Assembly: GCA_034401795.1 (NCBI GenBank)
Contig: CM067374.1
Span: 94,946,011 to 95,010,010, forward strand
Direction of reading: 5' to 3'
DNA length: 64,000 bases
DNA from: Chaetoderma sp. LZ-2023a
Taxonomy: Eukaryota; Mollusca; Caudofoveata; Chaetodermatida; Chaetodermatidae
Part shown: piece by piece, positions 1 through 64,000 of the stretch
Position numbering within the stretch: position 1 is the stretch's first letter
How the letters are laid out: every line of letters begins with the position of its first letter
Notes under the pieces: generated by a model
What the model saw: the letters and a program-made list of their open reading frames with translations, nothing else
What the model was told of the DNA's origin: nothing
The model's database searches: none
Position numbers and translations under genes: made by a program

Positions 1-1048
<1,048 letters not shown>

Positions 1049-1194
1049 TAGCAGCATTAGTTCAAGTTCAATATCTGCTTATTTTATCCTAGCTATGTAT
1101 AGCCTGTGGAAGTAAATAAGTAGGCAATTTGTTATGACATTGGAGAATGTATTCAATTAATTATATGCGCTATAAATATATACATGCTTACATA

Positions 1195-1375
1195 ACAATA
1201 CTCATATGTTTAGACTTACGAATCCTTCGAACATTGCGTTCCCAGAATCTCAGTTTCAACGTAACTGTACAGGAAAGCAGTTACATATTTTGAAACAAAC
1301 CCGGCAGGAACATGTTTCTGCCATAATCAACAACAGCTCCCAGTCAGGTTAACTCGAAAATACCAACATAATATC
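1195..1375 (+). mobile_element. Decayed family B element fragment
   Basis: Shows the family B left-arm remnant (TTCCCAGAATCTCAGTTTCA), a TACAGG motif, one hairpin arm (ATATTTTGAAAC) and a return arm (CCCAGTCAGGTTAA). Strongly diverged; both outer ends are lost. Confidence 0.6.
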
Positions 1376-2346
1376 GTGAAGGATTTTGCTGTGTTGAACT
1401 TTCGGGTTGAAAGGGTTAATATTCTCGTTTCGCCCTCGAGTTGCCAAATGTTACTAGAGCCATTAGCCAAGTTCAGTGACTATCACGTTAAGAGAGCTTT
1501 GGATGCTTCAACATAGACCTCTTGTTTCAACATCTACGAGTACGCATTGCATCTGTAATGCAAATCACGTGCCTTGAATATGCGACAGTGACACATTAGG
1601 GAGGAAACATTTTATTTTAAATGGAGACTATTAAAAACATCTTTCTTTTCGTCTCATTTAACACATAGAACACTATTTCTGGAGAGAAATGTCAAAACAC
1701 CAACATAATAGCTATTCTGACGCACACTGGTCTGCGTCGCTTCAATATACATCATCGTTTATTGGTGTCCCCAGAGCATCATTATATGATGATTGGACAA
1801 TTTGCCACCATGTGTATTGTTTTAGTGATTCGCGCTCACAAGCAACACTTATCGTGAATCATTCTGGCAATAAGCGCCCATAATTCAGTAACTTATCGAA
1901 CATCCAGTTAAATATATTACTATTTTATGCAAGTACGTCGGCGATTTGCATCCACATGCCGCGCTTATGAGATTATTTAAGGATTTGACTGTTTTTATCG
2001 TGAACTGTTCGAGTCGAATCTTGGTCTCAAGAGAGACAAATATAGAGGCTGCTGAATACACCGAAAACAAATTCGAATAAATATAATTCATATAAAAGTA
2101 TATGTTGCCAATGAAGGCAACTACTTTTTGTTATTTTGCTGCCAAAATAATCAGCGTTCGGTTTCGTACATAATATTACAAGAAGGCCCACTTACAACAG
2201 GTTTGGGGTGTCTGCGATAGGAAATGGTAAATAGTCCTACTAAAGCGTACGCAGCTGGTAGCTCTTTTGGTAGTTAATGAGATGTTACCAAATGAGTCTA
2301 TTAAAAAACACGTGCTTTTAAAAATAAAATAAACATTATCTAGCAG
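1376..2346. other. Unassigned AT-rich DNA
   Basis: No supported gene or repeat. Short open frames here are unremarkable, with no recognisable motif. A CCACCCC-rich run at about 2383-2402 belongs to the next element. Confidence 0.5.
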
Positions 2347-2768
2347 AATGGACCTTTCCAGTTTTAGCTTTGCCACCAACCTCACCCCACCCCACCCCAC
2401 CCACACCATGTTTAGTTAATCTCCACCCACGCTTCGCCTGTGCTGGGATCGATCGATCCCCGAATGCCCTGATGATCAATTTCCAGAAAACTATACAGCT
2501 AAGCTGTTAAATATTTTGAAACTAATTTGACTAGGGCAACATCTGCGCAGCATCGCCCAGTCAAATTAGTTTCAAAATATTCAACAGCATCTTTATTAAA
2601 TAGTAAACACACACAATTCGTACAACGACGCTTAGCCCGTCACCAATTATGGGTTCGTGACGTACTAATCTACGCCATTCATGACGCCATTGATTGTGAC
2701 GTCATCCTACACGTCGCCTAGTTGATTATGACGTCATATGATGGATGGATAAACTGGAACGGTCCATT
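2347..2768 (+). mobile_element. Family A hairpin element, full length
   Basis: One of the most complete copies. It starts AATGGACCTTTCCAGTTTTA and ends with an inverted match (AAACTGGAACGGTCCATT). The left arm has an expanded CCCCACCCCA run, then GATCGATC. The central palindrome spans about 2500-2590. The right arm has exact TGACGTCA sites at 2697-2704 and 2729-2736. It contains no coding capacity, so it is presumably mobilised by a transposase encoded elsewhere. No clear target duplication is visible. Confidence 0.85.
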
Positions 2769-2799
2769 ACTGTGCAATCATCAAATTTCAATAACCACA

Positions 2800-3495
2800 A
2801 TCAATATGACGTAGCCCCGATACGAAATAGGCAAGTCCGTCGCGAATGTGTACGACTTTTATGCCGTTGATGAATTTACAATTTAATGAACATTCTGTTG
2901 AACTTTTGAAACGTTTGAAATCGATTCTAACGCCCGTAAAAAGTGAGCTGAGATTGGCTAGAAATGGGCGGCGCATAGCTAGAAATGGGCGGTGCATAGA
3001 TAGAAATGGGCGGAGCATAGCTAGACATGGGCGGTGCATATCTAGAAATGGGTGGGTATAGCTAGAAATGGGCGGTACATAGCTAGAAATAGGCGGCGCA
3101 TAGCTAGAAGTGTGAGGGCATGGCCAGAAATGGGCGGAGCATAGCTAGAAATGGGCGGCGCATAGTTAGAAATGAGAGGCACATAGCTAAAAATTGGAGG
3201 ACATAGCTAAAAATGGGCGGCGCATAGCTAGACATAGGCGGCGTATAGCTAATAAAGGGCGATGCATAGCTAGAAATAGGTGGTGCATAGCTAGAAATGT
3301 GCGGCGCATAGCTAGAAATGAGCGGCGCATAGCTAAAAATGGGAGGCCATAGCTAAAAACGGGCGGCGCATAGCTAGACATAGGCGGTGCATAGCTAGCA
3401 ATGGGCGATGCATAGCTATAAATAGGTGGTGCATAGCTAGAAATGGGCGGGGCGTAGCTAGAAATTGGCGGGGCATAGCTAGAAATGGATCCCTC
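2800..3495 (-). mobile_element. Family B element with amplified left end
   Basis: Reverse-oriented copy. The CRE arm starts near 2810, then GTACGACTTTTAT and TTTAATGAACATTCTGTTGAA. It jumps directly from the hairpin edge to TTTGAAATCGATTC, so most of the hairpin is deleted. The left-arm terminal motif (CATAGCTAGAAATGGGCGG) is repeated about 25 times before the terminal GGATCC at 3487-3492. Confidence 0.8.
2956..3489. repeat. 21-bp minisatellite derived from the element terminus
   Basis: Unit GCATAGCTAGAAATGGGCGG plus one base (21 bp), about 25 copies, with scattered substitutions and a few 1-bp deletions (for example near 3055). The same motif occurs once at the left end of most A/B elements as CATAGCTAGARATGGGCGG. 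Two overlapping open frames through it (for example the seven-residue period ARNGRRI) are products of the 21-bp period, not genes. Confidence 0.97.
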
Positions 3496-3639
3496 TAATT
3501 CGGATGTTGACGTTGCGTAATCCAGTATTTTGGTCGAGTCTTTATCATATCAGTAATGACTCTGTTTTATTAACTGAGTACTGAAATCGTGTATCTATTG
3601 ATTTAAGACTAAAACCTTTTCTTATTGCTTTGCAGAAGC

Positions 3640-3760
3640 GTCTAAGACGGCAGCAACACCCAGTCAAATTAGTGTCGTGCTATTAGTAATGTATTGCGGC
3701 TTTTAACTCGAGTTACGTGAAATTCCGGACTCAAATGCTGCTTGATAACGCAAGTTACTG
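3640..3760 (-). mobile_element. Family B element fragment
   Basis: GGCAGCAACACCCAGTCAAA followed by a decayed CGTGAAATTCCGGACTCAAA, which corresponds to half of the hairpin plus the left arm of a reverse-oriented copy. Confidence 0.6.
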
Positions 3761-3877
3761 AGCCGGTACAGGCCCAGCAACCTGCACTATTAATGAATAC
3801 ATTGATCAAATGAAAAAAACTCCAGATGTAGCCATTGTTTAGTAGAGACAGAAATACAAGTTTCTTCCTTGAAAGCG

Positions 3878-4181
3878 GGATCCATTTCTAGCTATACACC
3901 ACCAATTTCCAGCTAAGCTCCTCCCAGTATCGTCCCCGTAGCCTGCGCTATCTGGGATATAGAGGTAACAAGCGGACTATTCTGAAACTACCAAAACTAT
4001 GGCAGCAACCGCTCCCGGTCAAATTAATTTTAAATTAGTGAATGTTTTATTAAATTACGTACACTTTCCTGCCGGACCTTTCAATTTTCGTGATAGAGTT
4101 GCGTAATTTTGATTGTCATGTCTGCTAACATGTGCCGTATTTGATTGTTACATAAGATCCTTGAGTGACAGATCATATCCC
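3878..4181 (+). mobile_element. Family B hairpin element, shortened
   Basis: Starts GGATCCATTTCTAGCTATAC and ends with TTGAGTGACAGATCATATCC. The first hairpin arm is largely missing (only TATTCTGAAACTA-like remnants remain), while the return arm GGCAGCAACCGCTCCCGGTC is clear. The CRE arm has decayed to single half sites. Confidence 0.8.
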
Positions 4182-4302
4182 TATATTAGATAATCACTAA
4201 CAAAGCAAGACAATTCAGAAAAAAACCCATAGAACATCTATATTCAGAAAGACTGAATGGCCAGCACAACATCAAGTATTCTGTCCACACATTTTGTTAA
4301 CA

Positions 4303-4679
4303 GAGGATTCCAGTTTATCGATCCATCATATGACATCATAATCAACTACGTCACGTGTAGGCTGACGCAATCATCAATTACGCTATGAATGATGCGATTA
4401 GGTCCGTCATAAATGCTTAATAGCCCGTGAAGTTGTACGAATTGTATTTCTTTACTGTTTAATAAACATTCTGTTGAATATTTTGAAACTAATTTAGCTG
4501 TTTAGCCATAGGCAGCAACAACACCCAATCAAATTAGGTTCAAAATATTCAAGCTTACCTGTATAGTTTTCAGAAAATGTATATTCAGATAGTGCAGGGG
4601 TCGATTGATCCCAAAACGAGCAAAGCGTGGGTGGAGGTTAGCTAGAGATGGGAATGGCATAGCAAAAACTGGATTCCTC
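4303..4679 (-). mobile_element. Family A2 hairpin element, full length
   Basis: Ends are the inverted pair GAGGATTCCAGTTT / AAACTGGATTCCTC instead of the family A ends, but the interior is family A: CRE arm (ATATGACATCATAATCAACT), AATAAACATTCTGTTGAA, hairpin, TTACCTGTATAGTTTTC, then GATTGATCCC. The hairpin loop side is slightly asymmetric. Confidence 0.82.
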
Positions 4680-4689
4680 CTATTCGCTT

Positions 4690-5030
4690 CAATTCTCATT
4701 TAGAATCCTCCACGCTGTCCTCATATTATTACCATTAGTAGGTTATTTGTCATGCTAATTATGGCTTTGGTTGTTGTCAAGCCAAAGAGTCAGCACATCT
4801 TTCAATCATTGTGTGGTATGTATATTGAGCAATGTACCGCGCCACTTACGGCGAATCTTCCTGACAATAAGCGTAATTTGCGAAACTTCGCATGAATAAA
4901 AAGTTATTTTACGCATCGCTGTTGATGATTTAGCTATACCACGTTGCTCTTTTATCGCATTTTCCTCCAGACTCATTATTCATGTAAAAAGCGCCACAAT
5001 GTATGACCTCATGTTGTGATAGGATTGATC
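4690..5030. other. Unassigned DNA
   Basis: No repeat family or coding signal recognised. Confidence 0.45.
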
Positions 5031-5039
5031 ACAGATATC

Positions 5040-5830
5040 CCAAAAAGGCATTGCTTCCAAGTCTGGGGTGGGCTTTAACCCGCAAATCACCCGTTAAAGG
5101 AGGCACCAAGTGAGTTTTATTTAAGGAAATAGCGCCAAGGATAAATATAGTGTCAACTGTTTCCATAGGCGTCCCTAAGTATGAAATGGCCAATGCCAAC
5201 AATTTTAGGCGAGGCTTCCCCGTTGCCAGCAACCCGCGCGTTACCCCCAACGCGGGTGGGGGGTGGGGTGGCCACAAAGTGGCATTTATTTACGCGAACA
5301 GCGCCAAGGATAAACACTGTGTCAAATATTCCTTTGTGCTTCTCCGACTATGGGATGGCCAATGCCAGTAATTTTAGGCGAGGCTTCCCCCTGCCAGCAA
5401 CGCCTAACACTACCTACCAATCACCAGCCGGCACAAATTGATATTTATTTAATGGAGGTATGCCAAAGATAAGAATCACGCGAACTGCTTCCATATACTT
5501 CAAAATGTGTGGGTTAACTTATGTCAGTAACTTTAGGTCAGCTGTGTCTCCCCACCACACCCCAGTAACTTTAGGTCAGCTGTGCCACCACCACCACCAC
5601 CACCACCACCACCACCACCACCACCACCACCACCACCACCACCACACCACTACTCCTCCACCACACCCCAACGTCGACCCACCCACCCAACCCCACCCCA
5701 GCGGCTTCAAACATCCGAAGGCAGAATGTGATATTTATTTCCATATTTCACATGTACAGAATGACCAAAGCCAGCTACTTTTCAGCCAGTCTGTGGTCTT
5801 TAGTTCGTTTGTCTTTTAAGAGGATGATAA
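5040..5830 (+). repeat. Decayed tandem repeat block, unit roughly 150-190 bp
   Basis: Two clear units share ATTTATT, GCGCCAAGGATAAA, GTGTCAA, a GGATGGCCAATGCCA-like block and AATTTTAGGCGAGGCTTCCC (5113-5280 and 5281-5440). A third, weaker unit starts at about 5441 (TTTATTTAATGG, GCCAAAGATAAG, AACTTTAGGTCAGC) and a fourth trace lies at about 5729 (ATATTTATTTCC, TGACCAAAGCCAG). Open frames through it (73-119 residues) track the repeat and are not supported as genes. Confidence 0.8.
5586..5645. repeat. (CCA)n microsatellite
   Basis: About 20 CCA/CAC triplets inside the third tandem unit. It produces a poly-histidine reading frame with no other protein signal. Confidence 0.97.
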
Positions 5831-5907
5831 TTGCACCATGCTTGTCTTCTATGCAGCCTCTTGAATACAACTTCACATAAATTGCGTGCATCAGTGGAAT
5901 ACAGGTG

Positions 5908-5960
5908 AGAGATTTATTTATTTATTTATTTATTTATTTATTTTTTATTTTATTTATTTA
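5908..5960. repeat. (ATTT)n microsatellite
   Basis: About 13 ATTT units, with one interruption near 5941. Confidence 0.95.
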
Positions 5961-6198
5961 CTCTGACTAAAAGCAGAATACATAGTAATAGTAGCATTAC
6001 ATAAAATATTAATGCCAAAATTGGTGTGTTATGATACACTATGATAAATTATTTGATTGCCATTTGTGATAGTTAATGTGGACTCATTTGAGAACCTCCA
6101 TATAGTATCAATATTTCCATTCATGTTTTCTATGTGACCCAGTCCATATCTTTCAAAGGAAAACATATCAAACAATACACAATCAGACCAAAACTGTG

Positions 6199-6214
6199 CC
6201 TTTTGTTTTTTCAG
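6199..6214 (+). promoter_or_regulatory. Candidate 3' splice acceptor
   Basis: A pyrimidine run ending TTTTGTTTTTTCAG directly precedes the point where similarity to the gene family begins (ARAWDNYDV). This suggests the relic downstream was an intron-containing gene copy rather than a processed retrocopy. Inferred from sequence form only. Confidence 0.5.
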
Positions 6215-7560
6215 CGCGTGCTTGGGATAATTATGACGTTAACACAGAGACTCCAGATGGCAGAAATACATTACATTCCACTGTGGGAATATGCAACCAG
6301 AATAAACTTCCATCGAAGACATGCAGAGAAACACCATTTGTTGAGCTAGTAGGGACACTGACTAGACGGATGAGAAGACACTTCGATGGGAGTGAGAAAT
6401 TGATTCCTCCTTTTCTTACATCTCTGAAACGGGCTCAGTTCACTCTGGTCCCATCCGCTGAGGTGATAGAATTAGGAAAAAAGGCACCGATTTCCTATGG
6501 CTCCTACAGTCATTTACATTAAAGTTACCACTCTCAGGCATTTTTCTCCCAGTTTGTGACAGATGATCTCCCCCAAACTGTGATCACATACATGGACCAT
6601 ATCTCCCAGCCACCAACGAGAAACGATGTGGTACAAGAAACAATGGTGCCCTCACTCAAATTTGCAGAAGAGACACACCAGGAATATGCCATCGTCACGT
6701 ATGACTTCGCGGTTGCCCCAAAGGCATATTCTATCCAAGCTTTGCAAACTCCAACCTTTGATAAACTTGTATTATTGCTAGGAAACTTCCATCTTGAGCT
6801 AGCGTACTTTGGAGCGCTAGGAACCTTCCTGGTTGATTCGGGAGTTGAATACATTCTCACAGAAGTAGGTGGCATGGCGGAGAGATCACTTGCTGGTTTC
6901 ATGAAGGGGAAATTCTACAACAGATGTAATATGATTCGCCAAATTCTTGTAGCTATAATCGAGCGGTTATTGTTCTCTAGGTGCTGTGACACATTGGCAG
7001 CTGAGGAGAAATTTCTTATGCACGAAATAATATCAGACTCCACTGTTGACCATTGTCAGTCGTCCATTGAGAAGGCATCATTTGAGGATATCGTGTTTGG
7101 TTATGAGAGTTTCTTCAATAATGTGATTGATGGACAGTACGGAAGTACAGCAGCTTACTGAGCCATTAATTGTATCTAACCAACTGTGTGTATCGAGAGC
7201 TGCAGTGGGCTTTACGAACTACCTATGTTGATGGATACAAACACGCCCTCCCAAGTGTGATAGACGCTTGCTTTTCTTTGAATCGACAAAATTATGCTAG
7301 ATGGGGTTGCCTTTTCCTTCAGAAAATATGTCAAATAGACATTAATGCTCATTAAATTCTAGACCGTGGTGCCATGTCAAATCGGCGCACGAAGAAACCC
7401 TTGTACGGTGTGCTATGGACCTGACCTAGTAACAAACTGTCAACCGAGATTGTAGTTCGGATCAACCGGTCGGATACCAGCAATACCAGCTGAGCTGGGA
7501 ACGCGCCACCAGTCCTGGATTCGTTTCCTGAACACGTCCCCTGGGTAGAGCCATATGTGT
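6215..7560 (+). pseudogene. Broken copy of an unnamed expanded gene family (NYARW-type)
   Basis: One frame runs from 6215 to about 7190, broken by TAA at 6520 and TGA at 7159. It shifts frame near 7170, meets TAA at 7353, and shifts again near 7405, where TAG-TAA (7427-7432) occupies two positions. Visible motifs in order are DNYDVNTETPDGRNTLH, HQEYAIVTYDFAVAPKA, FDKLVLLLGNFHLELAYFGA, GKFYNRCN, YGSTA, DGYKHALPSVIDACFSLN, NYARW, LDRGAMSNRRTKKP and QTVNRD. From memory, proteins with this order are common uncharacterised multicopy families in marine invertebrates and may be transposon-borne; I know no established function. No catalytic motif is identified. The last part (TGRIPAIP region, to about 7560) is weak. 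Confidence 0.7.
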
Positions 7561-7866
7561 ATATAGACCTATGGGAGAGATTCGTGTCGAAAAACGACTA
7601 AGTTCGTTAAATCGCATGATGTGCATGCGCATGCCAAGACGCTGTTTTGATGGATCGCGTAGTTACGACCAAGATAGGTTGGCGCTTTTAGTGTACCGAG
7701 ATGGCACCCTGTAATCCTTATTGATTGCATATTCCCGGTAAATCTGGAATAGATCAAGACCAGAATTCAACGGGCTTTTCAAATCTGTAGACCATTTCAA
7801 AATCGGTTGAGAAATGGCTGAGTTACCTATGGACAACTCTTCATGATTATCTTCAAAATATTGCCG

Positions 7867-8036
7867 TGACGTCATAACCACATGGACGCAAAACTTCTAG
7901 AATGCTCTAGAACGTTCGGCTGCGCGATTACTAGCTACGCGCTGATTGGCTGTTGCTCGAACGATGATTGGTTGGAAGCCTGACCCTGTGACGTCACAAG
8001 GAGTATAGAAGAAGACGCGATCCAGTGATCGAGTGC
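7867..8036 (+). promoter_or_regulatory. Compact promoter-like cluster: CRE, heat-shock element, CCAAT x2, CRE, TATA
   Basis: In order: TGACGTCA at 7867-7874; five contiguous 5-bp units alternating TTC/GAA at 7894-7918 (cTTCt aGAAt gcTCt aGAAc gTTCg, one imperfect), the form bound by heat-shock factor; inverted CCAAT (ATTGG) at 7945-7949 and 7967-7971; TGACGTCA at 7989-7996; TATAGAA at 8004-8010. A start near 8031-8036 would be about 30 bp downstream. An AGTAAA motif at about 8152 could be a polyadenylation signal, as in an LTR. No coding frame follows, so this is either the promoter of a lost gene or of a retroelement LTR. Confidence 0.5.
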
Positions 8037-10148
8037 ATCCTCGTCCAGGGGCCGAACAGCTTGGACATGTACTAGCTGCGATCGACAGATATTACGCATA
8101 TGACTTCAGTTTCTGTCCTTCTCCAGTAGTTACCAGTGGCCAACCCACCGCAGTAAAGACAATTTTGTAAACTCCCTACTTACGGGAGAAATTTGGAATT
8201 TTCTATTTACTGTTCACGAATATCAACATCTCCATCGGAACACAAATTTGCGGTGAGGCCTTTACGGCGTGAATATGTGATTCTAAAGATGTAGAGGCAG
8301 AATGTTCTTTTATGGATGACTCGTCGGATCTGCCGGCCACGCCTAAAAGTGGTATTTCAACCTCCACCGCACTAATATCGTGTAGGTTCTTTCGACTTTC
8401 GACCACATCAAGTAAACTCTTCCCGGTGCATCTTCAGAACTGGCTGACGTACTCAGCACCGTGAAGCTTTGTTTTGTATCTTCGTTTGCCTCTAACAACC
8501 CCCGCTTGTGACCGGGTTGTTTACACCTTCCATCCCTGCCATCAGTGTACGGACACCTTCTTCACCACGTAGTACTATCGTATCTTTTGCTGACTGCTCG
8601 TTAGACATTCTATTAGGCCTACAGCACTGAGTGATGCACTCCCGCCATGAGTGTTTTTGCGGCAGTCTTGTTTGTGGAAAACAGCTTGCGGGAACCATCC
8701 TGCAGGAACTGTCCAGCTTCCGGATAGCGCATCATTTCACGTCGACTACGGATTGACGTATCAACTTCAGTATCACGGTAGCCTAACTTGAGAATGACTA
8801 CCAGTTTAATTATTTCTCTATATAGGTTTTGTTAATTATATCATCTGTAAGAACGGTCCCGATGACTAAAAGGAACCGTAATGGTCTTAGGACCGCTAGT
8901 TATAATTTCTGTATTTGTTGATAATTATTCTCATTTTCCTCAATGTGTTGCTAACCGCACTATAGTAGGTTCGTTAACCTGTACTGATATATATATATAT
9001 CTTGATCATTTGACACCGTTATGATTGTTCTGGTTAGATTATGTATATATATGGCCAGTGGCCATCCGTTCATATGTTTTGTTTATTCATAGAAAATATT
9101 GGACTGCAATGCACTAGGAAACACTATACAGCAACACCTATATATGCAGCACTTTCTCCCGCCACCAACAATTTTTCACTGAGGTCGCTGGCCGTGCTAT
9201 AACTCTGTTTAGCCCGGCATGCTACCAACTAAACCTTTTCTATTCAGCTCAATAGGATAGGTTCAAAATGATTGGAGACACTTTCTTCATTACATACTGT
9301 GTAATATACTCTTCTCTTCCGGTAGTGCGATAATTTATCCCCGCAATCCTGTGAGACTCATAAGTAAGATTGTGTCTCTTTTCGTGTTCCACTCAGCCTT
9401 GTGGCTTCATAATTGTTTGGATGTCCCCATCCGCATCATGGGCTGATCCGACTCTGGGAAACTATTGAGGTTTCCGAGCGGTAATGGCCAGGGTGCGGTG
9501 TCACACACATTCCCATATATCTTTAGATACCTAGTAGTTAGCACTTTAAGCCAATGTAAGAAAGCACTGCGAAAACACATGTATTAATTATTATTTTATT
9601 TAGTGAACAATCCTCCCGCACCACAGTGCAAAACTGGGCAACTTGTATATAAACCTAACGACAGGTAAAACGGTTAGTTCCATATGACCCGGTGATGGGC
9701 GAGATACGTACCCCCACCGAATTCCATTAAAATGTCTGGGCATGATATTTAGATCTGCCATGCCTTTACGGGAAGGACATTTACGGTGGATATTCAGCTC
9801 TCTTACCCCCACCATAACGATAGAACAATGGTCTAATAATGCTTTCGTGAAATGTAACCCATGTCTTGTAATGTTTTATGTAGTTACGGGGCGGGATGGC
9901 CGGATTCTTATCCAGTTCGGAGATCTTGCTACGTAACATGTATGAGCGCTGTCTTTAGTATTGATGTCTTAGGGCATCTGTTCTCCGTGACAGCTGTGTC
10001 TAATAGCTAGGTAGATATCAGCCAGTCGCGGCCTAAAATAATTCTCGTTCTGAAAACAACTACAAGTGAATTAAGCAAAGCAGAAGGCCCACATAAATAA
10101 AGCGGCAACTACTAATTCAGCATGCCAAGAATCACATAAGATGGTAAC

Positions 10149-10172
10149 GGGGGAATCCATCAGGAATCCCCC
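10149..10172. repeat. Short G/C-tract inverted repeat
   Basis: GGGGGAATCC and GGAATCCCCC flank 4 bp (9 of 10 arm bases pair). Each arm resembles a NF-kappaB-type half. Possibly chance. Confidence 0.35.
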
Positions 10173-10784
10173 ATCCTGTCTTCACGTAAAACAGTACGCA
10201 CCCCTATAGTCATAATCTCACTAGGTATGGTCTTTCCTTTCTAAAGCATTTTTGGTGGGCCCATTTTTGCCTACTATTCTTCTCCCGCTTTGCAGTGGCG
10301 ACACCTTCCCGAGACGGAGGCCCGCGCGAGGTACTTGCCTCTCACAAGGATTCAGCGACGACGGTCCATGCCAGGATATTACTCCTCACCCAAACTAGCA
10401 CTAGGAGTAGTGCCCACGTGAAGCACATCACTTTTCGGCGCGATAACCTTCTTCCTTTCAGGGATGATACCTCTGTGGACCTACGAGTCTGTGTGGTACC
10501 TCCGGGAGCCCCATTTTTAAAAGTTCATCTACCTGTCTCTATGTCTCGTATTTTCGTATGCTCTTATTGTAGTATTATCTACTCATTGTATAGACGTATA
10601 TTTTTAGGTCACCAAATCAAATCTTGTAAGTCCATAGATCACGAAATTGCTATGGACAGGCAAACTGGTGACACAAATTCTTGGGATGAGATAGTTGTTT
10701 TTAATGTTCGCGACAATTGTCGCAGGGCCCCACCAGAACGATTGAGTTCCACCGGCTTTAGGAGCCAGTTTTTGTTTCCCGCAG

Positions 10785-11322
10785 GGAAGTCTCGTACAAG
10801 GTCCGTTACCCCGAGACCAGATGCTAACCAGCGTCATTACTCGTTGTGCACTTGCGGAGTGGCGAGTCGACACACTACACTGGAATTGCCCGACACTACT
10901 CGGCGAGCTACAAGATGCAGCATCTCCCATGAGAGGTATCCCCGCTTTCAGAAACTCAGAGAGCACCTTTAGAAGGTGGTCTGTTACACTCACATAACGC
11001 AGTATGGCCCTCTTAGAGCTCTGGGAACTTGTTGGTCTTCATTCATGAGAAAAACCAGACAATCAACTGAGGAAGTGGAGGATTCGACGTGACGGTGCCG
11101 ACATGGATGCTCTCTCCGAATCTATGAAGAAGACATGCAACCCATTTGCCACCGATTCGCCTGCTGAACTTGTCAATATAGCATCAGGGAAGACAGCAAA
11201 AGATGAGACCAAGAAATTTCTCCTTGGCACACTGGCACGGGGAAATGAATTGCGACTAAAATTTGAAGGTGAATGTGAAGTGGACGGGTCACGATTTCTT
11301 GAAACCAAAGACAGCAGGGTTT
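10785..11322 (+). pseudogene. C-terminal piece of the NYARW-type family
   Basis: A single frame starting right after the acceptor-like CCCGCAG at 10784, broken only by TAA at 10995 and TGA at 11046. Readable blocks are DAASPMRGIPAFRNSEST, RRWSVTLT, ELVGL, EKPDNQLRKWRIRRD, MKKTCNPF, AELVNIASGKTAKDETKKFL and LARGNELRLKFEGECEVD. From memory this is the usual carboxyl end of the family relic seen at 6.2-7.56 kb. The segment around DAAS overlaps in content with the end of the first piece, so the two are either one split gene with a partial duplication or two copies. The next frame takes over at about 11300 with LINE sequence. Confidence 0.68.
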
Positions 11323-13657
11323 AATTTAGAGAGAGACACCGCCAAGCTATGGAGACTGACTAAAGCACTGAATGATGAGGGTGTCGGGGGAGAGAAGATT
11401 ACGCTTGAAGAAGATGGACAAACACTGACAGGAAAGATGGCTGCAGATGCCTTTGCGAAGGCATATGCAAAAAAGCAACATTTTCTATACAGTGGATGCG
11501 TAAAAAAGAGGTTAGAAAAGAGCAAAAGGAAAGAACAGACACCAACACTCACGATGCAATGAAAGTTGACATTAGTTTAGCAGAACTGAAGAAGGCTATC
11601 CGCCAATTGAAGAAGAAGAAATCTCCCGGGCCGGATGGCATTACGAATGAGATGATCGAACACCTTGGTAATGCATCTCTCCGCAAGTTGCTAGACATCT
11701 TTAATCTCAGTTGGACCAATGGAGCGGTTCCTCAGTGCTGGAAGGAATCCAGAATGACTCCTATTCTGAAAAAAGGGAAGAACAAGACGTGCTGAGATAC
11801 CGTCCTATCAGTCTTACAAGCCGCATATGCAAGACCATGGTGCGCATCATCAACCAGCGGTTGCAGTGGTACCTGGAGTCGGAGAACATTATAGTTTCAG
11901 AGCAGGTCGGCTTCAGAAGATACAGGAGCACAGAAGATCAAACAACACATCCTGCATAGGTCATAGAGGATACTTTTCAAGCCAAGAAGGTGATGCTAGC
12001 TGCCTTTATCGATCTGCAGAAGGCATTTGACAAGGTGTGGAAGGATGGCCTCCTCGTGAATCTCTGGCGCACAGGGATCGGTGGCAACATGTTCTGATGG
12101 ACCAAGTCGTACCTACACAATCGCAGAGCTAGGGTGCTGGTGGATGGACAATCTGGACAGAATTTACTGCTGAGACAAATGGTGCCACAAGGCGGGGTAT
12201 TATCACCAACTCTGTTCATACTCTTCATTAATGCCATTGTAGCAGAGCTGCCCAATGGGATCCAAGCAGCCCCCTATGCAGATGTCCTCGTACTCTGGTG
12301 CACCGAGGAGTACACAACGACTGCCACGTACAGAATGCAGCTCGCCATGGACATACTTACAGCTTGGGCCAATCGCTGGTGTATTACCATCAACAAAGAA
12401 AAATCATCAGCCATGCTATTCTCACTGTCCACCAAAACCAAGGTTGGCAATCTGACACTGGGCGGTACTCCAGTCGAGTACGAGGACCAGCAGACATACC
12501 TGGGAGTCACCTACGACAGAAGATTAGCATGGAAGGAGCCCATACAGAACGCAGAGGCTAAGGCTAGAATCAAGCTAAACATCATGAGGAAGCTGGCAGG
12601 AGCAAAGTTTGGTGCTAATGAAAGGATCTTCAAGACCATCTACCTCGGTTCCGTACGACCACACCTTGAGTATGGCTCCAGCTCATGGATGACAGCAGCT
12701 AAATCTCATCAATAGAACCTCGACAGAGTACAAAACCAGGCACTGCGCATCATCACTGGTGGAATGAGATCAACACCAATAGAAAAAATGAAGCAGACAG
12801 CAGGCATCCCCCCGCCTAGAAAATGAAGGGAATGCAAAGCACTGATCCAAGCTGCAAACTTCAAATCGTTCAGCAACCACCCGATGAAGATCAGGCAAGC
12901 ACAGCAGGGAGACTTAAAAGATCAAGTTTTGTGAAAGAGACAAAAGCACTTCAAAGGAAACACCAAGAAATGTTGCCAGCACAAATAGAAGAACCAAACC
13001 ACACCCTTGATCCTCCACCCTGGTTAAACAAACTAGAGAGCATAGCTATTCGCACCACAGTACCTCATCTCACAACCAAAGATTAACACAGTGATGTGAG
13101 CAAGAAGGTCCTGACCCTAGCCATGCTGGAAGAAATGTACCCTCAGGAGACATGGATAAGGATCTACACAAATGGATCAGTCAACGATGCAACTAGGAGC
13201 GGAGGTGCCGGACTGCACATACAGTACCCAAACGGACAACATGAGTCAGCTGCAATACCGACGGGCAAACACTGCACAAACTACAGAGCTGAAGTCGAAG
13301 CACTGGTTCATGCAGCTAATACCATCAGCAGAACAGCAGACCTTGTTGCACAGATTGCCTTTTTATCTGATGCCCGCTCCGTCCTTGAGGCTATCACCAA
13401 AGGTAAGCTGCCACAACTTGAAGAAGCACTACAAACCATCAAATGCTTTCGGATAGCATTGCAGTGGATCCCCTCACACTGTGGAGTCCAAGGAAATGAG
13501 GAAGCTGACAAGATGGCAAAGGTGGGTGCAGAAGAGAATCAGACAGAAAACATGGTTACCCATACAGAGACTATCATCAAGTCACTCTATAGAACACCTC
13601 AATCAGAACATGCCTACCATCATCTCTCGAGGCAGTGACCATTTTTCGTCTAAAAAT
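11306..13657 (+). pseudogene. 5'-truncated, inactivated non-LTR retrotransposon (RT + RNase H)
   Basis: Begins in the linker before the reverse transcriptase (KLWRLTKALNDEG) with no endonuclease. The RT reads KKSPGPDGITNEMI, YRPISLTSRICKT, AFIDLQKAFDKVW (motif A), PQGGVLSPTLF (motif B) and YADVLVLW at 12275-12298, where the second catalytic Asp of YADD is Val (codon 12284-12286). A linker precedes an RNase H of I-superfamily layout: IYTNGS (first catalytic Asp is Asn, codon 13171-13173), YRAEVEAL, LSDARS, HCGVQGNEEADKMA. The frame changes near 11785, 12915 and 13635. Stops lie at 11957, 12095, 12713, about 12821 and 13084. It is cut off at 13657 by palindrome D just as the post-RNase H block VTIFRL begins. 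I/Nimb-like placement is tentative. Confidence 0.9.
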
Positions 13658-13811
13658 ATAATAAGGAAAAATTAGTTACCTCTCCGGGATGTAGAAATTA
13701 TTTGAGTGTAGCTTTCGTGACCATCTCGGTCACTTATTCAGCACTAACTCACGAAAGCTACACTCAAACAATTTTTAAATCCCGGCGAGGTAACTAATTT
13801 TCCCTTATTAT
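13658..13811. mobile_element. Family D: 154-bp palindromic element
   Basis: Arms of about 63 bp pair almost perfectly (ATAATAAGG at the left end, CCTTATTAT at the right), with a central spacer of about 28 bp. The terminal block is ATAAGGRAAAATTAGTTACC, and the flanking bases are compatible with a TA target. It interrupts the LINE reading frame immediately after the RNase H domain. It is the only copy seen here. Confidence 0.82.
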
Positions 13812-13844
13812 GAATCATCCTGGGATCGGGACCAACTTTCTCGG

Positions 13845-14036
13845 GAATACCTTGAAATAATTTGACTGGGCGCTGTTGCTGCCAGTCAAATTAGTTTCAC
13901 AATATTCAACAGAATGTGTATTGAATGGTAAAGACAAACAATTCGTACAACGTGTCATGACTATGATGCCAGTTTACACGTCTTGTAGTTGCTTGTGACG
14001 TCATATGATGGATGAATAACCTTGGAAAGGTCCATT
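13845..14036 (+). mobile_element. Family A half-element (hairpin plus CRE arm)
   Basis: Starts at the inner part of the hairpin (AATTTGACTGGGCGCTGTTG, folding back at TTGCTGCCAGTC with the loop shortened). It continues through the right arm to AACCTTGGAAAGGTCCATT. The whole left arm is missing. Confidence 0.8.
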
Positions 14037-14471
14037 ATGACTATGCTCTTCTACGAATTGTTCCAGTATTTGACGCACACAAATCAGATTCTTTCTCAAA
14101 CATACACTTGTATAAACAAGACCCACGATACCTATATCCTTCATGATTGTTGAATAACTCTACCCATTGGCAAATTTATTCTAACAAATCTCTTGCATGC
14201 GTCTGTCGTGTGACGCACACATTTCCAGACAAATGCCACGGATATATTGAAGTTGCCAGAAAGGTTTCGTTAAATGTGATTCCGTGGAAGATATGTAGCC
14301 AACACCTCAATTAAGAATGGACCAGGCATATACAAATAATGCCAGTCACGTGACATTTATATATCATTCAATTCGATATAAAGTTGATGTAGCACGGCCA
14401 CGTGACATATGATATATATTAGTCAATCAAGCTCGAATACCAGAATCCAGGATGAATGTGATTCGATGAGC
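14037..14471. other. Unassigned DNA
   Basis: Contains two short near-repeats around GGCACGTGACATATGATAT-like sequence at about 14345 and 14400 (CACGTGACATTTATATATC and CACGTGACATATGATATAT). Nothing else recognised. Confidence 0.45.
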
Positions 14472-14840
14472 AATGGACCTCTCCAGTTTTAGGTATAGCC
14501 CCGCCCATCTCTATCTAAGCTCCACACACACTTCGCCAGTGTTGGGATAGATCGATCTCTGAACTATCTGAATATCAATTTCCAGATAATTATACAGGTA
14601 AGCTTCTTAATATTTTGAAACTAATTTGACTACCCATGGCAGAAGCAGCGTCCAGTCAAATTGGTTTCAAAATATTCAACAGAATATTTATTAAATGGTA
14701 AACACATACAATTCGTACAACGTGTCAGACTATTAAGCGTTAAAGAAGACTATATCGAGTCATTCATGACGTCCTGATTACACGTCACGTAGTTGATCCT
14801 GACGTCATATGATGGATGGATAAACTTGGAAACGTCCATT
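14472..14840 (+). mobile_element. Family A element, full length
   Basis: Left end AATGGACCTCTCCAGTTTTA, right end AACTTGGAAACGTCCATT. The left arm carries GATAGATCGATCTCTG and then TATACAGGTAAGC. The hairpin loop is shortened (ACCCATGGCAGAAGCAGCGT). Confidence 0.85.
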
Positions 14841-16312
14841 CATTACACACACTCTGATTCATTATTGTTTAAAAATTCGATTTACTCTTATGTATTACGG
14901 ATAGCTACTTAAATTTGAAAAAGTCACGTTCTTTCTTTGAGTAAAAACAAATAATAAGTAAAACACATTTACTGAAGTAACTGTAAATCTGCGATTTCTT
15001 GCCATTAAAGAGTATTATAGGACCTCTTCTTATATAACCATTGGGCATTTCTGAGGCTGATCCGATAAAAAGTATAGTTCTAGTTTCAGTTCAAAGATAC
15101 ATAGTTGAATTTCTATAGGCTTACATATGGCATGGATAAGCTAATTTCTCGGAAATTGATAGCCCTGCCCACTAAAAGGTCAACTAGACACTAACGGATG
15201 AAATAAGGTGTCTTCTAACACGTTCTTTTAAGGTGTATGATGAAAGGGAGTCAAGACAAAATGGGAATTGAGAATTTCAACCCGCGAAATACCATGACCC
15301 CCATGGCAGATATTAAAATTCTCATGTTCTAAAATCTGACCAGGTTCAAAGATAATCGGAATAAAACCCTAAGAGAAAACGCAGTTCAAATATTGCTCCC
15401 CTAGGTTTACTATGGGGATATGTGACACGGAAAAGCTGATTTCTCGAAAGCTATTGGATTGAGTCTTTTTAAAATGATATGAAATCAAATTTATAATCAA
15501 CCTCTAAGATCGCTAACGTTCATGTCGATTGGAGCAAAACAAATTTCGACGGCCATTTTGAAAGAAAAATGTTCATTTCTGCAATAAAACGAAAACTGGT
15601 ATTTTTGGCCATTTTGAAGAAAACTAATTTTTACAACTCTTTTAATCCTGGGTTCATTTAGGAAAGCCCCGAAAACTAGTACTTTTGTCCAAAAAATATG
15701 CGACCTGGCGGCCATTTTGAAAAAAATAGGATTAAAAACATCCACAATGGTAACATCCTAACAAAGTATGGTAATGATCTGATCAAAACTCTAGGTGTAT
15801 TCACATCTCAAATATCCATCCTAAAATCCCCATTCATTCACTATGTGGTAGTTTTCCATGTATTGCGCAGTCCATGGTCAAAGGTCAAGGTCGCCTTTTA
15901 GGTGAGCATACATCTTCCGGGTCCCAAGGGTAACATCCTACTCGAGTATGGTAGTGATCCAATCAAAACTCTAGATGTACTAGCACTTCAATTATCAAGG
16001 AAGAAGAAGGATTCTGAGTGATTTTACAATTATTCTGCCATTACATTTCAGATTAATTATAGAATACGTATTCGATTATTCAGCCGATTGGTCGGTCGGT
16101 TGGCCGATCGGTCGGTCGGTCAGCCAGTCACTCAGTCAGTAAAGCTTATTCCGGCCTGCCGCTTCAAGCGTTTTTCATATACAGTAATCAGAACTTGGTG
16201 TAAGCATGCATTGTAGGCTTAAGGTATGAAACGTAACAAAATTAGGTCAGTGTGAACTACTTTTTACATTTCACCCGCACCTACCGAGATTCTATCGACC
16301 TTGTTTCAACAC
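14841..16312. other. Unassigned DNA with internal duplications
   Basis: A roughly 70-bp block (GGTAACATCCTA, AGTATGGTA, TGATC, ATCAAAACTCTAG) at 15748-15830 recurs at 15928-15998. GGCCATTTTGAA recurs near 15550, 15608 and 15708. These look like decayed tandem or transposon sequence. No coding motif found. Confidence 0.55.
16086..16140. repeat. Degenerate (GGTC)n / (CAGT)n tract
   Basis: Consecutive GGTCGGTCGGTTGGCCGATC then GGTCGGTCGGTCAGCC, grading into CAGTCACTCAGTCAGT. Confidence 0.8.
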
Positions 16313-16716
16313 AATGGACCTTTCATTTTTAGCTATGCCCCGCCCATCTCTAGCTAAGCTCCATCAACACCTCACTCGTTTTGGGATCGATCGATCTGTG
16401 AACTCCCTGACTATCAATTTCCAGAAAACTATTCAGGTAAGCTATTGCATATTTTAAAACTAATTTGACTGGGTGCTGTTGCTGTCTATGGCAGTAATAG
16501 CGTCCAGTCAAATTAATTTCAAAATTTTCAACAGCATGTTTATTAAATAATAGAGACATACAATTCGTACAACGTGTCGGACTATTAAGAGTTAAAGACG
16601 GGACAAATAGAATCATTTATGACGTATAATGATCATGGCGTCACCATACACGCCGCTTAGATCATTATGACGTCATATGACGTCAGCTGATAGATGAATA
16701 CTCTGAAAAGTTGAGT
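16313..16716 (+). mobile_element. Family A element
   Basis: Left end AATGGACCTTTCATTTTTAG. The right end diverged to ACTCTGAAAAGTTGAGTT. The hairpin is complete (GCTGTTGCTGTCTATGGCAG). CRE sites TGACGTCA at about 16668 and 16678 are adjacent. Confidence 0.83.
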
Positions 16717-16884
16717 TACTCCTATAGGTTTGCTACAATTAACGTAAATGTTGGTAAATGTCACAAGAACCATCTAAAGGTGTGCATGTGTATTTTTGTG
16801 TTACCTCCACTGAAAACTGAAAATTCACTCAAAATTTACTTGTTCGGTACAGATCTAGAAATGTATGTTACCACCACCACGATC

Positions 16885-16922
<38 letters not shown>

Positions 16923-16924
16923 CG

Positions 16925-16964
<40 letters not shown>

Positions 16965-16972
16965 TATTATCA
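16885..16972. repeat. Self-complementary microsatellite (ATG)n-(CAT)n
   Basis: About 12 ATG triplets (to 16920) pass through ATCGT directly into about 14 CAT triplets. The tract is therefore a near-perfect inverted repeat able to fold on itself. Flanked upstream by ACCACCACCACGATC. Confidence 0.95.
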
Positions 16973-17483
16973 TCAAGACAGTAATACTAATGTCATAAAA
17001 TCAAGTTCATTTAATGCGCTTTAGAGCTCATAACGGAGATGAATTGCAACTGCTTTTGACTTGCTAGCTCAATGTAAATACGTCTGATTAATGATATAAG
17101 TATTGGCTTAGAGAGCTATCCGTTGCATCCGGAGGCGCCATTACATATGTATTGCCATTATCCGCTATGCGATAGCCAGTGTATCATATGTGTTTCTGTC
17201 TCTTAGTTTTTATGGTGTTTGGATGTTTGACCATTGTGAGTAGGAAAAGACATGATCCTGTCAGATATGGAGCCGGGTACAGAATATACGGCGCACATGT
17301 AGAATTCATGTTTTATCAACCGCCATGTTTCATTCCACTGACTAAGGAAATAAGGAATACACCATACTTCATTACAGTCACTTCGGTTTGAACAGACGTA
17401 TAACTTCTCACTGTGAGAATAATGTTTTATGTTTTAGGTTGTTGTTGCTTTTGTAGCTGTTGTATGTGCGTTGCTATAGGCAA
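16973..17483. other. Unassigned DNA
   Basis: Includes a 70-residue open frame (17179-17391) with no recognisable feature. No repeat family seen. Confidence 0.4.
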
Positions 17484-17870
17484 TATAATCCACGTTTAGT
17501 TATGACCTACCCATCTCTAGCCATCCCTCGCCATGCTTTGCGCGTGTTGGGATAGATTTATATACTTAGAATTCCCAATCCTAATTTCATGATTACTATA
17601 CATCTAACATGTTGACCATTTTGAACCTAATTTGGCTGGAAGTTGTTGCTTTCTATAGCAGCAACATCAGCCAGTCAAATTACATTCAACATATTCAACA
17701 TAGGTTTTTAAAATTAAATAGTAAACAATACAACTCGTACAGTTTGCTAACGGAATATTACAGGTTCATGACAGAGTACTTCTGTCACTTATGATTGTGA
17801 CATCAATCTATATCTGACATATCTGTTTATGACGTCATTGCTTGAGTGAAAGATTTGATTCGTCTCTATT
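17484..17870 (+). mobile_element. Family B element, diverged
   Basis: Left arm GCCATGCTTTGCGCGTGTTG, TTTATATACTT, then CTATACATCTAACATGTTGA. Hairpin arms TTTGAACCTAATTTGGCTGG and CCAGTCAAATTACATTCAAC. The right end GAGTGAAAGATTTGATTCG is weak. Confidence 0.78.
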
Positions 17871-18594
17871 GTAGCTCTTACTGGGAGATGGTAATGAGTA
17901 GTTAGTGTAATCATTCAGTTCTACGAGACCGCGCTTGACTATCGCCTCAATGGTTTAACACCTCGTGAAAGTGACGCGACCATCTTTGCACGATATTTGT
18001 GATGATGATAATGGGTGGAAAACCTACGAATAGTGACATGACAACCGACGACAGTAATCACCTACTTACGAATTACGCTTAGATGAAATTGGCGTCATTG
18101 GCCTCTGAATAAATTATACTAAAGTCCGTAGCGATTGTAATTAAGAAGATGGATTGTGAACAGTCTTCATCATAACTCAATGATGTCATGTCAAATGATT
18201 AAGAATAACATCACTTTGCCACAGATATGCCTCGTCAGATAGGAGCTCATCTTCTACTAATAGTATGTTAACAGTAAGGTTGTTGGTTATTTTCAGAGAC
18301 AATGACATTGTAAAGAACATCTTCGCAAAAGAAAAATGAAGGGCAAAATTATGAGCCGACATTCGAGTTACTTATGTGTACATGAACTCAAAGCAATTAG
18401 TTACATGGGTGTAAACGATAATGAGCTTATGTGCGCAATCATAGGTGGCAAAATGGATCTCTGCTAGGAGATAGCGTAAGGTGCAGTAGATCTCTACATC
18501 TGCTTAGAAATTTCAAAACCACGATTATTTTATTATATGCTATTTAAATAACTTCTTGCGAATATGTACTTGGATACCTGGGAAGTACACTTAG
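17871..18594. other. Unassigned DNA
   Basis: No recognisable gene, repeat or regulatory structure. Confidence 0.4.
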
Positions 18595-18735
18595 AGCGAA
18601 ATTAGTTTCAAATTATTCGACAGCTTAATTACCTGCAGCGTTACCTTGAAACTGAAATCACGGGAATGCCGGGTTCAAAGTGTTAGAGACGATTCACACG
18701 TGCACACAAAGTGGGTGGAGCTTTGCTAGAAAATG
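18595..18735 (-). mobile_element. Family B half-element
   Basis: Return arm AATTAGTTTCAAATTATTCG, then TTACCTGCAGCGTTACCTTG, then AAGTGGGTGGAGC and GCTAGAAAATG. Its left end abuts the left end of the next copy. Confidence 0.72.
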
Positions 18736-19075
18736 ATGAATCCACTTTCCCGCCCATCTCTAGCTAAACTCCACCCACACTTTTCCCGAATCTAGCGAAC
18801 CCTGAACTCGATGAATCTCAATTTCCAGAAAACTATGCGGGTAAGCTGTTAAATATTCGGAAACTAATTTGACTGGGCGTTGCTGCTGTCTATGGTGGCA
18901 ACAGTGCCCAGTCAAATTGGTTTCAAAACCTTCACAAGAATTTCTATTAAGTAGTAAGAACACACGATTCGTACACGTGGAGGAATATTAAGAGTTCCTG
19001 ATGGACTTATTTTAATTTTAACGTCAGCCTTCCTGTGACGTATGTGACTATGCCAGCAGATACTTGACTGCCAAA
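18733..19075 (+). mobile_element. Family A/B element, head-to-head with its neighbour
   Basis: Begins GATGAATCCACTTTCCCGCC. It has TTTCCAGAAAACTATGCGGG with GGTAAGC, then a complete hairpin (GGCGTTGCTGCTGTCTATGG). The right arm has decayed from about 18990; only CTTCCTGTGACGTATG is left of the CRE array. Confidence 0.78.
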
Positions 19076-20231
19076 TTGGATTTCTCTATTGCGGTACATA
19101 TCTAGAAACTAACACTCAATTGACAAAATTAATGCTACGATGGCACGCTTCTCTCACTCCTTTCCCATGGAACTTGCTTGAAAATCATCCAACTCCGAGT
19201 CAGTCTCATCACAGTAACACGAGGTACATGATGTTATTCCGAGCTTGGTGAACAGATATGCGTGTCTTCGTGCTGTGAGCACCGTAGCATCCTCTGAATA
19301 CTGAGCAGCTATATATCAAGGCCGTTGCATTTTGAGAACAACTAGCCACCGTCAGTCAAGCAATGGAATCCAGGCATCTGATGTTTGCGTTCTCATTCCG
19401 ACAAATTAATTCGCGTTTCTGTCGCTAGCGGGTCCTTCCCAGATGAATGAAATGTATCCGGATGCATGCCAGCAGTTTAGATATCATTTTGCAACATTTC
19501 TATCATGGCGGGAAAGCATACGAATACGCGCCTATGCGTCTGCGCACGTAGTTACACGCCACCTGTCTATGCGCCATATTATCACAATAGACTAATAGCA
19601 GTTCCATTTGAAGATAGTATTCGGCAGCAGTATCGTTACACAGACTTACCATATCGTAATAATTTACGATATGAAAGATCCCCATCTACCTGGAGTACAA
19701 ATAGAACTTAAACTGCTGGACATTCAAACAGCTTGTGTGGAAGTTGTGTCTAACTGTTCATCTGCTACATCTGTTACCACTTCACAAAGCAGATATATTT
19801 ATATAGAACCTTGAACTGACTGGTGGATAACTGCGTACCACAAACACACGCCCCTTATAGTTTCAGTACTGGGCAAATCCGAGTCAATTCTCAATGACGT
19901 AGCTACGAGGTGGGGTGGGGCGGTGTGCAGGGGCAAACTGCCTCCCCTAAATGTATTTTGGGGAAACAGTTTGGAGAAATACGTATTTGTTCAGATTATT
20001 TAGCCCAAATTCAATCACCCTGAGTGCAGAAAATGGCACCTCAGGACATAAGATTTACCAAATATTTTCTAAAAAATCTCATTTCTCTAAATGGCCTAAC
20101 ACTGGCTCAATAACTTGTATTTTCAGGGATATCTAACAGAATGCGTCACATTAGCACGGAATTATCCAGAATGAAGTAAACATCTATATCCCAGCTCAGA
20201 AATAAGTTTAAATGTTTCCAATAAAAATAGA
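19076..20231. other. Unassigned DNA
   Basis: No family recognised. A G-rich stretch lies at about 19910-19930 (GAGGTGGGGTGGGGCGGTG). A short inverted repeat TTACCATATCGTAA / TTACGATATGAA lies near 19648. Confidence 0.4.
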
Positions 20232-20450
20232 GAAAAAGGCAGCAACAGCGCCAAGTCAAATTAGTTTCAAAATATCCAACATCATGTTTATTAAATAGCA
20301 AAGAATCGGTGTCGGACTATTTGAGATTTGATGACGGTCTATATGGAACCCTTTTGTGACGTAATGGTTGTGGCGTCATCATACACGCGCTGAGATGATT
20401 ATGACGTCATACGAGGTCAGATGACGGATGGGTACTCTGGAAAGGCCCAA
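20232..20450 (+). mobile_element. Family A half-element (CRE arm side)
   Basis: Starts at the middle of the hairpin (GGCAGCAACAGCGCCAAGTC at about 20240) and runs to the right end ACTCTGGAAAGGCCCAAC. The left half is absent. Confidence 0.8.
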
Positions 20451-20909
20451 CTATTCAACAGTATGTTTTATTTTGCTGTGGAAAAAAAGTTATTTCTAAA
20501 TTATCTTATATTTCATTCAGTCTTATTACCATTTTCCATTTGTTCGCGTGACGTGAATATGCAGCGCATTTATCTCTTCGCGTCACTGCCACATCCTAGC
20601 CAATCTCTATGATAAACATTGCGCTATATACATATTTTCTGGGGAAAGATATTCAATTTTGTAGGATGTAGGGCCTATCGTGGCCTATGGCTTGTCTAGT
20701 CGCTTAATCATAGCGGGAAATTAGTGTTTAATAGCAACCGCTGCTACATATGTACCAGTAATAGCTTTACGCTTGCAATACTGCCTTCTACGTCATTATG
20801 CTAACCTACTCAACACCTCAGCTAACAGCCCTCAAAAAGATTGTTTCATTTTCTAAGAAAATCTTGGCAGAAATCTGAACCTTAGCAGCCTGTTCTCTAT
20901 TCCTTAATT

Positions 20910-21065
20910 ACTAGTTTAACCATTTGGACACTGAATTCCCAGAATCGCAATTTCAATGTAATTATACAGGCCGGTTATTGGGTATTTTGAAGCTGATTCG
21001 ATAGTTGTTGCTGACAAAATAGGTTTAAAATATTCGACACAATAGTTCTTCTATTGTAAATGATT
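20910..21065 (+). mobile_element. Family B element fragment
   Basis: ACTGAATTCCCAGAATCGCA, then TTATACAGG and both decayed hairpin arms (TTGAAGCTGATTCGATAG, TAGGTTTAAAATATTCGACA). Both ends are lost. Confidence 0.65.
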
Positions 21066-21104
21066 TTCCGTATTTGGGGTTCAAAACTCTAAAAACAAAC
21101 AAAC

Positions 21105-21465
21105 TGCCTATGGCAGCATCAGCGTCCAGTCCAATTGGTTCAAATTATTCAACAGCATGTTTGTTAAATATTAAAGTCGTACTATTCATACAACAGCGCC
21201 TAGTCCGTAATCAATTAAGCGTTCTTTCATAACCTAAATAATTATGACGTCATCCTACACGTAAGGCAGTTGATTATGACGTCATATGATTGATGGATAA
21301 ACTGGACATCAATGTATATGACGTCATAATCAACTGCCTGACGTGTAGGATGACGTCATAATTATTTAGGTTATGAAAGAACGCTTAATTGATGACGGAC
21401 TAGGCTCTGTTGTATGAATAGTATGACTTTAATATTTAACAAACATGCTGTTCACATTCTATGAA
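21105..21465. mobile_element. Two family A right halves in inverted orientation
   Basis: A right half in + orientation (from GGCAGCATCAGCGTCCAGTC to GATGGATAAACTGGA) is followed directly by the mirror image. Arms 21151-21287 and 21316-21452 are each 137 bp and differ at only four positions by my reading; the spacer is 28 bp. CRE octamers flank the spacer on both sides. Confidence 0.9.
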
Positions 21466-21540
21466 TAATAGAGCGGCCCATATCTAACTATCTCCCGCCC
21501 ATTTCTAGATACGCAACCCACCCCACCCCACCCCCACTTA
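21466..21540 (+). mobile_element. Left-arm fragment of a family A/B element
   Basis: Shows CTATCTCCCGCCCATTTCTA followed by an expanded CACCCCACCCCACCCCC run. Confidence 0.6.
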
Positions 21541-22004
21541 TTAAGCGCGCTGAAATTGTGGGTCATTACATTATCCTAGTAACATTGGCGTAAATGAGCG
21601 CAATCAAGTAAAGATATATGTGCACATTTTCAACCATTGCAACCATTATCAAATATTTTGTGTTGGCTTGTGCGTTATCAGCTGCCATAATCAGATATTT
21701 ACTGATGGTTTGTGCGTTAGCCGATCCCACTTTAAACTCGAAATCCAATCCTGATTTTGCTTTCACCCATCCATTTTAACGTGGACGGGTATGCAGAAGG
21801 GGGTATATTAAATGAAGGCATACACGTCCAGTCATATCCGTTGATTACATTCAGTATTGGAGAGTCCTAGCATATATGCTGCTATATGCTGTGACCAAGA
21901 AGTTTGTTCCATGTGTTTAATTTGGTAACTTTGGGTATTAATTTGCACAGCATTGGCAACGTACTATGCTACTTATATTTTACCACGAACTTAATTACTT
22001 AGAC
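21541..22004. other. Unassigned DNA
   Basis: Contains a short internal duplication (AAATATTT.GTGTTGGCTTGTG-like at about 21652 and AGATATTTACTGATGGTTTG at about 21692). Nothing else recognised. Confidence 0.4.
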
Positions 22005-22700
22005 TTACATCCTTCGATCTGTTACAAGGTAATGGGTAATACGACTTCTCCATTTATCCAGGCACATCATTTCTTTCTTTGGTTCATTCCAGCTGATATC
22101 CAAATGCTCTAAGATCATCTTTGAGCGTGCCTTGCCAGGTCTTCTTGGACCACGTCTTCTTTTCGTGCGAGTTGCTATCGATTTCATTGGGACTTTTGCA
22201 TGACAGGTGTTTGCCAGACACATGGGATGTCGAGCTTTCTCCAGGCAACTATGCCACTCAGATGTTTCTATTCTTCATTCTTCAGTATGTGTTCGTTTCC
22301 TACATGATCTGACAATTTGATGTTCAGCATTTCGCATATGCAATGTTGGTTGGAGACATTTAGCTGAAATATGATTTTGGCAGTTTCCTTCCATCTGCCA
22401 CTGGTATACACCGCTATTGGTATAGCGACTGATGTGCATAGACGCAAAAGCTAATTTTTGAAATCGATGAAGTTAATGGCACGTGGCTTCTTGTATTCGA
22501 GTCTATGTTCAATGATCTTTCCCAATGCGAGAATCTGTTTTGTACACGATCTGCTGTTTCTGCCCCACCCCACCATATTCTTCCATGTCACGTATGTCTG
22601 CATCTCTCTTCAGCCTGCTCAGTATCACTTTGCTGAAGACTTTGCCAGGTATTGAGAGTGATGTCATACTTCTTCAACTTCCACACTTGCTGATGTATCC
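22005..22700 (-). pseudogene. Second LINE relic: RT core and carboxyl end
   Basis: Reading the minus strand from 22700 down: SIPGKVFSKVILSRLK (RT fingers), KIIEHRLEYKK and AINFIDFKN (motif A). After a deletion of most of the palm comes RRRGPRRPGKARSKM, HLDISWNEPKKE, DKWRSRI, the charged tail typical of non-LTR RT proteins. Frames change several times and motifs B and C are absent. The upstream part of the same element lies beyond the inserted hairpin element at 22719-23123. Confidence 0.78.
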
Positions 22701-22718
22701 CTCCTTCAGCAGTTGGAC

Positions 22719-23123
22719 AATTCACCTTTCCAGAGTACCCACCCATCATATGACGTCATAATGAACTGCGTGGCGTGTAGAATGACATCATAATGAATGA
22801 CGTCATGAATGACGTCGATAAGTACGTCACGAATGCATATTTGAAGACGGTCTATGCGTTGCTGTACGAATTGTTTGCTTTTACTATTTAATAAATATTT
22901 TGTTGAATATTTTGAAACTAATTTGACTGGGCGCTGTTGCTGCCATAGGCAACAACAGCACCCAGTCACATTAGTTACACAATATTCAAAAGCTTCCCTG
23001 TATAGTTTTCAGGAAATTGATAGTTAGGGCATTCACGGAGATCGAGCGATCCCAACACTGCGAAGTTTGGGTGGAGCTTAACTAGAGTTGAGCGGGACAT
23101 AGCTAAAACTGGAAAGGTATATT
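22719..23123 (-). mobile_element. Family A element inserted into a LINE relic
   Basis: Right end AATTCACCTTTCCAGAGTAC at left, left end AAAACTGGAAAGGTATATT at right. The hairpin is complete (GGCGCTGTTGCTGCCATAGG). A candidate duplication at the flanks is not obvious (TTGGAC versus GCCTAT), so the target site is unresolved. Confidence 0.85.
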
Positions 23124-23456
23124 GCCTATAGGCGCTGCCATTTTGTGCAAGGGATTGTGGTCATTCACGTTCTCGCCAGATCTCATACCACTAACGCTAT
23201 TTTTAAAACGAGAGCTTTAAAGGCTTAGCTGATACCTCGTCCATCCCATGCGCCTTGTTGTTCTTTAGACTTCTGTTACTTTGATCTCATCCATGCTAAG
23301 ATACATTGGTTGGGATATTTCCTCTGGTGTGAACTTGAACAGCGAGTCTGGGTTGTGTGGGTTATCGATTTTCTCATCTGATAGCAGCGTCTTGGCATAC
23401 TTGTCCTTGAATAGTACACGTAGGTTCCCCTCACAATGCTTACGCCTTTTTAACAT
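23124..23456 (-). pseudogene. Second LINE relic: amino side of the RT
   Basis: Minus-strand frame with PHNPDSLFKFTPEEI and MDEIKVTEV. After a frameshift comes LKNNKAHGMDEVSAKPLKL, matching the conserved block at the start of non-LTR RT domains. It continues the relic at 22005-22700 with about 25-30 residues missing around the insertion. Confidence 0.75.
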
Positions 23457-24924
23457 AACATGGAACTCACAAGATAGAAGTTAACAATACATTTCCAGGA
23501 CTATGATGAAGGTTGTCTATTAACTTAGACTGCATATGGGGTTAACATGAAAATTCATCTTTCTGTTAGTTCTAATAAAGGTTGAATGAGACACATGAAA
23601 ATTCACTTGCCCCTCATAATGCTGGTCGACAATTCACAAATACTAATTAGAAAACGTAGAAAATCCACACAAAATTGGGCATAGTTCAATATTTTGAAAC
23701 GCTTTTCAAGTTAAAATAAACATGGTTCCGTTTCTGCAAATATTCCCCTGATATTCCGACGATGGGGGTGTGATGACCCTCAGAATGCTGTGTTTTTCTT
23801 AATAACATATCGAGACAATATACATCTCTTTCCAAAAATCATGTTTGTTGTCTCATTCCACAGCCCATTGGAAGTAAATTTATGCAAAGGTTTGTTTCAG
23901 AAAGTGATTAAAAGAGCAAAATGAACCAACAAACAATAAAATGGTTAATTTTTCATTTACAGTTATGTCTTCACAGCAGTCTTTGTATTATATTCAGGTA
24001 AATTCAAAATGAAACCAACATCTAGCAATTATGCCGAGGGTACGTTGTCATCGCTCAAGTGCCAATTACAAAATGCTTTAGCAACATATACATGAAACAG
24101 AACAGCAAACTACCCCTTGATCAAACATACAAACTGTCATTCTTTTTAACTACCATCAAATAACTATGTAAATTTCCAATAGCAATTAGTCCGCTTAACC
24201 CCTCACTCTTGTCCATTTTCACTGAAGTGCTGAAGAGACACATTTGTATCTATTGAACATTCAGAGGTTGAAATTTACAGAAGAAATCTGTCATCAAATA
24301 ACTTCTAGTCAAAAGTGGCCCATTTTGCATTTTGGCTTGCTTATACACATATCTTATCTGAGCAGTACAATGGACAATGCGGTCTTTCGTTTACTCTAGG
24401 CAATTTCGTTTTGCTCAAACGCAGTCTGAGGGGCATCAGCATTTTAAGGGGCAGCTACCTGTACAGAGGCATTTTGTTTTCTTCCCGTCAGACCATGTAC
24501 ACTCTTATATAATGCCGTGGAATCATTTCGGCTTGACGCATCGTGTCTCCTTCCGTTTCTCTTCAAGGCAGGCATGTTCTTTTATCATCTTTAATTTGCA
24601 GCTCTTTTTGACGGCAGTGCTCAGTTTTCATCTATTCATCTTTTTCCCACATATGTGGACGAAATTTAGCAATCTAAATCTCTTAATTTAACAAATTACA
24701 GAAAGTAACAGTTTGTCACAAGAAAATAAGAAAATTCATGGACTCCTGAAAATGCAAGTAGTCACGGTTCACAGTTGTTAGTTCAAACTTATTGAACTAT
24801 TAAATTGATTTTGTGACAATAAGAGTTGATGAAGGACACTAACCACCTGATGGTAAGAGATAACATTATATTCTCCCACCAGGCAGATACTCGTCCAGAG
24901 AGTGAGCCATTCGTAACCTTTCTC
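23457..24924. other. Unassigned DNA, 1.5 kb
   Basis: The longest stretch of this part of the window with no hairpin element. Open frames of 65-104 residues at 24315-24691 show no recognisable domain. Confidence 0.45.
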
Positions 24925-25005
24925 CGCCATAGGCAGCAACAGCTCCCAGTCAGTTTCTTTCAAAATATGCAACAGAATGTTACTTAAAACGCAAATACAT
25001 TAAAG
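24925..25005 (+). mobile_element. Hairpin-element fragment
   Basis: GCCATAGGCAGCAACAGCTC, then CAAAATATGCAACAGAATG and decayed TTAAAACGCAAATACATTAA. It starts at the hairpin centre and directly precedes a complete copy. Confidence 0.7.
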
Positions 25006-25011
25006 ACATCC

Positions 25012-25373
25012 AATGGGCCATTCCCGTTTTAGCTATGCCCTGCCCATCTCTAGCTAAGCTCCACCCACACCTTACTTGCGTTGGGATCAATCGATCTCTG
25101 AACTCCCGGAATTTGATAGAAAACGGTGCAGGTAAGCAACAGCGCCCAATCAAATTAGTTTCAAAATATTCAACGACATGTTTATTAAATCGTAAAAACG
25201 TACAATTCGTGCAACAACGCTTAGTTCGTCGCCAATCGCCAATTGTGCGTACTTGACGAACTTAACTACGCCATTCATGACGTCATTGATTATGCCGTCA
25301 TCCTAGACGTCACGTAGTTGATTATGACGTCATATGACGTCAGATGATGGATGGATAAACTGGTAAGGTCCAT
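25012..25373 (+). mobile_element. Family A element with collapsed hairpin
   Basis: Left end AATGGGCCATTCCCGTTTTA, right end AACTGGTAAGGTCCAT. The first hairpin arm is deleted: GGTGCAGGTAAGC joins directly to AACAGCGCCCAATCAAATTA. It carries exact TGACGTCA at about 25326 and 25337. Confidence 0.83.
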
Positions 25374-25429
25374 ACGTACACGTCGTGACACACTTTTCGA
25401 TGATCTTGACAGAGCTAAGTTTGTTTGAA

Positions 25430-25503
25430 TATGACATCAGCTAGCAGGTAACATATTTGCTGACGAAGTCAGGTACTTGAGTGACAGATCGAATCCCTCC
25501 ATT
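25430..25503 (+). mobile_element. Family B right-end fragment
   Basis: ATATGACATCAGCTAGCAGG and ACTTGAGTGACAGATCGAAT with CCCTCCATTG. Only the right terminus survives. Confidence 0.65.
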
Positions 25504-25952
25504 GTCTTCTAATATAAATAATTCCGTGTTGATATAAAATGTAAAATTACTTGGATCATTTTAGACAGCGTATACTATCTTAGATTTTGTCGAGTTGGCT
25601 GTCACTTAGACAAACACGATGAACGATGGTTAACCACAAATATATTGATAAATCGTCTCTTTGAACTGAGTTCCCAGTGTATAGCTGTAATTCTCGCGGG
25701 AAGTTGATTAGATAACCTTTGATCTCCAGCTTTTACATCAATGTCATGGTACTATCATGTCCCACTGTGCAATGCTAAATTGCTTCTAATTAGACTACTT
25801 CATCCTACATCCACGGGTAGAGATAGTGAATTACACATTTCGTGTTATTACCACTCCTTTCAATGGGAAGACATAATGATGGTGGTATGGTATGCCGATC
25901 AACATGTATTCAACTAGCATTTATATAGCCTATGACAGTACACACCTTTAAT
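25504..25952. other. Unassigned DNA
   Basis: No gene or repeat family recognised. Confidence 0.4.
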
Positions 25953-26260
25953 AGAGGAATCCATTTGTGGCTATGTCCCGCCCATTTCCCGATAAACTCC
26001 ACGCTTTGAACCATGAATTCCCAAGTACAAAAGTAACAAGACCGGTAACCTGTTGATCATATTGAACTAATTTGATTGGGGGTTGCAGCAACAGCGCCCA
26101 GTGAAATTAGTTTCAAAATATTCAACAGACTGATTGTTAAATAGTAAAGACATAGAATTCGTACACTTGACGGATTATTCATTGTTCCTGATGGAGCTAG
26201 ATACATCATTGATTGCTTAGCTTGATTATGACGTCAGCCTATATGCGCCTGTTTTTTGCA
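25953..26260 (+). mobile_element. Family B element
   Basis: Left end AGGAATCCATTTGTGGCTAT. It has AACAAGACCGGTAACCTG in place of the usual TACAGGTAATCTG, a shortened hairpin loop (GGGGTTGCAGCAACAGC), and right arm ATTATGACGTCAGCCTATAT. The right terminus has decayed. Confidence 0.78.
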
Positions 26261-26454
26261 ACTATTCAGCAGGATTTGTATTTGAAAGCATTTCCCTGAG
26301 GTAGTATCGGCAAATTGGACGCAATAATCACAGGGATATTAGATGCTAATATATATGACCAATAAGTCATTTAGTTTTAGAAATGATTCTAAAAGTGGCA
26401 TTACTATACTTTGCAACAACACAGATGCCATTGTATTATACCTTCTCTGCCTAC

Positions 26455-26861
26455 TCCTTGTCGTCCTCGTCACCCCATCGCCTTTCTCCTCCTCCTACTT
26501 CTCATCCTCCTCCTCATTGCCGACGCCGCTACCATAGCCACCGCCACGAATACCATCGACACCACACACCCACCATCGCCGCCACTACCACCAGCAGCAG
26601 GACCACTACAATCTGCCACCGACCACCACCACCACCGCCGCCGCCTGCAGCGGACTGTATTCGTAACCTGTAACGGTATAGGCATATGTTAATACATGAT
26701 AATGGAATCAAAGTCAATCAAATTCATGTTTCTTCAAATATTTGTTAGATTACTTGGACATCTGATGAACCATTTCCATGTCGCTCTGCCATGCGCTTGT
26801 CCACCACCACCACCACTACCACCACCACCACCACCACCACCACCACCACCACCGCCACCAT
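26455..26861. repeat. Compound C-rich trinucleotide region
   Basis: Irregular CTC/CAC/CCG/CCA triplets at 26455-26650 and a purer (CCA)n at 26799-26852. Several overlapping proline/serine-rich frames on both strands are repeat artefacts. Confidence 0.9.
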
Positions 26862-27404
26862 TGTCCTAGTTCTGTAGCATAGATTACTTTTAATGTTTTA
26901 TAGTACAAGCAACCCTCTAGACTATCTATTATGCTGAAATGGCATACGTTCGCCCTTAGGTTTAACGTTATTTGTTAATTTCTGTCAAACAGTAACCCAT
27001 ATTTAGTTGGATGCGTGCTCTATTAGGCATTTATTCTTCGATCCACTACCTTTCATTGATCGAGGGTTTAATGTTTAGTAGTGTAGTACTGTTACCGGAT
27101 TGAATTGAAGCTTTGATCTCGACGAAAAAACATTTCATTTTTGATATACTGATTCTATTCAGTTGGTTGAGCATCCACTTTCGACTAGCTTAGGTCGGCA
27201 CATTGAAATCAAATGTGTGTCTTGTCTCGTCTGTGTAATGATACTAAAATAGCCCTCCGATGCGACATTTGTTGTTATATCGGGGTTAGCCACGAGTATC
27301 CGGACTATATGATATTCCATAAAAGACGAGCCGTTGCTTAACTTGAACATCGCGGAAAGAAACATGTATATTACTTTTCACTCAAGATGCTATCCACGCC
27401 TGGA
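26862..27404. other. Unassigned DNA
   Basis: No recognisable structure. Confidence 0.4.
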
Positions 27405-27690
27405 ATGGAGGGATTTGTTCCCATTTCTAGCTATGTTCTGCCCACCTTTTCCGCGTATTGGAATCAATGTATATACTTTGCGTCCGGAATTCTCAGAATC
27501 CCAATTTTGGAGTAACTATGCGGGTAATCTGTTGAACTTTTTAAAACTAATTTGGCTTGGGGCTGTGACTGCCTATGGCAGCAGCAAACCTGGCAACAAC
27601 AACTCCAAGTTAAATTAGCTTAAAAAATTCCACAAAATGTTTAATAATTAGTAAATACATAAAACTTTTACACTTTGTGAATATCGGATT
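27405..27690 (+). mobile_element. Family B element, right arm lost
   Basis: GGGATTTGTTCCCATTTCTA, TATATACTTTGCG, CAGAATCCCAATTTTGGAG, CTATGCGGGTAATCTGTTGA, then hairpin arms with a partially duplicated loop (GGCAGCAGCAAACCTGGCAA). Ends near TACATAAAACTTTTACAC. Confidence 0.78.
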
Positions 27691-28883
27691 CTAGGATTAG
27701 CTATCGCCATATCCGGCGAGTACGATATTGTATAATATTTAGTACTTGCAAAATATTGGCATATGTATCCCAACACTGTGCGTTTGAAATCAAAGCGTTA
27801 ATTTCCCAATGGTAAATATTTATTACGTCATTTGTGGATTCCAATGTACGAAGAAATATAAGCCGTTATTGACAGGTCGAATAGGAGGCATGCATGAGCA
27901 TGAATAGTGCGTAGTATTATTACTTCGCTGGGGGACAACCCGATAACTGTTTTGATAAATGGCCTATAACGAGTGCAAAAATGTAGACTGAATGTCAGGA
28001 TGGCTAGTTGAATATTTTGTAGAGAATTGTTTTGTAAACGAAAGGCTGGTAGTTACGATCACTATGGATGGACAAATTATGCTGTTCATATTTGAAATAC
28101 GTTTGATTGAGTTGGGTGTGAGTATCACCAACCAATCTAGTTTTGTCATTTCAGGTATTTTAATAGCCGTTTTGGGTTTGTGTTTAAACACAGCTATAAA
28201 TTACTAGAAATAAGGAGGTGGAGATTACCCACGTCAGACCGTAGAATTGGTTCTGATATTTTAATATAAAAATGGCATGGCGTGACGGAAAGACAGTGAT
28301 GGATTAAATACTGAGAAACTTTAAGGAGACGTTCTCGGTAGTTAATGCAACAGAGTCTTATGGGACCACAGTGTAAGATACGATTATGATGGTTGCCAAT
28401 GAAGATTGTAGAATAACGGGAATGGCTATAATAGAGTGCTAAGGAATCCCGTCCTGTGATTCACTACCGCATGGTGCCTTATGCTGATTACACAACTTGT
28501 GATCATCCTGGAATAACCCCACTGGGTTAAGTATCAGGCACTAGTACGTCATGACGATTGGTAACCATCCGTCGTCGTGACTAAATGGAAATTGTTCCAT
28601 TGTGAAAGTAATTACAGCAGTATCCTACTTGGTTGATTAACGCTCTTGTCATAATAAATCAAAAAGAGTGGGAGCACACAGTGTGCGAGCTATGGTTGTT
28701 GATGAGTCTTGTTAAAGCAAGCAAAGTTTACATTATCTGTCAGGAGCCATCACTCCCAAACTGGTTCCCATCAGTTCCTAGATTGCACAGCGAGGGAGCA
28801 AGGGATCAATCAGAGTGCCAGTTTAGGGGGAAATCCTTGGAATAGCCCAAAATGGCGTCAGAGCAGAGGAACCACTTTATTTG
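27691..28883. other. Unassigned DNA
   Basis: No gene or repeat family recognised. Short frames at 27964-28207 occur on both strands over the same bases without motifs. Confidence 0.4.
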
Positions 28884-29155
28884 TATATAAGTTGGTGTTT
28901 GCTCTGTTTTCAGTTATCTTTTCACCATCAGTTTATCCGAGTGGTTATCTCGATATTAGTAGTAGAATCTTTATACCATCGTGAGAACAGTACGTATCTT
29001 TTTAACATTGTTAGATCAGAGTGGTAATCTTCTCATTGATTACAAGTTAGCTCATATTTGTTATCACGTTAAAAATTATCTCAATTGTTGTACAAGCCTT
29101 CAATGTGGCCTTTGCAAATTATAGTAATTAATAAAGTTATAAATTTTTGTATTAC
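28884..29155 (+). promoter_or_regulatory. TATA + initiator + AATAAA unit, LTR-like
   Basis: TATATAA at 28884-28890 lies 28 bp upstream of the A in TCAGTT (28910-28915), matching the arthropod-type initiator and the normal TATA-to-start spacing. AATAAA lies at 29130-29135, followed by a T/G-rich tract (TTTTTGTATTAC). A roughly 240-nt transcript without coding capacity would result, the arrangement of an LTR R region. No second copy or flanking LTR boundary was found. Confidence 0.4.
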
Positions 29156-29284
29156 TTTCTAAGTCAAAGTGTTTTTAGTTCCGTTCAAATTTAAGTAAAG
29201 CGAAAGGAAGATCACTTTTCCCGAAGCACAGAAATAAGTCAGATTTAGTATAGCGAATCGATTTATTTTCAAGAGGATTGTGAA

Positions 29285-29425
29285 TTCTTCAACTTGACTG
29301 ACTTTTCAATGTTCATGGCGGAGCTAGATACGTTATTATGCATTGTGACGTCAGCCTAAATATGACGTAATTGATTTTGATGTTATTTGCTTGACTCAGT
29401 GACAGATGAAATCCCTCCATTGCCA
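29285..29425 (+). mobile_element. Family B right-end fragment
   Basis: GTTCATGGCGGAGCTAGATA, ATTGTGACGTCAGCCTAAAT, then GTGACAGATGAAATCCCTCC. Hairpin and left arm are absent. Confidence 0.72.
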
Positions 29426-29666
29426 AACTTCTTGGATGGTAATAGGGCATAAGTCAGGTGCATGTGAACTTTATGGAGTGTATCCATCTTGTGCCAATCA
29501 AGTTTCAAAGGGCTCAAAATACAACTGATGTCACTTATAACTCGTTAATAGTTAATCCATTTCAATAAAAATACAAATTGTTTACAGCTCATGAAGGCAA
29601 TTTTTGTAAATTTACCCCGGGATTTTGATTTTAAAAATAGCATTCTGTTGTCCTGCAAAAGGACAT

Positions 29667-29897
29667 TTAAAGGTGTAATGGTCAAGCAAATAAAAATTTT
29701 AACTCAGCCAGTCTCCATGTGCATATCAAGAGAAGAGGGGTTTTGAAAATGTACTATTGGAACGAATGGCTCAGTTGCCGAGCCAGTCATTACAGTTGTA
29801 AATTCTCAAAAAATAGTCTTTTCTTATCCTCCAAATGGACATTTCTCAAAACAAGCGCAGAGGCCAATTTTTACCAACTTTACCATTTAAGGGTTAA
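29667..29897. mobile_element. Family C element (piggyBac-like MITE)
   Basis: TTAA at both ends (29667 and about 29894), the right end reading TTAAGGGTTAA. Centre palindrome GGCTCAGTTGCCGAGCC between AACGAATGGCT and GTCATTACAG. The left third diverges from other copies and shares CAGCCAGTC-CATGTGCA with the copy at 43.5-43.8 kb. Confidence 0.72.
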
Positions 29898-30179
29898 GTT
29901 GACACAAGAAAGGTTAAGTATATTTTGCGATCGGATTTCTGTGTTAACTACTCTTCATAGAGAAGAGCTTTATATCATCAATATCGGGGTGAAATACTGG
30001 TATCTGTTATGTATATCGAGCCTCTAGTGTCTGTTCAAGATTCAGTCCTTTTTAATGTTGCAATGTTCCAATATAACATCCGCATGCTATTTGTCATTCC
30101 CATCATGCAATTCTGATCTATAATGCACGAGGAATGATGAGTGGTGTATTTCTTATATCCAGCACACATAGAGTTGACC

Positions 30180-30350
30180 GTTGCGATTCCAGTGAGTCAA
30201 TTTCAAGACAACTGGCCTGGAGAATCATTGGATATTTTGAAACTTGTTTGACTAAACGCTGGGACGCAACATCTTCCAGTCAAATTAGCTTCAGAATAAT
30301 CAATAGCATGTTCATCACGTCATATATAATTTACCGATTCAATTCTGTAA
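30180..30350 (+). mobile_element. Hairpin-element fragment
   Basis: TTTCAAGACAACTGGCCTGG stands in for the left arm. Hairpin arms are TATTTTGAAACTTGTTTGAC and CAGTCAAATTAGCTTCAGAA. Both ends have decayed. Confidence 0.65.
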
Positions 30351-30477
30351 TGGGTAACACTTTATAACAATGCTGCACTATGTATGTTCGGAAGTGTTGG
30401 TGTGGGGGTCAGACCATACACGCCTTAGTGTTCTGTGTAGGATAAATACACCTCGAAATGCAATTCAATGCAATGTA

Positions 30478-30835
30478 TGAACACACCTTTACCTATGATC
30501 TGCCCATGTGTAGCGAAACTCTGTCCAGACTTTGACCATGATGGGATCGATCGAACCACGAATTTCCAGAAATGAATCCCAATATCATGGTAACTCTACA
30601 TCTAACCTGTTGAATATTTTGAAACTAATTTGACTGGACGTTGTTTCAAAATATTCGATAGACTGTTCATTAAGTAGTATACATACAATTCGTACAACTG
30701 ACGGCCGTTTAAAAGTTAATGCCGGACTTAGGTACGTTATTCATTATGCAGTTTTGTTTGTGACATCAGCTTATATGTGGGATACTTCATTATGACGGCA
30801 TATACTTGAGTGACAGATTGGATTCATCCAGTGTA
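30478..30835 (+). mobile_element. Family B element with shortened hairpin
   Basis: Left arm CTATGATCTGCCCATGTGTA, GGGATCGATCGAACC, TACATCTAACCTGTTGAATA. The hairpin return arm joins directly after GGACGTTG, so the loop is missing. Right end TTGAGTGACAGATTGGATTC. Confidence 0.8.
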
Positions 30836-30924
30836 GAAAGTCGTTTGGTAACTCTGGTGAAATGATTATATGCACTTAGGCGCATTAATTTATTAAGAGA
30901 TTGCGATCCAATAGGACTGGCTTT

Positions 30925-31510
30925 TAAAGGAAAAGTCTCCTTATTTTATGCTAACCATTCAGGGGATAGAATTTGCCATACATACACCATCACTGGCATT
31001 TTAGCTTTCTATTGTGCTGACAACGAAACTATTCTGGATTTAGTAGCTTTAGTAGCTTAATGTTAATACATTTCTACAGCCTATGAAGGCTGTCATGATT
31101 TGCTTTTCAACCAATCAGAATAAACATGGCGTGTCTACTTCGCTATATGCGCTCAGTCATAGAGATACCGACTATAGTTCGGCGACGTAGTATAAAAACA
31201 ATCATACAGGTAAGCTACTGATTATTTTGAAGCTAATTTGATTGGAACTTCCAGTCGAATTAGTTCCAAAATATTCAACAAGGTGAGTATTACATGATAA
31301 AGTATGTAATGTATTGCCACTTAGGTGCCGCCAAACACTATCGGTTAAACGGACAAAATGGTGGCGCTCACTGTTCAATATTTACGCGATATTACAAAAC
31401 AGATACTTGTGATACAGGTAAGAGAATGTGATAGGATATGAAAAATATGGAATCTATTAAACATAGTCTATTGGCACAATACAACATTTGAGATGAGAGT
31501 AGCATCCCTT
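30925..31510 (+). mobile_element. Family E element, copy 1
   Basis: Outer arms shared with 51350-51905 and not with A/B: GATAGAATTTGCCA, ACATTTCTACAGCCTATGA, GGCTGTCATGATTTGCTTTT, GCTCAGTCATAGAG, and on the right GAGTATTACATGATAAAG, AATACAACATTTGAGA. The A/B hairpin sits in the middle (ATACAGGTAAGCTACTGATT, CCAGTCGAATTAGTTCCAAA). Confidence 0.78.
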
Positions 31511-32899
31511 TAACATGAAGTACCTCAAACTTTAGGAGGGGGCTGCTTGGTGTACTGGCTAACACTTAATCGGAGAACACTGTTTGCGCTTGAGCTTTAC
31601 CCTATCTCGGCGTCGTTGGAAACATGGACACTCTCCTTCGCTCCTTGGAACCCCACCCCAACCCAACCCCCAGAAGTACAAATGGGTACCTGTGCAAAAG
31701 CTGGCGAAGTTACAAACAATAGACTGAAAAAATACCCAACACCCCAGCTTAGATATGGCGTGAATGGTACCTGGAATCAGGGTCTCGATAGATGACAATC
31801 AGACCAATACTTTCCTCTAAGGCCTCAAAATGTACACGTGGCACGCAAGATGACAATCTGCATATTAATGGCCGCGATTCAGTGCTTATATTCTGGCTAG
31901 CTAATGAATGTATATATTTCATCAGGGGCAGTCATAAAATAATTCAATAGGGACATAGGGTGGTGTCCGTATGCCGGCTAGCGGGTGTAATCTTCACTTA
32001 CTTGCTTCGAATAAATGGATTGTTTGCTCTATGCCCTTCATTATGTGTGCTTTATAACAGCTCAATACGTCTAATATGGTGAAGGCACTATAGTTACATT
32101 TCTTTAGCCATTTTGACAAAAATCCGACAGACTCATTGATTGGTCGGCCGACCCACAGACCGATATATTCTAGCAGCAAATAAACCACCGCGAACGCGCT
32201 ATTTACGAGTCGTAACTAAAAACGTACAACTCTTGACAACGTTCAACACATGGCATATTTGCACTTTTCTCCCGACGACACTGACCTGTAACAGTTTAAT
32301 TCAGGTAATTAGATCCCCCCGAGGATATCGAACAAATGAATATACTCGCGAAACAGCGAGAATACCAGAACAAAATCATAGAGAGACATGGCACTTAGTC
32401 GTTACCAGTTGTAAGGAAGTGGAATTGTCACACTTTCCAGGAACTTGCACGACAATGAACCCGTGCTTGATGGTTTTCATATAATGATTCTTTCGTTATG
32501 TTAACCCTTATGTTGGTGCAGTACGTGTTCTGATAGTTTCCTGCTTACTGAGAGCTTAGTTGGCTTTGGAGTTGCTGTTGTCTAAAACCACAACTTTTTT
32601 CAGAAACAGAATTATCAAAATTTATTCCAGTCCGCTAAGGATATAAAATACAAAAGTTATAGCCATGCCATTTGATAATTCAACGATTCAACTATTACGC
32701 GGTAAATATGTGTGACATTGTCTAGATTGTGCGCTCATGTAGCGATGGCTATACTGGCGTGTTTACGTGTCATCTCGCAATATAATAATAACGAGCACAA
32801 ATATCGATTTGAGGGAACAATCGTAAAACCACGCTGTAATTATAGCCTACTATAGAAATAAAGGTATCATGGTAGTACAATTAATGTGGGACAGGGAAC
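31511..32899. other. Unassigned DNA, 1.4 kb
   Basis: A C-rich run AACCCCACCCCAACCCAACC lies near 31651, and a perfect 12-bp palindrome GGTCGGCCGACC at 32142-32153. A 114-residue frame (32140-32484) has no recognised motif. Confidence 0.4.
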
Positions 32900-33255
32900 A
32901 GTGGACCTTTTCAGTTTTAGCTATTGGGTTCGATCGATCCCCGATCGCCCCGACTATCAATTTCCAGAAAACTATACGGGTACGCAGTTGAATATTTTGA
33001 AACTAATTTAACCGGGCGCTGTTGCTGCCTATGGCAGCAACAGCGCCCAGACAAATTGGTTTCAAAATATTCAGCAGAATCTTTATTAAATAGTAAAGAC
33101 AAACAAGTCGTACAATAACGGTTAGTCCCCCTTCAATTATGCGGTCGTGACATGTTCTACGTCATTCACGACGTCATCAATTACGCCGTCATCTTACACG
33201 TCACGTTGTTTATTATGACGTCATTTAATGGATGCATAAACAGGAAATGTCCATT
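32900..33255 (+). mobile_element. Family A element with best-preserved hairpin
   Basis: Left end GTGGACCTTTTCAGTTTTAG. The left arm is shortened (no GCCCCGCCC block), with GGTTCGATCGATCCCCGATC. Hairpin arms meet perfectly around GTTGCTGCCTATGGCAGCAA. Right end AACAGGAAATGTCCATT. TGACGTCA at about 33216. Confidence 0.86.
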
Positions 33256-34367
33256 ATTGATGGATGTTAATGATGACAAAGTGTGCGTGTTTAATATTTT
33301 ACCAAAAGAAACTATGAATTTGATGGAGATTAACTTCATGGGCACGGGACATGGCAGAATTGTACGCTGACCTGTGGCTTGTAGAGCCTCGTCTTGCAGT
33401 GCACACAGACTAACTGAAGATCTATGTATCTCTAAAAAAACAACTTCGATATCATTCCGCAGATTATGTATTTAACGTGCCATTAATTGTGAATAGTTTT
33501 CGATGGGTTAAGATTACGCATAATACCCATAATGAGGCCGATCATATTATGTTTTAGGCTATTAGAGAAATGGCGATAACCTTCGATGCAATCGGAGTAG
33601 CCTAGCTAGCAAATATCTACTTAACATATTGCTTCTAGGATCCTTCATCATTTAGAATATGGTATATATATATATTAGTTGTGTCATTCTGGACTCTGTT
33701 TTTGAATCGGACATCTGTGAATTGCATTGACTGACAAAGAGTTGATCAAGGAATACATTGGTGTTAACATCTTGAGAGCGAATTATATACAGGACCTGAC
33801 AAATCGAGAGCAACACTGTCCTTGTAGTTCATGAAATAGTATTACTATGACATCTGACAGAATGTCTATTTTGCTAACGTGAAATATGAGCTAAGTTGAT
33901 AAGAGTGTCGCGTGGCTTGCCTTACATAGGGGTACCGTTTGATAAAGTGGTCATTACTCCTCTATAACACAGGTTAATGTGATGACACTGACTGCTAATA
34001 CCTACCGTATTACTCTGGGATGGATCCAGTAGCAGCCATATAGCCTGCGTTATCGAGTCTATAAGGGGTGCTATATAATGAATACTTGGATGAAATGAAA
34101 TTGATTTCATGCCTCTTCTAACTGGCGGACATGTAGACAGTTGTTCGATGGATGGGCCTACACCTACATATTCTAATCTATCCATCCGTTCGGTTGCTGA
34201 ACATGAAGCTATGATTGTCATTCATATTGAGTAAATACATTATATCAACTGTTGTCTGATGGACGTAACCAGACACATTGACCACAGAACCAATAGCGCC
34301 ATCTAAATGGTGTCCTAAGCTATCACTGAGGTTATAATTTGTACCTACATGGTGTTGCTCCTTCTAA
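33256..34367. other. Unassigned DNA, 1.1 kb
   Basis: No recognised gene or repeat. A (TA)n run sits near 33665. Confidence 0.4.
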
Positions 34368-34680
34368 TGGATAAATACAGTTTCAGCTATGCCCCACCAA
34401 TCTCTAGCTAAGCTTTCCCTACACATTGTCTGTGTTAGGATATACCCGTCCTTGAACGGACTATCTATTTCCAAACAAAACCCATACAGGTAAGCTGTTG
34501 AATATTTTGAAACTAATTCGACTGGGTGCAGATATACAATTCGTGCAACCTGACGGACGATAAAGTGTTTAAAATAGACTAAATCGAAGTATTCATGAAA
34601 TAAATGATAATGACCTTAGCATACACATCACGTAGTTGGTTATGACGTCATACGATTCACTGATACATATGACTCCTCAA
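34368..34680 (+). mobile_element. Family A element lacking the hairpin return arm
   Basis: Left arm CAGCTATGCCCCACCAATCT, CATACAGGTAAGCTGTTGAA, first hairpin arm to TTCGACTGGGTGCAG. It then jumps straight into ATACAATTCGTGCAACCTGA of the right arm. CRE TGACGTCA at about 34643. Confidence 0.78.
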
Positions 34681-34800
34681 TTATCAGCAACGTTTTCAGC
34701 ACCACCATCCTCAATACGAATACAAGGGGTCCTCTATTTATTCTCAAATATATTTACTTCATGATATAGTCGTCGCATGTAGGCATCTCGGAATATAGAC

Positions 34801-35165
34801 AATGGACCTTTCCAGAGAAATGACATCATATGACGTCATAACCAGCTAAGCTGTATGTATGATGACGCCATAATCATGACTTCACAAATGATTCTATAGG
34901 ACCCGTCATTACCTCTTGATAGTCCGACACGTTGTACGAATTGTATGTCTCTGCTATTTAATAAACATACTGTTGAATATTTTGAAACTGATTTGACTGG
35001 ACGTTTAGTCAAATTAGTTTCAAAATATTTAATTGCTTACCTGTAGAGTTTTCTGGAAATTAATTGTCAAGGAGTTCAGAGATCGATCGATCCCAATACG
35101 AGCGAGGTGTGGGTGAAGCCTAGCTAAAGATGGGCTGGGCTTAGCAAAACGTGAAAACGACCATT
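34801..35165 (-). mobile_element. Family A element with collapsed loop
   Basis: Ends AATGGACCTTTCCAGAGAAA and ACGTGAAAACGACCATT. The hairpin is reduced: GACTGGACGTTTAGTCAAAT. TTACCTGTAGAGTTTTCTGG and GATCGATCGATCCC follow. Confidence 0.83.
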
Positions 35166-35567
35166 ATAACAGTTCAGCTACCATTTCACGCGTAGTCATA
35201 AAATTGGGTACGCTTTCTCACTTCGTCACAGCAGAAGTATATTATGCCCATATTGTGTAGACGAGCTCGACATCCCCATGCCAAGGTTACCGGACGTTCC
35301 AGGGCACATATCGAACTCAGATACCGATCAATCATAATGGTCTTGCATATTCTCTATTATCTCTTGATAAAAGAAATGTCAGGAAGATACGTTGGGTGAA
35401 TGGCTCATTGGAGTTCGCAAATGATCAAATTGGTTTGGTCTCTTTTTGGTATAATGTTGTAACCATGTAGCGCTGGAAAAACATACACATTCTCACGCAA
35501 AGCAATATTAATCGAAGATTTTTCAATGTTTCTGCATGACGACAAGAACCTATTGACCTACCTTTTG

Positions 35568-35670
35568 AGCCACGAGTTCCAAGATGCTAAATTTCAAACA
35601 AACATACAGTCGTTATGCTGTTGAATATTTTTAAGCTAATTTGACAATAAGCTGTTGTTGCCATAGGTTA
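35568..35670 (+). mobile_element. Family B fragment
   Basis: ACGAGTTCCAAGATGCTAAA, TGTTGAATATTTTTAAGCTA, then GCTGTTGTTGCCATAGG. Stops at the hairpin centre. Confidence 0.62.
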
Positions 35671-36649
35671 AAAGAGATCACAAACGAGAATGAGATTTTA
35701 ATTTTAAAAACGCCGTTTTTATCATATTTTATGAACTAAAATGTGTTTGACAGATTTTCACACATTCTATCACGGTTAAAATTTCGGTTACGGTCATGAG
35801 TCTTAACACTCCATAAGTGCGCGGTATGACGTCATTGAGTGAATAATCAAATACGTGGATTCAGATTAGGCAACCCGTGTTTTCAGAATGGACGAAACTG
35901 GCGTCTGATATACAGTTACTAAGCTGTACATCAGCTCAGATCGAGTTGTAATTTTGCAAGTACTATATTTCAGCTGCATTATATTAATATTACGGTGTAT
36001 GAATGAACTATTAAATGTGCTATTAGTGCTCAACAACAAAATATTATTCACGGGCTGACGTCATACTAGAACAATCATTCACGCGATGACGTCACTCCTT
36101 GATGCTCATAGGAAATAGATGAAATTTACTTTCTGTGACGAAATTTCCTACTTAGGATTTCACAAATATGGCGAAATTTATTTGTTTTATCCAAATTATA
36201 CAAACTATCATTTGGCGTGCTGTGACCCCTTTTCTGTTTTTGTTCCCCTTTAATGATTATGTCACATGTTGCTAGCTCCTGGTAAATAAACAAGAGATAC
36301 TGACTACACATATAATATAACACCTTACGAATACACATGCCAGTGCATTAAACGCAATATGCCATCTAAATATTGTTCTAGACTATGACTAAATCGAACA
36401 CTTTATAATAAATGAATGGGACTCGGCACACATATGTGTCACACACGCATGGGGTTCTTTAATTGGAGGTTCTCTAGATTCGTCCAGATCCTTGAAGTAG
36501 TTGTGGCTCGGTGATATGTCATCACTGAGTCTAGCAACAGTAATAATTGAAATGGTGGTCATCTTAAAACAACATTGCTGCTGCCTTGTATAAGACGGAG
36601 GTCCGTTTTTCCACTCGTAGCGACTACTACGCTGACAGTTGATAAATCT
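35671..36649. other. Unassigned DNA
   Basis: Isolated CRE-like TGACGTCA at about 35826 and 36087 are not in a recognisable element. Nothing else is supported. Confidence 0.4.
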
Positions 36650-36885
36650 TCTTTTAGTTATGCCACGACCATCTCTAGCTAATTTGGCTTGGTGTTGTTT
36701 CTGCATATGGCAGCAACAGCATCTAGTCAAATTAGTTTCAAAATATTCAACATAATGTTTATTAAAGGGTGAAAACATGAAATTCGTACAACTGACTCCA
36801 TTCCCCATTACCCATTTTGAATGTGACATCAGCCTATATGTGACGTAATTAATTATGACTTGGGTGATGGATTGGATTCATCAAT
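36650..36885 (+). mobile_element. Family B element, left arm deleted
   Basis: GCCACGACCATCTCTAGCTA joins directly to ATTTGGCTTGGTGTTG. Complete return arm. The right arm has GTGACATCAGCCTATATGTG and ends GGATTGGATTCATCAATTGT. Confidence 0.78.
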
Positions 36886-37551
36886 TGTTAACAATAGTGT
36901 AAAAGGGCTCGACACAACGTATTATGCGATTGCTAGCATCAACATCTACCATCGTATTGATATATGGTAGTAGAGGATACTGGCTATCAGCAAACACAGT
37001 TGTGCTTTAAAACCTATCTGAAACTGTGTTTAGTCATACCTTGTAACAACGACGAATGTAGATGCGAATGTTCTATGTAACTAATCCTTTCCAGAAGCGT
37101 ACTATTTGAAAAGACAGACCCTATTGTTGTGGTCAGGGAAGGTAACACAATAGGCTGTCACAGTAATCATGGGGCCTCTACGTGTTATAGATCCTAACAG
37201 TGTCGCGTTTAGATGGGAATTTGAATGACATTCGCATGCCATAGTCATCGTTGATTTTCACGAAACATATATATGGGTTCAGACTGGGAGAGCTTGTTGA
37301 TTCCCGATTAATTATTTATCAATGCTTTGAATGCAACTACGAAGGGCTCGTTACTCTCTGGAATACTTTCTGTTCAAGAGTGACTGACAGCTATCTTGTT
37401 GTCGATGCCATGTATCCGTGGACCATGTCATGATACTTGAGCAAGTATTAATTAATCACAACATGTACTATGATAGCAAATTTAGTAAGACCTGATGATC
37501 GTTAATTAACTTGGAGACGTACCTTTGCGGCACTGCAATAGACGAATCAAA
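36886..37551. other. Unassigned DNA
   Basis: A short inverted pair TACCATCGTATTGATATATGG lies near 36955. Otherwise nothing recognised. Confidence 0.4.
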
Positions 37552-37958
37552 TCTATCAGTCAATCATATGACGTCATACTCAACCACGTCAGAAGTAGAC
37601 TGCCGTTAGAAACAAGTACGTCATCAGTGACGTAATTAAGTTCGTAATAAACGTTTAATAGTCCGTCAAGTTGTAGGAATTATATGTTGTTACTATTTAA
37701 TAAACATTATGTTGAATATCTTCAAACTAATTGGACTGGGCACTGTTGCTGCTATAGGCAGAAACAGTCACTGTTGCTGCAATAGGCAGCAACAGCATCC
37801 CGTGAAATTAGTTTCAAAATATTCAACAGCTTACATGACATTGTATAGTTTTCTGGAAATTGAGATTCGGGGAGCGCACTTATCGATCGATCCCAATACG
37901 GGCAAAGGGTGGACGAAGCCAAGCTAGAGATGGGCGGGGCATAGCTAAAACTGGATGC
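37552..37958 (-). mobile_element. Family A2 element with duplicated hairpin tip
   Basis: CRE arm ATATGACGTCATACTCAACC. The hairpin centre is repeated: CACTGTTGCTGCTATAGGCA then CACTGTTGCTGCAATAGGCA (37741-37795). The left arm is in reverse (CGATCGATCCCAATACG) and the end is GCTAAAACTGGATGC. Confidence 0.84.
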
Positions 37959-38559
37959 TATTTTATATACCACAGGCCGCCACCCCGCCCGACATGCTTT
38001 AAGTGGCGATCTGCTCTTTTGGCAACTATTAAATTGGCCATAATGTGTCAGATATAGACTTAATTTACTTTATTGTGTCGCCTGTGAGCTGAATCAGTCG
38101 TGCTACCACTGCATTTGAGCATTACTTATTCAGCTTTGATTTATATACCAAAGGTGTTGCTCTTAATGTAAAATTATGATTAAATTAGATTTAAACTGTA
38201 GTTGACTATAGAGATACGTCCTCTCTATTCTCTATTCTCGGAATCTCGATATAAAAGATTAACTATTATATTGTATCTGTTTATTGCATGGTTTGATTGA
38301 TAATCAGATGACGATAATAAAAGCATGTACTATCTATGTTTTTGTAAAAGAAAATGACATTATTCTTATGCCCCGACCTTTTTTCTTCAAATAGTCATGG
38401 AAGCGACCTGATTTACAATACCAGCGTCCTCGCAGATTGGTTTACTATATGTAACAATATGTTGGTATACATCTAGTTTATGTATGATTACTACATTCTG
38501 CGGCTGTAGTAGTAGAAACATCCTACAGCTGCAATCAGTCCTTCTTCGCTTTTGCCCAC
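37959..38559. other. Unassigned DNA
   Basis: No recognised content. Confidence 0.4.
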
Positions 38560-39270
38560 TGCGTCTTGCCCTCAGCCGAAATCAAAGCTTCCTCAGGTCC
38601 ATTCTTGACTTGAGTGTACCGAGTCCTGCTTTCTTGAGGTCACCTCGTAGCACGCTTAGCAGATTTATGCAATTACGTCCTCTCCTGGCTTTGTATTTGC
38701 TGGCTCCGCGTAGGGCGAATTCCAAGGCTCTCTGTGCTGGTATCTCTTCTGGCATCCTTAGCACATGGCCAAACATGTGCCATCTTTGCTTGGCGACTTT
38801 TATAGACAGCGGCGATGTATTACACATTACGCATAGTGCATCGTTGGAAATTATGCTGTCTGGCCATCGGTGTCCAGCGATGGTGCGTAGGTGTTTGCGG
38901 TGGCATGCATCGAGTTTGTCTAGATCTGCCTTTGGAGCTGCCCAGCTGTTACAGTCATACAGCATCAAGGATATGCAGGTTGCAATGTATAAACGTAGTC
39001 TCTTTATCAAGGGCACTTTGATCTATGAATCCATAGCTTCCAGAAGGACTGAAAAACTATGTTCACCATGGCGCAGCGTGCAGAAATATCAGCAGTATTG
39101 CAAGGCAGTGAGCCCAGGATTTTACTTTTCCTCCATGGTTCGCCGCCACGAAGTGGGTCGTCATTTTCTATAGTTTCATGCTTTGTCGATAGGTATATGT
39201 GGGTGAACTCTTTTTTGGATTCAATCATAAAGCGATTCTCAATTTCTGGTTTATCCCTTTCGCTAAACAT
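38560..39270 (-). pseudogene. Third LINE relic: carboxyl end of a non-LTR RT protein
   Basis: Minus-strand reading: EPWRKSKILGSLPC, NTADISARCAMVNI, FWKLWIHRSKCP, then one frame change at about 39010 into LIKRLRLYIATCISLMLYDC, NSWAAPKADLDKLDACHRKH, RTIAGHRWPDSI, HMFGHVLRMPEE. This is the thumb and post-RT region (KTKLRLYKAxVxSVLLYGCE-type and GHVLRM blocks) common to several LINE clades. The RT catalytic core is absent, and no endonuclease or 3' tail was seen. The clade cannot be assigned safely. Confidence 0.82.
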
Positions 39271-39548
39271 AATCTAATGTTTGATTACTGCACGCGGTAA
39301 ATTGTACCAGTGAACGTGTATAGTATGAAACCACCTGATGCATATTCACACGCGTTCTGATGAACGCTCTATAGTTTTCATTAAAAAAGGCTTCCATTTG
39401 AGATACGAATGGAGATCTTTATGAAGAATCATGCCAGGCTTGTGATCTAAGTGCCGTGTTGTTTTGCTTGAGCACAACACTATATTTTGGAATGATCATT
39501 TTGATCATTTGGACACGTAAGACCAAATGCGAAAAAATATTTACAATG

Positions 39549-39588
39549 CAAATACTATTCTGTTGACTATTTGAAGCTAATTAGACTG

Positions 39589-39645
<57 letters not shown>

Positions 39646-39990
39646 TGGCTAATCTATATAGCTTATAATTATATAAAGTATTATTTTACACTACATTAGT
39701 TATTACAAATTGAAAAATAAAACCTGATTAGGAAAAAAAGAACTGTGATGCCATAAATGTTAAAAATACAATTACCTACTATACGGTTAAAGGCCTGCAT
39801 GTAAAATAGTATTTTGCTAATTCAAAATTAACAATTGCGCTTTTGTTTAAAAGTGTGCATTATTTATCTTTTTCTGTAGGTGTTAACAACCGCCTATGAC
39901 AGCGACAGGTTCCTATAGAATTAGTTTCAAATTTCAACTTACCTGTATATTTATGTTGAAATTGAAATTCTGGGAATTTTGGCCTCAAAT
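39549..39990 (-). mobile_element. Family B element split at its hairpin
   Basis: First arm TACTATTCTGTTGACTATTT with GAAGCTAATTAGACTG stops at 39588. The return half resumes at about 39890 (AACCGCCTATGACAGCGACA, TAGAATTAGTTTCAAATTTC, TTACCTGTATA, GAAATTCTGGGAATTTTGG). In between lie a TTA microsatellite and about 240 bp of AT-rich sequence. Confidence 0.72.
39589..39645. repeat. (TTA)n microsatellite at an element hairpin
   Basis: About 19 TTA triplets starting exactly where the first hairpin arm (AATTAGACTG) ends. Confidence 0.96.
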
Positions 39991-40595
39991 AGTTAAACAT
40001 TAATTTCCAATAGATATATTGACTCTATATATTGATTGACTCAAGGACATATTCTGGATCATTGGTTCTTTATGTAAAGTTTAGTTTGACGCATTTATAT
40101 ACTTGGTATGTCATAGCATATGATCAAGTCAACCCACTATGGGACACTTTTATCCCATCAAAGATGCACGTAGGACACAACGTTGCTCAATGACCTTCGA
40201 TGTCCCAATATATATGTTATTTTGAGGCCATGGCGATCCCTTTAGACTGTCTAATGGCCACGGTCAAGCGTTTTAATTGAGAACGACCATATCTTGTCCG
40301 CAAAAGGAAGGTGCGATGGTAGGCCGGTTTCGCTGTATATATGTATTAACATGTGTATTGTTACTTGGGTCATTTCCGTTTCTCTAGCAATAGATTGCAT
40401 GCACTTGTCGCAACACAAATATAATTATTCTGACCCAAATGAATAATAAACCGCTTTGTTAATAAAAGATAAGGATAACTTCCGGAGTGAATGATCGTAT
40501 GAATAATGGCACAGTGCGTAGAATAATTATTATCTGAGAGATGAAGCCCGGGCACGCTGACCATAGAATATAATATATGAATTAGATGTACTGTT
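39991..40595. other. Unassigned DNA
   Basis: No recognised gene or repeat. Confidence 0.4.
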
Positions 40596-40612
40596 GTTGC
40601 TGATGATGATGA

Positions 40613-40663
<51 letters not shown>

Positions 40664-40826
40664 GGTCGTTACCACTTTTACTGCCGCTGGCACTGCCGCC
40701 ATTGCCATTGCCGTTGCCATTGTTGCTTCTGTTGTTATTGTTGTTGTTGCTGTTGTTGTTGTTGTTGTTGTTGTTATTGCTGTTGTTGTCGTTGTTCTTG
40801 TTGTTGTTCTTATTGTTGTCGTCGTC
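40596..40826. repeat. (TTG)n compound microsatellite
   Basis: GATGATGATGATG leads into pure TTG/TGT at about 40612-40663, then an irregular CTG/TTG/CCG part, then TTG again at about 40735-40815. Poly-leucine and poly-threonine frames are artefacts. Confidence 0.95.
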
Positions 40827-41112
40827 TAACTATAGTTTAGACCTATGGAGTTGACATGTTTCTCTTAACCTCCAAGTTTTATGTATTCATGCAACATCAG
40901 CAATTAAAATCTTTGTATGCAGTGTACTTCCCTACCATCTGATCCAAACAAAACTGTGTTCATAAGGTTGATGTATCAAGACTTATCCTATGCCACAAGG
41001 TTTGAACCATACTGATATCACATGTGTTCACGCCATCTTACAGTTGACTAATAGTGAGATGTTCAAAGTACCTTTGCTGTGATAGCTGTGTAAACGTCCA
41101 TTTCTGTTACAA
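40827..41112. other. Unassigned DNA
   Basis: Nothing recognised. Confidence 0.4.
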
Positions 41113-41475
41113 TGGATGAATTCCAATCTGTGAATCATGTATTGACGTGATAATCAATTACGCCAGTTGTAGATTGGCGTCACAATAATAATTGGCAGAC
41201 AATACTCTACCATGAAGCGGGTAAAGTATTTCAAGTGTACGAATTGGATGTCTTTGATTTATTTACTAGTTAATAAACATTCTGTTGAATATTTTGAAAC
41301 TAATTTGACTAGGCGCTATTGCTGCCATAGCCAGCAACAGCACCGAGTCAAATTAGTCTCAAAGTATTCAACAGATTACCTGTAAAGTTACCTTGGAATC
41401 GGGATTCTGGGAATTCAGAGTTCTATCGACTCCATCACGCGCTAAGGATGGGTGGAGGTTAGCTAGAAATGGATC
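41113..41475 (-). mobile_element. Family B element, full length
   Basis: Right terminus (rc) GGATGAATTCCAATCTGTGA, decayed CRE arm (ATTGACGTGATAATCAATTA), AATAAACATTCTGTTGAA, full hairpin, TTACCTGTAAAGTTACCTTG, GGATTCTGGGAATTCAG, and left terminus TTAGCTAGAAATGGATC. Confidence 0.85.
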
Positions 41476-42104
41476 ACTCTGTTACTGGTGTACAAGTCAG
41501 CATCCACGCCATGATCAATCATAGGCACAATACATTAGAGCCATGTCTTATTAGATTACTTAAACAGAGAATTCTAAATTGTGGTGACATTTTGTTGAAA
41601 ATTGACAGTGATGCAGAATTATATCTGGCTTGTGCTTGAACAACAGCAGATTACTCAATCGGGGATATGACAGAATCGGTTATATAACTTGAGTGGCTGG
41701 TCAGAACATGGCAGTGCTACAATGGTACCATGCCATTTGGGTCAATGCATGTTGCAAGATACATCAATCTAGAACTTTATGGATGGAGATTGTAGAACTA
41801 GTTCGATAGAAACTTCAAACTGAACAATTGACATAGTGTTTGAAATATGAACAAAGGGCGTAGTACAATTGCAGAAAAATCATGTAAATATAATCTAATA
41901 TGAGTCATTAAACATTTGGTTCCTGAATACTAAGTTTATCGTAGATACGTCTTATTGGTGTGGTTTGCTGAATCCAATGTGACCATAATCCAATTATATT
42001 ACCTATCCGTAGGATAGGCAATGCCGATAAAACACGACGCGTATTTCAACATATAAAGGTGCTTAGAAGCTGTAGGATGAAAATGATGTGACACGTTGCT
42101 GCTG
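41476..42104. other. Unassigned DNA
   Basis: Nothing recognised. Confidence 0.4.
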
Positions 42105-42205
42105 GCGTTGTCGTCGTTGTCGTCTTCGTCCTCGTCGTCGTCGTCGGCGGCGGCGGCGGCAGCAGGGTCGCCGTCGTCAGAGTCGTCATCAGCGGTGGCT
42201 GCGGC
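42105..42205. repeat. (GTC)n/(GGC)n compound microsatellite
   Basis: Mixed GTC, GTT, TCG and GGC triplets. The minus-strand frame (41999-42328) reads as Asp/Ala-rich acid tracts and has no domain, so it is treated as repeat-derived. Confidence 0.88.
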
Positions 42206-43486
42206 TACCGCGATAGTAGGGTTAAGATCACAAGACTTTAAGACTTGTGAAACATATTCTTCCAACTTAAGGGAATCTCTATAATAAAAATGTTCTATTG
42301 GCTTTCTATTTATATGGCCAAGGTGCACGCGCTGGGCTCTAACAATACACCAAGAGTTATGGAGATAATACGAGTATTGTCGTACCTTATCAGATGGTTA
42401 TATGGAATATGGAAGTAATTAGCATGCGGCTATTTGCAGAATTAGTTGTGCTTTGATCAACAATTGACGCTTTGTTATCTCTGGCCAGTAATTTAAGTGC
42501 TATTACCACTATGGTCAATAATGGAATGCTTTGAGACAGCTGTGCCCACGCTGGGTGAGCAAGGTATTGATTTCGCACGCACGCGTATTTATACCAATCA
42601 TCCACTTAAAATTATATTTTGATGCTGCCAATGACAATAGCTACTTAGCACATAGATGAAGAATTTCAATAGTAATCATCTTTTTGAAATTCTATGCATC
42701 GCTGCTGCCCCCTTGCCAATAGCTGATAGACACAAGGATGGAGAATCGTCATGATGGAAACGGTGTTGCTTTATGTTGTTGCTATCAAAGACATTAGACT
42801 TGTTAACCACATGTTAATTGGAAGTATGCCCGTGATAGTAGGTTCACTCAGTTCGAATGAAAACTTGATATAGCGCCAGCTCACAATGCAATTGATAGAG
42901 GATCTAATAGGAATTGTAAAGAACGGCGCTCACTAGCACTCTGCCCGAAATTCATCTAGCGAAGGCGAACACAATATGGATTTAATGAACTCAACATCTC
43001 GTTATCACAGGTGGGCGCAAATCAAATTGAAAGGGCCAGAGGCTCAACAAAATGGTACTCATGCCCAGTATTAATAAGATTCGCTGCCAGAACGAAGTGG
43101 CCGGTTATATTCCAGTCAATTGCGGCAGGGTGGATTCATTGTCGAAGTGAAATTCGCTTCAGCCGTTCACCTAAATATGTCAGTGCGTTGTCAAGAGAAA
43201 TCGTTCAAATCCGCAAAAATCACATTTGCTTTGCTGTTTTATGTCGTCTGTTCTTTTGGAAAATGTTCAATGTTTAGTAGCATATTGATTAAAAGCGTGT
43301 TCCGGGGAATATCCAATTTAGCAGAACCTCTAGGGTGCCAAAGACTGCTCCTTGATCGTGTGCCAAGTGTTTGTCTTAACATACTGTACATGTTGAGCCA
43401 TGGGCATCTGAAAACATGGCCAGGTTTTTCACGAACCACTCTTGTGTCAACAGCTCCTGGAAGCGCTCAAAAGTCTACTTATACCA
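42206..43486. other. Unassigned DNA, 1.3 kb
   Basis: Frames of 66-123 residues (43011-43491) occur on both strands without recognisable motifs. Confidence 0.4.
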
Positions 43487-43840
43487 ATTGACCCTTTCAT
43501 TGTCAAGATTTCTAAAGGAAATCATACATTTTTGCAGAGAAAGAAAAGACAATTTTTTTTATAAATTTGCCCTTGAGATTGTTGTCTTGCAAATGAACAT
43601 CCCCACCAATGCAGAGGCCGTTTCTCGCCAGGTTGCCCATCAAAGGGCCAGGAGAAATCTAGCTTTTTGCTCAGCCAGTCTTCATGTGCAGGACAAGAGA
43701 AAACTATTTTTGAAAATGTATCGCTGGAATGACTGGCTCGTTGCAGAGCCTGCCATTCCGGTGGTAAAGTTTCAAAAATAGTCTTCACATGGCCTGCAAA
43801 TTGTGTTTTTGTGGGCTTGACCATTAAATTGTGAATTTGA
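43487..43840. mobile_element. Family C element with a partial second copy
   Basis: A partial right half (TGACCCTTTCATTGTCAAGA to GCAGAGGCCGTTTCTCGCC) is followed by a second part with the palindromic centre (GCTGGAATGACTGGCTCG, GAGCCTGCCATTCCGGTGG), ending at TTGACCATTAAATTG. The TTAA ends have decayed. Confidence 0.68.
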
Positions 43841-44428
43841 CACAAGAGGAGTTAGCATACTGTATGCATTGACTAATGGGTATAGTCATCTGAAAATATC
43901 GAGTTGGGGTGGGGTGTGTGGGGACATTCTTTTAAAGGACTGCTTGAGTGGTTAACAAAAAAATAATGGAAGTACGCTAGCTTATTGGCTTCCGATCGTC
44001 CTGAACGTTACGATTTCAGTCTGTCAAAACACTACTGTTCCGATAAATTAACTAGATAACATATTCCCACATCGATTGATTAAATATAGCTGCAAATATC
44101 AAGTGACACAAGGGTCTGCACCCACGAATCACTTGCTATTTGAAGCCGCGCTTAAGCCCAGAAAATCCGATCGATGCGGTGGGGGAGGGGGATAGTGTTA
44201 ATAGTTCATTTACCACCGTCGACTAACCTCACTGTAATGATCGAATTGACTCCGGCACATCTTAATAACCTCTTGCTCCAGTTTAGACCGACTAGGCACA
44301 TAGCTCATATTGCACTTTGCCGAAGTAATTGTTAAGACCGTTTTTTGAACTCGCAGAGATTGACCTTGGGGTAATGATTATGAAATTTAATAAACGGGGT
44401 ATTGTTTTGGTAACGACATCTAATTCAT
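43841..44428. other. Unassigned DNA
   Basis: G-rich patches near 43905 (GGGGTGGGGTGTGTGGGG) and 44180 (GGTGGGGGAGGGGG). No other structure. Confidence 0.42.
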
Positions 44429-44780
44429 GAATCCAGTTTCTGAGTCCATCATATGACGTCATAATCAATTACACGCGGTGTATGCTGACGTCATGATCAA
44501 TTACGTCATGAATGATTCGATTTAGTCCGTTTTAAACACTTAATAGTCCGTCAGGTTACGCGAATTGTGTGTCATTAGTATTTATTAAATATTGCTGTTA
44601 AATAGTTTCAAAATAATTTGACTGGGCGCTGTTGCTACAATATTCAACAGCTTACCTTACATATAGTTTTCTGGAAATTCAGATTCAGAGAGTGCAGAGA
44701 TCGTCAGATCCCAACACGAGCAACGCGTGTTTGAAGATTAGTTGTAAATGGGCGGGGCATAGCTAAAACCGGATTCCTCA
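44429..44780 (-). mobile_element. Family A2 element, hairpin partly deleted
   Basis: Ends GAATCCAGTTTCTGAGTCCA and GCTAAAACCGGATTCCTC. CREs TGACGTCA at about 44455 and 44486. The hairpin first arm runs to GGGCGCTGTTGC and then directly to TACAATATTCAACAGC. Confidence 0.83.
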
Positions 44781-44858
44781 AATGTTTCAATCACCAGTAG
44801 CAACAGAGCGGCCATAAATGTTCTAATGACATAGCTAGTTTGTCTAATGAATGGAGTC

Positions 44859-45079
44859 TTAACCCTTTAATGACCAGATTTTGTCAATAAAATTAAAGTA
44901 TTTCCTTAATGAACGCGCATTTGCAGCTCAAGAGAATATTATTTCTGAAAAATTACCACTAGAATGGATGGCTCGGTTATCGAGCCAGTCGATTCCAGCG
45001 GTAAACTTTCAAAAATAATATTCCTCTTGGCCTGCAAATGGGCTTTCCCCATGACTATAATAGAGGCTGATTTTGTTAA
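44859..45079. mobile_element. Family C element
   Basis: TTAACCCTTTAATGACCAGA at the left end and a decayed TTAA at 45076. Centre TGGCTCGGTTATCGAGCCAG. Arms read AATTACCACTAGAATGGA and GATTCCAGCGGTAAA. Confidence 0.82.
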
Positions 45080-45190
45080 TGTTACAGTACCTTTCCACCC
45101 AGAGAACATCCACACTCCCTGGCAGATTAGCCTGTTTGTAGTATCTTATACAGAATAGAGTTGATAATTAAGCACCTACGCAGAAGAATA

Positions 45191-45520
45191 ATGGATCTAT
45201 TTCTAACTAAATCCACCACCCTTGTAGACATATTGCAATTGATTCTTAACAATTTGACCCCTATTCTCCCTAAAGCTCAATTTCAAGATAACTATATCAT
45301 TAACTTTTTGATAATTTTGAAAATATTTTGGCTGAGAGCTGCGCATACCACACACTGTTTATCAATATGCAAATTCATAAACGACAGACAAGTTTAACTG
45401 TTATTGTCTGATAGTTGACACATTGTGTGGAATCTACGTCTTTGAGATCGACTTTCAAGTGATATATTTTGATTGTGACCTCAGATGCTTGAGTGACAGA
45501 TAACATCCCTCTATTGTTTC
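45191..45520 (+). mobile_element. Family B element, strongly diverged
   Basis: GGATCTATTTCTAACTAAAT, AAGCTCAATTTCAAGATAAC, TTTTGAAAATATTTTGGCTG. The right end TGCTTGAGTGACAGATAACA is clear. The hairpin return arm is unrecognisable. Confidence 0.65.
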
Positions 45521-45643
45521 ATGATCTTACAACATGTGGCTAAGTACAATAAATTGATCATATCAGTGGCGCCTACTGACATCACCCATTGGAGTACACA
45601 CATCGTGAATCCTTATTGCGGGTGGTTATATATTGCAATGACA

Positions 45644-46024
45644 TTGGAGGAATCCGTGTAGTCAGTCAAGTATATGACGTCATAATCTATTACGTCCGCC
45701 ACGTGTAGCCTGGCGCCACCATCATAATTGACAGAAATACGCCGCTATCAATTGGAAATATTCCGTCCGTTGTAAGAAGTGTATGTATTTACCATTTAAT
45801 AAACATTGTTGAATATTTTTAAAAACTAATTTGTAACTTAATTTGGCAGCAATTACAGCTCCCAGTAAAATTAGTTTCAAAATATTCAACAACTTACCTG
45901 CATAGTTACCTTAAAACTTGGATTCTGGGAATTCAGGTTCAAACTATATAAATCGATCCCAACTCGCGAAAAGCATGGGTGGAGCTTAGCTAGAAATGGG
46001 CGGGACATATCTAAAAGTGGATGC
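45644..46024 (-). mobile_element. Family B element
   Basis: Right terminus (rc) GGAGGAATCCGTGTAG, CRE ATATGACGTCATAATCTATT, AATAAACATTGTTGAATATT. The first hairpin arm is corrupted, the return arm AAATTAGTTTCAAAATATTC is clear. TATATAAATCGATCCCAAC precedes the left terminus. Confidence 0.83.
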
Positions 46025-46227
46025 ACCGATGAATGATGATGGCATTGCATTAAGGAGTAGCTGGTAGTATAGACCACCTGTCTTAACGACCCCACCATTA
46101 TTCGACCACAATGCATCTCGACGATAGCAAATAAGTTGCTTTAAACGATCTGCCTGTAATGGGAACAATGTAATGGTTAGGACTGTGCCCGTTATAGAGA
46201 GGTTTCTCTATAATATGGCTAGAACGG

Positions 46228-46618
46228 AGGTACCCGATCTGTCACTCAAGTATATGATGGTATAATCAATTACACCACATGTAGACTGCCGTCATGATAA
46301 TAAGGGTGTATTATAACTCAATCATGGAACTTGAAATGCGAATGTGTACGAATTGTATGCTTTTGTTGGATTTACAATTTACGAAAGAACATTCTGTTTT
46401 AATATTTTGAAACTAATTTGACTAGGTGCTGTTGCTAACATCGGCACCAACAGCGCAGTTAATTTAGTTTCAAACTATTCAACAACTTTCCAGTATAATT
46501 GCCGTGAGAATGGGATTCTCGTTCCTCAGGATTCAAAGTATTTAAATCGAGTCCAATATGCGCACAAAGTGGGCGGAGATTCTCTAGAAATGGGCGGGAC
46601 ATAGCTAGAAATTGATCC
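46228..46618 (-). mobile_element. Family B element
   Basis: Right terminus (rc) GATCTGTCACTCAAGTATAT. CREs decayed to TATGATGGTATAATC. The hairpin has a loop variant (GGTGCTGTTGCTAACATCGG). Left terminus GGGCGGGACATAGCTAGAAA. Confidence 0.83.
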
Positions 46619-46759
46619 GTCAACTGCATTTCCTATTATAGCTGTGATTCTGTCACGCTGATGTTAAGATGTATAGATGACATTTGACCTCTAGCTTTTA
46701 TATCAACGTCACTTGCCATATCAAACTGAACGTAGCTAATCTGATTTTAATTAAACTAT

Positions 46760-46880
46760 TTCATCTTGAATTGCAAGGAAAGCAGTTTCCAAACAATATG
46801 AACCATATTAAATATTTTGGAATTATTTGAATATATCTGAGTAAAAGTTGTTGCTGTCAGAGACAGATTTTGATTATATC
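46760..46880. mobile_element. Family B fragment
   Basis: TTAAATATTTTGGAATTATT and GAGTAAAAGTTGTTGCTGTC are remnants of one hairpin arm. Confidence 0.5.
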
Positions 46881-47729
46881 GTTTAGTAAATCTCCTCGAT
46901 GTTTATATAAAATACGTGTTGTTAGCGGGCACATGCCGGGATAGTCGCTTAGATGATGATTTACATGGGTATTTGGCCCATATTTAATAGAAGTACTACA
47001 AACAAAAAATGTCTGCACTGTGCAACCCTGGTTGGTGTATGAAAATTACATCGTTTTGCGATGTCGAAGATATAACCAGTCAATTGTTCATGAATGCATA
47101 CGCTGTGTGTGGTGGGTTGGTGTGATTTGGGGATGGTTTGTTTTGAAACATAAAACTAATAAAATTATATTCAAAGACGAAGCCGTGTTCTTTGAAACAT
47201 TACTTTGCTTATAATTCGCGTGTAGAAAACCATATTTTGTATGCTGATAACCCTAATAAGCTCAAACGATTGCATTGCTGTCATCGTCATCTTCATCTGA
47301 GAACGTCTATCGAAAGTCATTTGAGTGACCACTCGGATCTATGAATCACGTTATCTGTCGGCTAATATCAACCTCCTTATTCATAATGAAGGCGTATGCA
47401 CATACAGCATCTTGATATAACTATCTTTCGATATAACAACACATTACACATTTTATATACAACGGACATACCCAATGCTGTGGAGGAGAATTGATAATTA
47501 GAGTGGGGTGGGCGGCGATGGGGTGGAGGAGGGTGTGTGTGTGTGCTTTAAAGCATGTCCAACCTATACAAGAAAAATATCAGACAGTGAAAATATGCCG
47601 ACTGCTTTCATTGTTTCGTCTGCGTTAGTCACAGCTTTCTCAGCAGAGAACAGTCCGTGATTATGTTGAACGTGTCTAAAAGTATTCTGTTCATTGCCGA
47701 GCATTCACCCTTTGACCACGAAACATCAA
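46881..47729. other. Unassigned DNA
   Basis: A G-rich run near 47505-47545 (GGTGGGCGGCGATGGGGTGG) ends in (GT)n. No gene recognised. Confidence 0.42.
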
Positions 47730-47935
47730 AACACCAAATTCCTTTACGATTTAATAAATTTTATCTTGATTGGATTACAATTACTTTAACTGGAAGCTGC
47801 TGCTGCTGCCTATGCCAGCAACTGGTTCCTGTCTAATTAGTTTCAAAAATGTTCATTAACTCGCTTGTTTAGTTACCTTGAAATTGAGAATCTGGGAACT
47901 CAGTGTTCAAACGATTAAGAATGAGACACACGTGT
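47730..47935 (-). mobile_element. Family B fragment
   Basis: GATTTAATAAATTTTATCTT, loop GGAAGCTGCTGCTGCTGCCT (mild CTG expansion), TAATTAGTTTCAAAAATGTT, TAGTTACCTTGAAATTGAGA. The CRE arm is absent. Confidence 0.75.
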
Positions 47936-48097
47936 GTAATTATCAATCACCTTATAGACCGTATTGACAGTAGAGCTTCCAAATCAGATACATCTGAAAT
48001 TCGTGTATGGCATAATTACAGCAAGATGTAGACGGAATTGGATGCTGGAATAGAAGAACCTATTTATTTAATACGACGCTTAGCATTGGACTAACTC

Positions 48098-48343
48098 TTA
48101 ACCATGTAATGACCAGATCGGGTTAAGAAAATCAGAACATTTGCTTATTGAAAATCCATTGGTAGGCCTAGAGAATACTATTTTTGAGAATTTACCACTG
48201 AAATGACTGGCTCGGCTGTCAAGCACGTCATTTCAGTGGTAAATTTAAAAATAAAACTAGTCCTGCAAATTGTCCTGCAAATTGGCATTCTTCAAGATCA
48301 CGGCAGAGGCCTGTTTTGGCCGATTTCGTTATGAAAGTGTTAA
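48098..48343. mobile_element. Family C element, full length
   Basis: TTAA at both ends, 246 bp. Arms GAATACTATTTTTGAGAATT and AAATTTAAAAATAAAACTAG. Centre TGGCTCGGCTGTCAAGCACG (one side mutated). TCCTGCAAATTG is tandemly repeated at 48262-48285. Confidence 0.85.
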
Positions 48344-48372
48344 TAAACATAATCTGTTTACTCGATGAAGAG

Positions 48373-48771
48373 AATGGACCTTTCTATTTTTAGCTATGCC
48401 ACGCCCATCTCTAGCTAAGCTCCACACACATCTCGCTCGCTTAGGGATCGATCGATCTCTGAACTCCCTGACGTATCAATTTCCAGAAAACTATACAGGT
48501 AAGCTGTTGAATACTTTGAAACTAGTTTGACTGGTTGTTGTTGATGACTCTGGCAGCAACAACACCCAGTCAAATTAGTTTCAAAATATTCAACAGCATC
48601 TATTTTAAATACTAAAGATACAATTCGTCCAACAACGCTTAGTCCGTCGCCAATTATGTGTTCGTGTCGTACTTATCTACGTCATTCATGACGTCATTGA
48701 TCCAACACGTCACGTATCTGATTATGGCGTCACATCAACTAGGTTTAATGGGTACACTGGAAAGGCGCATT
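48373..48771 (+). mobile_element. Family A element, full length
   Basis: Left end AATGGACCTTTCTATTTTTA, right end ACACTGGAAAGGCGCATT. GGGATCGATCGATCTCTG, ATACAGGTAAGCTGTTGAA. Hairpin loop TTGATGACTCTGGCAGCAAC. CRE TGACGTCA at about 48690. Confidence 0.87.
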
Positions 48772-48937
48772 GCTATAATAACGCTTCTGGAAGCTGACTT
48801 GCTGGTCAAAGACCGCGGGGTTTGAATATCAGCGCGATGCTCCTGGTGTATTCTGCTATGCTGTGATGTAACGCCTTATTTATGACAAGAATATTAAGGA
48901 ATCTAATTAACCCCTTTAACGTTGCCGATATCGCGGG

Positions 48938-49281
48938 GATTAATTTCTAACTCTGTCACGCCCACTTCTAATTAAGCTCCGCCAATTTTTTTAGTGTTCT
49001 GTGATGGATTTGTATACTTTTAACCCCTAATTCCCCGAAACCCACTTTCAAGCTAAGCATACAGGGCAGCCGCCACACCCAATCAAATTAGTGTCAAAAT
49101 ATTCGACAGAAGGCTGATTAAATAATTAATCCACCGAAGACATACAATACCTTGGCGGACTTTAAAGGTGGATGCCGGATCTAAATACGCCATTCTTATG
49201 AATTTAGATTGTAACGTCAGCCTGCATGTGACGTAATTGTTATCGTGTCATATACTGGAGTGACAGATTGGATCCATCCAT
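48938..49281 (+). mobile_element. Family B element, first hairpin arm deleted
   Basis: GTCACGCCCACTTCTAATTA, TTCCCCGAAACCCACTTTCA, TACAGGGCAGCCGCCACACC, then the return arm. Right end GGAGTGACAGATTGGATCCA. Confidence 0.82.
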
Positions 49282-49407
49282 TGTAGGCGATATACAGGAG
49301 CAGTTCGTAGGCACCACGGATAAAGACCATCTCAAGCTCTTTGACATAATATAGCAAATATATCAAACTCAATTAGAAAGATCTGATTTGAAATGAGCTT
49401 CAGCTAT

Positions 49408-49597
49408 GGATGAATCCAATCTGCCAGTCGAATATATGACGTCATAACGAATTGAGCCACATTGTGGCTGATGTCACAATAATAATTGAATGAAATGCTC
49501 CGTCGTGAACCTGGAATAGTCCGTCAGTTATATGAATTGTGGGTCTTTACTATTTAATAAGCATTCTGTTGAATATTTTGAAACTAATTTGACTGGG

Positions 49598-49634
<37 letters not shown>

Positions 49635-49782
49635 ATAGGCAGCAACAGCTACCCATCCCCAATTAGTTTCAAAATATTCAACTGGTTTGCTGCATTGCCA
49701 ACATGCAATTGGGATTCTGGGAATTCCAAATTTGAAGTATATAAATCGACCCCAACACGTACAACGCATGGGTGGAGCTTAT
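49408..49782 (-). mobile_element. Family B element with CTG-expanded loop
   Basis: Right terminus (rc) GGATGAATCCAATCTGCCAG, CRE ATATGACGTCATAACG, GAATATTTTGAAACTAATTT, expanded loop, return arm, TATATAAATCGACCCCAAC, and a truncated left terminus GGGTGGAGCTTA. Confidence 0.87.
49601..49634. repeat. (CTG)n expansion inside an element hairpin
   Basis: Eleven TGC/CTG units replace the usual GTTGCTGC of the hairpin loop. The normal return sequence ATAGGCAGCAACAGC follows immediately, so the expansion is one-sided. Confidence 0.95.
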
Positions 49783-50095
49783 ACGAGGTGCAGGCTGGAA
49801 CTATCAGCTTAGCAAAAAGGTATGCTAGACCGTTTTATAAGATAATAGCTCTCATGTGTATTGAATTTCGCTGGCTTTTGGCCACGAATGCCGATGAGGA
49901 ACATATATCAATCGTATTTGATAATTTCATTCATGCGTGCCAAGAAACCTACTGTATGCGCTGTACAAAGCTAATAGCTGAGCTGAAATAAGTGATTAAT
50001 CCAATGACACCACACAGGGCGCTCAAAGCTGCCTGGCAATGGCGAATGCAGACGTAGATGTCTACATAGTGGGCAGTTTATGAAGCAGTTAAACA

Positions 50096-50205
50096 TGATA
50101 TCTAACAGACCAAGTTGGCTGGGAGCTGTTGACTGCTACTGTTCCAGTCGAATTAGTTTCAGAATATTGAACAGCTTCCAGGCATAGTCATCTTGAATTT
50201 GCATC
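50096..50205 (-). mobile_element. Family B fragment
   Basis: CCAAGTTGGCTGGGAGCTGT, GTTCCAGTCGAATTAGTTTC, AACAGCTTCCAGGCATAGTC. Core only, inside otherwise unassigned DNA (49783-50459). Confidence 0.6.
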
Positions 50206-50459
50206 TAGATGGGAAAAGGCTACATATTATCCAGCCATGTCGGTCTAGTCATAATGAGGATGTTTACACCCTGTTTTCTGCATCGAGCTTGTCAGAAATC
50301 ACGAGCTAAAGGTAGCATTTTGTCATATATTTGGTTAGTGAAAGGCATCCACTATGTATAGTGGAATGTCTGCCCAGTGATGGAAAATACAATTCATATT
50401 CCTTCTACCTGGAAAAGAGGAACCTAACAGTATGTTGAATATGATGGTCTTATCTGTCA

Positions 50460-50838
50460 CCGACTTCTTCCCATTTCTTTATAGTGGCATTGGTAATGTC
50501 TGTGATCGCTCGATCCCTGAACTCGCTGACTATCAATTGCCAGAAGAGTATACAGGTAAGCTGTTGAATATCTTGAAACTAATTGGACTGGGTGCTGTTG
50601 CTGCATTTGGCACCAACATTGCTCAGTCAAACTAGTTCCAGAATATTGAACAGCATATTTATTAAATAGTAAAGACATACAATTCGTACAACAACGCTTA
50701 GTCCGTCACCAATTATGCGTTCGTGACGCACTTATGTACGTCATTTTCATGACATCATTTATTATGGCGTCATCATACACGTCACGTATTTGATTATGAC
50801 GTCATATGATGAGGGATAAATTGGACAGGTTCATTGAC
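50460..50838 (+). mobile_element. Family A element, left terminus decayed
   Basis: TGTGATCGCTCGATCCCTGA, GAGTATACAGGTAAGCTGTT, hairpin loop GCTGTTGCTGCATTTGGCAC. Right arm with TGACGTCA at about 50798 and end AAATTGGACAGGTTCATT. Confidence 0.84.
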
Positions 50839-51119
50839 TTTATTATCATGTATTACAATAGAAAATCCGTTAATTGCCCCAAACGTGTAGGCAGATTGTG
50901 AAAGCATCCACCCAGCATCGTATTCTCGACTCAATACGTACACAAACTAGATCGTACACGGACTAGATATATACATTGCTTATCGCTAAAGATGGATAAT
51001 CATACTATTTTGCTACTAACAACTGCTAACAACGGAATCGGGTAAATGTATTATGGCAAATATGACTTTGCTCTTTTGAACTCGAAAGTCCAACTATGAA
51101 AAATTACCTGCATTCCATC
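50839..51119. other. Unassigned DNA
   Basis: Contains a repeated ACTAGATCGTACACGGACTAGAT motif near 50948. Otherwise nothing recognised. Confidence 0.4.
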
Positions 51120-51290
51120 ACTTATTTTGTTCAAATATTTTATAGCTGAATGGAGTGGAAGCTGTTTCTGCTCATGGTAGCAAGAAGTTCCAGCTAAATT
51201 AGTGTTTAAAAGGTTAACCTCGTCGCCTGTATGGCTACCTTGAAATTGTGATTCTGGGAATTCAGTGGTCAAAAGGGTTAATCATAGGCT
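51120..51290 (-). mobile_element. Family B fragment
   Basis: GGAAGCTGTTTCTGCTCATG, CAGCTAAATTAGTGTTTAAA, GTATGGCTACCTTGAAATTG, ATTCTGGGAATTCAGTGG. Confidence 0.7.
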
Positions 51291-51349
51291 ACACCTAAGT
51301 AAAGGTTGTTTGTGAAACACCACTACAAGTACGAATTAATGGAAATCTC

Positions 51350-51905
51350 ACCTTATCTTATATAAACCATTCCTGTGATAGAATTTGCCACCCATCCCTG
51401 GCATGTTAGCTTTTCATCGCGCCGACAATGAAAAATATTTAGGCTTCAGTAGCTAAATGTTGATACATTTCTACAGCCTATGATGGCTGTCATCATTTAC
51501 TTTTCAACCGATCAGAAAAAATTTAGCGTTTCTTCCTCGGTATATATGCTCAGTCATAGAGGTGCCAGCTATAGTTTGGCAAAAAGCAATCATACAGTTA
51601 AGCTGTTGAATATTTTGAAACTAATTCGACTGGAAATTCTTGCTGCCATAGGCAGCAACAACTTCTAATCAAATTAGTTTCTAAATATTCAACGGGATGA
51701 GTATTACATAATGAAGAATGTAAAGCATTGGCATTTAAATGACATCAACAATATAGCTTGAAGAGACAAAATGGTGACGATAAGGCAGATAATTGTGATA
51801 TAGATAAGGGAATGTGACAGGATATGAATGATATGGAATCTACAAACTATAACCTATCGGCATAATACAATATTTGAGAAGAGATAAGAATCACTTTAAA
51901 CAACG
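51350..51905 (+). mobile_element. Family E element, copy 2
   Basis: Shares with 30925-31510: GATAGAATTTGCCA, TACATTTCTACAGCCTATGA, GGCTGTCATCATTTACTTTT, GCTCAGTCATAGAGGTGCCA, CAATCATACAG. On the right it shares GAGTATTACATAATGAAGAA and AATACAATATTTGAGAAGAG. Its central hairpin is more complete than copy 1 (TTCTTGCTGCCATAGGCAGC). Confidence 0.8.
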
Positions 51906-52276
51906 TATATGCTAATACAATTTTCATTGGCACATTTTAACTGGCATTATCCCAAAGTACGTAAAAGCTAGCCTGTATAGTGATTACGTGTTTATATACA
52001 AGGTGTAAATATAAAGAGTTTTTTATGAATTTGAGAACAATTTCGCTGATACGGCGTCAAAGAGTGTTCAGTTTAAGCGCCACTTTGAATAGATGTATAT
52101 ATAGTGGTTTCAATACTTCCTCTACCAGATGAGCACCAATATTGTGAAACCGGTCGTGCGATAAAGGAGTGTCTGAACAATGCATTTTTTGCAATGGCAA
52201 TATGACACCTTGCCAAAGGCTAATGAATGACGTTTTACCTTTTATGTCCATATGCCTAGTGCACTTGAATTCTCAG

Positions 52277-52316
52277 AAAACCATCGAGAGTATATATATA
52301 TATGCTCGATGGTTTT
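52277..52316. repeat. Perfect short hairpin with (AT)n loop
   Basis: AAAACCATCGAG and CTCGATGGTTTT flank AGTATATATATATATG. The right arm merges with the start of the following family A element. Confidence 0.85.
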
Positions 52317-52640
52317 ACGTCATAATCAGTTCCGTTGCGTCTATGATGACGCCGTAATCAATTAGGTCATGAATGACGTAGATAAGTTCGTCACGAATGC
52401 CTAATTGATAACGGACTCCGAGTTGTTGTAGGCCTACGATTTGGCGTTACTATTTAATAAACATGCTGGTGAATATTTTGAAACTAATTTAACTGGGTGT
52501 TGTTGCTGTCATAGTTTACCTGTACAATTTCTGGAAATTGATAGTCAGGGTGTTCAGAGATCGATCGCTCCCAACATGGGCGAAATGTTGGTATAGATTC
52601 GCTGGAAATGGTCATGAGATAGCTAAAAATTGATTAGACA
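52305..52640 (-). mobile_element. Family A element, hairpin truncated
   Basis: ACGTCATAATCAGTTCCGTT, ATTTAATAAACATGCTGGTG, then ACTGGGTGTTGTTGCTGTCA. It jumps to TAGTTTACCTGTACAATTTC, so the return arm is missing. CGATCGCTCCCAAC and AGATAGCTAAAAATTGAT follow. Confidence 0.8.
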
Positions 52641-53114
52641 CCTGTCGAACGAGCGTTGAGTATGCATATAGGATGTTACAAGGCTTCTTTAGCCTGGCGA
52701 TATCATACGGCGACCACCAGTATTGCAACGTTAAAGTAGACCGCAACACGTGTATATAAAAAAAATATTCCCATCATGCAATGCTTGGGGATAACAAATG
52801 AGCTGTTACGTGTATGAAAGATTAATAGCTCGGTAATAGCCATATAATGACTAATGTCTGTTCCAACATCCACCATATGCACATGCATGCTGTTCAGGAA
52901 TAGCTTGTTGCATACCTGTGTGTGGCAAGATGAGGATTGTACTAAGTACTACAGTACATGGGCTATGATGCATCTTCTTATGCCACACCTGTTATTCATT
53001 GTGCTGACTGATGTAGTTTTGTAAAATGAGTTGTAGGGATGGTGTTGCCTCACCCAAAGCATGTTCCAAGAACTACAAAGCTGCAAAGTGTAGCCAGATG
53101 ATGGTAATGCCTTT
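52641..53114. other. Unassigned DNA
   Basis: Nothing recognised. Confidence 0.4.
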
Positions 53115-53445
53115 TTAATGTCTGAATTCGGTCAAGAAAATCAGAATATTTGCTAATTGAATGTTAATCTTCAGGACAAGCGAAGCCTGATTATCGAGCC
53201 AGTCATTCCAGAGATAAATTTTCAAACATATTCTCTTAGACTGCGGATGTACATTCATCAATGCTACTGTAGAGGCCGGTTTTGGCAGGCTTCGGCATGC
53301 AAGAGATAACCCTGTAACTCTCAAGTTGGGCCAAAATGGCTTCTGTAGTGGTCTCTTGGGGATTGTCCAGAGCCAGTCATTTCTGTCGGAAATTAAAAAA
53401 GTAGTCTTCTCCTGGCCTGAAAATTGAATCTTTTATGAGAAAACT
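53115..53445. mobile_element. Family C element plus a trailing half copy
   Basis: TTAATGTCTGAATTCGGTCA at the left. The palindromic centre is reduced (CTGATTATCGAGCCAGTCAT). It ends near GAGATAACCC (about 53305). A second half (GAGCCAGTCATTTCTGTCGG to CTGGCCTGAAAATTG) follows to about 53445. Confidence 0.72.
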
Positions 53446-53639
53446 AAAATTTTCTTGGACAAATTCAAGTATTATAGGATTAAAACTGCCTCTTGTGTCT
53501 ATCAGCTATCTGTCTTAATCAGTACTATATGAATTCGTTATGCTCCAGAATGGATTACTTTGGACAACCAGCTCCGCATAACGCTTTAAACTCTACAGAT
53601 CAGGCCTAACGTATTGCTTATGATGATGTCTTGAATATT

Positions 53640-53765
53640 GTGTATCTAACCTTAATGGGAACTGTTGATACTTATAGCTGTAACAGATTCAAGCCAAATT
53701 TGTTCCCAAATATTCAACCGATTCCTTATATTGTTGTCACTACATTGAGAGACTCTAACCTCAAC
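53640..53765 (-). mobile_element. Family B fragment
   Basis: GGGAACTGTTGATACTTATA, GATTCAAGCCAAATTTGTTC, AAATATTCAACCGATTCCTT. Poorly preserved. Confidence 0.5.
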
Positions 53766-53810
53766 TTATGGCCAAAGGCGATGCTCGACATTGTGGCGTG
53801 TTAATGGTTA

Positions 53811-54297
53811 TTTCCAGTTTATCCACCCATAATATGACGTCATAATCAACTACGCGACGTGCAGGATGAAGTTATAATCAATGCCATCATGAATGACGTG
53901 TTTAGGTTCGTCACAAACGCATACTTTGTGACGGACTGGGCGGTGTTGTACGAATTGTACATCTTTACTATGACGTCATAGTCAATTACAGCGTGAATGA
54001 CTCTGTCCAGGCCGTCTTAAAAAACGCTTATAATAGGAATAGGAATAAACGCGTGTACGAATTGTATGTCTTTGCTATTTGATAAACATGCTGTTGAATA
54101 TTTTGAAACTAATCTAACTGGGCGCGATTGCTGCAGCAACCAGTCAAATTAGGTTCAAAGTATTCAACAGCTTACCTGTATAGTTTTCCGGAAATCGATA
54201 GTCAGTCAGTTCAGGGATCGCTCGATCCCAACACGAGCGAGGTGGGGGTGGAGCTTAGATAGAGATAGGCGGTGCATAGCTACAACTGGAACGGTCC
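53811..54297 (-). mobile_element. Chimeric family A element with two CRE arms
   Basis: One right arm (TCCAGTTTATCCACCCATAA to GTGTTGTACGAATTGTACATC) is followed by a second right arm beginning TATGACGTCATAGTCAATTA and again reaching GTACGAATTGTATGTC. Then come a shortened hairpin, TTACCTGTATAGTTTTCCGG, CGATCCCAACACG, and the end CAACTGGAACGGTCC. Confidence 0.82.
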
Positions 54298-54770
54298 TGG
54301 TACATTTTCTCATTGAATGTATTACTAGATCTTCATGACACCTTGAAATAAGCTGGTCCATGCATTCCCTACTGACTTGTGGGGCTTCTTACATATTCAC
54401 GGCATAGCGTGTGCTGGGTGGGGTGGGGACGATGGGAGGGGGGTTGGGGGGGGGTGCGTGTAGCAAAGGTGGATGTGGCCATATCTGGCCATATCATGGG
54501 ATGCTGCTTCACTCTCCCTTAGGGACAAATCCAGGTTCGTTGGTGATGAAAACATAGGCTTGGCTTTCAAGGACGTGTGTTAATATATGGGCGTGTATAC
54601 CTACCCTCGCTAGATTAGCAGATTTTCGGGAAATACATTCCAATAGTGCATTGCTCAAAACTCGGTAAGCTATCCGTTTATATGAGACAACGCTATTATT
54701 GATGCCACACATTAAAAAACCAACGGATAATCCAGTTTCCTACAGATATATGTTTTTATATTCTTGTACC
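54298..54770. other. Unassigned DNA with a G-rich tract
   Basis: GGGTGGGGTGGGGACGATGG then GGAGGGGGGTTGGGGGGGGG at about 54414-54456 fits a G-quadruplex pattern. No gene recognised. Confidence 0.5.
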
Positions 54771-55157
54771 ATGGACCTTTCCATTTTTAGCTATGCCCCG
54801 CCCATCTCTAGCTAAGCGCCACCCAGACCTCGCTCGTGTTGTGATCGATCGATCTCTGAACTTCCTGACTATCAATTTCCAAAAAACTATTCAGGTAAGC
54901 TGGTGAATATTTTAAAACTAATTTGACTGGGTGCTGTTGCTGCCTAAGTCAAATTAGTTTCAAAATATTCACCAGCATGTTTATTAAATAGTAGAGACAT
55001 ACAATTCTTACAGCGTGTCGGACTTTTAAGAGTAAAGGACGGGACGTATAGAATCATTTATGACGTAATGATTATAACTTCATCATACACGCCGCTTAGC
55101 TGATTATGACGTAACATGTTGTCAGACGATAGATGGATACTCTGGAAAGGTGAATTG
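54771..55157 (+). mobile_element. Family A element with a possible target duplication
   Basis: Left end ATGGACCTTTCCATTTTTAG, right end ACTCTGGAAAGGTGAA. GTGATCGATCGATCTCTG, TATTCAGGTAAGCTGGTGAA. The hairpin loop is collapsed (GTGCTGTTGCTGCCTAAGTC). The flanks TTGTAC (left) and TTGTAT (right) could be a duplicated target, the only such case I saw. Confidence 0.86.
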
Positions 55158-55614
55158 TATCGAGTTAACTTTGTGCTTAAAACTGCAATAGTGCACACAC
55201 ACACCCATCTTCGATTTACTACGCCCAGGTAGGCTTACACGGGAGTATTTATACATGCAATTAACTCATACATATCTGTAAATATTTAAAAGTCTGTATG
55301 TGTAATTTATAATTTCAATAATATTGTGATATTAGGTTATCATAGTAACTGCTTAATATGCCGTGTCTCTTAGTGCAGCGGTAACCCAATTCACCACATT
55401 TGTCATTGCAGTTAGCAGCTGGGGAATCTTATGTAAATGGCGTGGGAAGGTTATCGAGCTCGAACAGGTGTAAATATTTGCAGGCTGATGTCATATACAT
55501 ACAGCAAGTAAATAAAGCATGTGTATTCTTCGCCTAGCTATGATATTCTACACAATGGCTGTAACCACATAGCCTATTGAAACGGTTAGTGATTGAACAA
55601 CAACAACAGCAACA
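55158..55614. other. Unassigned DNA
   Basis: Nothing recognised apart from (CA)n near 55195. Confidence 0.4.

Positions 55615-55664
<50 letters not shown>
55615..55664. repeat. (ACG)n microsatellite
   Basis: About 16 CGA/ACG triplets preceded by CAACAACAACAGC. It contains many CpG steps, unusual for a microsatellite in methylating genomes. Confidence 0.95.
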
Positions 55665-55849
55665 ACTATTTTCATATTACTACCACCCGCAACAAAGGGA
55701 CTGTATACGGCTTAATCAAACATTTTATCTTAGCATCTAGCGAGAATTATATGCCAAGGGTATCTACTTTCAAGATTATGTGTCAAACAAAAGTTGCCAG
55801 AACCGGACAACGAACTCAATTTTAGGGCATTTTCCCAGACAGGCTACTA

Positions 55850-55950
55850 GACTATAATTAAACAGGAAAACCTTTGAAGATTTTGAACCTAATTCGGCCG
55901 AGGGTTGTTGCTGCCCATGACAGCAAATTCTTGTCGGTAAAATTGATTTG
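55850..55950 (+). mobile_element. Family B fragment
   Basis: AAGATTTTGAACCTAATTCG, GAGGGTTGTTGCTGCCCATG, TTGTCGGTAAAATTGATTTG. Core only. Confidence 0.55.
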
Positions 55951-55962
55951 TTGCATGCAGGT

Positions 55963-56359
55963 AATTCATCTTTCCAAAGTATTCGTTGATCATCTAACCT
56001 CGTATGACGTCATAATCAGCTCAGCACGTGTATGATGACGCCACAATCATAACGTCACAAAGGGTACCATATAGACCTTCATCACATCGCAGAGTCCAAC
56101 ACGTTGTATGAATTGTATGTCTTTGTAATTTTTTGCTATTTAATGAACATGCCGTTGAATATTTTGAAACTAATTTGAGCCTTGGGCAATAACAGCATCC
56201 AGTCAAATTAGTTTCAAAATATTCAACAGCTTACCTGTGTAGTTTTTTGGAAATTGGTAGTCAGGGTGTGCAGAGATCGATCTATCCCAACACGGGCTAG
56301 GTGTGGGTGGAGCTTAGTTAGAGATGGGCGGGGTATAGCTAAAAATGGAACGGTCCATT
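55963..56359 (-). mobile_element. Family A element, full length
   Basis: Ends AATTCATCTTTCCAAAGTAT and AAATGGAACGGTCCATT. TATGACGTCATAATCAGCTC, GTATGAATTGTATGTC. The hairpin first arm is cut at AATTTGAGCC. TTACCTGTGTAGTTTTTTGG, GATCGATCTATCCC. Confidence 0.86.
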
Positions 56360-57042
56360 GGCCTAGATTCCGCGTTTTCTTTCGTCTCCTTCTTTTATAC
56401 TTCTTCAAGACAATCTCCCACTACGGTTCTTGACTCGTCGACATGTTTATCCAACCTATAGTTTCCCAGATACGAAAACTGTTAATCTATGTGTAACTGC
56501 GGCTGCTTCTGGCATATAGTGGTGCTTGGCTCTCTGAAAATATCGATTAGCCTAAAATCTTTTCAGAAATGCCGGCTTCTAAATATTCAGTTGATCAAGA
56601 AATATTCGTAAAAGCATAATACACGCGTTGTTTGTCAATATGGTGATGATGAGTCTGAACGGGGGTCTACGGGTGAACGGAGTGGCGAACTTTATCCGTT
56701 ATAATCCGTTTTCTTCAACTTTCTTTGTAACGTCAGGTCCATTGCGAAAATTCTAAGCTCCTTTAGGTTCTATCACGTCTTCCGCGGTCATTGGTTATGT
56801 TTTGTTTTGTCTGGCCGCAAAGCACTTACCAAGTTAACGTCATGGCACCCTCTGTATTGCCTGATGATTGTTGACTCTTAGTACTATGAATCCTAATGTT
56901 TTCTGAGCGAGCTTATTCTCTGGCATACAAAGAGCATGTCAAGCACATTGCCCATCGCTGCTGCTCAACCCTCACGGTTAATGGAACTGTGTTTAAGGCT
57001 CTGGGTTTAAGATTTGGCAGTTGTAGTTGGTGATGGTACGCA
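56360..57042. other. Unassigned DNA
   Basis: Nothing recognised. Confidence 0.4.
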
Positions 57043-57252
57043 ATGGACATTTCCAGTTTATCCATCAATGATATGACGTAATAATCAACTACGTGACGTG
57101 TAGGCTAACTTCATAATCAATGACGCTATGAGTAACGTGGCTACGTTAGTCATGAACGCTTAGTTGATGCCGGACAAAGCGTTGTTGTACGAATTTTATG
57201 ACTTTACTATTTAATAAACATGCTGTTGAATATTTTGTAACCAATTTGACTG
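57043..57252 (-). mobile_element. Family A half-element (CRE arm side)
   Basis: AATGGACATTTCCAGTTTAT, GTACGAATTTTATGACTTTA, ATTTAATAAACATGCTGTTG, AACCAATTTGACTG, then an abrupt end at the hairpin. Confidence 0.82.
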
Positions 57253-57640
57253 ATTCCGATGTATATCAAAACGAATAAACTCGTATCAAATATAATGTGT
57301 AATTCGCACACCTATTGTTTTGCCATATAAATAATATCACGCATACCTTGTTCTAAATGTGCTTTTGTGGAGGAACTGACTGGAAATACTCATACTACAA
57401 TGTGTAGGATTTATTATTAACAAGTTGATATTCAAATAGTTCTTACAGAATAATAACACAAGCAATCGGAGATTGCAGACCCTAGATCGCCTAATTTGTC
57501 ACGTCATAAAACGTTTTCGGATTGTCCGGATCTTTTGAGATTTTCCCGATTTTCGGATCACATCCAAAGCTGTGTAATTCTAGTGTAACGTCAAACTACG
57601 TCCTGTGTTAAAAGCTGAGCAACATCCATTCAGCGTGCGT
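57253..57640. other. Unassigned DNA
   Basis: Nothing recognised. Confidence 0.4.
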
Positions 57641-58285
57641 GCGGGATCGATTGCAACGCGCCTCTTACGAAATCTTGGGACGGAAATCAACTAAATGTAG
57701 TATGTGAGTTACCAATATGATCCCGGAGTGCAAAAGGGCATTTATCAATTGTTCCGCCCAGATGAGGAGTCAAAATGTTAAATTGATTGTAACGCAACTT
57801 CTCTTAAATCGTTGGACAAAATGCAACCAAGTATGTTATATGAGTTAACCATATGATTTTGGAGTGCACGTGGACATTTACGGTTGGCTCCACACCAGGG
57901 GTCGGCGAGATATCAAAAGGTAAAATGTTAACGTGCGAAATCGATTGACAGACAGACATTGAAGAATTTGACCAAATTTGATATATGCTTGCGGAATGCA
58001 CGAGACCATTTATACATGTGTGCGCGCGCGCACGCGTGCGCGTGTGTGTGGCGGGGGTGGGTTGGGTGTGTGGCTGGGGATGGGGTTGTGCTGCGTGGTG
58101 GTGAGGAGGGTTGGTGTGTGTGATTCTAAATGTCAATAAATTGTTTGTAATGTAATCCCTTCGAAACCGTTGCACAGAATTCAACCAAATTAGTTATGTG
58201 GGTTCTCCATGTGATTGCGGAGTGGAACAGGACATTTACATTTGGCTGGGCCCCGAGTGGGTCAAAGCGTCAAAGCGGCGAACGT
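57641..58285 (+). repeat. Decayed tandem repeat, unit about 140-190 bp, four copies
   Basis: Each unit carries an ATCGATTG(T/C)AA-type start, CTTCTCTTAAATCGTTGGAC-like, CAACCAA, TATGTGAGTTACCAATATGA-like, CGGAGTGCA, a GG-CATTTA block and a (G/T)GGCTC-like block. Approximate units: 57645-57790, 57791-57935, 57936-58130 (interrupted by a GCGCGCGCACGCGTGCGCG/TG tract at 58020-58050) and 58131-58280. Confidence 0.78.
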
Positions 58286-58571
58286 GGTGGTGATTTGCGA
58301 TGACAGAGCAACCTATGTACCTCATTTTCTAAAAGAAAAGGAGAACTTCATATAAATACAATTATAGTACAAATTCTGATTGTTTTAAAGTATATCATTA
58401 TCCTGCTTTTCTATGATGGTTAATGCCATTCCGTCAAGAGGTCATGTTTAATAGGATGCTAATCTTATCTCGAGCGTCTCATTGTATGGATAAATTAATG
58501 GTATTGCGATTCCGTATGATTTACCTTCAAGATGCTGCTCAGTGTGTCTACATTTGCATATCACAATAATG
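58286..58571. other. Unassigned DNA
   Basis: Nothing recognised. Confidence 0.4.
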
Positions 58572-58888
58572 GAAGGTTTCAGTTTATCCAACAATCATAT
58601 GACGTCATCATAAACTACGTGATGTTTAGGATGACGTCATAAAAAATTATGTTATGAATGACTCGATTTAGTCCGTCTTAAATGCATGCTGTCGAATAGT
58701 TACAAAAAAACTAATTTAACTGGGCGCTGTTGATGCAATGGGCCACTACTGCACTCAGTCAAATCAGTTTCAAAATATTCGAAAGCTTGCATGTGTAGTT
58801 TTCTGGAAGTTGATAGTCAGGGATCGATCGATCAGTGTGGGTTGAGCGTAGCTAAATATAGGCGGGGCATCGCTAAAACTGGATTCCT
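58572..58888 (-). mobile_element. Family A/A2 element
   Basis: GGAAGGTTTCAGTTTATCCA, ATATGACGTCATCATAAACT, hairpin loop GGCGCTGTTGATGCAATGGG, GGATCGATCGATC, end GCTAAAACTGGATTCCTCC. It pairs a family A-like right end with an A2 left end. Confidence 0.82.
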
Positions 58889-58909
58889 CCATTCTCCTTT
58901 TAACCCTTT

Positions 58910-59136
58910 AACCCTCAAATTTGTTCAAGAAAATTGTAATTTTTTCACAGTAAATGACCATTTGTAGACTAAGAGCAGATTATTTTTTTTAACTACCACT
59001 GGAATGACTGGGCCGTTTATCGAGCCAGGTATTCAAGTTGTACATTTTCAAAAAACTGTTCTCATGGAATGCAAATGGGCATTTCAGAAGACCCCTGCAG
59101 AAGCCGTTTTATCAGGTTTCAGCGCTAAAGGGTTAA
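58910..59136. mobile_element. Family C element, best-preserved ends
   Basis: TTAACCCTTTAACCCTC at the left and CGCTAAAGGGTTAA at the right, 227 bp, with TTAA at both termini as in piggyBac insertions. Centre TGGGCCGTTTATCGAGCCAG. It starts 21 bp after the end of the previous element. Confidence 0.87.
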
Positions 59137-59239
59137 TCTCGCGATAATATTGTTTCGTGTGCATCGCCACCTTGTTTCATGAAGCGATAGTACGCGCTGC
59201 CATGCAGATGCTGGCATAACACATTATTTATCAAGTGAT

Positions 59240-59345
59240 AGGTTTACCGAGCCTGTTGAATATTTTGAAATTAATTTGACTGAAAGATGTTGTTAACGTG
59301 TTACTGAAAGCAGCCGCACCTTCCCACCACATTGGTTTCACAACA
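59240..59345 (+). mobile_element. Hairpin-element fragment
   Basis: GCCTGTTGAATATTTTGAAA, TTAATTTGACTGAAAGATGT, ACATTGGTTTCACAACAGTC. Confidence 0.6.
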
Positions 59346-60225
59346 GTCAACAGTTCATATGGATGGGTGGTCTTGCACAGCACTGCCAGATTAAATTATA
59401 ACTATATAATTGTACGCATATGCCGAGACGGGCGGTTGTTGTATTTTCGAAATGTACAGCATGTTTTCGCTTTGATACACTAAGGAAATGCATTAAAATA
59501 TATCTATTTCAAAACGAAATTCTCTCTTTGAAGGCGAGATACAAATCTAACGACGTCAATGCAGATGTTTATCCATGACATATGCTATCGCCTGAATAGC
59601 TAGTATTAAGTGAGACGAGTAAGAGAGATCCCTAGATCAGCAAAAATCACTTAGAAATCGCCTGAGACTGATACAAAAGATAGGGAATACAATAGACAAA
59701 TAGATAAGCATGCAAATATAATTCAATACAGATACATAAACCCATTGTCAGATAGATATCGCATATCACACGCGTACATCATTTGCTAGGCAATTACAAC
59801 ATCAATTTGATAGCCATGGTATGTAAGTAGACATCTGTAGACTAAATTTCATTTTAAATAAAAACAGATGCATATTGAATTATTATTCTTACACATTCCT
59901 TTCGAATCGCGATCTAATTAGTTGTTGCCATTATTTGGCATCGCATGAAAAAAAGCGGAAACGATTTTTAATGGTTGCTATTTCCGCGATATGTGTGATT
60001 AAGAATAGTACGCTCTTCGTAGGCCTGGAATTATTGACCGTATCTGACATGAATTCGCGCTAGATTAATATTGTTCAAAGGAGTATGATTATATCGATAT
60101 TTCAATCAATGCACCGCTGCCTGTCCCAATGTGCGAGTACAATATCTAAGCGTGTTAACATTCGTAATGACGTATTTAAACCGGGTAATCGAGGGCAAAT
60201 CTACAAAATAAGGATTGCAGGTGAG
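59346..60225. other. Unassigned DNA
   Basis: Nothing recognised. Confidence 0.4.
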
Positions 60226-60565
60226 ACATCCATTTCTATCTATGCCCCGCCCGTTTCTAGCTATTCCACTCCCGTTTCTAGCTATTCCACTCCCATTTCT
60301 AGCTACGCCCGGCTCATTTCTTGCAAAACACCGTTCTCTTTTCTCGCGTTGGATTCGATTTGAAACTTTGAAACATGAAATCCAAGAATATAAATTTAAA
60401 GGTAAATATACAGGTAATCTGGTGAATAAATTGAAACTAATTTGACTGGTGGTTGTTGCTGCCCAGGGTAGCAACAATTCCCAGTCAAATTAGTTTCAAA
60501 ATTTTCAACAGAATGGTTATTAAATCGTAAAGCCATCATAAAGACATGAACTTTGTACACGTGTA
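60226..60565 (+). mobile_element. Family B element with a small left-end expansion
   Basis: Left end ACATCCATTTCTATCTATGC, four 21-bp left-end units (60231-60325), TTTGAAACTTTGAAACATGA, ATACAGGTAATCTGGTGAAT, complete hairpin (GTGGTTGTTGCTGCCCAGGG). The right arm stops at ACTTTGTACACG just before a GA microsatellite. Confidence 0.85.
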
Positions 60566-60577
60566 GAGATTTCGAAG

Positions 60578-60586
60578 AGAGAGAGA

Positions 60587-60635
<49 letters not shown>

Positions 60636-60695
60636 CGGAGAGGGAGAGAGGGGGAGAGGCGTAGAGGAGCAGAGGTGGAGGGAGGGAGGGAGGGA
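60578..60695. repeat. (GA)n then (GGGA)n tract
   Basis: Pure GA for about 50 bp, then GGGAGCGGAGAGGGAGAG-type sequence and (GGGA)n. Serine/leucine frames on the minus strand are artefacts. Confidence 0.95.
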
Positions 60696-61626
60696 GCTGT
60701 GCGTGCAAGAGTAGATTGCACACAGCCATCATGAGACGATAGAGAACTGATGCGTGTACGGAAATGGTGGGAAGTATCCAGTCCTGGTTCAGCCAAACCG
60801 AACTGCTGGAGGGAGCTGTAAAGTGGGTATGCCACCAAACAGTGTTCGTGTAGGCTAGATTCTTCCACTCGATATAGGTAGTGTAGAGAGATATGTAGTA
60901 ATGCAACACGCCTGGAAGATGAGGAATTATATGATGAATAAATCACAGATTTGTGAATCAAACCTTCAATAGTTGCAAATCTACATCGGTTGACTAATGG
61001 TCTGCCCGTTCCTTGTCAATATGCCGTAATAGACCACTGCTGTATTATATATACGTAGACATTTCTAAAACTTATTAAGTTAGAAGTACACATATCTGTA
61101 TATTTGACAAAAGCATAAGTCATCAACAAAACAACAAAAGAAGTCACAAAGAGAATAAGTTCCTCAAGCTAACTTTGCTATGACAAACAACATTTAGGAC
61201 AAGCTGTCTTACGACCAGCCCTCCGAAGAGACAACTAGTTATCGCACCACAATAGTTTAATGTGAAATAGTCAAATATTCGAAACAAACAAACAACGGTA
61301 GGCTCAGATGTCACAATCAGGATATCTTCTCTGCCATTCTGAAATTCCTGATAGCAAATACACTGCAAGTTCTTTCTAAATTATCTGCAAATGCATATAT
61401 CATACTACATATATTTACATCTGGAAAGAATGGAAAACAGCTCATTACGTTATTATTTATAGGGGTAATTAGTGAGCTTTCAATATTGTCACTGCCATTT
61501 TGGATTTATGCAATTTTGTCGGCGATCTTAGCAAGGAGACGGGGAGGAAATGAAGCTAAAAGAACGGCGACCGGTGCCACTGTGGCTGGATCCAGTCACT
61601 AACCCACTTGTTAAACTACCCACTTA
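60696..61626. other. Unassigned DNA
   Basis: Nothing recognised. Confidence 0.4.
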
Positions 61627-62053
61627 AGATGAATCCACTTTTAATATACCACGCCCATTTCTAGCTAAGCTCCGCCCATGCTTTGTCCGTGGTGGGATCG
61701 ATATATATATATATTTATACTTTGAGCATCGACTTGAGAGAATTCCAATTTCAAGATAACTATGCAGGTAATCTGTGGGATATTTTGGAACTAATTTGAC
61801 CTGAGGCAGTTGCCGTTTTGCACGAAGGGCCTATGCCAGTAACATCGCCAAGCCAAATTATTTTCAAATTGCTCAAGAGAATGATTAGTAAATGGTAAAG
61901 GCATACATATCGTACAACTGACGCACTATTCGAGGTACATGATGGACCTAGTTACGTCATTCATACCCGCATTTTGATTGCGACGTCAGCCTACATATAA
62001 TACAATAGATTATCACGGCATATACTTGTCTGACAGATCGGATCCACCCATTA
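61627..62053 (+). mobile_element. Family B element, full length
   Basis: Left AAGATGAATCCACTTTTAAT, CACGCCCATTTCTAGCTAAG, (AT)n inside GGGATCGATATATATATATA, CTATGCAGGTAATCTGTGGG. The hairpin has about 20 bp of extra loop sequence. TTGCGACGTCAGCCTACATA; right TGACAGATCGGATCCACCCA. Confidence 0.86.
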
Positions 62054-62334
62054 TGCTCCGATCTGTGGTGGACTATTACGTATTTGGACACGAATATTGT
62101 GCTGTCAATGCATTTCTATGATACTATTGTTTTATTTTTTATACTATCATGACTTTATATAATCTGTATACTCTATGCACTCCACCACCGGTAGAATATT
62201 CACATTTGTTGACAGGTTTGGCAAAACAATATTACACTACATATGATGGCAGCAGGTGCGAATATTACAAAAGGTCATTCTCATTTAGAAGTCGCGGAAT
62301 TCATGATTATCATAAATGGTTATATTCGGCTAAT
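62054..62334. other. Unassigned DNA
   Basis: Nothing recognised. Confidence 0.4.
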
Positions 62335-62572
62335 TTAACCGTTTTATTCAGAGACCGACCAAAATCAGCCTCTGTAGTAGTCTTGAGGAATGTCCATTTA
62401 CAGGAAAAGAGAAGAGTATGTGCGAAAATTCCACTGGAATGACAGTCTGGGCAACCGAGCCAGTCATTCCAGTGGTAAATTGTCAAAAATTGTATTTTCT
62501 TGGTCTGCAAATGGGCATTCAATAAGCAAATATTTTGATATTCTGGACCAAGTTTAGTCATTAACGTGTTAA
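62335..62572. mobile_element. Family C element
   Basis: TTAACCGTTTTATTCAGAGA at the left, CATTAACGTGTTAA at the right, 238 bp. Near-perfect arms around the centre (CCACTGGAATGACAGTCTGG, GAGCCAGTCATTCCAGTGG). Confidence 0.85.
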
Positions 62573-62869
62573 TGCTTCATCGATAATTGGGCTAAATAAA
62601 TGTATGTGTTATAGTTAATTTTATTTCGCAATGATACGACGAATGATGCACACATATCTATCAGAACTCATTAGTAATATGTCAAGGACTCCTTGCATTC
62701 TGATGACCAGGGTGGCATGATGTGAGCTCTAATGGGGCGGGGGCCGGGTGGGCGAGTCCGATTCATTCGCATGTATTTGCTGTCAGCGTAGTTCATTTCC
62801 GATTGTTGCAATCAGATTACTGCAGTTCACCGCGGTTCACGATGTAGGTTGTTGCTAAAACCTAACAAT
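62573..62869. other. Unassigned DNA
   Basis: A short G-rich stretch (GGGGCGGGGGCCGGGTGGGC) at about 62733. Nothing else. Confidence 0.4.
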
Positions 62870-62946
62870 ACCACAGATCTTAGCCAAATCCTGAAACTGT
62901 AATTTGAAAGAATGTATATTAAATAAAAAAGACGTACAATTCGTCC
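62870..62946 (+). mobile_element. Hairpin-element fragment ending in a microsatellite
   Basis: AGCCAAATCCTGAAACTGTA, AAGAATGTATATTAAATAAA, GACGTACAATTCGTCCAATA, then directly AATAAT repeats. Confidence 0.65.
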
Positions 62947-62960
62947 AATAATAATAATAA

Positions 62961-63003
<43 letters not shown>
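62947..63003. repeat. (AAT)n microsatellite
   Basis: About 18 AAT triplets with one extra A near 62970. Confidence 0.96.
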
Positions 63004-63139
63004 CTTTATTTCAAGAGGGTACATCGTCAGTGGCCTGATGTTCCCGAGGCCTTCAAAACATATATACACTATGTACAATAATACATAATTTAATGCACGC
63101 CAGGTATGTACAAATAGACATATGTACAATAATTCCACT

Positions 63140-63240
63140 TACACGCACGCATGCACGCACTCACTGAGACACGCAGGCGGGCGGGCAGGCAGGCAGACAG
63201 GAAGGCAGGCAGACATGTAGGGAGGCAGACATGCAGACTT
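63140..63240. repeat. Degenerate tetranucleotide tract (CACG, GGCA)
   Basis: ACACGCACGCATGCACGCAC, then GCGGGCGGGCAGGCAGGCAG and GGCAGGCAGACA. Confidence 0.85.
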
Positions 63241-63261
63241 ATATTAGTTGCGAGTCTCTTC

Positions 63262-63530
63262 AAGGTAACTGGCAAGCTGTTAAAATATTTTGGGAAACTA
63301 ATTTGACCGGACGCTGTAGATACCTAAGGCAGCAACTGCGTCCAGCCATATTAGCCTCACAATATTAAACAGAATAATTATTAAATCCTCAACAACACTT
63401 AGTCCGTCATCAATTAAGCGTACGTGACGAACTTAGCTACGTCATTCATGACGTAATAAATTATGACATTATCCTACACGTTACGTAGTTGTTTTTGATG
63501 TCATATGATTGAGTGATAAATTGGAATCCA
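63262..63530 (+). mobile_element. Family A element, left arm missing
   Basis: CTGGCAAGCTGTTAAAATAT, hairpin (GGACGCTGTAGATACCTAAG, CAGCAACTGCGTCCAGCC), right arm ACTTAGTCCGTCATCAATTA. Its end GATAAATTGGAATCCA overlaps the start of the next element. Confidence 0.78.
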
Positions 63531-63903
63531 CCGTTTCTAACTATCGCCTGTCCAGTTTAAGCTAAGCTCCGTCCACTTTGGACGGACGTTTGAATCGATT
63601 TCATATTTTGAACCCTGAATTCATATACTCCCATTCTCAATGTGAATATACCGGTAATGTGTTGAATAGTTTTAAAGTAATTTGTCTGACAGCTCTTGTT
63701 GTCGCAGACAGCAACAGTCACAGTGAAACTAGTTTCAAAATACTTACCAGAATGTTCATTAAATTATAATTCGAACGACACTACCGTGACTAACCCTGTC
63801 CACTTTCGCGATGGCCCTTCGTCATTTGATTGTGACCATGGCTAATTAGTGACGTATTTTCATTATGACGTCAGATACCTGCATGACATATCGGATACCT
63901 CCA
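63521..63903 (+). mobile_element. Family B element, last complete copy
   Basis: GGAATCCACCGTTTCTAACT, AAGCTAAGCTCCGTCCACTT, TATACCGGTAATGTGTTGAA, hairpin loop GCTCTTGTTGTCGCAGACAG, ATTATGACGTCAGATACCTG, end CATATCGGATACCTCC. Shares its left end with the right end of the preceding element. Confidence 0.83.
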
Positions 63904-64000
63904 TAAGAAGACCGCCAGTCTTGGAAGAGCTGTCTTTGACTTCATATAATTGGTATCTCAGGCAATTTGATTGCCAGTTAAAATTGTTCTGATAAACCAT

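Follow-up and report, generated by a model that had tools for sequence, protein, structure and literature searches.

The repeated hairpin in this 64,000-nucleotide stretch of DNA (the window) is the center of a very abundant set of noncoding miniature inverted-repeat transposable elements (MITEs), which have their insertion boundaries at their outer ends. On balance, we regard the set as a single foldback-MITE lineage built around an approximately 91-bp palindrome, in which the ends were probably replaced and the hairpin retained as a cis element that favors amplification. It has long been asked how MITEs multiply to hundreds of thousands of copies, and the answer is usually sought at the ends; here, the ends, and probably with them the mobilizing enzymes, changed and the center stayed. 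Natural families with differing ends and a common center make the idea of amplification by an inner hairpin directly testable.

Chance does not account for the repeated core: the 20-mer TTGAATATTTTGAAACTAAT has 63 matches in the window at up to three mismatches against 0.01 expected, confirming the repetition described in the initial annotation. These matches are arms, and one hairpin gives up to two; BLAST with one core as query (E ≤ 0.1) gave hits that merge into 53 loci, including a few weak ones, and the annotated "about 60 copies" is thus closer to 53 loci. An edit-distance scan of the window found 32 hairpins with two arms and 26 single arms (2, 0, and 0 hits in three shuffles scanned on one strand). 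Exact matches to a 28-nt core arm number 64,648 in the 2.44-Gb genome, and the set covers ∼9% of a 60-kb sample of that genome. The commonest loop between 31-nt core arms is 31 nt. No match was found among viral contigs, prokaryote contigs, or phages, sets that presumably lack relatives of the host.

Four kinds of ends surround this core: families A, B, and E (Table 1) differ in their outer sequences, as annotated, and a fourth family, F, of 213 bp, came to light elsewhere in the genome, with no copy annotated in the window. The four differ in termini and target sites; the termini named for the set are TTAACCCTTTGAACC, TTAAAGG, and GGACC. B is a complete TTAA MITE of 211 bp with CCCTTTGAACC termini, its ends reading TTAA-CCCTTTGAACCC..GGGTTCAAAGGG-TTAA; TTAA stands at both ends exactly in 15 of 20 copies and with at most one mismatch in 18. 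Pairing in B is confined to its ends and center, having been lost from mid-arm. E is a TTAA element of 608 bp that has only the core and ∼17 + 25 bp of flank in common with the others (TTAA at both ends exact in 8/16 copies, within one mismatch in 14/16), and its outer left arm is unrelated to that of B (2193/5000 shuffles as good). F forms an inverted repeat from end to end (76/106 positions in a single copy; 0/5000 shuffles for the middle arms), has TTAA at both ends in 4 of 11 copies exactly and in 7 with at most one mismatch, and shows no clear relation to B in its outer arms. A SINE, with its 3′ tail, variable target duplication, and lack of inverted termini, does not fit these families, whose termini are inverted and whose target is fixed as TTAA or AATT.

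Table 1. Copies of the hairpin-centered MITEs in the window, with their matches to family models
Feature	Coordinates	Strand	Details
B, near full-length, left of the initially annotated range	1221..1419	+	B model 3-211 of 211
A, full-length	2348..2768	+	core 2504-2587; A model 2-395 of 396, 352 bits
A, full-length	4299..4681	-	A model
A, full-length	14473..14840	+	A model
A, full-length	16317..16716	+	A model
A with A2-type left arm, full-length	17487..17865	+	A model
A	18734..19090	+	nested in left arm of older A2-like copy 18596-18732; target-site evidence
B	20917..21085	+	B model 2-204
A, full-length	22719..23119	-	A model; stable hairpin 22901-22991
A	25013..25373	+	nested in A right arm (flanks 24915-24995, 25375-25503); target-site evidence
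A, full-length	30475..30831	+	A model
E, full-length	30925..31513	+	E model 2-608, 439 bits
A, full-length	34801..35164	-	A model
B, split by ∼300 bases including AAT repeat	39502..39996	-	B model in two parts: 1-112 at 39890-39996, 123-210 at 39502-39588
A, A2-type left arm keeping B-type TGAATTCCCAGAATC block	41111..41473	-	A model
A, full-length, core rearranged	44422..44781	-	A model
A (A2), full-length; B-type TTTGAACCTGAATTCCCAGAATC block in left arm	45644..46028	-	A model
A (A2), full-length	46223..46624	-	A model
B, full-length; genome-search query	47704..47918	-	B model 1-211
A, full-length	48374..48771	+	A model
A (A2); loop expanded to TGC repeat	49405..49803	-	A model
A	50437..50835	+	A model
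B	51073..51279	-	B model 3-206
E, full-length; genome-search query	51337..51899	+	E model 2-608, 542 bits (itself one of 16 copies in that model)
A, full-length	54772..55156	+	A model
A, full-length	55963..56358	-	A model
A, full-length	58568..58892	-	A model
E, diverged	59134..59619	-	E model 12-489, 143 bits
A (A2), full-length	61628..62052	+	A model
A (A2)	63531..63904	+	A model

Family A, with a model length of 396 and termini GGACC..GGTCC, targets AATT, duplicating either nothing or the 2-bp AT; no longer target duplication stood out. Its ends are flanked by AAT..ATT in 24 of 38 copies and by TTAA directly outside in none of the 38. Insertions into other copies place the boundaries in the same way. 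One E element sits at a TTAA inside another hairpin, and joining its flanks closes that palindrome; insertions of A in A fit AATT (three nested sites fit, and one did not; rows L040, L065, and L073 were taken for arms or low-complexity matches rather than empty sites). The proposal that the hairpin itself is mobilized is rejected on these boundaries and nested insertions at the outer ends.

In anatomy, A consists of B positions ∼8–173 plus new ends: the B model runs through A copies over that span, with ∼85 bp extra on the left and ∼150 bp extra on the right, and the right 38 positions of B are absent. Outside the core, the left arms of A and B align with a score of 26 over 44 bases and the right flanks with 19 over 25 (0/5000 shuffles as good in each case). 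This arrangement could also reflect a nested composite, in which B inserted into an older MITE, "X," and the X-B-X product spread by the ends of X as A, with the core as passenger. That A has its own ends and its own target agrees with such an origin, as does the start of B homology in A2 left arms beside B's terminal repeat, near CTTTGAACCC. However, the absence of B's right 38 positions from A speaks against it, and a passenger is not expected to be the most conserved part of an element. An amplified coreless X was not found: an exact pattern (gap 2–32) located only eight core-free X junctions genome-wide, seven of which keep B-derived flank by eye (one only CCCTGAA) and look like deletions of A. 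We consider the composite possible but rather improbable.

The claim of a conserved core with variable ends is supported by 25 A copies from the window (35 less ten partial or rearranged copies), whose mean divergence from consensus is 8–9% in the core arms, 14–15% in the inner flanks, 20–28% in most of the outer arm, and 28–33% in the terminal repeats. The core was slower than the arms in all four families (leaving out L079 of E and L059 of B). A tree was also built from 43 A copies whose selection did not depend on the core, the remainder of 72 after 29 were removed through shared 40-base words. On its internal branches, which carry shared-lineage change, the core measured 0.11 units versus 0.84 for the arms and 0.80–1.04 for four mock cores, each made of 40 arm columns; on terminal branches it measured 3.30 versus 5.32, with mock cores at 5.50–6.62. 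The core/arm ratio on internal branches (0.13) is thus far under that on terminal branches (0.62). The word filter also drops some copies that merely share a perfect core, a bias against reading the result as constraint; in the L009–L038 stretch of C1, where all exact core arms had been fetched, retained neighbors lean to imperfect cores. Taken as sequence evidence, the tree suggests that the hairpin is constrained in those copies that go on to transpose.

Even decay after insertion is not established, since the core has the shorter terminal branches as well. Private changes are rarer in the core in F (p 0.001, 11 copies) and lean that way in B (p 0.059), in a comparison that left out L079, L059, L083, and L070; that A and E each have the same private rate in core and arms is no proof of even decay, as two-rate independent mutation gives nearly the same figures. 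The pairwise core/arm distance ratio was nearly constant, at 0.37–0.44 over all distances, in a set from which 23 core-fetched copies had been taken out by position, with a few staying in through overlapping loci; retention of an amplification-favoring hairpin does not predict this constancy.

Between families, changes in the core are mostly mirrored on its two arms. In 57 hairpins of 91 nt taken from 116 (duplicates were left out, as were, inadvertently, one or more further 91-nt hairpins, L071:2439-2529 among them), we counted 95 doubly changed cells versus 45 after shuffling and at most 66 in slid controls, and the covariation score was 0.152 versus 0.101 and at most 0.066, respectively. 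The 19 pairs changed on both sides were equaled by a control slid one column (19), and the covariation reflects few family-level events. Since mirrored substitutions preserve pairing and not letters, we think it more likely that the hairpin acts at the DNA level, for example as a cruciform or single-strand foldback, than that it binds a protein.

Preserved pairing would also suit a role in RNA, with a transcript folding to dsRNA that yields small RNA or acts as an RNA element. Four hairpins, one each from A, B, E, and F, folded very stably (z −10.5 to −16.3, DNA parameters), and primate miR-548, which derives from the palindromic MITE MADE1, provides a precedent. Yet an Rfam scan of the window gave no family at gathering score, and benefit to the host would predict that inserted copies stay constrained, which the evidence bears out only in part. 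We find an RNA role doubtful.

It is similarly unlikely that the core merely looks conserved through mutation or repair, being less mutable or homogenized between copies. The near-constant pairwise ratio and shorter terminal branches are in keeping with this, and the core is the slower part whichever base, A, T, G, or C, occupies the site (some copies in this set had been chosen for their core). Homogenization left no sign within copies, where the two arms are no more alike than arms across copies (0.173 vs. 0.170; 23 of 32 hairpins, those with both arms within six edits), or between families at the one diagnostic stretch inspected, where no A-type tract was seen in fourteen E copies. The gap between internal and terminal branches also argues against it.

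Free recombination at the hairpin, with arms as exchangeable modules, is the least probable account: E outer arms without relation to B, and F outer arms without a clear one, are what it expects, but both A arms flank the core in 26 of 30 rows fetched by exact core arm, the other four are a right A arm only, two rows of a single E copy, and one B-like row, and no mixed-arm element was noticed on reading the 30. Nor is A2 a separate set of arms. By eye and by alignment, its ends line up with those of A through intermediate copies, and A2 is a diverged variant of A by this sequence comparison. Arm homology holds for A–B and A–A2 and fails for the outer arms of E, and less clearly of F, against B.

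The lineage that we favor would have started from a TTAA-inserting foldback element of ∼210 bp, a plan seen today in B and F. The hyper-abundant A may have come from a B-type element whose outermost parts were lost and which was extended by ∼85 bp at its left and ∼150 bp at its right, with GGACC..GGTCC as new termini and AATT as new target. E, a 608-bp TTAA element, has the same core in unrelated arms. Each family would be mobilized whole through its own outer ends, by transposases supplied elsewhere. In lineages that keep transposing, the hairpin changes far less than arms and termini, with a much smaller gap between core and arms after insertion. The hairpin probably favors amplification in cis, and we infer that it would do so by structure and partly by sequence under any transposase. 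More speculatively, and with little confidence, it could be a transposase-independent amplification module that raises copy number in any cut-and-paste vehicle, has come through one or more changes of terminal repeat and target (TTAA to AATT), and owes its retention to selection among elements, not to the host.

Our search of the open-access literature found no title describing this MITE set, a result that argues only weakly for novelty. None of A, B, E, and F could be paired with an autonomous partner. The piggyBac domain (PF13843) had 119 matches from 116 scored candidates in the genome, every listed row above the cut-off; the one piggyBac with both ends read (TTAACACGTTGACTGCC and TTAACACATTGACTGCC) starts similarly to the B termini without matching them.

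Among known systems, the set resembles foldback or palindromic MITEs such as MADE1 in the inverted repeat over all 213 bp of F and in the very stable hairpins of A, B, E, and F. Unlike these, B pairs only at its ends and center, and the center here outlives changes of ends across families. E and F could presumably be of Kolobok type, TTAA being present. PMC10045372 gives 4-bp duplications and 5′-CC..GG-3′ ends for piggyBac, and B matches piggyBac-like MITEs in its TTAA duplicated on both sides, its CCC..GGG termini, and a host genome rich in PF13843 domains. The difference is that the central palindrome also occurs in families without CC..GG termini (inside TTAA, E starts AGG and ends CCT, and F starts CTG and ends CAG) or without TTAA (A). 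Compared by target site only, the AATT site of A, with no duplication or a 2-bp AT, is similar to Spy/ISL2EU of the PHIS superfamily; Spy is described in PMC11304231 as inserting in AAATTT or AAWTT without duplication. MER6 with its SINE V domain likewise has a conserved inner segment outlasting a change of mobile vehicle, a segment that passed from a SINE into a mariner MITE according to PMC6887750, whereas the segment shared here is a palindrome found centrally in several DNA elements.

The core hairpin, a central palindrome of ∼91 bp common to the foldback MITE families A, B, E, and F, had been put at about 60 copies in the initial annotation. Its recurrence is real, since a 20-mer from one arm has 63 matches in the window vs. 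0.01 expected, but BLAST with a single core as query gave ∼53 merged loci, a few of them weak. An edit-distance scan of the window recovered both arms of 32 hairpins, plus 26 lone arms (three shuffles on one strand gave 2, 0, and 0 hits). The loop of core hairpins is most often 31 nt long; at 49601-49634, the loop GTTGCTGC is expanded to a TGC microsatellite of ∼11 units. Best-scoring family models annotated 70 stretches (17,765 bp) of the window: 57 of A, fragments and tandem pieces included, 10 of B, 3 of E, and 0 of F. Retroelement reverse transcriptase and RNase H domains lie at 12134-13638, a stretch without core repeats.

Across the 2.44-Gb genome, in which the window occupies positions 94946011-95010010 of one contig, an exact 28-nt core arm occurs 32,040 + 32,608 times (reversed control, 0) and an exact 28-nt F arm 3981 + 3892 times. 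Twenty 3-kb stretches at round coordinates on 16 contigs (60 kb total) served as a background sample. At the same threshold, it contained 34 core arms vs. 80 in the 64-kb window, which is thus richer than the sample. The four family models covered 9.1% of the sample (A, 3632 bp; B, 861; F, 862; E, 126), and rough scaling from this small sample gives ∼1.4 million arms in the genome.

In every family, the core has diverged less than the arms. Leaving out CpG-type sites, divergence was 7% in the core vs. 21-27% in the arms of A (25 copies chosen by whole-element model score), 4-6% in the core arms vs. 16-18% for E, 6-7% vs. 10-13% for B (B and E loci chosen on their full-query BLAST scores), and 6% vs. 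16-20% for F. Copy by copy, the core was the less diverged part in 25/25 A, 13/15 E, 15/19 B, and 9/11 F. We also built an A tree from 43 copies not retrieved via the core, with topology from the arms alone. Terminal and internal branches measured 3.30 and 0.11 for the core, 5.32 and 0.84 for the arms, and 5.50-6.62 and 0.80-1.04 for four mock cores (40 arm columns each, excluded from the topology). The scarcity of internal-branch change in this tree is therefore particular to the core. The core/arm pairwise distance ratio is almost constant (0.37-0.44), which a hairpin constrained in transposing lineages does not predict.

Between families, change in the two hairpin arms is mostly mirrored. 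Among 57 hairpins of 91 nt from all four families, 88.4% of cells were paired (85.6% shuffled), 95 were doubly changed (45 shuffled; slid controls, at most 66), and the covariation score was 0.152 (slid controls, at most 0.066); 19 pairs changed on both sides, a number that one slid control also reaches. Column pairs 34-58, 31-61, 32-60, 7-85, 18-74, and 30-62 were the most strongly coupled. Arm-to-arm mismatches per 45 positions of the consensus cores numbered two in A, two in E, three in B, and none in F. We saw no arm coupling within single copies, and the mirrored change therefore arises in lineages rather than in single copies.

The A consensus is ∼395 bp long with sharp ends (25 window copies). 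It starts with AATGGACGAATCCA in this mixed set and TGGACCTTTCCAGTTTTAGC in a larger copy set, and the opposite end is nearly its reverse complement. By eye, the ends of A2, a diverged A (ATGGATGAATCCA, read at right ends), can be aligned with A ends via intermediates like ATGGAGGAATCCA. Among 38 copies with both ends, AAT precedes 30, ATT follows 28, and both flank 24. No longer target duplication stood convincingly above permuted pairs, the best (z 3.87) falling inside the conserved end. A single AATT-like site fits three nested copies; it gives no clean fit in a fourth (L077, from elsewhere in the genome). Such a site means either a 2-bp AT duplication or no duplication between AA and TT.

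Nested A copies (window coordinates; L007 is a stretch from elsewhere in the genome)
Coordinates	Host	AATT-like site
25013-25373	A right arm	fits
18734-19090	A2 left arm	fits
L007:1399-1758	another repeat	fits

The A right arm (e.g., 2690-2745) contains TGACGTCAT palindromes, the letters of a CRE site, which A spreads widely given its many copies. At 2957-3488, 25 tandem copies of a 21-bp unit, GCTAGAAATGGGCGGCGCATA, match the outer left arm of A; this is a MITE end expanding to a satellite-like array. Two head-to-head A right arms at 21104-21454 form a larger inverted repeat adjoining a B copy.

For B (query 47690-47935), 40 genome places were scored, mostly over query positions ∼17 to 233. 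The 211-bp consensus (20 loci) has perfect 16-bp inverted ends, TTAA included. In A copies, the match to the B model covers its positions ∼8-173; in E copies, it starts at 35-40 and stops at ∼176-196. Between the A and B consensuses, no shuffle in 5000 equaled the scores of the left 17 bp (15), the next 44 bp (26), or the right 25 bp (19); beyond these 25 bp, we found no significant likeness (2167/5000). E and B share the left 17 bp (score 17) and the right 25 bp (14; 65/5000), with no significant likeness in the next 44 bp on the left (2193/5000); for E and A, the right side scores 18 of 25 (1/5000). A2 left arms retain the B block adjoining the B terminal repeat. A probably derives from B rather than the reverse because B and F are alike in length and plan. 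The inner left core flank ATACAGGTAAGC, common to the A, B, and E consensuses, resembles a 5′ splice donor (CAG/GTAAG). By eye, a core-free repeat with TTAACCCTTT-like ends lies at ∼44859-45090, 48105-48343, and 58900-59136; its ends are B-like, and its different interior has its own inverted repeat around GGCTCG..CGAGCC.

The E consensus (40 places scored among 7556 first-look candidates; 16 loci) spans 608 bp, TTAAAGGAAATCTC..GCATCCCTTTAA. Its left arm (51318-51580) also forms a long but imperfect inverted repeat, giving E two consecutive foldbacks. Elsewhere in the genome (L094), an E copy interrupts another core-type hairpin at its TTAA, and joining the flanks restores the palindrome of that hairpin. 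F (213 bp, TTAACTGTCTGCCTGC..GCAGTAAGACAGTTAA; 11 local copies) is an inverted repeat over its whole length; its outer arms show no clear relation to those of B, with 104 to 878 of 5000 shuffles scoring as well. One F copy is carried by a longer repeat (L050:1342-3000, also from outside the window) with 39 other scored places, 94-97% identical. This young repeat holds an F hairpin with 54-nt arms, a second core, and a tail motif, CAAGCGGCCCAATGGGCC..CTCACCTGG, reminiscent of mollusc LINE tails.

The analysis establishes the anatomy and boundaries of the elements, the kinship of A and B, and the excess conservation and mirrored change of the core. Transposases would act in trans on the element ends, and the hairpin may aid amplification in cis. 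PF13843 domains are numerous in the genome, with at least 119 matches (116 of 427 candidates scored). One piggyBac, read at its flanks only, has TTAACACGTTGACTGCC-type ends that are B-like in the first bases only. MADE1, Kolobok, and the idea of foldback amplification form the background for comparison. The piggyBac and PHIS features that we compared come from PMC10045372 and PMC11304231, respectively, and the MER6 comparison case from PMC6887750.
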